48,475 bases of DNA from Parcubacteria group bacterium GW2011_GWC1_45_14 (GCA_001001345.1 LCKI01000006.1:1-48475); one strand, 5' to 3'. Shown: positions 1 through 48,475, numbered from the stretch's first letter. Made by a program: numbers and translations. The notes: generated from the letters alone by a model not told the origin.

Positions 1-292
1 CTATATCCTTGGCCGTGACCGAACCGAACAGTTTGCCATCCTTGGCTTTGACCTTGATGGTAACGGCTTTTCCATCCAAGGAGGACGCGAGTTTCCGGAC
101 AGTGTCTTTTTTTTGCTCCAACTCCTGCTTCTGCTTGTTTTCCTGCTGTTTCACTTTCTCGATAGCGGCCGGAGTGGCGGCTACGCCCAACCCCTTGGCT
201 AAAAGGAAATTGCGGGCGTATCCGTCCGACACGTCCTTGATTTCACCTTTTTTTCCTATTTTCTTCACATCCTGGAGTAATACGACTTTCAT
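1..292 (-). CDS. rplI: 50S ribosomal protein L9 (C-terminus truncated by window edge)
   Basis: Minus-strand translation [47 protein letters not shown]... matches the L9 N-terminal signature; not in the supplied ORF track because it runs off the window. Confidence 0.95.
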
Positions 293-356
293 ACTTTTTT
301 CACTTAACTGTTTTTCCTCTGCTATTATATAGCCTTTTTCCCAACTTATCAAATAA

Positions 357-1043
357 TTATCTGGTTTTGCGCCTTCTTTCGAGGAATATATACAAAAACA
401 AGGCCTGGGAGGCGATGGCTTTGAGGATATCCGGGTCGTCGAAGGTGTGCGCCGGGGTTTTTTTCTTGATCGTGAGAATGGAAACGATACCTCTGATATT
501 CTCCGGGGACACAGTCACGATGTATTTGTCCGTTTCGAAATATTTTTTATTTTCGTCCAAGCAATGCCGCTGGGTCAGTTCGAATTTCAGATTTTTTTTG
601 CTGCGAAGTTCCAGCATCTCCTCACAGGAATCCTTGACTACGAACGTCAGGCAATATTCGTCAGCTTTGGTAAGGATTTTGATTGCGGCCATAATATATT
701 CAAAAGCTTCTTTCTCTCTGGCCAGAGTCATTTTAGACCAACCGGGGAGGCCCAGGGAGATATTTTTGAATATCTCCAGTTTCCTGTTTATCTCCCCGAT
801 GAAAGAATATGAGCTGGTCAGGTCCTTAGACATTCTGCTAGCTTCGCGTTGAGCCCTGGTCTTGTCTTTCTCATTGTTGGCGAGCTGTTTTTCCTTAATG
901 AGATAGAAAACGAAGCCCAAACCTCCCAAAACGAAAATCGCCAATTCTTCCAGAGTTTCCTCCTCCAAGCCGAAAAAACCGTCGCGGAGCATGTCAGGGA
1001 CGAACACCATTATCACGAATATGACCAGGTATATCCAGTACAC
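357..1043 (-). CDS. Hypothetical protein with N-terminal TM segment(s), coiled coil and GAF-like C-terminal region
   Basis: ORF 228 aa; hydrophobic N-terminus, charged coiled-coil middle; weak GAF resemblance only. Confidence 0.7.
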
Positions 1044-1147
1044 TTATGTTTGCAGATAAAAATTACAGATGTTCCCGGTTAACTTCTATTACACGCTTAA
1101 ACAAGCATTCTTTCAGGACGTTTTGGATCATTGTTTGTTTTTGTTTT

Positions 1148-2026
1148 CTATAACCCTAAGGCGTTTTTGCATTTCAGATATTCCCGCAGTTTTTCCCCCG
1201 TTTCAGGATGCTTGAGTGCCATATGGATCGTCGCTTTGACGAAATTGAATTTGTCCCCCGTATCTAACCATTCGCCCTCCAAAATTTTTCCGTAAATAGG
1301 TCTTCCCTTTTCCAGCATCAGATCAAAAGCGTCAGCCAATCTTATTTCTCCCGATTTCCCATGTTCCATGGTTCGCAGGACGTCGAACACCTCTGGGGTT
1401 ATGACATATTTACCGACCGCCACAAAATTGGACGGGGCATCTTCAGGTTTCGGTTTTTCCACCATCCCCTTCACTTCGTAAGTATTTTCATCGAGCTTCA
1501 CCCCGTCGATAACGCCGAATTTGGAAACTTCCTCGCGCGGAACTTCGCTTAGACCAATGACACTGTCACCATATTTCTCATATGTTTCAATGACTTGCTT
1601 TGAAGCAGGGACCTCGCTGTCATAAAGGCAATCTCCAAAAATCACCAAAGCCGGCTCGTCGCCGACGATATGTGCCGCCTGCAAAAGGGCATGTCCGTCC
1701 CCCAGCGGCATGGATTGGCGCACATAGGAAAACTTAGCCAATTTGGCGACCTTCCTGACTTCCTCCAAAAGATCGTGCTTGTTTTTTTCAACCAAAGTGT
1801 CCTCGAGTTCATAGGAAACGTCGAAATGATCCTCGATCGCACGTTTTCCACGTCCAGTCACGAAGATGATCTCTTCTATTCCCGAAGCGACAGCCTCTTC
1901 AACCAGATATTGAATAACCGGCTTGTCCACGACCGGAAGCATTTCCTTAGGTTGCGCCTTGGTGGCAGGAAGGAACCTTGTTCCGAAACCAGCTACGGGT
2001 AAAATCGCTTTTCTGACTTTTTTCAT
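1148..2026 (-). CDS. galU: UTP-glucose-1-phosphate uridylyltransferase
   Basis: MKKVRKAILPVAGFGTRFLPATKAQPKEMLPVVDKPVIQYLVEEA is the GalU nucleotidyltransferase signature; stop codon is TAG. Confidence 0.95.
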   Translation of the reverse strand: MKKVRKAILPVAGFGTRFLPATKAQPKEMLPVVDKPVIQYLVEEAVASGIEEIIFVTGRGKRAIEDHFDVSYELEDTLVEKNKHDLLEEVRKVAKLAKFSYVRQSMPLGDGHALLQAAHIVGDEPALVIFGDCLYDSEVPASKQVIETYEKYGDSVIGLSEVPREEVSKFGVIDGVKLDENTYEVKGMVEKPKPEDAPSNFVAVGKYVITPEVFDVLRTMEHGKSGEIRLADAFDLMLEKGRPIYGKILEGEWLDTGDKFNFVKATIHMALKHPETGEKLREYLKCKNALGL

Positions 2027-2050
2027 TTTTTTCCAATATAAAAAATTATT

Positions 2051-2848
2051 TTATAGCAATCTTTTTTTTGATCTTATTTTCAATTCTTCGTTGAATTCTC
2101 CGATAGCCTCTTCCAATACCGGATGGAAATTCCTGCTGATGCCTTTTTCCTTCACGATCATGCTCGCTTCCAAAAGCGAATCAGGGGTTCCGGCATCCAA
2201 CCACTCGCCTTCGAACAATGTGACTTCCAACTCTTTCTTTTTGAGGTATGCCCTATTCACGTCCGTTATTTCTATTTCCCCACGATCCGAAGGTTTCATG
2301 TCTTTCGCGATTTCAACACAACGGTTGTCATAGAGGTAAAGCCCCGTTACGGCGTAGTCGCTTATCCATTCCTTAGGCTTTTCGACGATTTCAATCGCCT
2401 TGTTATTCTTGTTGAATTTCACCACTCCGAACCGCTCCGGATCGGAAACCTTTTTCGCGAACACATGGCCGCCGGATCGGAAAGCTTTGATCTGAGCTGA
2501 AAAATCGTTTTCGAATATATTGTCGCCCAAAATAAGAGCTACATTATCATCTCCTATATGGTTTTCTCCCAATGTCAGGGCTTCGGCAAGTCCTCGCGGG
2601 GTCGACTGGACTTCGAAAGTGATATGGATACCATGCTTTTTCAAGAGGGATCCCAGGAGGTTTAGAAATTGTCCGCTATGCTCGGGCGCGACGATAACCA
2701 GGATCTCTTTGATACCAGCCTTGATGAGTGTGTTTAGTGGATAAAAAATCATTTGCCTGTCATAGACGGGCAAGAGCTGCTTGCTTGTCGTCGCAGTCAT
2801 CGGGAAAAGCCTGGTGGCGGTTCCTCCGGCCAGGATTATTCCTTTCAT
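2051..2848 (-). CDS. rmlA: Glucose-1-phosphate thymidylyltransferase
   Basis: MKGIILAGGTATRLFPMTATTSKQLLPVYDRQMIFYPL motif; internal Met preferred as start over the ORF-track start at 2893. Confidence 0.9.
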   Translation of the reverse strand: MKGIILAGGTATRLFPMTATTSKQLLPVYDRQMIFYPLNTLIKAGIKEILVIVAPEHSGQFLNLLGSLLKKHGIHITFEVQSTPRGLAEALTLGENHIGDDNVALILGDNIFENDFSAQIKAFRSGGHVFAKKVSDPERFGVVKFNKNNKAIEIVEKPKEWISDYAVTGLYLYDNRCVEIAKDMKPSDRGEIEITDVNRAYLKKKELEVTLFEGEWLDAGTPDSLLEASMIVKEKGISRNFHPVLEEAIGEFNEELKIRSKKRLL

Positions 2849-2888
2849 TTTTCTTTTCCTTGATTTGCATTGTTCCATAATCAGCGCT

Positions 2889-2972
2889 GTCATTCCGGAC
2901 TTGATCCGGAATCCCCATTTTCAGTGCATAGCACCCTTTCTCACGAGATCCTGAAACAAGTTCAGGATGACA
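2889..2972. repeat. Inverted pair of REP-like palindromes
   Basis: GTCATTCCGGACTTGATCCGGAATC ... GATCCTGAAACAAGTTCAGGATGAC; the second unit is an inverted homologue of the first. Confidence 0.8.
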
Positions 2973-2988
2973 CTTATTAAATTTCTTA

Positions 2989-4236
2989 TTACACTTTCGG
3001 ATAAATCGGGTATTTTTTACAAAATCTTGTGACCTCCTTCCTTATCTTCGCCAGTTTCGCCGTGTCTCCGTGAGCGCTTAGGATTTCATCTATCCAGGAC
3101 GCGATCTGTTTGATTTCCTTCCCTTTCATTCCTCGACTGGTAACGGCTTGTACGCCGACGCGTATTCCACTGGGATCCATCGGGGAACGAGGATCGTCAG
3201 GGATCATATTCTTGTTCACCGTGATACCCGCCTCATCCAAAGCATGTTCCGCCTCTTTTCCGGTTACTCCCTTGCTGGACATGACGTCCACCAGGACCAT
3301 ATGGTAATCCGTCCCACCGAACATTATTTTGTAACCCTTTTTCAAAAGCTCTTTTTCCAGAACTTTCGCATTCTTGATCACCTGCTTGGCATATGATTTG
3401 AACGCAGGCCTGAGAGCTTCCCCGAAAGCGACGGCTTTGGCGGCTATGTTATTCATGTGCGGTCCGCCCTGGAAACCTGGAAAGGTGGCCTTATCGATCG
3501 CCTTGGCAAACTCGGCTTTGCACATGATCATCCCGCCGCGAGGTCCGCGGAGAGTTTTGTGCGTGGTGGTCGTTACTATGTCGAAATATGACACAGGGTT
3601 TTTAATAGCCTTTCCAGCGATGAGTCCCGCGATGTGGGCGATATCGAACATGGAAATCGCGCCGACTTTCTTGGCGATCTGCTGGAATCTCTCGTAGTCG
3701 AGCTGTCTCGTGTAGGCGGAAAAGCCGGCCAAAATCAATCTGGGCTTGTGCTCAAGTGCCATCTTCTCCAATTCGTCATAATCGATTTTTCCGCTCGCAT
3801 CAGTCTTGTAGCGCACGAAGTTATAAATCTGAGCCGAAAGCGTGACAGGATGGCCATGGGTCAGGTGCCCCCCATGCGACAGGTCCATTCCCAAAACGGT
3901 GTCCCCGGGCCTCAGGACCGCGCTGTAGGCGATCATATTGGCCGGCGCGCCGGAATGCGGTTGGACGTTCACATGCTCAGCACCGAAAAGCTTCTTAGCT
4001 CTTTCGATTGCCAATGCCTCGACGACATCCGTATAATCCTGACCGCCGTAATATCTTTTTCCAGGATAGCCCTCGGAGTATTTGTTCGTAAAAACAGTTC
4101 CAAGCGCTTCAAGAACAGCTTTGGAAACATAATTTTCCGAAGCGATAAGCTCCATGCCTTCCTGCTGGCGCTTCATCTCTCCTGATATAGCTTCAAAAAC
4201 GGCTTTGTCCTGTTTTTTAACTTCGTTCAATGACAT
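2989..4236 (-). CDS. glyA: Serine hydroxymethyltransferase
   Basis: [37 protein letters not shown], and PLP lysine region [15 protein letters not shown]. Confidence 0.97.
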
Positions 4237-4251
4237 AGGATCTATTAAACA

Positions 4252-4319
4252 GTTAACGGGTTAACGTGTTCACGCGTTATTTCTTTTTTCCAACCCGTTA
4301 ACTCGCAAAACTCGTTAAC
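4252..4319. repeat. GTTAAC-rich inverted repeat upstream of glyA
   Basis: GTTAACGGGTT (4252-4262) is a perfect inverse of AACCCGTTAAC (4292-4302); four GTTAAC hexamers in 68 bp. Confidence 0.7.
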
Positions 4320-4333
4320 GGACCAATGATAAA

Positions 4334-5278
4334 TTATTTATTCTTCAGGTATTCCCTCAGGGCTAATTTCCAGCTTCTCATCGGGTTAAGCTTCGTGTTG
4401 AGAAACGTCGAGACGTAGGGCCTCTGGGCGGGACGAGGAAACTCGTCGGAACCGACCGGAACCACTTTAGCCTTTATCTTAGCCTGCTTATATAATTCTA
4501 GAACAGCTTCATACCATGTGCAAGCACCCTCATTGAAGACATGGTATATCCCGTAGGGCTTCTCAGCCTCGATGATTTCCTTGGTCTTTTTGGCCAAATC
4601 CGGCGCGTAGGTGAAACAGCTCGTCTCTTCATCAACTACTTTGACCTCCGCTTTGCTTTTTTCCGCCTTTTTGCCAACTTCCAACATCACGTCGAAGAAG
4701 CTCCTTTTGGCGCCATCAGCCTTGGCCGGTTTTCCGAACAATTTCGAAAGACGGATGATGTAGTATCTCTCTCCATTTTTCATGACGTTTTCCTCTCCCA
4801 TCAGCTTGCTTTTACCATATTTTTGTACGGGCTCAGCCAGGGCGTCCTCCCTGAAACCAAGTTGTGGAATGAAACCTTCATGAAGGGTGCATGATCCGCA
4901 TGATCCCGCACAGCCTTCCGGCTCTGGAATATCCGGCATCCCGGAAAAAACGTAATCCGTGGAGTAGTGCACGAGAGTGGCGTCCAGTTTCTTAGCAATC
5001 TTGGCCAGATATCCCGGGGCCTTCACGTTGAGATCTTTCGCCTTTTCAAATTCAGCCTTGTCTTTCTCGCATTGGTCAACCGCGTTATAAGCCGCGGCAT
5101 TGATGATGACACTCGGGGCCAGCTCCGAAATCTTTTCACTCGCCTGTTTTTGATCCGTGATATCGATATCCTCGCGGTCCCAGGCGGTAACCTTGAAATC
5201 CTTGTCTTTTTTAAAGACACTTACCAGTTCCTGTCCAAGCATACCCTTAGCGCCTATTATTAAAACCTTCTTTTGCAT
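4334..5278 (-). CDS. rmlD: dTDP-4-dehydrorhamnose reductase family protein
   Basis: MQKKVLIIGAKGMLGQELVSVF, VHYSTDYVFSG, YGKSKLMGEE (SDR-extended YxxxK). Confidence 0.88.
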   Translation of the reverse strand: MQKKVLIIGAKGMLGQELVSVFKKDKDFKVTAWDREDIDITDQKQASEKISELAPSVIINAAAYNAVDQCEKDKAEFEKAKDLNVKAPGYLAKIAKKLDATLVHYSTDYVFSGMPDIPEPEGCAGSCGSCTLHEGFIPQLGFREDALAEPVQKYGKSKLMGEENVMKNGERYYIIRLSKLFGKPAKADGAKRSFFDVMLEVGKKAEKSKAEVKVVDEETSCFTYAPDLAKKTKEIIEAEKPYGIYHVFNEGACTWYEAVLELYKQAKIKAKVVPVGSDEFPRPAQRPYVSTFLNTKLNPMRSWKLALREYLKNK

Positions 5279-5291
5279 ATGTTTGAAAAAA

Positions 5292-5992
5292 TTAAATGTT
5301 TAATATTTTTTCTTCAAGATACTTTTTCACTTCCAATTGCCTTTCAAAACCGTTTTCCAGCTCCAGGCTTATGTATTCCGGCAGGTAATTCCTATATTTT
5401 TTCAAATAATCGATTTCTTTGTTCTTTTTCAGGTAGTGGCAATCGCGCCCTCCATGAAATAGAGTGTACAAGCTTAGTGGCATTGTTTTCACTGCGGATA
5501 CATGCAACATCCTATCTTATAATCCCCAGCCAGTCCGTCAACCATTTCAGCTATGGATGATTTTTTGAGCCTAGCGCTCTCCCAATGGGAAAAGTCTATG
5601 CAAAGACCGCCGCACATATCCAAGCATTGCCTGCTTATTCCATAAAACTGGTTTTCAATGAAAATATCAGGTAAATATACATCAAAAGGGGGTTTCTTGT
5701 AATAAGCGAAGTGCTTGCCATGGATATTGAAAACTTTGGCCCCGTACTTATTTCTAAAAAGCTCCAATTCCCAATGCTCCATATCTTGCCTTAGATGGAC
5801 ATGTGGCACCTCGAGACCGTCAATTTTCTCAAGCAAATCATATAACTCCCTGCGCTCGTTTATTTCCAAAAACGTCGGGAAAAGCGCGATCCTTTTGATT
5901 CCGAATTTCTTCATTTCCTCCACCTTCCCCCTCCAATCGGATTTAGGGGTTGTTGTCAGCCCAAGTAATATTTCGTGTTTTTTATTTTCCAT
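5292..5992 (-). pseudogene. TIM-barrel (xylose isomerase-like/endonuclease IV-like) protein, apparent frameshift
   Basis: ORFs 5489..5992 and 5292..5510 overlap in different frames and read as one protein (...DYKIGCC/HVSAVKTMPLSLYTLFHGG...); one missing base near 5500 explains the break. Confidence 0.65.
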
Positions 5993-6053
5993 TTCCCTGT
6001 TTTAAAAACGGACACCCACTACTATTATTGGTAGAATAGTAGTATTTGTCGGT

Positions 6054-7061
6054 TTATTTTTTTTCGTATTGTTTTTGGTAATAATCCTTGTAATCCCCGC
6101 TTTTGATATTCCTCCACCAGGGTTCGTTTTTTTGGAACCACTCGACGGTTTTTCTGATACCTTCCTCGAAAGTTATTTGCGGCTCCCAGCCGAGTTCATT
6201 TTTTATTTTGGAAAAATCGATGGCGTAGCGCCTGTCGTGCCCCTTCCTGTCCTCGACATACTCGATCCAGCTTTCATCTCGGCAAAGCAAGCCCAGGATC
6301 GTCCTGGCGATTTCGATGTTCGGTTTTTCCCCGTCTCCACCGACGCAATAAGTTTCCCCGATTTTCCCTTTGTGGATTATGACGTCGATCGCCCTGCAAT
6401 GATCTTCCACATGGAGCCAGTCGCGGACTTGCAAACCGTCTCCATAAATCGGAATTTTTTCACCTTCAATGAGATTCGTGATGATGAGCGGGATCAGTTT
6501 TTCCGGAAAATGATAGGGGCCGTAGTTATTCGAACAGTTCGAAATGGTCACAGGCAAGCCATGGGTGTGGAAATAGGCCCTCACCAAATGGTCTGAGCCG
6601 GCCTTGGAGGCGCTGTATGGGCTTCTGGGGTCATAGGGTGTGGTCTCATCAAATGGCGCGTCTTGGGTCCCCAGGGAGCCGAAAACCTCATCAGTGGAGA
6701 CGTGATGGAAACGTTTATTGCCAGTTTTTCTGGCCGCTTCGAGCAAGGTGTGCGTCCCGATAACGTTCGTGCGTACGAAAGCCGCGCTGTCCAGAATGGA
6801 ACGGTCCACGTGCGATTCGGCCGCGAAATGCACAATGATGTCGACTTCCTTGGCTAATTCGTCGACTAATTTGGCGTCGCAAATGTCCCCTTTGACGAAT
6901 TTGTGCCTGAGATTTCCTTCCAAGCTTTTCAGATTCTCCAAATTCCCCGCGTATGTCAGCGCGTCCAAATTGACGATTTCATAATCAGGATATTTATTCA
7001 AAATATGATGGACGAAATTGCTTCCGATGAATCCAGCCCCGCCCGTTACTAAAATTTTCAT
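6054..7061 (-). CDS. rmlB: dTDP-glucose 4,6-dehydratase
   Basis: MKILVTGGAGFIGSNFVHHIL, HFAAESHVDRSI, YSASKAGSDHLVRAY. Confidence 0.96.
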   Translation of the reverse strand: MKILVTGGAGFIGSNFVHHILNKYPDYEIVNLDALTYAGNLENLKSLEGNLRHKFVKGDICDAKLVDELAKEVDIIVHFAAESHVDRSILDSAAFVRTNVIGTHTLLEAARKTGNKRFHHVSTDEVFGSLGTQDAPFDETTPYDPRSPYSASKAGSDHLVRAYFHTHGLPVTISNCSNNYGPYHFPEKLIPLIITNLIEGEKIPIYGDGLQVRDWLHVEDHCRAIDVIIHKGKIGETYCVGGDGEKPNIEIARTILGLLCRDESWIEYVEDRKGHDRRYAIDFSKIKNELGWEPQITFEEGIRKTVEWFQKNEPWWRNIKSGDYKDYYQKQYEKK

Positions 7062-7068
7062 AAAAATT

Positions 7069-7614
7069 TCAAAAGGATAAGTTAAGATCTTTGAATGCCG
7101 GGTGAGCCTTGTCTTTCTCCGACAAAATAGGGTTGTCTATCGGCCAATAAATTTTCAAGTCCGGATCGTTCCAAACGATCCCTCCTTCGCTCCCTGGAAC
7201 ATAAAAATTGTCGCATTTGTATTGGAACTCCGTGTAATCCTCCAAGGTGCAAAAACCATGCGCAAACCCCCTCGGAACATAGAGCATCCAGAAATTGTTC
7301 GCGGTCAGCTCGAACCCTTCCCATTTTCCATAGGTCGGAGAATCCTTGCGAAGGTCCACGATGACATCGTACACTGCGCCCTTGGTGACCCGCACCAATT
7401 TCGCCTGGGCATCGTCCCCTTTTTGGAAATGCAAGCCCCGAAGAACGCCCTTGGTCACAGATAAAGAATGGTTGTCCTGGACAAAGTCCGATTTTATCCC
7501 GACCTCTTCGAATTTCTTCTTGGAGTAAGTCTCCATAAAAAATCCCCTTTCGTCTTGGAACACCTGGGGCTTAATAAGATACGCGCCACCTAGGGTAGTT
7601 TCTTTTATTTCCAT
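7069..7614 (-). CDS. rmlC: dTDP-4-dehydrorhamnose 3,5-epimerase
   Basis: FVQDNHSLSVTKGVLRGLHFQKG and YVPRGFAHGFCTLEDYTEFQYKCD signatures. Confidence 0.96.
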   Translation of the reverse strand: MEIKETTLGGAYLIKPQVFQDERGFFMETYSKKKFEEVGIKSDFVQDNHSLSVTKGVLRGLHFQKGDDAQAKLVRVTKGAVYDVIVDLRKDSPTYGKWEGFELTANNFWMLYVPRGFAHGFCTLEDYTEFQYKCDNFYVPGSEGGIVWNDPDLKIYWPIDNPILSEKDKAHPAFKDLNLSF

Positions 7615-7622
7615 AATATTCC

Positions 7623-7710
7623 GTCATCCCGGACTTGCCGTGCCCTCCTTTGGAGGGATCCGGGATCTGCATTATATTAGTAAAAGATTCTGAATCAAGT
7701 TCAGAATGAC
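7623..7710. repeat. Second REP-like inverted pair, with an extra hairpin in the loop of one unit
   Basis: GTCATCCCGGACTTG[ccgtgCCCTCCtttGGAGGG]ATCCGGGATC ... GATTCTGAATCAAGTTCAGAATGAC. Confidence 0.75.
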
Positions 7711-7742
7711 ATTGGAATTTTACTATATTGCTTTATAAAAAG

Positions 7743-7774
7743 CAAAAACCGCATCCTGACTTGCGGGATGCGGT
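7743..7774 (-). terminator. Intrinsic terminator
   Basis: Minus strand ACCGCATCC-CGCAAGTCA-GGATGCGGT followed by TTTTT; 3' of 7791..8129. Confidence 0.8.
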
Positions 7775-7790
7775 CTATTGGCGACACCTA

Positions 7791-8129
7791 TCAAATTTCG
7801 TCATTCGCATTGATCAGCAATCTGTATTTTTTTATGCCTCCTTCGTCGTCCGTTTGGTACAAAAGAAATGATTCCTGATCGGAATCGGTGTACGTGCGGT
7901 TTTCTTGCGAGATCTCTTCGAAAAGATCTTCGGCTTCGTCAGGGGCCAACCCGTTAGCGATAAAATATCGGATTATTTCGTCGCTCATCTTGGTCTTACT
8001 TCTGATATATACGTAAATATCCCAAGAAAACCATTTCTTGAATTTTTTCGCCCCCATCTTGCCTCTTTCATCCGCAAACTCGTATCTCTTATCGCGTATC
8101 AAGAATGAGAATATCGATTCGTCGCCCAT
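7791..8129 (-). CDS. Hypothetical protein (112 aa)
   Basis: Minus-strand ORF with own terminator; no family recognised. Confidence 0.6.
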   Translation of the reverse strand: MGDESIFSFLIRDKRYEFADERGKMGAKKFKKWFSWDIYVYIRSKTKMSDEIIRYFIANGLAPDEAEDLFEEISQENRTYTDSDQESFLLYQTDDEGGIKKYRLLINANDEI

Positions 8130-8158
8130 CGGCCATCTCCTTTTTAAAGGTACTTTCT

Positions 8159-9535
8159 CTACTGCTCCAATCTTCCCAAAACCACATCCGAATTCATCCT
8201 GAATTCATAATCTTTCCAGACTCCGTTTTTGTCCTTGACGTGCACTCCCACGGGAATATCCAGAACACCGGACTGCTTTTGGATTTTGAGGTCGTAAGCG
8301 GAATCGGAACCTATTCCCTTGGGAAGATTATAAACCAACTCAATGGTTTTTTCCTGACCGATCGGAACGTTCACGCCGCCTCCGAAATATTGCCTGCCCA
8401 GCTCTTCGCCAAATCGAACATCATCGAAATTTTGCCACTGCGTCAGCCAGGAACCCCGGGGCACATAGACCCGAAGATATGAGAAATAATTCCTGGTCAT
8501 CCAGTCTTTCTGTTTGGCGGTGTGCTTATAGGTGATTTTCAATTTAGCGACCGGGACTTCACCTGAAAGGTCGACGACATAATCAACCGCCCTGTTCACG
8601 TAATAATCGCTCTTGAAGGATCCGAGGTTCGCATCCACCATCATCAGATAATCTTTTCCCCAGGAGCTGTCGACCTCACCGGACCACCCGGCTGCCACGG
8701 CTATTTTTTGAATTTCAACATCCTTGAAATATAGCTGTATCTCTTTTTTATTCAAGTCTTCCAGAATCGTTTTCGCCAAGCCCAATTTGCGGTTTATCGG
8801 AAGGGTTGAGACCTTTTTTTCGATTTCCTCAGCCAATTCCCTCATTACGGATTTTCTTTCGACCCTCTCGATACCTTGCTGCTCGAAAGCTTTCTCCACC
8901 TGGTATTCCAAGGTGATGACCCCGTTCTCGCTGTCATATGTCCCAGGATAATCCTCAAGTTTTATGGGGCCCGTGACCTTAAGTATCGACTCAAGGACAT
9001 TGGTCGTTATCCCGATCACTCCGTCCAGGCTTTCTTGTCCTCCTCCCAGGCGATAAAATTCCTCCGCTTTCTCGGCATTTACCTCGAAAGACGGAGAATA
9101 ATTGGAATCCCGAAGCTTCCAAGATTTCACTCCCAGAGCCTCCCTCATTGGATACGGAGGTTCCATGCCTTCAGGAATGAGGCGATCAAAATTGGACAGG
9201 TCGTGCGTCTCAATGGAAACCATCTTGCCGTCTTTCATTTTCAAAATACCGAAGGTCCCGATGAATCCTCCCCCAGGCCTAAGCTCCAGGTTGTTCTGGA
9301 AAAGGACCATGAATGTTTTCTCCTCCCCGTCTTTTTTCAAAAGATAGTCTGATATTTTCGCGGCGTTTTTATAATCCTCTCCGTCTCCGCCCACAAAAGG
9401 CACGAACTCCAAAGCCGGCGCCATTCTCTGGATGCCGCTGTTCTTGAATTCCCAAAAGGCGGCCCAAAGCGCCAGGAAGATGGCGGAGCAACTCCAGAAT
9501 ATTATCCAGAATTTTAAACTGCGCTGTTTGGACAT
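8159..9535 (-). CDS. DUF4012 domain-containing membrane-anchored protein
   Basis: N-terminal TM; MVLFQNNLELRPGGGFIGTFGIL motif typical of DUF4012 proteins. Confidence 0.85.
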   Translation of the reverse strand: MSKQRSLKFWIIFWSCSAIFLALWAAFWEFKNSGIQRMAPALEFVPFVGGDGEDYKNAAKISDYLLKKDGEEKTFMVLFQNNLELRPGGGFIGTFGILKMKDGKMVSIETHDLSNFDRLIPEGMEPPYPMREALGVKSWKLRDSNYSPSFEVNAEKAEEFYRLGGGQESLDGVIGITTNVLESILKVTGPIKLEDYPGTYDSENGVITLEYQVEKAFEQQGIERVERKSVMRELAEEIEKKVSTLPINRKLGLAKTILEDLNKKEIQLYFKDVEIQKIAVAAGWSGEVDSSWGKDYLMMVDANLGSFKSDYYVNRAVDYVVDLSGEVPVAKLKITYKHTAKQKDWMTRNYFSYLRVYVPRGSWLTQWQNFDDVRFGEELGRQYFGGGVNVPIGQEKTIELVYNLPKGIGSDSAYDLKIQKQSGVLDIPVGVHVKDKNGVWKDYEFRMNSDVVLGRLEQ

Positions 9536-9633
9536 AAAGAGAGGAAAATTCTAAGCACTAAATTCTAAATCCTAAACGATTTTAAATTTTGGTTTTATTT
9601 AGAAATTAGATATTAGGAATTAGAAATTATGCG

Positions 9634-10749
9634 TCACATGTCCCCTTTGAGAAGCTTGTTTAGTCTTTCCCTGAGTTCCTCTTCCGAAGGCTCCTCCTTT
9701 TTCATCTCCACGAAACTTTGCGGCTCCTCAAGCTTCTCTTCGTTTTTTTCCATTTTTTTCCCGGGTTCCTCGAAAGGGAAAAATTCTTCAGCTATCGGGA
9801 GATTGGCCGGAGCAGAAGCGCTCCTAGCAGGCCCCTTCGGTATCTCAGGAAAGTTCGGATAATCGCCTTTGTCAAAACTAGCGACTTCTTCTTTTTCATG
9901 TTCTCCCAAATCGAAATAGGGCGCCGCAGGGACATCCCCCCCCATGGCTTCTTCTTCGAAATGATAAGGAATGTCCTGTGGAAGCCCTTCTTCCTGTTTA
10001 CTTGCAGGTGATTCTTTTTCTTCGGTCTTTTTGGCGAATCTTTGTTTCAAATCGGCAAGCGGACTTTTCTTGAAGGAAGGTCTTTTCGGCCCGCCTCGAC
10101 TCGCGGAGATAGCCGCTCGCCGACGCGAGGCGGGTCCGGACGGTTTTTCCAAAAATTCAAGCGAGTAATTCAAGAGCAATGAGGCCGCGAAACCGGAAAG
10201 AAGTGAGAGTAGTGCTGTGAAAAACCAGTTCCTCCATGAGGCGGAAACGAGGGGTCCGTCGATAATGCTGATGTTGAGATCGGTTTTGATGTTATAAAAA
10301 TTTCCCACCACGTTGAAAAGCGTGTCGGAGGTTTTCCGCGAAAGCAGTTCCGCCTGCACGGGGGTTTTCCCGAAAACGGAAAGCGTGACGATGGTCCCTT
10401 GGTCGGATTTCCCACTGGAAACCTCGACTTGCCTGTTCCAGAGTTTTTTTCTTTCCCTGGGGTTTTTCCCGACAAAACCGTCTTTAACATCGGGATTGAA
10501 TTTCAAGAGTCTTTCATAAAACGAAAGCGTCCTGGGGAATTCCGCGATATTTTCCACCACGGGTCCCGCTTGCCTGGAAAGGGTTTCGCTTTTCACCGCG
10601 ACCAAAATAGTGACTGTCGATTTATATTCCTTAAATGCGTCGGCCAGGATAAACAGCGCCGTTACTGTGAAAATGACGCCCACGACCGAAACGCGGGTCC
10701 AAAAACGTCTTTTCTTGGGGATGTTTTTTTCTTCGTATGGATTGTTCAT
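9634..10749 (-). CDS. Wzz/chain-length-determinant-like membrane protein with long cytoplasmic low-complexity C-terminus
   Basis: Start MNNPYEEKNIPKKRRFWTRVSV; two TM segments flanking an extracytoplasmic domain; stop is TGA. Confidence 0.6.
   Translation of the reverse strand: MNNPYEEKNIPKKRRFWTRVSVVGVIFTVTALFILADAFKEYKSTVTILVAVKSETLSRQAGPVVENIAEFPRTLSFYERLLKFNPDVKDGFVGKNPRERKKLWNRQVEVSSGKSDQGTIVTLSVFGKTPVQAELLSRKTSDTLFNVVGNFYNIKTDLNISIIDGPLVSASWRNWFFTALLSLLSGFAASLLLNYSLEFLEKPSGPASRRRAAISASRGGPKRPSFKKSPLADLKQRFAKKTEEKESPASKQEEGLPQDIPYHFEEEAMGGDVPAAPYFDLGEHEKEEVASFDKGDYPNFPEIPKGPARSASAPANLPIAEEFFPFEEPGKKMEKNEEKLEEPQSFVEMKKEEPSEEELRERLNKLLKGDM
10089..10136. repeat. Palindromic element copy 1, inside a coding sequence
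   Basis: CCCGCCTCGACTCGCggagatagccGCTCGccGACGCGAGGCgGGTCC; about 40/48 identical to 33600..33647. Confidence 0.8.
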
Positions 10750-10816
10750 CTGTTTTGAATATAGGCTTAAAATAAGTGCTTGGCAACATATAAATATAAC
10801 AGCCTGAGTCGAGAAT

Positions 10817-10932
10817 GTCAACCCTGTTAAATGCCGTCTACGGCAATTTTGAGAAACAAAATTATTTAACAGGGTCAACCCTGTTAAATGCCGTATGCGG
10901 CACCGCCCCGAGGCGGATTTAACGGGGTCAAC
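10817..10932. repeat. Two tandem overlapping hairpin units
   Basis: GTCAACCCTGTTAAATGCCGT at 10817 and 10874; each closed by an inverse arm (ATTTAACAGGGTCAAC, ATTTAACGGGGTCAAC). Confidence 0.8.
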
Positions 10933-10955
10933 TACGGAATATTACAATTTTGACA

Positions 10956-11286
10956 ACAAAAAAAACAGCCTTCGTGGAGCTGTTGGAAAAATGGTTTGGG
11001 CAGCGTCTTCAGTTGAAGATCACTGCCCCTCCTCTACATCTATGTCTTGCGACCTTCACGTGGAAGGTTTTTTTGCAAAGTCATGTTTGGAGTTGTCGTA
11101 TAGGCTGGCCTCTTGAATATTGTTTTACGGTTTTAGCATATTGAACGGTCCGTCACCCACCTCTGGCGGTGTGTTCTGCCTTCCTCTGGAAGTGCAGAAT
11201 CGGAAACCCCTCTGGGGAATTCCGAACGATTTTTGAAACGAATGTTTCAATTTGGGGTCCGGACTTTTTTTAGGAGTCCGGACCCC
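10956..11286. ncRNA. Candidate structured RNA region: run of hairpins with possible terminators at the left end
   Basis: Hairpins at 10965-10983, 10998-11028, 11052-11068 (followed by T7 on +), 11154-11171, 11174-11199, 11200-11225, 11233-11250, 11254-11286; no convincing ORF; strand unresolved. Confidence 0.4.
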
Positions 11287-11295
11287 TGGTTGACA

Positions 11296-12204
11296 TCAGC
11301 TGATCTCGAGCTCGGAAGGTTTCCGGCTTTCGAACAGCAGAATGACCTGCTTCTCGCGTTCAGTCGGAGCAGTGGGAGGATTCGCCTTGAGGGCGCAGTA
11401 CTCCTTGTAGCTCCGGCGGACGGAGTCTTTCAGTTTTCCAACATTACCGCTGGATTCCGACCGGATGATCTTGGACGGATCGGTAACCGGCCTGGTGACC
11501 GATTCCGGGACATGGAGCATAACGTAACGCTCTCCGTCCGCGGTGATGGGCGGGGTATATTTCAGATTCTTCCCGCACACATCAGAGATGTCCAGAGTCA
11601 CCGGTTCCGCCTTGCGGACAGCTTTCGCCACCCGCTCCGGCATATCGGAAAGCTGTGTTTCCACAGCTGCAACGCGCGTCGACAAATTGTCGACAGCTAC
11701 GCGATTCTCCGCAAGACCCGTAGTCACCGGTTCCAATGATTGGCCCAGGTGATTTCGGTTGCGGCGTCCGGACCAAACCATGCAAACTGCGGCAATGATA
11801 ATGCCTGCTACAAGCAGAATAATCATTCCGTACAGCGTGAGCCAACCCAGAGAGTTGACGGCGCCGTCGACGATGTCGATTTTTCTGTCGACTTCTCCGA
11901 CAGCCTTTTTGTTATCCTTCGCGTCCTTGAAGTTTTCAGCGCCAAGACGTACGACGGTAACAAGAGCTCGGTTGGTAATCTCAGCCTCGCGCTTTGCCGC
12001 CGCTCTTGCTGCGGCCATCTGCTTCTCGGCGCGTCTCACCTCTTTGGTAAGAGCGTCTATTTCCACCTGGGTTGCCTCGTAGGACGGGGCATAACCAGTG
12101 GAACCGCCCAGCGACGAAATGTCTTCCGCTGCGAACCCCTGCGCCAAAGGCGCGAGGGTCCAAACCATGATCAGCATGATGATGATACCGACAATCTTTT
12201 TCAT
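11296..12204 (-). CDS. Hypothetical protein: signal peptide, coiled coil, TM, second coiled coil
   Basis: MKKIVGIIIMLIMVWTLAPLAQGFAA signal; LTLYGMIILLVAGIIIAAVCMVW TM; good SD (ggagg) upstream. Confidence 0.8.
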   Translation of the reverse strand: MKKIVGIIIMLIMVWTLAPLAQGFAAEDISSLGGSTGYAPSYEATQVEIDALTKEVRRAEKQMAAARAAAKREAEITNRALVTVVRLGAENFKDAKDNKKAVGEVDRKIDIVDGAVNSLGWLTLYGMIILLVAGIIIAAVCMVWSGRRNRNHLGQSLEPVTTGLAENRVAVDNLSTRVAAVETQLSDMPERVAKAVRKAEPVTLDISDVCGKNLKYTPPITADGERYVMLHVPESVTRPVTDPSKIIRSESSGNVGKLKDSVRRSYKEYCALKANPPTAPTEREKQVILLFESRKPSELEIS

Positions 12205-12274
12205 AGTATTTTCCTCCTTGGAAAAATCGGTTGAGGAGCGGGTCTCTTGCGAAACCCGCTCCCGAAGATTGATG

Positions 12275-13582
12275 TCAGCGTTTCATGTCAGCTTGTTCAG
12301 CCGGCATGGTGCGATCGCCTTTGAGGTGAAGCTCCTTGCTTTTGGCAAAGGAAAGCTCCGCCTCGCGTCCGTTGAGCTCCCTGACGGCCAAAGCCCAATT
12401 ATAATGGACTCTGTAGAGAACTGCCAGCGCCCCTTCCAGGTCGCGGGTCCTCTTGCCGCTCGGTTCCCTGCCTTCCAGGAAATTCCTTTCGGATCTTCCG
12501 TAAGCATACATCGCCTCATGGAGATAGCGGGGATCATTGGTGCAATACCAGAGATCCATGTCGGCATCCCCGATCTGCTTCCAAAGAAGCTCGTTGTTCA
12601 GGCATTCATCGGGACAGTTCAGCGTCCCCTCCCTTAACGTTTCGATTCGCAGCAAAAGCGCTGACGGATCGCACGGCTTGGGCTGGGGCAGCTGCACAAC
12701 CGGCGGAGCCGGCTGTCCCCCACATATCTCGGCTGAAAAGCCTTCAATGCGGGCGAACACGAATGCCGCGCCCGTCCCACCTTCCTGGGTATTCGTCCCG
12801 TTGGCGAACGCCGCATTTCCTGCGACGGAGCCACCGGTGGTGAACGCCCGAGTGATGGTTGAAACGACGGCTGCTAAATCCACGCCTCCCGCTCTTGATT
12901 CGGCGTACATCTGGAGATATTGGTCATAGGGGATCAAAATATTCGCCCCATAGTCCATAGCGTCCAGATATGCCTGCGCATTGTAGTACATGGGCAGGAC
13001 CGGCTTATCCTTCTTATGTTTACTCACGTAAACGAAGGCGCCGGCAATCTGGATGTTCGCCAGGCCGAAACTCTCCAGTCTCTTCATTTCCATGAAGTAA
13101 ACCGGAGCGTGGTTCGGAAACTGACTGAACTGCCTTTTGATGAACGGATGGGAAATAATCCTCCCGCTCACTGCGGCCCAATTCTCAGACCCCGACCTCT
13201 CCATCGCGTCGACGATTATCTGGAAATTCGCCGCATTAAAGGGTTCGCACTCGCCCATGAACGCCGAAATCGACGATTGGACGGCCAAATGCCCGCTACT
13301 GGGCATCGCGATCGGCAACTGCACCCCGTGCGAAAACGCCTGGGGAAGAGCGCCGATGCTCCGGCTGTTGTCCTCGAAATTAACCTCGGAGATGGACTTG
13401 GAATTACCCGAGTCCTTGATTGTCTGCTTCTGCTTTTGCAGTTGCTCTTGTTGCTGCCACTGGTCCTGATCCTGTTTGAGGCCAATACCGATTTTAATAG
13501 TGGTGTCGTCCGCCAGCACGAAGCTTGCGGAAAAAGAAAACAGAACTGCCAACGCTACCACTTTCATCGCAACCTTTTTCAT
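12275..13582 (-). CDS. Secreted hypothetical protein with Gln-rich N-terminus
   Basis: Signal peptide MKKVAMKVVALAVLFSFSASFVLADD; mature N-terminus TTIKIGIGLKQDQDQWQQQEQLQKQKQ; SD aggagg. Confidence 0.8.
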   Translation of the reverse strand: MKKVAMKVVALAVLFSFSASFVLADDTTIKIGIGLKQDQDQWQQQEQLQKQKQTIKDSGNSKSISEVNFEDNSRSIGALPQAFSHGVQLPIAMPSSGHLAVQSSISAFMGECEPFNAANFQIIVDAMERSGSENWAAVSGRIISHPFIKRQFSQFPNHAPVYFMEMKRLESFGLANIQIAGAFVYVSKHKKDKPVLPMYYNAQAYLDAMDYGANILIPYDQYLQMYAESRAGGVDLAAVVSTITRAFTTGGSVAGNAAFANGTNTQEGGTGAAFVFARIEGFSAEICGGQPAPPVVQLPQPKPCDPSALLLRIETLREGTLNCPDECLNNELLWKQIGDADMDLWYCTNDPRYLHEAMYAYGRSERNFLEGREPSGKRTRDLEGALAVLYRVHYNWALAVRELNGREAELSFAKSKELHLKGDRTMPAEQADMKR

Positions 13583-13784
13583 GGTTTCCTCCTGATATGG
13601 GTTCGAAGTTCCTTCCGTTCAAATATATAAACCGTAACTATTCGGTTGTCAAAGAATAACCTATACTTTCACGGAGCTTTCCGGATAAACCGTAAAGCGC
13701 CGAATCGAATATATGTAATAATTGTTAACTTGCTATATTAGCAGAAAAAATGGGTTTTGTCAATGGTATGCCTAATTTTGGCCC

Positions 13785-13842
13785 AAACAAGGCGCAATTC
13801 AGCTAGAGAATATTTAAAATTCTTGCAAATTGCGCCTTGTTT
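13785..13842. terminator. Long-loop inverted repeat, possible terminator
   Basis: AAACAAGGCGCAATT ... AATTGCGCCTTGTTT flanked by T/A runs; abuts sortase stop. Confidence 0.6.
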
Positions 13843-14694
13843 TTATTTCACGATTTCCGCTTTAACAATGACCCTTTTCAGAGTCGTTCCCAGCGGCCAG
13901 CAAGTCGACAAGGTCAGCGTCGAGCCTTTTGTTTGAGCGAAGATCCTTTCATCGTCAGCCGAAGTGGTGAATTTCTCACTAACCTTGAAGCGGTAAAGAA
14001 TAGTCCTTCCGTTTTTCTGGGTAGCTTTGACGGTCACGACATCCCCGATTTCCAAATCATTGAGATTTTTGAATACATGGTTGTAATCACCCTTGGCCCA
14101 GACGTAGTTACTTGAGTGGCCGGAAATGACCGCATTGCCGCTTTGTCCTGGGGCGGCAGAATTTGGATAGTGACTCAGGCCGTCTTCGAGGTCTCTGAGC
14201 ATATCCTTTTCACTTTCGCTTTTTGACCAGACCATCGGCGCTTCAACGGAGATTTTGGAAATGGAAACTTCCATCAGAGGCTTGGCATCTCCGGACGCGT
14301 CCGGATCATATCCGTTAGCCACCTCTTCCCTGTCCGAATATCCATCCTTGTCCGTATCTGCGACATTGGGATCGGTCAGATGTACGAATTCCTGATAGTT
14401 CGAAAGACCGTCACCATCGGAATCGGAATTATAGAGGTCCTTTCCGGAGAGCGCATGGACTTTCGCCCATTGGGCGAAATCCGCAAGGCCGATTTCTCCC
14501 GAACCTATTTCCGCCTTGAGCTCATCGCGAAGGTTCAACTCCCTGATGGCTTTTTCTTGGGGGGATTCTTTTTGGGAAAAATCCAGATCAAAGTTTACCA
14601 GATAGAAGATCCCCAAAAGTATGGCTAAAAAAAGGCCGGTAAAAAACACGGCCTTTTTTAGTTGATATCCCGATTTTGGAAAAACATTCAACAT
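13843..14694 (-). CDS. Sortase with N-terminal TM and thrombospondin type-3/Ca-binding-like repeats
   Basis: Catalytic regions VISGHSSNYVW (His), TLSTCWPLGTTLKRVIV (Cys, Arg); DSDGDGLSNYQEF and DTDKDGYSDREEV repeats. Confidence 0.88.
   Translation of the reverse strand: MLNVFPKSGYQLKKAVFFTGLFLAILLGIFYLVNFDLDFSQKESPQEKAIRELNLRDELKAEIGSGEIGLADFAQWAKVHALSGKDLYNSDSDGDGLSNYQEFVHLTDPNVADTDKDGYSDREEVANGYDPDASGDAKPLMEVSISKISVEAPMVWSKSESEKDMLRDLEDGLSHYPNSAAPGQSGNAVISGHSSNYVWAKGDYNHVFKNLNDLEIGDVVTVKATQKNGRTILYRFKVSEKFTTSADDERIFAQTKGSTLTLSTCWPLGTTLKRVIVKAEIVK
14625..14661 (-). terminator. Intrinsic-terminator-like hairpin inside sortase 5' coding region
   Basis: Minus strand CTAAAAAAGGCCG-TGTTTTTTAC-CGGCCTTTTTTTAG. 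Confidence 0.6.
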
Positions 14695-14721
14695 CGGATT
14701 TATGCTTATATCAAGTTAGGT

Positions 14722-15225
14722 TTAAACGAAATATCTCTTTGTTCCAACGTAAGCGGCTATGGAAGAAATAATAGTCAGTCCAGCTGCTGCGGTCGCTCCG
14801 CTTCCAGTGGCAGGAACCCTTTTCTTGCGATCATCCTTTTTCTTCCTTTTCTTGTCTTTGTCATCATCGTCGTCATCGTCGTCATCATCCTTGTCGACAT
14901 CTACGTCGATTTTTTGCTCTTGGGACTGTGACTGGGATTGATCCTGGGATTGGACCTGGGACTGCGATTCAGATTGGGAATCTGAGTAAGAGTCGGAATC
15001 GGAATAGGACTGATCGGACGAGTCATCCTGGTAAGATGATCCCGGATTGGATTGTGACTGCTCCTGCTCTTGTTCCTGGCTCTGTTCCTGTGATTGCGAT
15101 TGTGATTGCTCCACGTCGATGTCTATCTCGATGTTCGTTTCACCATAAGTGGTGCGCGCCAAAGACAAAATGCCGATAGCCACGATAACCACTACGGACA
15201 TATAGATTGAGACTCTCTTCTTCAT
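14722..15225 (-). CDS. Secreted Ser/Gln/Asp-rich low-complexity protein with C-terminal sortase sorting signal (VPATG-TM-KR)
   Basis: Signal peptide; SQSQEQ/SDSDSYSD repeats; Asp10 tract; C-terminus KKRVPATGSGATAAAGLTIISSIAAYVGTKRYFV. Confidence 0.82.
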   Translation of the reverse strand: MKKRVSIYMSVVVIVAIGILSLARTTYGETNIEIDIDVEQSQSQSQEQSQEQEQEQSQSNPGSSYQDDSSDQSYSDSDSYSDSQSESQSQVQSQDQSQSQSQEQKIDVDVDKDDDDDDDDDDKDKKRKKKDDRKKRVPATGSGATAAAGLTIISSIAAYVGTKRYFV

Positions 15226-15317
15226 ATGCTTATTTATAAAAAATAAATTAATTAACGCTTCTTTTGCGAAACATTAGAGGTTAGCATAAAACGGTATTTT
15301 TGTCAAGTACGCACAAA

Positions 15318-15350
15318 CAAAAAACCTCCGCTGGGCAGCGGAGGTTTTTG
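15318..15350. terminator. Bidirectional intrinsic terminator
   Basis: AAAAACCTCCGCTGGGCAGCGGAGGTTTTT. Confidence 0.9.
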
Positions 15351-15370
15351 AGTTTTATTTGAAGTGTTTT

Positions 15371-16543
15371 TTAGAGCTGCAACGGGATTTTCAGTTCCTC
15401 TTCCCCGCGGAAAACGGTCAATTCAACCTGATCGCCTTTCTTGTATTGGTTTATTAGATTGGAAAGCGGATTTGAAAGATCCACGTTTTTATCGTTTACG
15501 GCTGTGATGATGTCATTGATCCTTAGTCCCGCTTTCTGCGCCGGCGAGCCGTCGATCACTGCCAAAGATGAAAGTCCTGAAGGAGAAAAGACGAGGGCTC
15601 CGCGGTCCTTTTTTACGTCATGCGAAAGCGTGTATTCTTTAGTGATCGTGATGTAATAAGCTCCCAAAAACGGCGTTTTCTCCAGATCCCCGTTAAGCAC
15701 CCTGTCGAGGGATTTTTTAACTGCGTTCGAAGGTATTTGGAAAAAGAAATCCTGGTTGTCGATGGAGATTTTTCCATTGATTCCGACCAAGCTTCCACCG
15801 TAACTTATGACCGGTCCACCCAAATAGTTTTGCTGGTTATCGAAATCCGTCTCGAAAACCCCTTCCAATTTCTCGGAGGATGCGACCGTCTTTCCGCTTA
15901 GATTGAAAGACTTATTGATGTTACTAAGAAGTCCTGCGGAAAACCTGTTCTGGTATTCACTGAAAGAGTTACCGATAGAAACAAGTTTTTTACCGGGCTT
16001 GAAATCGTCGGAATTGGCGAAATCAATGGATGGCAGGTTACTGGCTTCGATTTTGAGATAGGCAAGATTGGAAAACTCGTCTATACCGAGAAGCTTGGCG
16101 TCGTATTTGTCGTTGTTATAAAGCAACACCGCATAGCTGGCGTCGCTCTCAAAAATGGTGTCCTTATAGGTAACGATAACTCCGTCGCCGGTGACCAAAA
16201 TTCCGGTCCCGCTTATGCTCTCCGGTCTCACTTCCCTGCCTCTGGCAGATTGAGCCCTGGAATCGATGGAAACGATGTTAACGACCGCGGTCGAGGCGCG
16301 TGAAGCTATCTGATTGACCGAATCATCCTCTTTAACCGTAACCTGCTCGGTCTTGTTGATTATGGTGACATTCTCGGAAGCGTTCTTGAAAAAGGAAAAC
16401 TTTCCAAAGAAGGAATTTTCGCTGAGGCGTGGAAACAGATATCTCTCCATGTAGGCTCCGCCCAATCCGCCCACCGCAAACACTGCCACAAAAAAAAGAG
16501 CCCCCAGTGCCACCAATTTTCCCTTATTATTGCTATTTTCCAT
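15371..16543 (-). CDS. HtrA/DegP-like trypsin-fold + PDZ protein, catalytic triad absent (pseudoprotease)
   Basis: GTGILVTGDGVIVTYKDTI, SNLAYLKIE, NYLGGPVI align with HtrA motifs but lack His/Asp/Ser; C-terminal PDZ. Confidence 0.85.
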   Translation of the reverse strand: MENSNNKGKLVALGALFFVAVFAVGGLGGAYMERYLFPRLSENSFFGKFSFFKNASENVTIINKTEQVTVKEDDSVNQIASRASTAVVNIVSIDSRAQSARGREVRPESISGTGILVTGDGVIVTYKDTIFESDASYAVLLYNNDKYDAKLLGIDEFSNLAYLKIEASNLPSIDFANSDDFKPGKKLVSIGNSFSEYQNRFSAGLLSNINKSFNLSGKTVASSEKLEGVFETDFDNQQNYLGGPVISYGGSLVGINGKISIDNQDFFFQIPSNAVKKSLDRVLNGDLEKTPFLGAYYITITKEYTLSHDVKKDRGALVFSPSGLSSLAVIDGSPAQKAGLRINDIITAVNDKNVDLSNPLSNLINQYKKGDQVELTVFRGEEELKIPLQL

Positions 16544-16576
16544 TTTTATACTAAAAAAATTATTATTAAATCGCGA

Positions 16577-17353
16577 TCAGACCACAGGCAGCCACCTGGA
16601 GCTCATCAAAACCATAGTAGCAAGAATGCCAAAAAAGACAATGTTTGTGACCACTCTGCCCTTGGACATTATTTTCAAAAAGTAACTTTGCACCATATCC
16701 CAAAGAACATAATAGAAAATCAACATCGTCACCCCGGTCGTAAGGTAACCAAAAGGCCAGAAATTCAGAACCCAGGAAATCTCCGTCATGGCCAGTCCGA
16801 TGACCAGGCTATACAGCCAGACTTTCCCTTTATCCTCCTCAATGAGCTGGAAATATTGGTAGCTTATGAGTGTCGTGGGCAAAAGGAAAAGGATCATCAC
16901 GACCCAAAGAGGAATGGAAAAATTCAAATATATTCCATACGCCGAACAGTAGAAAAGGAAAATGGCCGAGACCGCGGTCGCCGCGATCATTCCCCTTGCC
17001 GTCTGGTCCTTGTGGCAAGACTTGAATCTATAAAGCCCAAGCAAGCAGAAATAGTAAACTATGGAAGTCAGGACAATGAAAGCGAACTTCTTGGTATCCG
17101 AATCAATGAAAGCCAAGAGGCCCACCGAAGAAAGTCCCAGCATTATCGGTATGGGAAGCATCGCCCATCTCTTCCCTATCTTAAGCGCGCTGACTCCTAA
17201 AACCAGGACGTAGACAATGGTAATCAGGAAAAGTAGCGAGAGGTTGCCAGATACAAGGGAAGAAAGAAAATCCGAAACCGACTCGCGAACGACCGCTTCC
17301 AAGATCAGGAAAAATAAGACGCTATGCATGAAAACACGCAAGTGGAAAAACAT
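16577..17353 (-). CDS. Polytopic membrane protein, hypothetical
   Basis: 258 aa, multiple hydrophobic segments. Confidence 0.7.
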   Translation of the reverse strand: MFFHLRVFMHSVLFFLILEAVVRESVSDFLSSLVSGNLSLLFLITIVYVLVLGVSALKIGKRWAMLPIPIMLGLSSVGLLAFIDSDTKKFAFIVLTSIVYYFCLLGLYRFKSCHKDQTARGMIAATAVSAIFLFYCSAYGIYLNFSIPLWVVMILFLLPTTLISYQYFQLIEEDKGKVWLYSLVIGLAMTEISWVLNFWPFGYLTTGVTMLIFYYVLWDMVQSYFLKIMSKGRVVTNIVFFGILATMVLMSSRWLPVV

Positions 17354-17379
17354 ATTTTGTTTTTTATCTTCACTTTTGT

Positions 17380-19995
17380 TTATAAGGAGAACTCTATCCT
17401 ATCGTTTTTCATCGACACTTTCACCTTGTCTCCTTCTGTTATTTTACCCTCTATGATTTTTAATGCAAGTTCATCCAATATTTCGCTCTGGATCACCCTC
17501 TTGAGCGGCCTGGCCCCATAGAGCGGATCGTATCCTTTGCCTGAAAGATAGGTCCGAACCGGCGCCTGGATCCTGAGGACTATGCTCTTTTTCAAAAGCC
17601 TTTCTTGCACGTTCTGAAGCTGAAGATCCACGATCTTTTCCAGATCTTTTTTTTGAAGGGGATGGAATATTATTATCTCATCGATCCTGTTAAGAAACTC
17701 CGGCTTGAAGTTCTCCCGAAGACTCGCCATGACTTTCTCCCGCATTTCTTTTTCGCCGACCCCGGAATCTTTTCTTTCCCCTTGGAATCCCACGGTTTTA
17801 GAGCGATAAATTATATCAGATCCGACATTGGAGGTCATAATGATTATGGTATTTTTGAAATTGACGATCCGTCCTTTCGCGTCAGTCAGCCGGCCGTCGT
17901 CCATGATTTGCAAAAGGATGTTGAAAACTTGCGGATGGGCTTTTTCAATCTCGTCGAAAAGCACGACACTGTATGGATGCCTCCTGATAAGTTCCGTGAG
18001 TTGCCCTCCTTCTTCATATCCGACATACCCCGGCGGAGAACCTATGAGCTTGGCCGTCGAATGAGGTTCCATATACTCGCTCATGTCCAGCCTTATCAAG
18101 GCCCTTGTATCGTTGAAGAGGAATTCCGCCAACGTCTTGGCCAATTCGGTTTTCCCCACGCCAGTGGGCCCAAGGAAGATGAACGAGCCGATAGGTTTGC
18201 CCTCCTCGGAAATGCCGGCTCTGGATCTTCTAATCGCGTTGGAAACGACTTTGATGGCTTCGCCCTGTCCAATGACTTTTTTCTCGAGTTCCATTTCCAT
18301 CTCAGCCAACTTCTCCATTTCCCCTTGGAGCATCTTCATGAGGGGGATCCCAGTCCAGCGTGAAACGACCCTGGCAATATCCTCTTCGGTGATTTCCTCT
18401 TTTAAGATGGAATTTTCCTTTTGGATTTTTCCCAGCTTTTTTTCCTCCTCTGCCATTTTCTTTTCCAATTCGGGAATCCTGCCATAACGGATCTCAGCTA
18501 CCTTATCCAACTCACCTTTCCTTTCTGCGAGCTCCGCTTCCGATTTCAGCTTATCTATTTCCTTTTTGTGCTGCCTGCTTTGGGTTATCAAATCCTTCTC
18601 CGTCCTCCATTGCAAAGTCAATGAATTCGATTTCTCCTTAAGCTCAGCCAATTCCTTGTTTATCTGCATTATCTTCTTGCGGGTATCTTTGGATTTTTCC
18701 CGCTGCAAAGCTTTCTTTTCAATTTCCAATCTGCGGATATTCCTTTCCAATTGATCGATTTCCGTCGGCATGGAATCGATCTCCATCCTGCGGGCCGAAG
18801 CCGCTTCATCGATAAGATCGACCGCTTTGTCAGGCAGAAACCTGTCGGAAATGTAACGCTGGGAAAGGGTCACGGCGGCCTGAAGAGCCTCGTCTGTAAT
18901 CTTTACTCCGTGATGGAGCTCATATTTCTCCTTGATACCGCGAAGGATCGCGACAGTGTCCTCGGTCGAAGGCTCGCTCACATAAACAGGCTGGAAGCGG
19001 CGCTCCAAGGCTGCGTCCTTTTCGATATACTTCTGATATTCTTTGGTAGTCGTCGCTCCGATCGTCCTGAGCCTTCCTCTAGCCAGGGCGGGCTTCAGCA
19101 TGTTTGAAGCATCCAAGGAGCCTTCGGTAGCGCCAGCTCCGACAAGCGTATGGAGCTCATCGATAAAGAGGATGTATTTACCAGCCGCCCTTTCCGTTTC
19201 CCTTAAAATAGCCTTGAGACGATCCTCGAATTCTCCGCGGAATTTCGCACCGGCCAAAAGCGCCCCAAGATCGAGCGAAACGATTTCTTTGTTTTTAAGA
19301 TTTTCAGGAATGTCTCCGGATGCGATTCTTTGCGCCAAGCCCTCAACGATTGCGGTCTTTCCTGTTCCCGCCTCACCGATGAGCACCGGATTGTTCTTGG
19401 TCCGACGGCTGAGCACCTGCATAACGCGCCTGATTTCCTCGTCGCGCCCGATCACCGGATCGATTTTATCGGCGCGGGCCAATTCAGTCAGATTGATCGT
19501 GTATTTTTCGATAACCTGGAACTTTCCCTCCGGCTCCGGGGAATCCACTTTCTGCGCGCCCCTGACTTGGGAAATTATCTTAAGCGTCTCATCATATCCG
19601 ACTCCGAACCCCTCCAGAAATTTTTTAGCCGGGGAGTTCGCGCCCAGAAGCGCCAGCAAAAGATGCTCCGTGGAAACGAATTCGTCGCCGATTTTCCCCA
19701 TCTCGTTTTCGGCTTGCTCCAGGACCTGGACCAAGGCCGGGGTGACGAAAATCTGCCCAATTCCGCCCATAGCCATCTTGGGATATTTCCCGATTTCCAC
19801 CATGGTGTCGCTTTTGATCTTCTCCGTATTGGCGTTAAGTTTTTCCAATATGACGGAAACTATGGAGCCCTCCTGGGAAACGAGGGCGTTGAGAAAATGA
19901 AAAACGTCTACCTGCTGCTGACCCAATGATATAGCAAGTTCTTGCGATTTTCGCAGGACTTCCTGGCTTTTTGTTGTGAATTTTCCTATATCCAT
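17380..19995 (-). CDS. clpB: ATP-dependent Clp-family chaperone, ClpB type
   Basis: Clp N domain, two AAA+ modules ([36 protein letters not shown]), middle coiled coil. Confidence 0.93.
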
Positions 19996-20111
19996 AAATT
20001 CATTAAATCACTAGAGCATTAAAACAAATCGAAAATATATTTACTTGAAATCATATTATTCGAATACCCCTTGTTTTAATGCTTTTATGTTTTTATGCTT
20101 TAATGGTTTTT

Positions 20112-21380
20112 TTACTGCCTTTCCTCTAGAACGACCTGGATTTGTTTTTCAGCTCCCTTGCTCCAGATTTTCAAGGTGACGGTGTCACCTACTCTCTGCT
20201 CAGAAATGATGTCCCCCATCTGGTTGTTATCATCTATCTTCCGGTTATTTATCTCCAAGATGATGTCATTTTCCATCAAGCCGGCTTTATCAGCTGGTGA
20301 ACCCGGAATAACGGCCAGTTCGGATAGACTGCTGCCGCGTTGGATCAAAACGCCGTAATCAAAAGGCAGATCATTATTGAGCTGCAATTCCCTGGAAAGC
20401 GGAATATATCTCACTCCCAGAAAGGGCACTGAAATTCTCCCTGTCTGCTTGACCTGATCAGTGACCCTTTTGACTTGGTTTATCGGAAGCGCGAATCCGA
20501 TGTTTTGAGCTCCTCTGGCCATGGCGACATTCATCCCTACGATTTCCCCTTTCACGTCTATAAGCGGCCCTCCTGAGTTTCCAGGATTGATCGCAGCATC
20601 GGTCTGGATGATATCGGTAAGTCGCTCTGTCTGCGTTCCAAAATCAGTTCCCGCAATCACGGTCCTTCCGAGTCCGGATATTATGCCCCTGCTTACCGTG
20701 TTGGAAAATTCACCGAGCGAATTACCTATGGCTATGACGGTCTGCCCTATCTGTATGGAACCTGAATCGCCCAGCGGAAGCACCGGAAAACCTTCGCCTT
20801 CGATCTTTATTATCGCTATGTCATGCACCGGATCGCGCGCCAAGACTCTGGCGGGGTATTCCTTTTCATCATTGGTAATGACGGTATACTCAGCGTTCAC
20901 ATCCTCCACCACATGCTTATTGGTGGCTATCATCCCGTCGGCCGAAACGAAAAATCCCGACCCTCCTCCGATTTGCTGTCTCTGCGTCGAATCCCCGTCA
21001 GGCAAAAATTCGAATCCAAAGAAATCGAAATTGCGCAAATTGGGGACCTCCTTGGTAATAGCGATGCTGACGACGGCTGGAGAGGCCTGTTTGACCACCT
21101 CGATTACGGCTGAATCCTCAATGATAATACTCTGGGTATTTATGATCTTCTCGCCTGTTCCGAAATTTTTAAGCTTGCCCAAAAAGGATCCCGAATCGAA
21201 AATATTAGCCATTCCTCCAGCCATAAAACCGAAAACGGCTCCGAAAAAAGAAGCTAGGAAAATGATTCCGATGACGGCCAGCACGGTCTTGGCCGGAAGA
21301 GATTTCCTGTTCTTTTCGACAGCGTTTTCAGCTTCACCGCTGTTTGACAGATCGATTTCTTTTTTTTCCATAATATCCAT
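20112..21380 (-). CDS. htrA: Serine endoprotease HtrA/DegP with PDZ domain, intact triad
   Basis: IATNKHVVED (His), VHDIAIIKIE (Asp), INPGNSGGPLID (Ser); N-terminal TM. Confidence 0.93.
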   Translation of the reverse strand: MDIMEKKEIDLSNSGEAENAVEKNRKSLPAKTVLAVIGIIFLASFFGAVFGFMAGGMANIFDSGSFLGKLKNFGTGEKIINTQSIIIEDSAVIEVVKQASPAVVSIAITKEVPNLRNFDFFGFEFLPDGDSTQRQQIGGGSGFFVSADGMIATNKHVVEDVNAEYTVITNDEKEYPARVLARDPVHDIAIIKIEGEGFPVLPLGDSGSIQIGQTVIAIGNSLGEFSNTVSRGIISGLGRTVIAGTDFGTQTERLTDIIQTDAAINPGNSGGPLIDVKGEIVGMNVAMARGAQNIGFALPINQVKRVTDQVKQTGRISVPFLGVRYIPLSRELQLNNDLPFDYGVLIQRGSSLSELAVIPGSPADKAGLMENDIILEINNRKIDDNNQMGDIISEQRVGDTVTLKIWSKGAEKQIQVVLEERQ

Positions 21381-21396
21381 ATGATTTTTATACAGC

Positions 21397-21427
21397 CAAA
21401 ACTCAACTTCCGCATCAGAAGTCGAGT
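21397..21427 (-). terminator. Intrinsic terminator
   Basis: Minus ACTCGACTTC-TGATGCG-GAAGTTGAGT-TTT. Confidence 0.6.
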
Positions 21428-21466
21428 CTAGCTGAGAACTATGATAATATCGATACCTAAAGAAAT

Positions 21467-21646
21467 TTATTCTATGGAAATAGCGTTTACAGGACAGCTA
21501 TCAACCGCTTCCTGGCAGTTGCAATCGCCGCATTCTTCAGCTACAACTTTGGACTTGCCGTTCTCGATATGGAATACATTGGGGCAAAGAGATTCGCAAG
21601 TTCCGCATCCGATGCAAAGATCTTCATTCACTGTTGGTTTCGCCAT
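21467..21646 (-). CDS. 4Fe-4S ferredoxin (59 aa)
   Basis: MAKPTVNEDLCIGCGTCESLCPNVFHIENGKSKVVAEECGDCNCQEAVDSCPVNAISIE; below the ORF-track size cut-off. Confidence 0.9.
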   Translation of the reverse strand: MAKPTVNEDLCIGCGTCESLCPNVFHIENGKSKVVAEECGDCNCQEAVDSCPVNAISIE

Positions 21647-21740
21647 ACTTTTTTCCCCAAATAAACCTGCTTTGCAGAAAATTACCCGGGTTTTTCTTAT
21701 TTATTAATAAATTATTAATCGATTGTTCTCATGTGGATCC

Positions 21741-22829
21741 CTAAAACATCACCGATATATCCCCTTCCGAACCTTCATACGTCTCTCTTTCGAAAATCTT
21801 CATCTGTTCTTCCCTAAATTCAACTATGGCATTCTGCTCGTCCCAATAATAATCCCTGAGCAGGATACTGACACTCATGTTTTTCATCTGCTCCCCCAGC
21901 CAATCCCCGAAAGTCATCTTTCTTGCGAATATCTGTCTTATCCTGACCATATCAACCCCGTCTTCTTTTTTGTTTTCCTCGACTTTGACGATGTGGTATC
22001 CCAATTGGCTTTCGATAATTTCCATCTTATCCTTCCCGACCGATTCAGCGTTGAATATCTTCTCAGCTATCTCAGGCAAAAGCTGGTCTTTCGCTATCCA
22101 ACCGAAATCCCCGCCATCCTGGGCGGATGCTCCCTGGGAGTAAGTCCTCGCCACCTCCGCGAAATCCTTTCCCTCATCCAGATCCTTCTTAGCTTTTTCG
22201 ATAAGTTCGCTGGCTTTTTTGTCGGAAGAAATTTCCCCTGCCACTTCCGCTTCCAATTTCTGGCTGTATAGTATTGGCATCACTATCCGCTCCTTGAATT
22301 GTTCCAAGTTCCATCCGTACATCTTTTCCAAATTTCCATCAACCTCTTCTTTCGTTCCAAGCCGCTCAAGTTCTTTGGAAACGACTTCATCCACGTCCTC
22401 CTTTGCAATTGTAATACCTCTCCTTTTAGCCAGTATTTCAATGACTTTATCCTCTATGGCCTTGTTTAAAATTTCCTTTTCCTTCAATTTTAGACGTTTT
22501 TTACCTTCTTCAGTTGAAAAATCAACCCGCATTCCGATTTTAGAAAAATCCTGGCTTTCATAAAATTTCCTTATAGCTGCAAGGTTCTCCCTGATCACGG
22601 ATCCATGGATCAAATTCGTGCTTTCCACTACCGCGGCAGGATAGAAAAAGTTTTCGGCGACTTTCCCCAAAAAGCTGTCCTTTTCAGGGGAAAAGAAATA
22701 TATGACACCTGCCAGCGAAAGAAACAGGGCGGCGATCAAAACAACTGCGGCTGAAGCTATGGTTTTGATCTTGAAGTTCTTCTCTGTTACCGGATTTTCG
22801 GTTTTAATTTGGTCTGTTTCCTTTTCCAT
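21741..22829 (-). CDS. PpiC-type (parvulin) peptidyl-prolyl isomerase, TM-anchored foldase
   Basis: FAEVARTYSQGASAQDGGDFGWIAKDQLLPEIAEKIF ... GYHIVKVEE parvulin motif; stop is TAG. Confidence 0.88.
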   Translation of the reverse strand: MEKETDQIKTENPVTEKNFKIKTIASAAVVLIAALFLSLAGVIYFFSPEKDSFLGKVAENFFYPAAVVESTNLIHGSVIRENLAAIRKFYESQDFSKIGMRVDFSTEEGKKRLKLKEKEILNKAIEDKVIEILAKRRGITIAKEDVDEVVSKELERLGTKEEVDGNLEKMYGWNLEQFKERIVMPILYSQKLEAEVAGEISSDKKASELIEKAKKDLDEGKDFAEVARTYSQGASAQDGGDFGWIAKDQLLPEIAEKIFNAESVGKDKMEIIESQLGYHIVKVEENKKEDGVDMVRIRQIFARKMTFGDWLGEQMKNMSVSILLRDYYWDEQNAIVEFREEQMKIFERETYEGSEGDISVMF

Positions 22830-22838
22830 TTGTTTGTT

Positions 22839-23234
22839 TTAATGTTTTTCCTGCAAATTGAAGAACCGGTTCCACCATTTCCTATAGTTTTTAATTTCCG
22901 GAGAGGGAGCCGTGGGTTGCTCGGGCGCTTCCGCTTGATCCCCCTTTATCATCGCAACCGGCCTTATTTCAACGACCTTCTCGTCCTCTTTTTTGAGATT
23001 GAGTTTCTCTTTGGCTATTTTTTCGCGGAATTCGTTGGTGTCAAAATAGGATATTTTCTCTTGCAAGCCACCGTTCTCCGCTCTTATCTGCTCGGCCTCC
23101 TGACGGAGCGCTTCAATTTCTTTTTCAATCTTCCTTCCCCTATACGCTTCTTTACCAGCCACGTATATCACATAAATAGCAGCGACGCTTCCGATGACGA
23201 AAAGCAGCATAGCTAAGGAAAATTTCTTTTTCAT
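22839..23234 (-). CDS. Septum formation initiator (FtsB/DivIC-like)
   Basis: N-terminal TM followed by coiled coil EKEIEALRQEAEQIRAENGGLQEKI. Confidence 0.75.
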   Translation of the reverse strand: MKKKFSLAMLLFVIGSVAAIYVIYVAGKEAYRGRKIEKEIEALRQEAEQIRAENGGLQEKISYFDTNEFREKIAKEKLNLKKEDEKVVEIRPVAMIKGDQAEAPEQPTAPSPEIKNYRKWWNRFFNLQEKH

Positions 23235-23249
23235 CTTTTCGCGTTGTTG

Positions 23250-23360
23250 TTAGATATTGAACATCGGCGCGATAGAAAAACCTATCATCGATACGACCGC
23301 AAGCACGGAAATAATTATCCAAATGATGCGTATTCTTTTTTTGAATCTTTTTGAACCCAT
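23250..23360 (-). CDS. 36-aa small basic membrane protein
   Basis: MGSKRFKKRIRIIWIIISVLAVVSMIGFSIAPMFNI: basic N-terminus plus one TM; not in ORF track. Confidence 0.6.
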   Translation of the reverse strand: MGSKRFKKRIRIIWIIISVLAVVSMIGFSIAPMFNI

Positions 23361-23369
23361 ATGCCAATT

Positions 23370-23512
23370 ATAAATTGATATTTACCCCAGGGCAAGCCCT
23401 GGACCCTTCGGGCTGGGCGACAAGCCGCGGGGTATCGATTAATTTCTTGTTTTCACTCGCTCGGAAATAAAAAATCTTTTTCATTTCTCTCGCTACGTTC
23501 AACAATAGTAAA
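23370..23512. repeat. Dispersed intergenic element copy 1
   Basis: ATAAATTGATATTTACCCCAGGGCAAGCC...GCGGGGTATCGATTAATTT...CACTCGCTCGGAAAT; homologous to the reverse complement of 34941..35058. Confidence 0.75.
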
Positions 23513-23538
23513 TTTTTTATTCAAGGTAAACCCCGTTG

Positions 23539-25368
23539 TTATCTCTTAAGAACAGCTAGGTAGGCTTCGGATGGGACATTGACTTTTCCTATGCTGCCCA
23601 TCTTCTTTTTCCCTTTCTTTTGTTTATCCAAAAGTTTGTTTTTCCTCGTTACGTCTCCTCCATAGAGACCCGAGATGACATCCTTGCGGTACGGTTTGAT
23701 TGTTTCGCGAGCCACCACCTTCCCTCCGATCACGGCCTGCACCGCGATGGCGAAGTTCTGCCTAGGAATTGCATCCTTCAGCTTAGTCACAATAACAGCT
23801 CCTTCTGAATGCGCTTTTTCTTTTGGAACGATGCGCGAAAGCGCCTCGACCTTCTCTCCGGCCAACAGGATGTCCAGTTTGACCAAATCGGAAGATCGGT
23901 ATCCGACGAATTCATAATTCATCGAGGCGTAACCGGAAGTCGCGCTCTTGAGATCGTCGTGGAAATTGACGATGATGTCGGTCAGCGGTATCTCGAAAGA
24001 AATAAGGATTCTTTCCATATCCAGATATTCCGTATTGAGATAAATCGATCGAAGATTATTCATAAGCTCCATGATCGATCCCAGATATTGGGAGGGCGTG
24101 ATGATTTCCAATTTCACATAAGGTTCAGCTATGTCGTCAATAAGGGTCGGATCAGGCATATCCATGGCCGAATATATTTTCTGCGCCTCTTGCCTTCCCC
24201 TTAATCTGACCTCATATACGACGCCGGGAGTGGTGATAGTCGGGGTGAAATTAAATTCCCTTTCCAATCTCTCCTTGATAATTTCGAGATGGAGAAGCCC
24301 CAGAAATCCGCAACGGAATCCCTTGCCGAGCGCCGGATTGCTTTCCGGCTCGAATACGAAAGAGGCGTCGTTAAGTTTTAGCTTATCCAAAGAATCCCTC
24401 ATCAGGTTGTAAGTATCCCCATCGGTAGGATAAAGACTGGCATACACTACCGGCCTCACCTCTTTATATCCTGGCAGCGCCTGAACTTTTTCCGCACCAG
24501 GTTTTTTCGATTTTTCATACATGCGCGAATCGGTCACGGTGTCTCCAACGCGGCAAAAATCAACGCTTTTGAGTCCAGTGGCGATATACCCAATATCGCC
24601 GGCCCGCAGCATAGCTGAAGTGACCATATTCGGCTTGAAGTGGCCGACCTCAATAACCATGCTATCCTTGGCTGTTGCCATCATGGTGATCAGGGTGTCT
24701 CTCCTTACTTCCCCATCCACGACGCGCACGAAAGCCAACACCCCTTTATAGGTGTCGTATTTCGAATCGAAAATCATCGCGCGAAGAGGCTTAGTGATAT
24801 CCCCTTTTGGAGAGGGTACCTTTTCTACGATAGCCCTGAGGATCTTGTCCACCCCGGCCCCGGTTTTTCCGGAAGCTTCAATGATTTCCTCTTCCTTGCA
24901 TCCTAAAATATGAATGATTTCCTTTTTGGTCTTTTCCGGATTGGAATTCGGAAGGTCAATCTTGTTTACGACCGGAATGATTTCCAGTCCCTGTTCGATC
25001 GCCAAATAGAGATTCGAGAGTGTCTGAGCCTGCACGCCCTTGGTTGCATCAACCAAAAGCACTGCTCCCTCTACGGCAGCCAGTGACCTTGAAACCTCAT
25101 AACCAAAATCTACATGTCCCGGAGTATCGATAAGATTCAAAGTGTATTCCACTGCGTCCTGAGTATAATTCATCCTCACGGGCTGGAGCTTGATGGTGAT
25201 TCCCCTTTCCCTTTCCAAATCCATCTGATCCAGAAGCTGCTCCTTCATCTTCCTCATTTCCACGGTTTTAGTCTGCTCCAAAAGACGGTCGGACAAAGTG
25301 GATTTTCCGTGGTCAATGTGCGCTATGATACAGAAATTCCGTATATTTTTCTGGTAATCGTTGTTCAT
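23539..25368 (-). CDS. lepA: Elongation factor 4
   Basis: NFCIIAHIDHGKSTLSDRLLE, DTPGHVDFGYEVSRSLAA, C-terminal GSIGKVNVPSEAYLAVLK. Confidence 0.97.
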   Translation of the reverse strand: MNNDYQKNIRNFCIIAHIDHGKSTLSDRLLEQTKTVEMRKMKEQLLDQMDLERERGITIKLQPVRMNYTQDAVEYTLNLIDTPGHVDFGYEVSRSLAAVEGAVLLVDATKGVQAQTLSNLYLAIEQGLEIIPVVNKIDLPNSNPEKTKKEIIHILGCKEEEIIEASGKTGAGVDKILRAIVEKVPSPKGDITKPLRAMIFDSKYDTYKGVLAFVRVVDGEVRRDTLITMMATAKDSMVIEVGHFKPNMVTSAMLRAGDIGYIATGLKSVDFCRVGDTVTDSRMYEKSKKPGAEKVQALPGYKEVRPVVYASLYPTDGDTYNLMRDSLDKLKLNDASFVFEPESNPALGKGFRCGFLGLLHLEIIKERLEREFNFTPTITTPGVVYEVRLRGRQEAQKIYSAMDMPDPTLIDDIAEPYVKLEIITPSQYLGSIMELMNNLRSIYLNTEYLDMERILISFEIPLTDIIVNFHDDLKSATSGYASMNYEFVGYRSSDLVKLDILLAGEKVEALSRIVPKEKAHSEGAVIVTKLKDAIPRQNFAIAVQAVIGGKVVARETIKPYRKDVISGLYGGDVTRKNKLLDKQKKGKKKMGSIGKVNVPSEAYLAVLKR

Positions 25369-25513
25369 AAATATATGATGCTAATCCGCGAATAAACGCC
25401 AACCTGCGAATTGCGAATAATTTTCTTAGCTTTTCTAATCTTACAGGCAAAAAGCCGAATAATCAAGGATTTGGCCGACTGGATTCATAATCGCAAATCC
25501 GAGCGCCTGCATA

Positions 25514-25547
25514 CGTACATACGCACGTACGTACGTGCGTATGTACG
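25514..25547. repeat. 34-bp perfect loop-free palindrome
   Basis: CGTACATACGCACGTACGTACGTGCGTATGTACG equals its own reverse complement. Confidence 0.97.
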
Positions 25548-25619
25548 AAAAAATCCCTCCGAAGAGAGATTGTCTTTATCTTTCACCACCTATCACCTAA
25601 AACCTAGCACCTACCCCCC

Positions 25620-27263
25620 CTACAATCCCGTCACATCCCCCGTATCCTCCGCGATATGCTTTTTGGCTTTGAAAAGTTTCCTGGTGACGGACTGGGTGAA
25701 GCTGAAAAATTCTTCGACCTTGAGATAATAGCAAAGAAGTGAAAAAGCGGCCGCTCCGAACCCTCCAGCCACCACGAGCTGGGTCAAAATGGCCATGAAG
25801 GTATCCAATTCCCCCCTGGTGCCGACGACGATCTTTCCGAACTGCGCCGCAGCTCCGGCTCCGAGCGCTGCGACTGTGATTTTCAAGACCGCTTTGGCGA
25901 TCTGCTTTTCTTCGAGATTATCAAAATTTCTTCTAAGCAAAAGCAGCAACAAGACCATGTTAACGATAGAGGAAACCGAGAACGCGATCGCCAATCCGAG
26001 AATCTGGAATTTGCCGATAAGTAAAAATACCAAAAATATGTTCACCGCTTCGGAAAAAAGAGCCACATAAAAAGGGGTTTTGGTGTTCTGGATCGCATAG
26101 AAAGACCTGGCTAGAAGCGGAATAAGCGCCTGAGCGAAAAGACTGGCCGTCAAATATCCCAATGTCGTGAAAGTCAAAATGGTGTCTTCCCAATCGAAAT
26201 TTCCAGCCCCCAAGACCACACGCACGATCTGCGCGCGAAGGACATAAATCAAAATACTGATCGGAATCACGAAAAAGAGCACTTGGCGAAACGTCCTGGA
26301 AAAAGCGTGTGCGAATTTTTCTTTTTCTTCTTTAGCATAATAAGCACTGAGCGTCGGAAAGACCGCGATGGCGAAAGACACCCCAAAAAGCCCCAGGGGC
26401 GTGCTTTGGATATTGTTAGCGAAGGTGAAAACGGCCAAACTTCCCGCCGCCAAAGTTGAAGCGAAAATCGTGATGACCAGAAAATTTATCTGATTAACCG
26501 CTACTCCCAACATCCTCGGGACCATCAGATGGATAACTCTAATGACATCCTTATTACGAAGGCTTCTTGCGGGCATCAAACGGAACTTGAAACCGGAAAG
26601 CTTCACCGCCGGATATTGGATAAGCATATGTAAAAGCGCACCCAGAACGACTCCCCAGGCCAACCCGACCGGACCCATGAACCTGACCAAGAAAACCGCG
26701 CCGAAGATAATTCCGACGTTGTACATTATCGGAGCCAGCGAATAGATGAAGAATTTCTTCATGGAAACTAACACTCCCCCGAATATCCCGCTTATTCCCA
26801 AAATCAGAGGACTGAGGAACATGATCCTGGTCAACAGCACGGTGAGTTGCATTTTTTCCTCGCCGAAACCGGGAGTGATGGCCCGCATCACGAAGGGAGC
26901 ATTGATAGCGAGCAAAACGACCAGAATTCCCATGATGATTATCTGCAAATTCAAGACTCCGGAGGCGAGGTCCCAGGCCTCCTCTTCCTTGTCCTTGGAG
27001 ATGAGCTGGGTAAACACCGGAATGAACGCCGCGCTGAGCGCTCCCAAAATCAAAAGATTATAAACGAGATCCGGAACACGGAAAGCGGCGTAGTAGGCGT
27101 CCAGAATATCTCCTGCTCCGAAAGTGGAAGCCAGAATCCTGTCACGAACAAGACCCAGAAGCCGGCTGGCCACTCCTGCCAAGGAAATTATGAAAGCGGC
27201 GGCCGCAATCGATTGCGTCGGTTTTCCGCTGAAAAAATTATTTTTTACGAGTTTGCTGATCAT
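25620..27263 (-). CDS. murJ: Lipid II flippase MurJ/MviN
   Basis: SLAGVASRLLGLVRDRILASTFGAGDILDAYYAAFRVPDLVYNLL signature. Confidence 0.93.
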   Translation of the reverse strand: MISKLVKNNFFSGKPTQSIAAAAFIISLAGVASRLLGLVRDRILASTFGAGDILDAYYAAFRVPDLVYNLLILGALSAAFIPVFTQLISKDKEEEAWDLASGVLNLQIIIMGILVVLLAINAPFVMRAITPGFGEEKMQLTVLLTRIMFLSPLILGISGIFGGVLVSMKKFFIYSLAPIMYNVGIIFGAVFLVRFMGPVGLAWGVVLGALLHMLIQYPAVKLSGFKFRLMPARSLRNKDVIRVIHLMVPRMLGVAVNQINFLVITIFASTLAAGSLAVFTFANNIQSTPLGLFGVSFAIAVFPTLSAYYAKEEKEKFAHAFSRTFRQVLFFVIPISILIYVLRAQIVRVVLGAGNFDWEDTILTFTTLGYLTASLFAQALIPLLARSFYAIQNTKTPFYVALFSEAVNIFLVFLLIGKFQILGLAIAFSVSSIVNMVLLLLLLRRNFDNLEEKQIAKAVLKITVAALGAGAAAQFGKIVVGTRGELDTFMAILTQLVVAGGFGAAAFSLLCYYLKVEEFFSFTQSVTRKLFKAKKHIAEDTGDVTGL

Positions 27264-27271
27264 TGTGAAGG

Positions 27272-29896
27272 TTATTTCTTTTCAAAAACCACTCCCATGA
27301 ATTTATCAGTATTGAGCTTGCCGGTCAATCTTAACATTCCCGAATTGCTTTCGGCGTTATCAGGATAACTCCACTTCTTGCCATAAGAATCAGGATATGT
27401 CACTTCGGAAACTAAATCGCTCCCGACGCTTCCTGCTTGTTTTTGCGCCACCAGCGAATAGGAATCCACATGCTTGTCGGAATTGAAAAGTGCAGGGAAA
27501 AGCTTGAACGGCAAAACATACTTGTAGGTTATCGTCATGGTTTCCTGAGGACTAACGTATGTCCAGTTGGCAAAAACCGTCTTTCCGTCCTCCTTATAGA
27601 TCCTGGTTCCGGTGTTCTCATCCGTGACCACACTTTCTTCTTCGCGCTGGACAAGCTTGTCTTTCTTGAAACCGAGCTTCTCGTAATCGAGCGGTGGTTC
27701 GTTGATTTCCCTGGTTTGCCCTTCCACGCTCAAGAGCTGCGATCCCTCGGGTACATACACGCGCATATAGTTCGCATTGACCTTGTTCCACCATTCATAA
27801 TCAGAGTTCCCTCCATTGTGCTTCCTGGTTACGGAAACGGTGTTGACGATTGAACCAGCCTCCGATATTTCGGCTTTGTGCGATATCTTTTCTTCAATTA
27901 TACCGTCAGTCTTATACCCATTGATATTGGTATTGATGACGCTGAGATAATCCTTTTTCGAATCCAATATTTCTCCCGACCATTTTTTCTGCGAGATTAT
28001 TTCCTGGAGATCCTTATTTTCTGAATAAATCAAAATATGCTTTTCTCCGAGACCTTCCAAGAAGACCTGCGCTGAGCGCAAAAAGGTCTGCGGATCTTTT
28101 GAATTCACGATGCGGTCCAGGACCATCGGAGCTAGGTCTGAAAGAATCTTTTTAGGCCTGTTTTCTTCTTTGTCATAACCTTCCTCAACTTCATACTGCG
28201 TCTGCTCGATAAAATTTTCACTATCCAAAACGACATCGTATTCCTCCATTTCAATCGGTCCCGTTATTTCCAAAAGTTTTTGCAAAATCACCGGGGTGAA
28301 AGTGATCACGCCGTCGACCGTAGGACCCCCGGTCTTTTCATAAAAAAGGATGGCTTCTTTCGCGGAAGTCGGGAAATTCGGAAACCAATTGCTGTCATGA
28401 AGGCTCCAGGCTGCGCTTATTTTTTGAATCGGCTTTGGCGGAACGATCTTGTCAGTCAGCTGTCCGTCCGGATTGAATATCCCGTCGATGAAAAAATTCT
28501 TCACGTGACCATTGGAAATATCCAGCAAGCCGTAACTGCCGATGAATCCCCCGGTCGCCCTCATCTCGTTGTTGTTCTGGAAAAGGAAGAGATATTTTCT
28601 CGGTCCGTTCCCACCCAGAAGATCGGCGAAGATGTCGCTGTTTTTCAAAAACGCTTCGGAAAATTCCAAGATCCGGGGAAGCTGCTGCCTGAGCAAGAGG
28701 AATTTGTCCCGCATCTCTTCCGGAAGATCGTCTATCTTGACCTTTTCTACGTTTTGATGGGCGAGATTGAGTTCACCAGTTGCCGCCTCCATGGATCGCT
28801 CCGTTTTCTTGAACAACTCCAAGAAAGAAACTTCGTTTTTCTCCGTCAGGGGATTTTTAACAACTGAGATTTCCTTCACTACCTCGTTCATATATCCCCC
28901 AGCCAATGAAAGATGTCTTCCGGCTTCCAGGATATTTTTTCCCGAAGATATCTTGGATATATATGGAAAGAATCGCGAACCCTCATTAAGAAGAGCGCCC
29001 ATCCGATCCATTTCAGTTGAAGCTTCAGAAAAATATTCGAACGCCTGGGTGAATTTCTCCGACGATCCTTCGAAATTCTGATTGGAGATTTCCGAAATGG
29101 CGGCGGTCAGACTTTCATATCCTTCCTGGCTCACTCCGAGGACATTGCCCTTGATCCCGATTCCTTTGTAGGCGAAAGAAACTCCTCCGATTCCAGTTAC
29201 GACCAACAGGCCGGCAAACACGAAGACCAGCGCCGCCTTCCTAGTGTCAGTTGAAAATAAATTCCCAGAAACGCCGAATATATCCCCGAATGTGAAATGG
29301 CCCGTGCGCATCGACCTTCTCATTTTCTTTTCCCTCCGCTCAGCTTCCTTTTGCAGTTTCTCCTCCAGTCTCCGTTCTTTTTTCTCCCCAAGCAAATATT
29401 CCTTGCGTATTCTCTCATTCTCCTTCTCCTCCTCCCTTTTTATTTTTTCTGCCAGCTGAAGCTCCTGCTCCCATTCGGAGCTATCCACCGTTGAAAACGC
29501 ATTCTTATCTTCAATTCTTCCTCCTCCGCGCTGCCTTGAAAGTTCGGCTTCCAACAGCTCGACTCTTAATTCCAACTCTTCCCTTTTTCTGATCTCCTCT
29601 TCGATCCGTCTTTTTTCCGAATCGCTCTCATATCCCTCGAGCATAACAGGGACGTCTCTTTCCAGATTGGCCGAGAAAAAATCGACTGGTTCTTCCACTA
29701 CGTTATATTCAGTGGCAAAATCCTTAGCTTTGGCTATTTTCTCAACTCTGTTTATTTTTTCCCAATCCAAATTACCAGTCTTATCGACCGGCCTCACATC
29801 AAACATCTGCGGTATTACTCTGTTTTTCGTCACTTTTTTGTTTTTATCATCAAGCGAAACGAGAGAGGTGAAAATCCAGTTTTTATTCCCAAGCAA
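27272..29896 (-). CDS. Large DUF4012 protein with cytoplasmic coiled-coil N-terminus and TM
   Basis: FLFQNNNEMRATGGFIGSYGLLDI motif; 874 aa; paralogous to 8159..9535. Confidence 0.85.
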   Translation of the reverse strand: MLGNKNWIFTSLVSLDDKNKKVTKNRVIPQMFDVRPVDKTGNLDWEKINRVEKIAKAKDFATEYNVVEEPVDFFSANLERDVPVMLEGYESDSEKRRIEEEIRKREELELRVELLEAELSRQRGGGRIEDKNAFSTVDSSEWEQELQLAEKIKREEEKENERIRKEYLLGEKKERRLEEKLQKEAERREKKMRRSMRTGHFTFGDIFGVSGNLFSTDTRKAALVFVFAGLLVVTGIGGVSFAYKGIGIKGNVLGVSQEGYESLTAAISEISNQNFEGSSEKFTQAFEYFSEASTEMDRMGALLNEGSRFFPYISKISSGKNILEAGRHLSLAGGYMNEVVKEISVVKNPLTEKNEVSFLELFKKTERSMEAATGELNLAHQNVEKVKIDDLPEEMRDKFLLLRQQLPRILEFSEAFLKNSDIFADLLGGNGPRKYLFLFQNNNEMRATGGFIGSYGLLDISNGHVKNFFIDGIFNPDGQLTDKIVPPKPIQKISAAWSLHDSNWFPNFPTSAKEAILFYEKTGGPTVDGVITFTPVILQKLLEITGPIEMEEYDVVLDSENFIEQTQYEVEEGYDKEENRPKKILSDLAPMVLDRIVNSKDPQTFLRSAQVFLEGLGEKHILIYSENKDLQEIISQKKWSGEILDSKKDYLSVINTNINGYKTDGIIEEKISHKAEISEAGSIVNTVSVTRKHNGGNSDYEWWNKVNANYMRVYVPEGSQLLSVEGQTREINEPPLDYEKLGFKKDKLVQREEESVVTDENTGTRIYKEDGKTVFANWTYVSPQETMTITYKYVLPFKLFPALFNSDKHVDSYSLVAQKQAGSVGSDLVSEVTYPDSYGKKWSYPDNAESNSGMLRLTGKLNTDKFMGVVFEKK

Positions 29897-29923
29897 GCTC
29901 GGATGGATAATCCGACTACCGGT

Positions 29924-31045
29924 TCATTTTATGTTTTTGTATATCTCCGAAGTTTCAGATGCCATCTTCAACCAACTATATGAATTGCTTTTGCGATACC
30001 CCTTTTCAATGAGTCCTTTTCGCAGCTCGAGGTCATCCAAAATTTTCCCGATACCTTCCGAAAGCGAATCTTCGTTTTCCGCATCGCAGAAAAACGCACT
30101 GTCGCCCAAAACCTCTTTCATACAAGCGTGATCGGAACTCAGCACCGGGACACCCTTGGACATCGCTTCCAGCGGAGGCAAACCGAATCCTTCATAGAGC
30201 GACGGGAAGACGTACAGGGATGAGTTACGATAGACCGTGTCCAGATCCTGTTCAGGAACATAACCCGGAAAAACCACGTCTTGGATATTTTTCTCCTCCA
30301 CTAATTTTCTGATGTGGGAATAAAAATAATCCTCTTTCCCTATCAAGACCAATTTCAGCTCGGGCCTGGCCGTCTTCATCTTTCCGAAAACTCCCACCAA
30401 CTTCTCCAAATTCTTATGCGGATAAGCGTTGCCTACATACAAAAGATATGGCTTCATTATACCATATTTTTCCAAAATTTCATCCTGTGATTTCGGGGAA
30501 AGACGACAAAAATCATCAGCGGCCTCATGCGTCACGAAAATCTTCCCTTTTTCCACTTCGTAATTTTGCAATATGTCGTTTTTCGTGAACTCGGAAACGG
30601 TAATGACTTTTATGGCGCGACTTATGGCCGATCTTATCGCCAATTTATACGCCCAAAATTTGATCCCGTACCAAAGCGGGCTCAAGGTAGTTCCCCGCAA
30701 GGTCGGGAAATGCAAAAGAATGAGATCGTGTATCGTCACGACGATCGGCTTCCTGTATAAAAGAGGGACGTTGAAATGCGGAAAGTGGACCAAGCCTAAT
30801 TCGTGTTTAAACAACAATATCGGGAAAAAAATCTGTTCGGAAAAACCGTACCACTTGTAGTCCGCCAAAACCTTTTTGAAATTGCCAGCCCCGGGGGAGT
30901 ATTCATCGAAATTTTCCTTTCGAAGGAACACGAAATACTCGTTCTCATGATCGATCTTTTCCAGATTTTCTATCAATTTTTGAGTATAGCGCCCCAGTCC
31001 CTTCCCGATCGGACCGAAAAAGCGCGCGTCGATTCCTATTCGCAT
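29924..31045 (-). CDS. Glycosyltransferase family 4
   Basis: MRIGIDARFFGPIGKGLGRYTQKLIENL; YVFPSLYEGFGLPPLEAMSKGVPVLSSD. Confidence 0.92.
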   Translation of the reverse strand: MRIGIDARFFGPIGKGLGRYTQKLIENLEKIDHENEYFVFLRKENFDEYSPGAGNFKKVLADYKWYGFSEQIFFPILLFKHELGLVHFPHFNVPLLYRKPIVVTIHDLILLHFPTLRGTTLSPLWYGIKFWAYKLAIRSAISRAIKVITVSEFTKNDILQNYEVEKGKIFVTHEAADDFCRLSPKSQDEILEKYGIMKPYLLYVGNAYPHKNLEKLVGVFGKMKTARPELKLVLIGKEDYFYSHIRKLVEEKNIQDVVFPGYVPEQDLDTVYRNSSLYVFPSLYEGFGLPPLEAMSKGVPVLSSDHACMKEVLGDSAFFCDAENEDSLSEGIGKILDDLELRKGLIEKGYRKSNSYSWLKMASETSEIYKNIK

Positions 31046-31104
31046 CGAATTGGATTATTTCTTTTATTCCTGCCTAATTATAACATTTTTCCGAACGCAA
31101 AAAA

Positions 31105-31122
31105 AGCGGCCTCGGAGCCGCT
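31105..31122 (-). terminator. Intrinsic terminator
   Basis: Minus AGCGGC-TCCGAG-GCCGCT followed by T run. Confidence 0.8.
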
Positions 31123-31152
31123 GCTTAGATCGAAAATATTTACCGCCGGAAA

Positions 31153-32325
31153 TCAGAATTTCTCATCCACCATATTTAAAAACTCCCTGGCTGAATTTCT
31201 CCAAGAAAACATGAACGTCCTTCTCTGTCCCCTTTCCCTAAAATGCGCATAGAGGTTCTTGTCCGACAATATGTCCTTAAGCGCCGTGAAGATCTCGTCC
31301 GGTTTTTCCGGATCGATAAGGATCCCCTCGCTTCCGACTACCTCCGGAATGGAAGACGTGTTCGAAGCTATCACAGGAACCGAGCATTTCATCGCTTCCA
31401 AAACAGGAAACCCGAATCCTTCCAAGAAAGACGGGTACACGAAAACGGTCGCCAAATTATAAATCGCGTTCTTATCCTTGTTCGGAACCTTGCTGATAAA
31501 GATTATGTCGTCGGTATGTTTGGCACCTTTCATAACCGAAATGGTTTTTTCATATTTCCATCCCCTGCTGCCGGCTACCACCAATTTCAATTTTTCATTT
31601 CCCGGCAGGTTGAGATCCTTCAATTTGTCGAAGGCATGCACCAGGGAGATAATGTTCTTGCGAGGCTCAATCGTCCCCAAAAAGAAGATGAATTTGAACG
31701 GCAGGCGGTATTTTTCTTTGACCTCCACCAAGCTTTTATCGTTACGATCAAGGCGGGCGTAATCATCGGAAACACCGCTATAAATCCTTTTTATCTTTTC
31801 CTTATCTATCCCATAATTGGCAATGATGTCGTTTCTTGTCGAGTCGGAAACCGTTATGATGGCATCCGCCCTTCTGCAGAGCCGTCTGGGATTTATGAAG
31901 GCGTGCCACAGCCTTCTTCTAAGGGAAAACATTTCCGGCATATGCTCGAAAGAAATGTCATGCATTGTGAGAATAAGCTTCGTTTTTTTGGAAAGTCCGA
32001 TGAAGTTTATGTTCGGCATGAAAAAAAGATCCACTCCCCCGATCATCCTGTCCGCATGGGGCCAACCCAGATACCAAAAGAAAAAATTTAAAATCTTGTT
32101 AGGAATATGGAAATGCCGAATTGAAACGTTCTTGTATTTCGCGAAAGCGTCCAGATTTCCCATGGGCTTCCGGAAGGAGTTGGTAAAAAGGACGTATTTG
32201 TTCCGCTCGTCCGTTTCAAAAAGATTTTTGAGCAGATTTATCGTATATTCCTCCACCCCAGTGATTTTTCCGTCAATCAGGCACCTGACATCTATTCCGA
32301 TTTTGAGGCTCTTTCTTTTTTTCAT
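31153..32325 (-). CDS. Glycosyltransferase family 4
   Basis: SLKIGIDVRCLIDGKITGVEEYTINLL; FVYPSFLEGFGFPVLEAMKCSVPVIAS. Confidence 0.9.
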   Translation of the reverse strand: MKKRKSLKIGIDVRCLIDGKITGVEEYTINLLKNLFETDERNKYVLFTNSFRKPMGNLDAFAKYKNVSIRHFHIPNKILNFFFWYLGWPHADRMIGGVDLFFMPNINFIGLSKKTKLILTMHDISFEHMPEMFSLRRRLWHAFINPRRLCRRADAIITVSDSTRNDIIANYGIDKEKIKRIYSGVSDDYARLDRNDKSLVEVKEKYRLPFKFIFFLGTIEPRKNIISLVHAFDKLKDLNLPGNEKLKLVVAGSRGWKYEKTISVMKGAKHTDDIIFISKVPNKDKNAIYNLATVFVYPSFLEGFGFPVLEAMKCSVPVIASNTSSIPEVVGSEGILIDPEKPDEIFTALKDILSDKNLYAHFRERGQRRTFMFSWRNSAREFLNMVDEKF

Positions 32326-32356
32326 ATTCTCCAATCCGTACTAAGTTCTTATCGTT

Positions 32357-32941
32357 TCATTTTTTCAGGTAGTACGCTATCATAACACCCCAAGCGCCGA
32401 AAAACAATCCCAGCAAAACCGAAGCTGAAAAGGCGACGACGAAACCGATTTTCTTTTCACTGACGAACGGTTCACTGGAAATCAAGGTGAACCAAGTCTC
32501 CCCCTTTTGAAATTCATCCAATTTTTCCGTCTGCCGGTTGAGGACTTTCAAAGCGGAATCGGAAATCTTGCGCGCGTCTCCCTTGTCATTCAAAATGAAA
32601 ACTGCCTCAATCATCTGGGATGACAACCTGCGCGCTTCGATTTTCCCTTGAGGAACAACGCCCGCTTCGGTATAAATTTCTTCGGAGATCTGAGGGGTGC
32701 CTATCCAGCGCACCACCGTGTCTGCAAATCTTTCGTCCGCCTGAAGACGATAGAAATCGTCATAACGATAATCGTCCGTGTTTTGCACTCCCTTGCGCGT
32801 AACATTGAGCATCAAATTGGCCGAATACCGTTCAGGCTGTAAAAAGAAAACTGCCAGCCCGCCGAGCGCGAAAAGAAGAACCACTCCCAGAAATAACTTT
32901 GTCCTGTCCATGAAAATCTTAATGATTTCTCGAAGTTCCAT
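32357..32941 (-). CDS. Wzz/chain-length-determinant-like membrane protein
   Basis: MELREIIKIFMDRTKLFLGVVLLFALGGLAVFFLQPERYSA and C-terminal TM; internal Met preferred over 33004. Confidence 0.6.
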   Translation of the reverse strand: MELREIIKIFMDRTKLFLGVVLLFALGGLAVFFLQPERYSANLMLNVTRKGVQNTDDYRYDDFYRLQADERFADTVVRWIGTPQISEEIYTEAGVVPQGKIEARRLSSQMIEAVFILNDKGDARKISDSALKVLNRQTEKLDEFQKGETWFTLISSEPFVSEKKIGFVVAFSASVLLGLFFGAWGVMIAYYLKK

Positions 32942-33082
32942 GATTCTGAAAGATACAAGAGCCAAGAAACAATAACCGAACAAATTCCAAATAGCAATTT
33001 TCAAAATAACAAACTTTTTGATTATTGAGATTTGATTATCGGATATCGTCTGTACCTTGCGTCTTGTTTCTTGATTATTTTA

Positions 33083-34240
33083 TTAGAAATTAGAAATTTT
33101 ATTCCTGTGCTCCCCGAGGGCCTCCTCCACATATTTCTTGATCTTTTCCTTGAAAATTTCCTTGTCGAATTGCAAAACCCTGGATCGTATGTATTCGGAA
33201 TCAAACTCCATTTCCTGGATCTTCCTGACGGCTTCAACGATGGCCTCCGGGGATTGGCGCTCGAAAAATACGCCCATCTTCCCATCTTCCATATGCTCGG
33301 GAATATCCCCTCCATCAAAAGCGACAAGCGGTCTTCCGCTAGCCAGCGCCTCGATAGCTACAATGCCGAAATCCTCTTCTTGCGGAAAAATGAAAGCCTT
33401 GCAATCAGCATAATACTTCGGGAGATCCTCATCAGCTACTCTTCCTAGAAATTCGACGTTCGGACCGGCCAGCTTCTGAAGCCTCTTTATTTCCGGACCC
33501 CTGCCGATTATCTTAAGAGGAAGGCCTAATTTGTTGAAAGCCTCGATGGCTATGTCATGTTTTTTATAAGCGATCAACCTTCCAACCATCAGATAGTAAC
33601 CCGCCTCGACTCGCAAAGACGACTGCTCGTCGACGCGAGGCTGGTCCCCTTGCTGCTTGCCGGCATAAAAACGGTTTACGGAAACGGGCGGATGGATGAC
33701 AGTCGAATCCTTGCGGTAATATTTCCTGATTCTTTTGGCGACGAAATTGGAATTGGCGATGATCCTATCCACCCTGTCAGCGCTCACCTTGTCCCAGAGG
33801 CGGATATAATTCATCGCAAACGGCACAAGCCTCTTGATGAAACTTGGCATATGGAAATCCCGGGTGTATTTCTGGCAATCATCCCAAGCGTAACGCATCG
33901 GTGTGTGCATATAGCAAATATGCAAAGTCCCGGGCTTGGTGATTATCCCCTTGGCATAACTGGAAGAATCGGAAAGTACCACGTCATAATCGGAAAAATC
34001 GAACTGCTCGATGGCGATCGGCATCAAAAACGGAAAAAGGCGGTGCTTTTTCCTGGCGAACGGAAATTTTTGAAGATAAGAAGTATGGATTCTTTTGTTC
34101 GCGAACATCCCATGCATAGCCTCCTCGTCATGGACGATCGTATAAATCGAAGCATGGGGAAAAATCTCCGTGAAAGCCTCCAGGACCCTTTCGGCTCCGC
34201 CATATTGCACCAGATAGTCGTGTACTAGAGCTATTTTCAT
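33083..34240 (-). CDS. Glycosyltransferase family 4
   Basis: MKIALVHDYLVQYGGAERVLEAF; AFIFPQEEDFGIVAIEALASGRPLVAFDGGDIPE. Confidence 0.93.
   Translation of the reverse strand: MKIALVHDYLVQYGGAERVLEAFTEIFPHASIYTIVHDEEAMHGMFANKRIHTSYLQKFPFARKKHRLFPFLMPIAIEQFDFSDYDVVLSDSSSYAKGIITKPGTLHICYMHTPMRYAWDDCQKYTRDFHMPSFIKRLVPFAMNYIRLWDKVSADRVDRIIANSNFVAKRIRKYYRKDSTVIHPPVSVNRFYAGKQQGDQPRVDEQSSLRVEAGYYLMVGRLIAYKKHDIAIEAFNKLGLPLKIIGRGPEIKRLQKLAGPNVEFLGRVADEDLPKYYADCKAFIFPQEEDFGIVAIEALASGRPLVAFDGGDIPEHMEDGKMGVFFERQSPEAIVEAVRKIQEMEFDSEYIRSRVLQFDKEIFKEKIKKYVEEALGEHRNKISNF
33600..33647. repeat. Palindromic element copy 2, inside a glycosyltransferase gene
   Basis: CCCGCCTCGACTCGCaaagacgactGCTCGtcGACGCGAGGCtGGTCC; compare 10089..10136. 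Confidence 0.8.
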
Positions 34241-34301
34241 AATAAAACCATTATATAGCCTAAATTAAACAAAAACCAGTCTTGTTTAAAAGAAATAGGG
34301 A

Positions 34302-34922
34302 TTATTTTTTTAAATTTTGCCGACAATTCTCAGGTTGGCTGGTCCTTTTTTCCACGAAATGATCAACAATCTTCTCAAAAATCAAAAAGAGAATGAAAAT
34401 AGCCACCAAAATGGCGATGAATTTATTGAGCTTATGCGTGATGGAGAGCGCAGTGTATCCGAAAAAATATCCCAAGCCCAAAAAGATCGTGACCCAAAGA
34501 AGCGAGGCTTTGACTTGGACCCGCAGAAAATGCCAGAACTCCACCTTCATGAAACCCAAGACCAGGATCGTGGAATGATTGAGACCATAGAGGAATTTGG
34601 AAATGAAAATGAGTTTGAAGGGATTGTATTCTATCGCGGGAAAAGCCTTCTTAACCCTTTTCTCGACGAATCTTATGAGGCGTTGTTCCGGATACCTGTC
34701 CTTGATGAATCTTCCCGCCCAATACCAGAGGATGTCTCCGAACAGGACCCCCGACAGGGAGATCCAAAAAACGTCGCCGATGTCGAACGCCCCCAGATGG
34801 GAAAGCACGCCGGCGGCCAACATGAAAAGCTCACCCTCGAAGATAAGCGAGAAAAAAAGGATCGCATAGCCCGTGTAGCGGTGCGCTTCGACGAGCGAAA
34901 TGAATAGGTTCACGTTATCCAT
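34302..34922 (-). CDS. DedA/VTT-domain membrane protein
   Basis: FEGELFMLAAGVLSHLGAFDIGDVFWISLSGVLFGDILWYWAGRF. Confidence 0.85.
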   Translation of the reverse strand: MDNVNLFISLVEAHRYTGYAILFFSLIFEGELFMLAAGVLSHLGAFDIGDVFWISLSGVLFGDILWYWAGRFIKDRYPEQRLIRFVEKRVKKAFPAIEYNPFKLIFISKFLYGLNHSTILVLGFMKVEFWHFLRVQVKASLLWVTIFLGLGYFFGYTALSITHKLNKFIAILVAIFILFLIFEKIVDHFVEKRTSQPENCRQNLKK

Positions 34923-34940
34923 GGAAATTTTCTTTTCCGA

Positions 34941-35058
34941 TTTATTATCAAACGAAGCGAGTGAAATGATTCGCCAGCAGGTGGACATTTCCGAGCGAGT
35001 GCAGATAACAAATTGGTCAATACCCCGCGGCTTGCCCTGGGGTAAATACCAATTTATT
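34941..35058. repeat. Dispersed intergenic element copy 2
   Basis: Reverse complement reads ATAAATTGGTATTTACCCCAGGGCAAGCCGCGGGGTATTGACCAATTT...CACTCGCTCGGAAAT. Confidence 0.75.
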
Positions 35059-36683
35059 TCACTTTCACATCAACCAGCAAAAGTTGTATGCGCTGGTTCC
35101 CGTTCCATTCGTCCTTCTGGAGATTGAAAGCAACGTCGACCATATCTCCCTTCTTGATATGCGCAAATTCCTTCGCGATATAAAATCCTATGGATTCGAA
35201 TATCTTGGGCGTACCGTCTTGCGCGCGAAGCGAAAGCTTGAGGTGCTTCTCTCCGTTACCGATGATTCTGGTATCCTCGACCAGAAGGTTCCTCATAGCG
35301 AACACCGGCTCGGGATTGTTTTCGCCGAAAGGCTTCAACCGATCAAGGCTTTCAGCTAAAGCGAAATCCACGTCTTTGGGAGAAATTTCTGCGTCCACCA
35401 AGATTTCCGGAGAAATATCCTTTCCTTCGAGCTCTTTTTCTATCTCAGCATTGAGTTTCTCATAAAAAGCTTCCAGCTTGCCGTTTTCAGATATTGACCT
35501 GCGGTATGCTTCGGAACGATCCCTTGCTCTCAGTTTCACCTTTCTGCAAGACAGCCGTGGGCTTGTTGAATTGTTGGGCGATTTTTCCTGCAACAAGTCC
35601 GACCACCCCGATCGGAAAATTCTCACCGACTGCGAAAATCAATTTTTTATCCTTGAAGGAATTCTCAGCCAAAACTTTGACCTCGTTGGTGGCCGTTTCC
35701 GTAATCTTCTGCCTGTGGGAATTGTTTTCTTCCAACTCCAACGCAAAAACCCTGGCCTTGGCAATGTCCCCCTCGACCAGAAGATCATAGGCCAAATTGG
35801 CATGATTGATCCTGCCGGCCGCATTTATCCTGGGAGCTATATGGAAGCCGATGTTTCTTGTGCTAGGAACATTGTTTTCGTCGATGTTGAGTCTGGCCAC
35901 GGAGAAAAGCTGCAAAAGTCCGTTCCGCTTCGTCTTAGACAAGACCAAGAGCCCATATTTCACGAAAATCCTGTTTTCTCCTACAAGGGGAACGCAATCC
36001 GCCACTGTCCCGATAGCCACCAAATCCAAAAACCATTTCACCTGTTCTTTTTTTTGGGGCAAAAGTTTTTCGAAAATAGCCTGTGCGACCTTGAAAGCCA
36101 CTCCCACGCCGGCCAATTCCAAAAAAGGATAGCCTGAGTTTCCGGTTCTCGGATTTATAACAGCCAAGGCCTTCGGCAATTCCTCCGGCACATGGTGATG
36201 ATCAGTGATGATTACATCTATTCCCAACTCCCTGGCTCTTTCCACTTCCTCGATGCCTGTGATCCCGCAATCCACGGTGATGATAAGCTTGGTCTCCTCT
36301 TCTGCTAACTTTTCGATAGCGCCAAGATTCATGCCATAGCCTTCGCTTCTCTTGTCGGGAATATAAACGGCTACGGCAATTCCCAGGGTCTCCAAGGTTT
36401 CCTTAAGAATAACTGAAGACGTTATGCCGTCCGCATCGTAATCGCCGAAAATCACGACCCGCTCCTTGTTGTCGCGCGCTTGCGCTATCCTCTCGACAAC
36501 CTTTCCCATATCCGAAAAAAGGAACGGGTCATGGACGCCCTTTTCATAATCAGGCTCGAGGAATTCCCGGACTGCCTCCGAACCTTCAATCCCCCTCCCG
36601 GCCAAAAGCCGGACAAGCACTTCAGGAAGATTCAAATCAAAGGGGATATCTATTTTCTTATTTTCTTTTATTTTCCAATCCAT
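35054..36683 (-). pseudogene. recJ: ssDNA-specific exonuclease RecJ, disrupted by frameshifting internal deletion
   Basis: 35487..36683 carries DHH motifs (VVIFGDYDADGITSS, IITDHHHVPEELP) and stops after KGSFRSIPQVNI; the C-terminal part continues in another frame at 35054..35626; the GGHxxAAG region is absent. Confidence 0.8.
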
Positions 36684-36733
36684 TTTTATTTTCGAACATT
36701 CGTAATTTATATTTCCGGGATTCGCAAGGTGAA

Positions 36734-38803
36734 TCAGAAAATGATTTTCACATCGACCGCGATCGCCTTCTCGTCGGTGTTATAGACAAACATCGGATTG
36801 ATGTCGAATTCGCGCGCTTCGGGAATTTCCTCGGCGAAAGCCATTGCGGACGATATGATTTCAGCGACTTCTTCCACATCGAATTCCTTCAGCCCTCGCG
36901 CTCCAGCAAACAAGAATCCGATTTTGCTTTCCCTGAGTTTGTTCACGATTTCATTGCGGCTCATCGGAGGAATGAAAAAATCCACCATCTTGAAAACCTC
37001 CGTGTATATTCCACCGAGTCCCGCCACGACGATCGGACCGAAAACCTCATCGCGGTTTATTCCCAAAATAAGCTCCGTACCTTTGCTGAGCATGGGTTGG
37101 ACCAAAATTTCCTCCCCGGGGAATCTGCTCCAGAGATCCTCCAGCGCTTCGGACAATTCCTGTCGGTTTTTCAAATCCAGGATCAAGGCCTTCTGGTCGG
37201 TCTTATGCAAAACCTTGTCGGAGTCTATCTTGGCCACCACCGGATATTTCATTTCTTGCGCAATCTCATCGCCCTGTTTGAAATAATGCGACTCGATCGC
37301 GTTTATGCCATAGAGCGCCATCACCTTGGCGGCGTCATCGAACCGCAAAGCTTTTTTCCCTTCCTCCTTGGCCCTAGATATCATCTTCCCGACGATTTCC
37401 GTTCTTTCGGAGGACTTCACGACCTCTTCAGCCCCGAAATGGGATCCTTTTCTTTGCGACCATTTATAATAACAGTCCAAGATCTCAACAGCCCTTTCCG
37501 GGAAAGCGAAAGTCGGGATATTGGCAGCCTTCATCTTTAAAATAGCTTCTTCAACGAGCTCCCCTCCGATAAATGCCGCAGCCACTACCTTATCGGACTT
37601 GTTTTTGAAATCCATGATAACCTCAGCTACTTTCCCCACCGGGGTTTTTTCCTGAGGCGTCAAAATGCAAAGCGCCGTGCCTATTTCCTCATCAACGATA
37701 TTCTCCAAAGCGTAGGCATACCTGTTCTCGGCCGCGTCCCCCAAGACATCGATCGGGTTTTCCACCGAACCTTCTTCGGGAAGATTCTCCCTGAGCTTGC
37801 TTTTAACCATCTCGCTAAAATCGGCCAATTTGATATTTTTTCCCTTGAAAGCGTCCGTGGCCAAGACGCCCGCTCCCCCGGCGTTGGTAATGACGGCCAC
37901 TTTTTCGTTTTTCGGCACGTCGACGATCGAAATTATCTCCAATATTTCAAAAAAATCTTCCAGATTGTCCGCGCGGATCACTCCCGTCTTTTCGAAAACA
38001 GCATCGATAATTTCGTCGCTTCCGGAAAGCGCCCCTGTGTGCGAAGAAATGGCTCTCTGGGATTTTTCAGTTTTACCGGCTTTGAGAATCACGATCGGTT
38101 TTTTCTGCGAAACTTTCGAAGCGACTTCGATGAATCTTTTCCCGTCCTTGATTCCCTCTAAGTACATCCCGATGACTTTCGTATTCTCATCATCGCCCAA
38201 TTCCTCCATAAGTTCGATTTCGCTGAGCTGCATCTTGTTTCCCACGGAAACCAAAGAAGAAAACTTCAAACCTTCCTTCTTGGCTATATCCAAAGCGGCA
38301 ACCAAGAGGGCGCCCGACTGCGAGACAAAGGCAATGTTGCCTTTCTCAGGCATACCGACGGCGAATGACGCATTGAGACTGGAGCTTGGACTGATAAACC
38401 CAAGACAGTTCGGTCCCAAGACATTAAGTCCTTTCTGCTTCGCCAAAAGAGCGAGTTCGCCTTCTCTTTGGACTCCATCCTTGCCTACCTCGGAAAACCC
38501 GGCAGAGATGATGACGAAATTTTTCACCTTATCCGCGCTCTCTCGCACGACGTCCAGGACGAATTTGGCCGGAACTACCACTACCGCGACATCGACATTT
38601 TGCTCGATCTCGCTTAAGGACTTGTGACATTCTTTCCCATGAAGTTTTTCATAGGAAGGGTTAACCAAGAAAATCTCGCCCTGATAGCCGAGCTTGAGAA
38701 CATTTTCCGTAATAGCCGTGCCGACTTTTCCCTCCTTGTCGGAGGCCCCGACGATGGCGATTGACTTTGGAGCGAAAAGCGAAGAGAGTTTTTGTTTTTC
38801 CAT
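36734..38803 (-). CDS. ADP-forming acyl/acetyl-CoA synthetase (fused alpha-beta)
   Basis: LFAPKSIAIVGASDKEGKVG CoA-binding domain; SQSGALLVAALD; C-terminal ATP-grasp. Confidence 0.9.
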   Translation of the reverse strand: MEKQKLSSLFAPKSIAIVGASDKEGKVGTAITENVLKLGYQGEIFLVNPSYEKLHGKECHKSLSEIEQNVDVAVVVVPAKFVLDVVRESADKVKNFVIISAGFSEVGKDGVQREGELALLAKQKGLNVLGPNCLGFISPSSSLNASFAVGMPEKGNIAFVSQSGALLVAALDIAKKEGLKFSSLVSVGNKMQLSEIELMEELGDDENTKVIGMYLEGIKDGKRFIEVASKVSQKKPIVILKAGKTEKSQRAISSHTGALSGSDEIIDAVFEKTGVIRADNLEDFFEILEIISIVDVPKNEKVAVITNAGGAGVLATDAFKGKNIKLADFSEMVKSKLRENLPEEGSVENPIDVLGDAAENRYAYALENIVDEEIGTALCILTPQEKTPVGKVAEVIMDFKNKSDKVVAAAFIGGELVEEAILKMKAANIPTFAFPERAVEILDCYYKWSQRKGSHFGAEEVVKSSERTEIVGKMISRAKEEGKKALRFDDAAKVMALYGINAIESHYFKQGDEIAQEMKYPVVAKIDSDKVLHKTDQKALILDLKNRQELSEALEDLWSRFPGEEILVQPMLSKGTELILGINRDEVFGPIVVAGLGGIYTEVFKMVDFFIPPMSRNEIVNKLRESKIGFLFAGARGLKEFDVEEVAEIISSAMAFAEEIPEAREFDINPMFVYNTDEKAIAVDVKIIF

Positions 38804-38870
38804 ATAAAGTAAAAATAAGCAATTTATTTGCCTGACTCTTGGATTATACACCAATCGGCCTTTCCAATCA

Positions 38871-38903
38871 AAAAACGGCTAAATCACCAATTTAGCCGTT
38901 TTT
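38871..38903. terminator. Bidirectional intrinsic terminator
   Basis: AAAACGGCTAAATCACCAATTTAGCCGTTTTT. Confidence 0.85.
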
Positions 38904-39002
38904 CTCCACTTCAAACCAGTTCCAGGCAGGATGATCCGTGAAAACCGCCGCCAACCCACTTTCACAAAGATTCTTCCAAAAAACACATCCTTCCGACTAA
39001 CT

Positions 39003-39025
39003 GACGACCGTCGATACTTGGAATG
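39003..39025 (+). repeat. Short direct repeat copy A
   Basis: gacgACCGTCgaTACTTgGAATgat. Confidence 0.55.
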
Positions 39026-39112
39026 ATAATCAGAAAATTCCTTAAATTTAAGTAATGATAGCTCCCTTGGAAGACGAGTTGATATTTCCTTGATTTAGTT
39101 GTAAATTATAAG

Positions 39113-39224
39113 TGTCACACCAAACTAAATAGGCTTTGCTAAAAGCAGGGTATCGGGTTGCGTCTGAAAATAGGGCAACCCATACTAAAAAAATTAGACA
39201 CAACCTGTCTAGTTTGGTGTGACA
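39113..39224. repeat. 112-bp element bounded by 15-bp perfect inverted repeats
   Basis: TGTCACACCAAACTA (39113-39127) / TAGTTTGGTGTGACA (39210-39224). Confidence 0.85.
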
Positions 39225-39302
39225 ACCAGTATCGGGTTGTCCTTTTTTGTATCCAAAATCTTTAATTTTCAAATAATTAATTTAATTTCTAACCATAAAA
39301 TT

Positions 39303-40019
39303 ATGGAACAGGAAACTCTAGGACAAACGAAAAGTTGTCCAAAATGCGGGGAACGAATACAGTCTTCCGCAAAAGTGTGCAGATATTGTAAGGAAGATTT
39401 TGGTAATTGGTTTGCGCGACACAAGATTATAACAGGGGTATTAATATTTATCGCCTTGCTTATCGTCATTAGTTCAAACGATAGTAGTGAAGATAAGGTA
39501 GCTACTCCTGTTTCGGAAACATCAAAAAATAACACGTCCACAAGCAATTCCGCTCCGGTAAAGTCAGATAAAACTGCAGTCAATAGCGGAGGAGACGCCT
39601 ACAGCCCAGCCCCTGAAACTACTACTCCAACAGAAGATGCAAGTGAATACGGAAAGGCGATGTCCAAAGCCCTAATCACCCTAACTAAAGGTGTTGGCTA
39701 TACGCAAAATGCGGCTGTTTATGGAGCATCCGGCAATTATGCAGAAGCCTTAAAGGAAGTTGATAATGCCAGCGATAACTATTCTTTAGTCTTGGCTGAA
39801 ATAAAAAAATTAAAGACCCCCGATAGTTACAAAAAAACACAGGAGCTTATTGTCGAAGCAACTGACAAGTTCAATCAAGCAAACAATTTCTTGAAAAATG
39901 GTTTAAACAAGAAGGATGTTGGTTCAGTAAACAGGGCCATAGAGCTCATGACCGAAGGGACTAAAATTACAGAGCAAGCTACTGAAGAATTTAATAAAGC
40001 TAATAATGCTAATTTATAA
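39303..40019 (+). CDS. Zinc-ribbon + TM + Ser/Thr-rich linker + helical extracytoplasmic domain protein
   Basis: SCPKCGERIQSSAKVCRYCKEDF zinc ribbon; TM ITGVLIFIALLIVI. Confidence 0.8.
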   Translation: MEQETLGQTKSCPKCGERIQSSAKVCRYCKEDFGNWFARHKIITGVLIFIALLIVISSNDSSEDKVATPVSETSKNNTSTSNSAPVKSDKTAVNSGGDAYSPAPETTTPTEDASEYGKAMSKALITLTKGVGYTQNAAVYGASGNYAEALKEVDNASDNYSLVLAEIKKLKTPDSYKKTQELIVEATDKFNQANNFLKNGLNKKDVGSVNRAIELMTEGTKITEQATEEFNKANNANL

Positions 40020-40044
40020 CTTAACCAACTAACCATAAGAACCT

Positions 40045-40713
40045 ATGGAACAGGAAACTCTAGGACAAACGAAAAGTTGTCCAAAATGCGGGGAACAAAT
40101 ACAGTCTTCCGCTAAAGTGTGCAAGCATTGCAAGGCGGATCTTAGAAATTGGTTTGTCAGACACAAAGTAATCACGGGGATTTTGGCCTTGATGCTCATT
40201 GGAATCATCGGCGGCATGGGAGGAGAAAACAATGATAGCGAGAATAGCGCTGCACCGAGCAATGCAAGCGACGCAACAAAAAAAGAAGAAGCGGTTTTAT
40301 ATAAAACCAACGACGCGATCAAAACGGATAAATTTGAAATTACCGTGACTTCGGCGAAAGAAAAAAACGTCGTCGGAAGCCAGTATTTTCAAAGCAATCC
40401 GTCCGAAGGCGGAACATATATCGCAGTGCAATGGAAATATAAAAATATTTCAGACAAGCCGGCCGGTCCGTTTTCAACGCCCTCCATCAAACTTACGGAT
40501 GGAAACGGCACGTCTTATGATGCGGACATAAGCGCAAGCGGCAACTTCGCGACAGAAATAGACCTTAACCGGAAAATAATGAGCGACCTTAATCCAGACA
40601 TCACGGTCAATGATGCCAGCGTATTCGAAGTCAGCAAGGAACAGTTTGCCAAGGGGGACTGGAACATCCTTATTAAATCGGATGGTAAGGAGTATGGGGT
40701 TAGTCTCCAATAA
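40045..40713 (+). CDS. Zinc-ribbon + TM + DUF4352-like extracytoplasmic domain protein
   Basis: SCPKCGEQIQSSAKVCKHCKADL; C-terminus KFEITVTSAKE...GGTYIAVQWKYKNISDKP resembles DUF4352. Confidence 0.8.
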   Translation: MEQETLGQTKSCPKCGEQIQSSAKVCKHCKADLRNWFVRHKVITGILALMLIGIIGGMGGENNDSENSAAPSNASDATKKEEAVLYKTNDAIKTDKFEITVTSAKEKNVVGSQYFQSNPSEGGTYIAVQWKYKNISDKPAGPFSTPSIKLTDGNGTSYDADISASGNFATEIDLNRKIMSDLNPDITVNDASVFEVSKEQFAKGDWNILIKSDGKEYGVSLQ

Positions 40714-40739
40714 GACCGATTGCTTTAAAAATGACTCGA

Positions 40740-40773
40740 AACGGGAGGCTTGCAACTGCGAGCCTCCCGTTTT
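40740..40773 (+). terminator. Intrinsic terminator
   Basis: ACGGGAGGCT-tgcaactgcg-AGCCTCCCGTTTT. Confidence 0.85.
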
Positions 40774-40831
40774 ACTTTTTTAACTTCCAATCGATTCAAC
40801 CGCCCATTCAAAAAACTTATCCTACCAAGTA

Positions 40832-40858
40832 CGGACAACCGTCACTACTTAGAATAAT
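40832..40858 (+). repeat. Short direct repeat copy B
   Basis: ggacaACCGTCacTACTTaGAATaatt. Confidence 0.55.
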
Positions 40859-40869
40859 TATGATTATTT

Positions 40870-41490
40870 TTATAAATTGAATCTTATTTTCAGTTCCGCT
40901 TCGTTCGAAATATTCATCACTTCGCCGTATCGGACGAAATTCCTCAACTTATAATATTCCATGATGAAATCTATCTCATCCAAACAAGGGAACGGGTGGA
41001 TGAACACTGATTTCTGAATCTCCGAAAATCCGATCTCTTTCAGCTTCTCCCTGAGGATGTTCCTGTCCCTCCTTTTCTTTTCCGGAATATCGAAAAACAC
41101 CATGCGCCACTTCTTGTCCCACCTCAAAGGCTCTTTTATCCTTAGGCCGTCTATGCGGAATTCCAAAACCCTTTTTTCGCCTTTTTCACTAAGGACTATC
41201 CTCGTGCTTCCGTCTCCGTTCTCGACGAAATCGACCAACCTCTCATGCCTGAATTCCCTGATCAACCTATAAAGATAATCCTTGTCGATAAAATTCCATT
41301 CTTTGCGGACTTTTTTGAATATGTATTTCTGCGACCTCGGGGAGCCGGCCAACCCCAAGGCGACCCCGGCTCCCAATAAAAGCAGGAATTTTCTCTTGGC
41401 AGGACTATAAATCCTTCTTGTTTTTTTATTTTTTGATTCCACCTCCTGAAATTTAAACAAAAAAAGAATGCTAACTATTATTCCAACCAT
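40870..41490 (-). CDS. PaaX-like/Cas2-fold winged-helix protein (CPR type)
   Basis: wHTH-like region, then KWRMVFFDIPEKKRRDRNILREKLKEIGFSEIQKSVFIHPFPC (Cas2-like ferredoxin fold). Confidence 0.75.
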   Translation of the reverse strand: MVGIIVSILFLFKFQEVESKNKKTRRIYSPAKRKFLLLLGAGVALGLAGSPRSQKYIFKKVRKEWNFIDKDYLYRLIREFRHERLVDFVENGDGSTRIVLSEKGEKRVLEFRIDGLRIKEPLRWDKKWRMVFFDIPEKKRRDRNILREKLKEIGFSEIQKSVFIHPFPCLDEIDFIMEYYKLRNFVRYGEVMNISNEAELKIRFNL

Positions 41491-41515
41491 CGACGACCGT
41501 CACTACTTGGAATAT
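41491..41515 (+). repeat. Short direct repeat copy C
   Basis: cgacgACCGTCacTACTTgGAATat. Confidence 0.55.
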
Positions 41516-41552
41516 TTATGCGCGTATATACGCCAAACACAAGATGTGATGA

Positions 41553-42638
41553 TTAATCAAATCTCCCCAATTCCTCGATGAGCTTTTTCTGTTCGCGGGA
41601 AAGCTTCTTCGGCACATCCACAAGAATCTTCACCAGATGGTCGCCTCTTGATGACCCGCGAAGCGACGGCACCCCTTTTTCCTTGATTCGGAAAAGTTCC
41701 CCTGATTGCGTTCCCTGAGGAACCTTCATGGTCACATCCCCTTCGATAGTCTCCACGGAAATCTTATCCCCGAGAGCCGCCTGGGAGAACGAGATGTGCT
41801 CGGATGAAGTTATGTTATCATTATCCCTTTTGAATTTAGAGTGTGGCTTCACGTAGACATTGACATAAAGGTCTCCGCTTTGCGCTCCTTTTTCCCCAGC
41901 CTCTCCCTGGCCACGCACGGAAATAGTCTGTCCGCTTGAAATTCCCGCCGGGATATCGACTGAAATCTTCTGCTCCTCCTTGACCCTGCCTTCACCTGAA
42001 CATTTGTGGCATTTCTTGGAATATGTCTTGCCGCTTCCCGAACAGGTCGGACAAGTCGAAACCTGAGCGAATGAACCGAACACGCTTCGAACAGTCTGTT
42101 GGACCTTGCCGCTTCCCTTGCAGGTCGAGCAAGTTTCCTCCTTAGCCCCAGGCTCTCCTCCGTTTCCGTGGCACACGTCGCATTGCACCCTTCGATACAG
42201 ATTTATATCACGCTTGGCTCCGCGCACCATCTCCTCAAAGGAAATCTCCACATCCACCTGGATGTCACGTCCTGGCTGTCTTCGATCGCGCGTTTGCCTT
42301 CCCCCGAAGATATCCGAAAAGATGTCTCCGAATCCCTCGCCGAAATCGAATCCCTGCCCGCCGAAGCCTTGTTGGAAACCCGAAAAATCAAAACCACCGA
42401 AACCGGCTCCGCCTCCCGGACCGGCTCCTTCGAAAGTCTGACCGAACTGGTCATATTGCGAACGCTTAGACTTGTCGGAAAGCACCTGATACGCCTCATT
42501 GATCTCCTTGAATTTACTCTCGTCTCCACCAGACTTGTCGGGATGATATTTATGCGCAAGCTTCCGATAAGCCTTTTTTATCTCATCGTCGGAAGCTCCC
42601 TTGGAAACGCCCAATATGTTGTAAAAATCTTTAGCCAT
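41553..42638 (-). CDS. dnaJ: Chaperone DnaJ
   Basis: J domain with HPD, G/F-rich region, four CxxCxGxG-type zinc motifs. Confidence 0.97.
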
Positions 42639-42731
42639 TTTGTTTTCTTATTATCCTTCTTACTACCCATAAATATTACAACCAAAATAAAAAATTAGCA
42701 ATCCCCACTTCGGAGTGCCAAAAAGCTCTTA

Positions 42732-43865
42732 TTAGCGGATGACTTCCGCTTCCCGGGTCTCAGTTACGACACTAACCAATCCAGCCTTTCTCAGGACCCA
42801 GAACATCCCGGCTGCGATTCCTGTCCAAAAACGGGACGCGAACGAACCCAAGGGTATCAATGTCAAAAACAAAACCATGGTAAAGATAAGCGGCAAGACC
42901 TTGGATTTTTCTTTTCCCGCTCTCGGCTCAGCCAATTCGTCAATTTTTGAATTCATGATAACCACAAAAAGGTCCGAGACTTTCTCGTCGCCCTTGATTT
43001 CCGAACCCGCAGACTTGGAAAGTTCCTTTTTCCATTCCCGAATGATGTCTTGTTTTATCTGGGGGGAAACGGATGGCATTTTCAATGACGACCCGCTCTC
43101 GAAAGCCTCCAATTGTTTCCTTTCGTCATTGGTCAATTTCCTTCCCAGCTCGTTCTCGATCATTTTTTCCGCCTGGTCCTTTTGGAGGCTGCTGGCTCCA
43201 GACTCCAATTTGTTTTTAATTTCCTCTCCCTCCTTCTTGATTATCGTCTCATATATCTCTCCCAAAAACTCATCGGTCGTGATCTCGTCGCTTTTCACCT
43301 GCTGGAATTCCGGACTGATGCGCGGAAGGACCATGTTTATCACCCAGCTGGTGGTGCCGCCTTTGCTTATGTTCGGAGCGATCCTCTCGCTCTCCAGGGT
43401 CCTTATGGAAAAATAGTACTGGCTGGAAATCATCAGCACGAACGCAATCACGACCAGGAAGATTCCCCTGTGCAAACTTTTCATCAGATGGATTTTGATG
43501 CTGGTTTCGATGTCCTCCTCGATGCTCCTTTGGGCCGCGTAAACGAATACCCATGACAGGGCGACCGTCGCCAGATGAAGAAAGCTGTGAACGAAAAAGA
43601 AACTGACCGACAGGGAAACGAAAAACGCGGCCCAGAGCAAAACCCTTTTACGAACGAGCACTATTGAAAGACTCAGCATGACCGCGAAAAAAGAAAACCA
43701 CCCCAAAGGCACCCAGAAATCGCTCGCACCCTCGGCGAAAATCGCCCTGTCCACCGAATACCAAGAAAAAAATGCGGCGACGACTGTCAGAAAAAGCAAA
43801 ACATGGAAAAGTATTTTTTTAGGCATGGTTTTTGTCAGCATTAAAAAGTTCATATTATGACCCAA
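42732..43865 (-). CDS. Polytopic membrane protein, hypothetical
   Basis: 377 aa with N-terminal TM cluster and C-terminal TM. Confidence 0.75.
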   Translation of the reverse strand: MGHNMNFLMLTKTMPKKILFHVLLFLTVVAAFFSWYSVDRAIFAEGASDFWVPLGWFSFFAVMLSLSIVLVRKRVLLWAAFFVSLSVSFFFVHSFLHLATVALSWVFVYAAQRSIEEDIETSIKIHLMKSLHRGIFLVVIAFVLMISSQYYFSIRTLESERIAPNISKGGTTSWVINMVLPRISPEFQQVKSDEITTDEFLGEIYETIIKKEGEEIKNKLESGASSLQKDQAEKMIENELGRKLTNDERKQLEAFESGSSLKMPSVSPQIKQDIIREWKKELSKSAGSEIKGDEKVSDLFVVIMNSKIDELAEPRAGKEKSKVLPLIFTMVLFLTLIPLGSFASRFWTGIAAGMFWVLRKAGLVSVVTETREAEVIR

Positions 43866-43962
43866 TTATACCAGACAAAACAAAAAGGACGAACCCCGTA
43901 AAATCGCTTCGCGATCACGGGGCACGCCCCAAAAATCTTTACCCTAAACCGACCGTCTACGA

Positions 43963-44382
43963 CTAATTCCTGCCTCCGAAGACATGCTTCATCTTCCTTC
44001 CGGATTTCAGAAAAAGCTTGATAGAAAAAATTACATAAAAAACGATCGCATAAAATGCCTGGACCGCCATCATGCCAGCAAAATCAAGTCCCAACATCCC
44101 ATTACGGAATATCCCTCCCCCGTGCTCAAGCATTCCCAGAAGAGACAGCAGTCCTTCGAAAGGGATCGCGAAAAGCGAGATGAAACTGTAACAGAAAAAA
44201 GCGACAGCGGAAAAGATGTTTCCGGCAGCACTGGCTTCAAGATTGAAAAAGAAATTAAAAACCACATAGGCTACCACGGGAACGACCAACATAAAAGGAA
44301 CGGATGCCACAAAGATTTTTTCGCTGTTGGGCTTGAAAATTTTTGCAAACATAATTTCTTGTCCCGTGAAATTGCACTTCAT
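43963..44382 (-). CDS. Small polytopic membrane protein, hypothetical
   Basis: 139 aa with about three TM segments. Confidence 0.65.
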   Translation of the reverse strand: MKCNFTGQEIMFAKIFKPNSEKIFVASVPFMLVVPVVAYVVFNFFFNLEASAAGNIFSAVAFFCYSFISLFAIPFEGLLSLLGMLEHGGGIFRNGMLGLDFAGMMAVQAFYAIVFYVIFSIKLFLKSGRKMKHVFGGRN

Positions 44383-44525
44383 TTCACTGGGATGTTTTTA
44401 TTAATTAGCTGGAAATTTTCCAGTGGCAATATTATACCATAAAAAATACGAAAAATCCATCGAAAAGGGAAAGTTATCCACATGTGTTCCTTTTGCCTTA
44501 TGGAAGCCTCCTATCGCCATAAAAA

Positions 44526-44551
44526 ACGGACCGGCAAATTCACCGGTCCGT
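44526..44551 (-). terminator. Intrinsic terminator
   Basis: Minus ACGGACCGG-TGAATTTG-CCGGTCCGTTTTTT. Confidence 0.88.
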
Positions 44552-44583
44552 GCGATGGAGGAAATTTCCATCCTTATTTTTCC

Positions 44584-45264
44584 TCAAATCGGATCACCCG
44601 TATTGCGAAGAATAAGGATGTTTTCTTTTTCCGAAGTGACCGAACATATCCTGGCGATGTCATTTTTCTCGAACCTATGGAGGACTTTCACCGTCCTCTC
44701 CGCGTCGTACCCGAAAAGTTTTTCGACGAATCCCGCTTCCGCCCCGAACACGAACAAGTCCGCCAGCAGCTTCGGATCGACTTTCTCCAGAACATCCCAC
44801 AAAGCCGCCTTGTCCGGCATGCCGTGGGAACATTCCACGAACCTTTTCCAGTCGCGTGTGCGCAAAAGCGTCAAGAGAACCGTCTGCTCGGAAAAAAACC
44901 CGCTTGTCTCATTCTTCTTTCTTTTTTCCCGCATCTTGCATGGAACCGGCGGAATCTCCATGACGATCCCTTTGCCGAATTCCCCTTTTTTCTTTTTCTT
45001 TTCCATCCTTGCTTTTTCCACTTCAAGAAGTCCGATACCGAGTTCTTTCAATAAAGCCCTGACGCTGTCCTGCAAATCCACAACTTCTTCGATGACCTGC
45101 TCTCTGGTCTTGGCGCGGGCAAGTTCCCTTACTTCCTCAAGGATCTTTCTCCGGATGTATTTGAGACGCTCCTTCGGACTCTCCAAGATCCGATGTTTGG
45201 GCACTATGCCTTCTTCGCGAGTCCTGATTTCGACTATCTTGTCCCTGACCAATTTCTCCGCCAT
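44584..45264 (-). CDS. MazG/PRA-PH-like NTP pyrophosphohydrolase domain fused to a C-terminal domain of unknown function
   Basis: MAEKLVRDKIVEIRTREEGIVPKHRIL...ILEEVRELARAKTREQVIEEVVDLQDSVRALLKELGI...GEFGKGIVME; start re-assigned to 45264. Confidence 0.7.
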   Translation of the reverse strand: MAEKLVRDKIVEIRTREEGIVPKHRILESPKERLKYIRRKILEEVRELARAKTREQVIEEVVDLQDSVRALLKELGIGLLEVEKARMEKKKKKGEFGKGIVMEIPPVPCKMREKRKKNETSGFFSEQTVLLTLLRTRDWKRFVECSHGMPDKAALWDVLEKVDPKLLADLFVFGAEAGFVEKLFGYDAERTVKVLHRFEKNDIARICSVTSEKENILILRNTGDPI

Positions 45265-45459
45265 AGCACCCCCTTTTTTTTCCACAAAGGTTTTATATTC
45301 GAATATTCGATTTTTAACGAACGATGCTTCCGAAAAGGATACCCCGAAATATTGGAAGATGCAAGGGTATCCCGAACGGCTGGTACCATTTGACAAAAGA
45401 CCTTTCCGGGAGAAGAATGGAGCAAAGCTCATTAACAGTTTAATGACAAGGAGGACGCC

Positions 45460-45834
45460 ATGGGCAATATGAATCGTTTCGATATCAAGAGCTAGAAAGA
45501 TCGTTTCGAACAGGTTATCTCCAATCTCAAAAATCCCAACTTTGAAATCGCTTTTTTATATTCCAAACTGCAGGAATTCTATGGCCATCAAGATCCCTTG
45601 GTGCAAATGGTTCTTTTCATGATCTGCAAATACCGTCCCGAATTATACGATGTTCTTGGCGGCTTCTATGAAAGAGCACTCGCCATTCAAAGAGCGCAAG
45701 AAGAAATGGAAGGAATTATAAAAAGGACGGTTTTCGTATCAAGAATCCTAAACTATGCATTTCGCGAAAGCATAAAAGCGAATTTCACGACATCGCGCAT
45801 CCTAAATTCCATTCTCTGGAAATTTTCAGCTTAA
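45460..45834 (+). pseudogene. Hypothetical protein interrupted by in-frame TAG at codon 12
   Basis: SD AAGGAGG, ATG at 45460, MGNMNRFDIKS*KDRFEQVISNLKNPNFEIAFLYSKLQEFYGHQDPLVQMVLFMICKYRPELYDVLGG...; followed by strong + terminator. Confidence 0.6.
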
Positions 45835-45861
45835 GCAGTCCGCGGCCTGCGAGCAGAACGA

Positions 45862-45905
45862 AATAAGCCGGAACTGTCAATGCTAGTTCCGGCTTATTAT
45901 TTTTA
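45862..45905 (+). terminator. Intrinsic terminator
   Basis: AATAAGCCGGAACT-gtcaatgct-AGTTCCGGCTTATTATTTTT. Confidence 0.9.
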
Positions 45906-45912
45906 ATAAAAT

Positions 45913-45940
45913 AAAACCCGCCAAATTTTGACGGGCTTTA
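45913..45940 (-). terminator. Intrinsic terminator
   Basis: Minus AAAGCCCGTCAAAATTTGGCGGGTTTTATTTT. Confidence 0.7.
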
Positions 45941-45968
45941 TGGCCACAAAAAAGTATCCGCGTAACCG

Positions 45969-46337
45969 TCATTCGACAGTCACCTGCATATAAAAGATGA
46001 GATGGGAAAGCTCCGCCGAAAAAGCGCAAATATGCTCAACATCCCTTTTATCGAGTCTTGCCACGAGACTATTTCCGGCCGCTCGCTTCAAGCCGAAAAA
46101 AATAAGATAGAGCGCTTTTTCTTTATCTTCTTTGGAATATTCGGAAGACAGGACTGAAATGATCGCTTCCTGAATCTTTTCTCCCTTCTTTCCTCTCTGG
46201 AAATCGTCCTCTTTGAGATTCCTGAGTTGGTTGTTTATGTCGTACAGCTGACCGGGAGCCAAGTGCCTTTCACCCTTGCCTCCTCTGACAAGAAAATCGA
46301 CGCGTTCTTTTTCCGGAAGTGAAAATATGTCCACCAT
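45969..46337 (-). CDS. Hypothetical protein (122 aa)
   Basis: Minus ORF with upstream SD (gaggag) and own terminator. Confidence 0.65.
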   Translation of the reverse strand: MVDIFSLPEKERVDFLVRGGKGERHLAPGQLYDINNQLRNLKEDDFQRGKKGEKIQEAIISVLSSEYSKEDKEKALYLIFFGLKRAAGNSLVARLDKRDVEHICAFSAELSHLIFYMQVTVE

Positions 46338-46390
46338 ACGATTTCTCCTCTTCGAAGTGATTAGTAATTTAATGAGTCCGACAAAAGAAA

Positions 46391-46729
46391 CTATTCATCC
46401 TCTGCCATGCGATTGTTTCTACGAATTTCCCTTAGTTGCAACCAAAGATCCGCTAATCCGTTGGTATCAGCCTCGGCTTTCTTGAACCGTGCTATGATCC
46501 TGCTCGATTCCTTTTTCTTTTCCGATTCGGAAAGTTGGTCGCTTTCATTAATACGGATTAATCCAACATCCAACCCGCAGGGTCTGCTTCCCTCGATCCA
46601 GCGCCTCAAAATCAATTTATTTTTAAGCTCCCTGAAAGTAAATTTAACGAAGATGCTCAATAAGAGCGTATAAAGGAAAAAATATGGCGAAGTAGGAATA
46701 CAAATCTCAACTATTCCAAATTCGTGCAT
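46391..46729 (-). CDS. Hypothetical protein (112 aa) with N-terminal TM
   Basis: SD GAGGAGG upstream; FFLYTLLLSIFVKF TM. Confidence 0.65.
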   Translation of the reverse strand: MHEFGIVEICIPTSPYFFLYTLLLSIFVKFTFRELKNKLILRRWIEGSRPCGLDVGLIRINESDQLSESEKKKESSRIIARFKKAEADTNGLADLWLQLREIRRNNRMAEDE

Positions 46730-46853
46730 TTAAATACCTCCTCTATAGTGTTGTTCTATTTTATTGTCAAAATACGGTACTGAATTCTATCAAAATATGA
46801 CAAAAACACAAGGAGAAACTTGAATATCGAAACTCGAACACGCCTAAAAAAAC

Positions 46854-46883
46854 AGAACCCGGGGGGAAATCCTCCCGGGTTCT
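46854..46883 (-). terminator. Intrinsic terminator
   Basis: Minus AGAACCCGGGAGGATTTCCCCCCGGGTTCT followed by a T run. Confidence 0.88.
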
Positions 46884-46901
46884 TGGTTTGCCACCTATCT
46901 T

Positions 46902-47162
46902 TCAAAAGAAACGGGGCAAGGTTCCGACAACCGTACCATCGGCTGCGGAAAAGACCAACTGCTCTCCTTCGTCTTCGCAAAAAATCGGAGTCCGGGGATC
47001 ATACCCTGAAGGCAACACCTTGATTGGTGGAAAAACGTAGGAATTGTATTGATCGACAACTTCCATTAACTTGCCGATCGTACCGGGAATAATGACATGT
47101 GATGAAACATCGACTTCCCTCCTTTTCAGATCAATTGCCACATTGCCTTCCAATACCTGCAT
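46902..47162 (-). CDS. Hypothetical protein (86 aa)
   Basis: MQVLEGNVAIDLKRREVDVSSHVIIPGTIGKLMEVVDQY...; strong SD AAGGAGG. Confidence 0.6.
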   Translation of the reverse strand: MQVLEGNVAIDLKRREVDVSSHVIIPGTIGKLMEVVDQYNSYVFPPIKVLPSGYDPRTPIFCEDEGEQLVFSAADGTVVGTLPRFF

Positions 47163-47304
47163 CTTCGCATCCTCCTTGAGTTGGTTTTTTGCCGCTTTTT
47201 TAGTTATGGAAAAGGTACTATAAGAAAACATTATCAATTATAAATCCTATTCGCCGTCGCGTCAAAACTACGCATAAAAACGCTCTTCGTGCCCGGCATT
47301 TAAA

Positions 47305-47339
47305 ACGACCCCGCCTCGGCATTTGCCTGGCGGGGTCGT
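47305..47339 (-). terminator. Intrinsic terminator
   Basis: ACGACCCCGCC ... GGCGGGGTCGT followed by TTT on minus. Confidence 0.85.
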
Positions 47340-47348
47340 ATGTGCGGT

Positions 47349-47684
47349 TCAAAAACTTCGTTTGCTGATAAACTCGATCAGCTGCATCTTTCTTTCCTCC
47401 GGGAGGCCTTTCGATGCCCGAATCTCCTTCTGTAGAAAACTGATTTTTTCCTGGAAAAATAATTTGCAATTTTTCAATGTTCTGCGGATCAGATCGCAAT
47501 GCTGGGCCACCTGTTCCTCGGAACAATTTCCCATCTCCTGCTCTTTCAAAATGCTCCGCATAAGGGATTTAAGATCGCCGCTCCCACTTAAAAAGCCGTA
47601 TTTCAGATTTTCAGGAAACATCTCGGCGAAATCCAGCATGCAGATCGCAAGAGGCACTACTTCCTCGGGAAAAATCTTATCCAT
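47349..47684 (-). CDS. Hypothetical protein (111 aa)
   Basis: Minus ORF, SD GGAGGAG, own terminator. Confidence 0.6.
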   Translation of the reverse strand: MDKIFPEEVVPLAICMLDFAEMFPENLKYGFLSGSGDLKSLMRSILKEQEMGNCSEEQVAQHCDLIRRTLKNCKLFFQEKISFLQKEIRASKGLPEERKMQLIEFISKRSF

Positions 47685-47814
47685 AATCTCCTCCGCGCTA
47701 TGGGTTATGGTTTTATATCCGATCGCTATTTGTTCCGTTTTAATGTCAACTGGTTTTCAAAAAAGGATACCACCCGAAGCGCAGAAAAGCAAGAAGGAGC
47801 GGGATAAAAAGAAA

Positions 47815-47837
47815 AGGGTGGGAAAATTTCCCACCCT
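47815..47837 (-). terminator. Intrinsic terminator
   Basis: AGGGTGGGAAAATTTCCCACCCT with a T-rich tract on minus. Confidence 0.85.
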
Positions 47838-47867
47838 CTCGGTAACTTCAGCACCGTTGGCCGATTG

Positions 47868-48251
47868 TCACGCCGACCCAACCCATCTTGCAAGCTTTTC
47901 TCTTCCTTGTTCATCGATGTTTTTCTGTAATGACACCCAAACAATATCGTTAACATTACTCCTGATATAAATCGCCGTCTGGACTGAAATATACACATCG
48001 GCCCCTCTGACCAGTCCCTTGACCACATCAGCAAGTCTTTCGAAATCCAGGTTGTTTACGGAATATTCGCGCAATTTCGCCAAGCTTCTAGCGACATCTC
48101 CCTGGCTTAATCCGCACGGGAGACGCTCGGCACGGCGCGCAGCTTGAAAAATACAAACGATAAAATCCGGACCCCGAATACCAAACAAGTCCAACTCGTC
48201 ATTACTGCTTTCCGTTACTGGCATTACGGAAACGGCGTATGTACTGCTCAT
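47868..48251 (-). CDS. Hypothetical protein (127 aa)
   Basis: Minus ORF, SD GAGGAG upstream, own terminator. Confidence 0.6.
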   Translation of the reverse strand: MSSTYAVSVMPVTESSNDELDLFGIRGPDFIVCIFQAARRAERLPCGLSQGDVARSLAKLREYSVNNLDFERLADVVKGLVRGADVYISVQTAIYIRSNVNDIVWVSLQKNIDEQGREKLARWVGSA

Positions 48252-48413
48252 CTCTTCAATCTCCTCTCTGATTGATTAGGTTGATATATTCGTGCTTCCT
48301 AAATAGGAAACATTCTTTTTGCAAGGTACTGACTCACCAGACATATTACAACACAAGCGCAAAATTGTCAATACCAACGTAATAGCCCAATAGCTTGGAA
48401 ACGTTTTGGTATA

Positions 48414-48420
48414 CTAAACA
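48414..48420 (+). promoter_or_regulatory. Possible extended -10 promoter element
   Basis: TGGTATACT around 48409-48417, about 30 nt upstream of the ATG at 48446; lies in the inverted repeat GAAACGTT...AACGTTTC. Confidence 0.35.
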
Positions 48421-48445
48421 GTCACCAAATTAACGTTTCAAACAT

Positions 48446-48475
48446 ATGGCATATACAACCAATCCCAAAATTCCC
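48446..48475 (+). CDS. N-terminus of a protein truncated by window edge (MAYTTNPKIP...), possibly a transposase/HTH protein
   Basis: ATG with ten open codons to window end; MAYTTNP start is reminiscent of CPR transposase-like/HTH proteins from memory. Confidence 0.35.
   Translation, partial: MAYTTNPKIP

Follow-up and report, generated by a model that had tools for sequence, protein, structure and literature searches.

A family of in-gene palindromes in Patescibacteria and its association with one clade of small GIY-YIG nucleases

The window analyzed here, a stretch of 48,475 nt from Parcubacteria group bacterium GW2011_GWC1_45_14 (LCKI01000006.1:1-48475; GCA_001001345.1), contains two copies of a palindromic element, one within a gene for a Wzz-like chain-length protein and the other within a GT4 glycosyltransferase gene (Table 1). 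An earlier note on this DNA had described a 48-bp repeat at 10089 and 33600; both sequences are real, but the first begins at 10090 and what repeats is a 45-bp unit (CCCGCC...GGCGGG); other copies do not conserve the TCC that follows it. The approximate count in that note of eight mismatches, seven of them transitions, is exact over the 48 bp. Both host ORFs lie on the minus strand. They are intact and read the element in two different frames, and the GT4 copy sits directly before YYLMVGRL, all as the note had proposed. The 9-bp ends are reverse complements of each other, with one mismatch in the second copy, which agrees with the mutually palindromic ends that had been claimed.

Table 1. Palindromic element copies, their outer arms and host genes in the window
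Feature	Position	Strand	Remark
Host gene 1, Wzz-like chain-length protein, 414 aa	9634..10878	-	Insert in variable C-terminal tail
Palindromic element copy 1, 45 bp	10090..10134	+	In Wzz-like gene; minus-strand reading PASRRRAAISASRGG
Left outer arm, copy 1, CCCGCCTCG	10090..10098	+	Invariant among 45-bp copies
Right outer arm, copy 1, CGAGGCGGG	10126..10134	+	
Host gene 2, GT4 glycosyltransferase, 385 aa	33083..34240	-	Insert between codon positions 2 and 3, directly before YYLMVGRL
Palindromic element copy 2, 45 bp	33600..33644	+	In GT4 gene; minus-strand reading QPRVDEQSSLRVEAG
Left outer arm, copy 2, CCCGCCTCG	33600..33608	+	
Right outer arm, copy 2, CGAGGCTGG	33636..33644	+	One mismatch

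The search of the genome and its relatives that the earlier note had called for yielded further copies. The window's own genome (0.89 Mb) holds four, three of which match the pattern CCGCCTCGACTCGC-N(12,24)-GACGCGAGGC; the fourth (L003, contig C8) is diverged and lies near a terminator and a tRNA-Asp gene, not within any recognizable RNA gene. The two-part pattern is present in 13 of 57 genomes of the order, with up to 22 copies in a single genome, and a reversed control pattern gave zero matches in the same 57 genomes, so that the similarity of the two window sequences is far above chance. At least 148 distinct copies were collected by a GTDB contig scan and whole-genome searches with duplicates removed, copy counts outside the sampled genomes being lower bounds. 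Among the matches listed, the family is found mostly in Moranbacteria and also in Wolfe-, Gottesman-, Woese-, Kaiser-, Buchanan-, Doudna- and Shapirobacteria, and in an even sample of Patescibacteria the palindrome is carried by 7 of 380 genomes, mostly in single copy.

The consensus of the family reads CCCGCCTCG-ACTC-[GCRR...YYGC hairpin]-...GACG-CGAGGCGGG and bears no terminal tag. The element is GC-rich, usually open in all six frames and 31-51 bp long (mostly 38-45 bp), copies of the consensus form measuring 38-51 bp and a 31-bp form without the inner hairpin occurring in genome G013. The inner stem covaries, with 93.6% paired compared with 85.3% after shuffling (shuffle maximum 89.1%), while covariation of the outer arms is not assessable because these served as the search pattern. 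Covariation would also be in keeping with a domesticated regulatory or structural RNA element that is kept for its function, but this reading seems most improbable, as presence of the element is sporadic with empty sister genomes, copies lie in unrelated genes and in both orientations, no Rfam match was obtained for the window, and no conservation of position across a genus was seen for the window copies.

Insertion occurs preferentially between a purine and a pyrimidine, and at TTCG^TA in intergenic DNA. No clear or consistent target-site duplication was found, only scattered matches in AT-rich repeats. When joined flanks were folded, a fraction of 0.29-0.31 of insertions fell in hairpin loops against 0.20-0.22 expected; insertion into hairpin loops, at which the tRNA cases described below hint, was not adopted as a general rule in view of this weak enrichment. 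The terminal inverted repeats and the dispersal of the family would suit a classical MITE of a DDE transposon, an origin that is nevertheless highly improbable given the lack of a consistent duplication, the absence from the examined loci of any parent transposon or transposase with such ends, and a unit size far below the 70-300 bp of MITEs (PMC3733652).

Among the matches listed, 62 of the 148 copies reside within long intact ORFs, defined as ORFs that run to 150 aa or more and leave 20 aa or more on either side of the copy. The element length is a multiple of three in 61 of these 62 copies and in 57 of the 86 located elsewhere, a contrast that arises partly by construction because a copy that broke the frame would count as non-genic. 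In 49 of the 62 the frame is one of two, PASTRGDDRSSTRGG or PPRVDEQSSLRVEAG, out of six possible. The hosts, named from sequence motifs, include UvrA (with two copies in one gene), UvrB, PolA, RecG, TatD, MurE, RmlB and PTH; uvrA and uvrB are also among the genes reported to be interrupted by REPs (PMC3733652). The family is in this respect a dispersed palindrome that stands in frame in unrelated and unbroken protein genes. An inverted pair 530 bp apart (L050/L060), which had been a candidate cassette of a Y1 tyrosine transposase (RAYT), is actually two insertions in one murE-like gene.

The mobility of the element is evident from clean empty sites. In a genome of the same genus (G001), precisely the 15 residues of the insert are missing from the GT4 orthologue, which is 84% identical, and most other GT4 orthologues are also empty. 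For the Wzz-like protein, the segment is absent from 11 of 11 aligned orthologues, which lack the variable C-terminal tail that contains it. The comparison with homologues that the note had recommended has accordingly found orthologues without the segment for both genes, with sharp boundaries for GT4 and a location in a variable tail for Wzz; neither of the outcomes that the note held would refute its reading, namely presence of the segment in all orthologues or lack of further copies in the genome, was encountered. Chance similarity or a conserved protein motif shared by the two genes is a practically negligible explanation, refuted by the orthologues that lack the segment, the use of six reading frames and the presence of the element in tRNA and intergenic DNA; nothing in its favor was left after testing.

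Several insertion sites are recurrent. Two other genomes (G013 and G029) carry the palindrome in GT4 at the position identical to that in the window genome (G000), before (F/Y)(F/Y)LMVGRL, and the site is empty in the relatives of these carriers, G004 and G020. In TatD, the same nucleotide is occupied in the window genome and in BMS3Abin15 in opposite orientations, and these are therefore separate events. In PTH a single nucleotide is the insertion point in two lineages, UvrB carries recurrent insertions one codon apart, and recurrent sites are also present in RmlB and in a SurA-like gene, where the pairs may be inherited rather than independent. Pairs in the same gene at differing sites are about as numerous as pairs at the same site, and the recurrence could in part reflect the small number of sites where a protein tolerates insertion. 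Sequence-directed insertion best fits the recurrent sites.

Outside Moranbacteria, many copies lie in tRNA-like sequence. At about a dozen loci a common anatomy is found, in which the palindrome splits a 5′ tRNA fragment, most often in the D-arm, and a small ORF and then an intact tRNA of the same kind follow. The palindrome is located 9-59 bp 5′ of the ORF, which encodes a GIY-YIG endonuclease of about 85 aa. For 13 of the 19 GIY-YIG ORFs in palindrome loci, a palindrome lies within 80 bp on the 5′ side, compared with 0.34 expected by random placement, and its orientation relative to the ORF is the same in nine cases and opposite in four; the palindrome may therefore enter on its own and need not belong permanently to a cassette. 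At two loci (L169 and L381), a complete second tRNA has been inserted together with the palindrome inside a tRNA gene. A reading of the palindrome as an RNA intron in tRNA was rejected on the ground that each interrupted tRNA is a truncated duplicate with an intact one beside it. The occurrence in tRNA loops and intergenic DNA and the GIY-YIG partner go beyond what the single window of the earlier note could reveal.

The association is with one particular clade of nucleases. In a tree of 112 short GIY-YIG proteins, comprising 19 from palindrome loci and 93 that an unbiased search of the order with PF01541 had returned, 11 of the 13 palindrome-flanked nucleases share a single clade, which has 14 rows and a support of 100/95; all 11 match PF01541. 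The tree requires 4 label changes compared with 12.5 after shuffling, and 0 of 500 shuffles were as low; these values are to be read with the few alignment columns and the different sampling of palindrome loci and remaining proteins in mind. The partner clade spans several CPR phyla and different tRNAs. A search with the clade profile, which is blind to the palindrome, returned as its three best matches proteins of G006, G025 and G013, each with the palindrome in a tRNA-Glu decoy, and a further protein from this search (G041) has a palindrome close by. The window genome gave no match to the partner-clade profile at that level, and its copies therefore look orphaned; the nuclease has apparently been lost there, leaving the window copies as relics. 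Most of the 148 copies, among the matches listed, are likewise solo and far from any GIY-YIG gene.

A different enzyme for such palindromes is offered by the RAYTs, to which the movement of GTAG REPs in other bacteria has been ascribed (PMC3733652); of the 57 relatives, 34 have PF01797 genes. It is nonetheless quite improbable that the family is a GTAG-REP-like element moved by a RAYT, since there are zero PF01797 matches in the window genome and four other carriers (G011, G013, G015 and G017) that have 3 to 7 pattern matches each, no palindrome-flanked Y1 gene was seen, and the GTAG tag is absent.

Similar arrangements involve other palindromes and other GIY-YIG clades. In the unbiased sample, many ORFs of similar size immediately precede a tRNA on its 5′ side and have a decoy upstream, often split by other palindromes. 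One such unit (L303) lies in the window's own genome, where TCCGCCGAAGGCGGATCCGCCTTCGGCGGA splits a tRNA-Glu decoy; it belongs to another clade and palindrome, and in G002 and G010 the corresponding site is empty, the same leader being followed directly by the tRNA; for this related unit there is thus both a conserved target gene and an empty site in relatives, as for a homing unit. In a separate clade of GIY-YIG proteins of about 100 aa, CGTC-type REPs flank 12 of 18 members, on both sides in 10, compared with 0 of 94 for other GIY-YIG genes and a background of 0.04 per kb. The same is seen on proteobacterial plasmids (Azospirillum, Rhizobium, Shinella, Sphingobium and Neorhizobium), where in five of six tested relatives inverted CGTC-REPs stand near the two ends of the gene, the density elsewhere in 40 kb being 0-0.15 per kb. 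The CGTC-REPs with their own GIY-YIG clade are a parallel and independent case.

An unrelated enzyme might mobilize the palindrome, which would then accumulate in neutral DNA, useless tRNA decoys included, and be linked to the nuclease only secondarily. Such an account would sit well with the two orientations beside the ORF (9:4), with the other palindromes in decoys of other clades and with the distance of most copies from any GIY-YIG gene. It is unlikely, while deserving serious weight, as the link is specific to a clade (11 of 13 in one), is recovered by the palindrome-blind profile search, and is governed by the same rule for CGTC-REPs with a different clade (12 of 18 compared with 0 of 94).

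The explanation considered probable is that of an RPE-like palindrome family with a dedicated GIY-YIG homing-type nuclease partner, the window sequences being solo orphan copies of a mobile element of Patescibacteria. It would account for the dispersal, the clean empty sites, the recurrence at identical sites, the link to one GIY-YIG clade and the anatomy of decoy, palindrome, ORF and tRNA, all of which are observed. The palindrome is associated with the nuclease, and we infer that its insertion is driven by cleavage. The full form would be a homing-type unit composed of a palindrome in the loop of a truncated 5′ decoy tRNA, the ORF of about 85 aa and an intact tRNA. The nuclease would cut A|B in its target, either a tRNA gene or a site resembling it within a protein gene, and repair of the break would insert either the whole unit, with tRNA sequence as homology for its copying, or the palindrome alone, the two orientations beside the ORF suggesting that the palindrome is inserted at the cut. 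By splitting the recognition site in the decoy the palindrome would render the copy immune to recutting, and the new junction between ORF and tRNA would change the context of the intact tRNA copy and make it resistant as well. Solo copies could arise through loss of the ORF or through repair that copies only the palindrome, and in protein genes selection would keep only frame-preserving copies. More generally, the findings suggest that GIY-YIG homing-type enzymes drive the spread of in-gene palindromes.

The known system closest in behavior is that of the Rickettsia RPEs, which are also short palindromes dispersed in a reduced genome and sit in frame within housekeeping genes unrelated to one another, uvrB among them (PMC3733652, PMC10969869). 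The note's description of an RPE-like in-gene palindrome in a CPR (Moranbacteria-type) genome is right as far as behavior is concerned; the window family differs in sequence and structure, having outer arms of 9 bp that enclose unpaired ACTC and GACG, and is also found in tRNA decoys with a GIY-YIG partner. The likeness drawn here is one of behavior. RPE-4 and RPE-6 are CGTC-REPs, palindromes that like the window family are dispersed within and outside genes (Di Nocera et al. 2013) and that here flank a GIY-YIG clade. They are defined by an 8-9-bp stem, a 4-5-bp loop, an outer unpaired CGTC tag and a CCA tail, and were described without associated transposase genes and without discussion of GIY-YIG genes (PMC3733652). 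The window element, CCCGCCTCG-ACTC-[GC..GC]-...GACG-CGAGGCGGG without a terminal tag, is not one of them.

The GTAG-REP/RAYT systems (REPtron, REPIN) share with the window family the pairing of one nuclease or transposase clade with one palindrome family and the many non-autonomous copies. They differ in having a Y1 transposase instead of a GIY-YIG endonuclease, in the GTAG tag, and in REPs that flank the gene, where here a single palindrome lies in a decoy copy of the target. GIY-YIG genes are already known from CPR rRNA genes and are likewise small, in structural RNA genes and outside introns; that study mentions neither tRNA nor palindromes and sets GIY-YIG apart from spread by homing (PMC11270868). 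The GC42 clusters of yeast mitochondria, GC-rich palindromes of about 42 nt for which intron endonucleases have been proposed to aid movement, resemble the window family in spreading solo, and differ in their eukaryotic organelle, in a putative AG target duplication and in having no clade-specific nuclease partner shown (PMC4478555). The window family thus behaves as do RPEs and GC42 clusters. Full-text searches of open-access papers found no link of GIY-YIG genes to REPs, RPEs or CPR palindromes, no GIY-YIG partner for RPEs, and no account of tRNA decoys, of palindromes or of pairing by clade for the GIY-YIG genes of CPR. There is a reasonable chance that the family exposes a new class.

How in-gene palindromes such as the Rickettsia RPEs move has been an open question since their discovery, and the CGTC-REPs were reported in 2013 without a dedicated transposase; the clade-by-clade pairing with small GIY-YIG nucleases names a concrete candidate enzyme. 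It is as likely as not that many of the short palindromic repeats of bacteria have their missing partners in GIY-YIG endonucleases. Every nuclease clade would then be paired with a palindrome family of its own (CCCGCC palindromes in CPR, CGTC-REPs in lineages from CPR to Proteobacteria and, by extension, RPE-4 and RPE-6 of Rickettsia and dRS3 of Neisseria), and the palindromes would spread through breaks made by the nuclease, repair of which adds a palindrome and thereby abolishes the site. The pairing would give a job to the large set of 80-100 aa proteins annotated as 'GIY-YIG nuclease family proteins', and would describe a mobile unit of decoy tRNA, palindrome and nuclease that spares the host tRNA and seeds in-frame peptide inserts in housekeeping proteins.

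The genome to which the window belongs carries a unit in which a tRNA-Glu decoy (a truncated 5′ tRNA copy), interrupted by a palindrome other than the window element, is followed by an 85-aa GIY-YIG ORF and an intact tRNA-Glu gene, and the empty site for this unit is present in two relatives of the same order, G002 and G010. In three GIY-YIG units belonging to the same clade, the decoy tRNA loops hold a palindrome that is either CCTGCCTGCCGGCAGGCAGG or closely similar to it. Two other loci have a tRNA gene split by an insert comprising a complete second tRNA gene (Arg and Leu, respectively) and the main palindrome, and the surroundings of the GIY-YIG ORFs at L235 and L295 resemble, by our own reading of the flanks, the 16S rRNA start and the RNase P RNA gene.

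Many intergenic Moranbacteria copies of the main palindrome are enclosed by another repeat, which has the form TAGATTCGCATCG...ATGCGAATCTACGA (target, TTCG^TA).

Loci and coordinates of the features discussed
Feature	Location	Strand
tRNA-Glu decoy, GIY-YIG ORF, tRNA-Glu (L303)	G000:C16:2789-4995	
Units with CCTGCCTGCCGGCAGGCAGG-type decoy loops	L076:690-1110, L275, L180	
Split tRNA genes	L169:3700-3950, L381	
Nested intergenic copies, examples (Moranbacteria)	L071, L077, L162, L177	
GIY-YIG clade, flanking motif ...GTAGTGAAATTTC...	L218, L237, L250, L253, L286	
GIY-YIG clade, flanking motif GGGGCGTGCCCCGTTAG	L231, L271, L272, L298	
CGTC-REP-flanked GIY-YIG, plasmid	L336, L337, L340, L341, L347, L349, L350	
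CGTC-REP-flanked GIY-YIG, CPR	L110, L226, L227, L228, L236, L238, L254, L281	
RecJ-like gene	35054-36683	
RecJ-like ORFs	35487-36683 and 35054-35626	minus
Sortase-like gene	13843-14694	
Low-complexity ORF	14722-15225	

Elsewhere in the window, the RecJ-like gene is divided into two overlapping ORFs in different frames, which appears to reflect a frameshift or an assembly error. The sortase-like gene adjoins an ORF with a long low-complexity S/Q/E/D repeat and a poly-aspartate stretch, followed by a C-terminal hydrophobic segment.

Two more GIY-YIG clades each have their own recurrent flanking motif. Inverted CGTC-REPs, a palindrome family different from the window element, lie on the flanks of GIY-YIG genes forming one ~100-aa clade, in the layout GTCATCC...GGATCCA - ORF - TGGATCC...GGATGAC. 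This association of CGTC-REPs with a GIY-YIG clade contrasts with the earlier report that they lack an associated transposase (PMC3733652).
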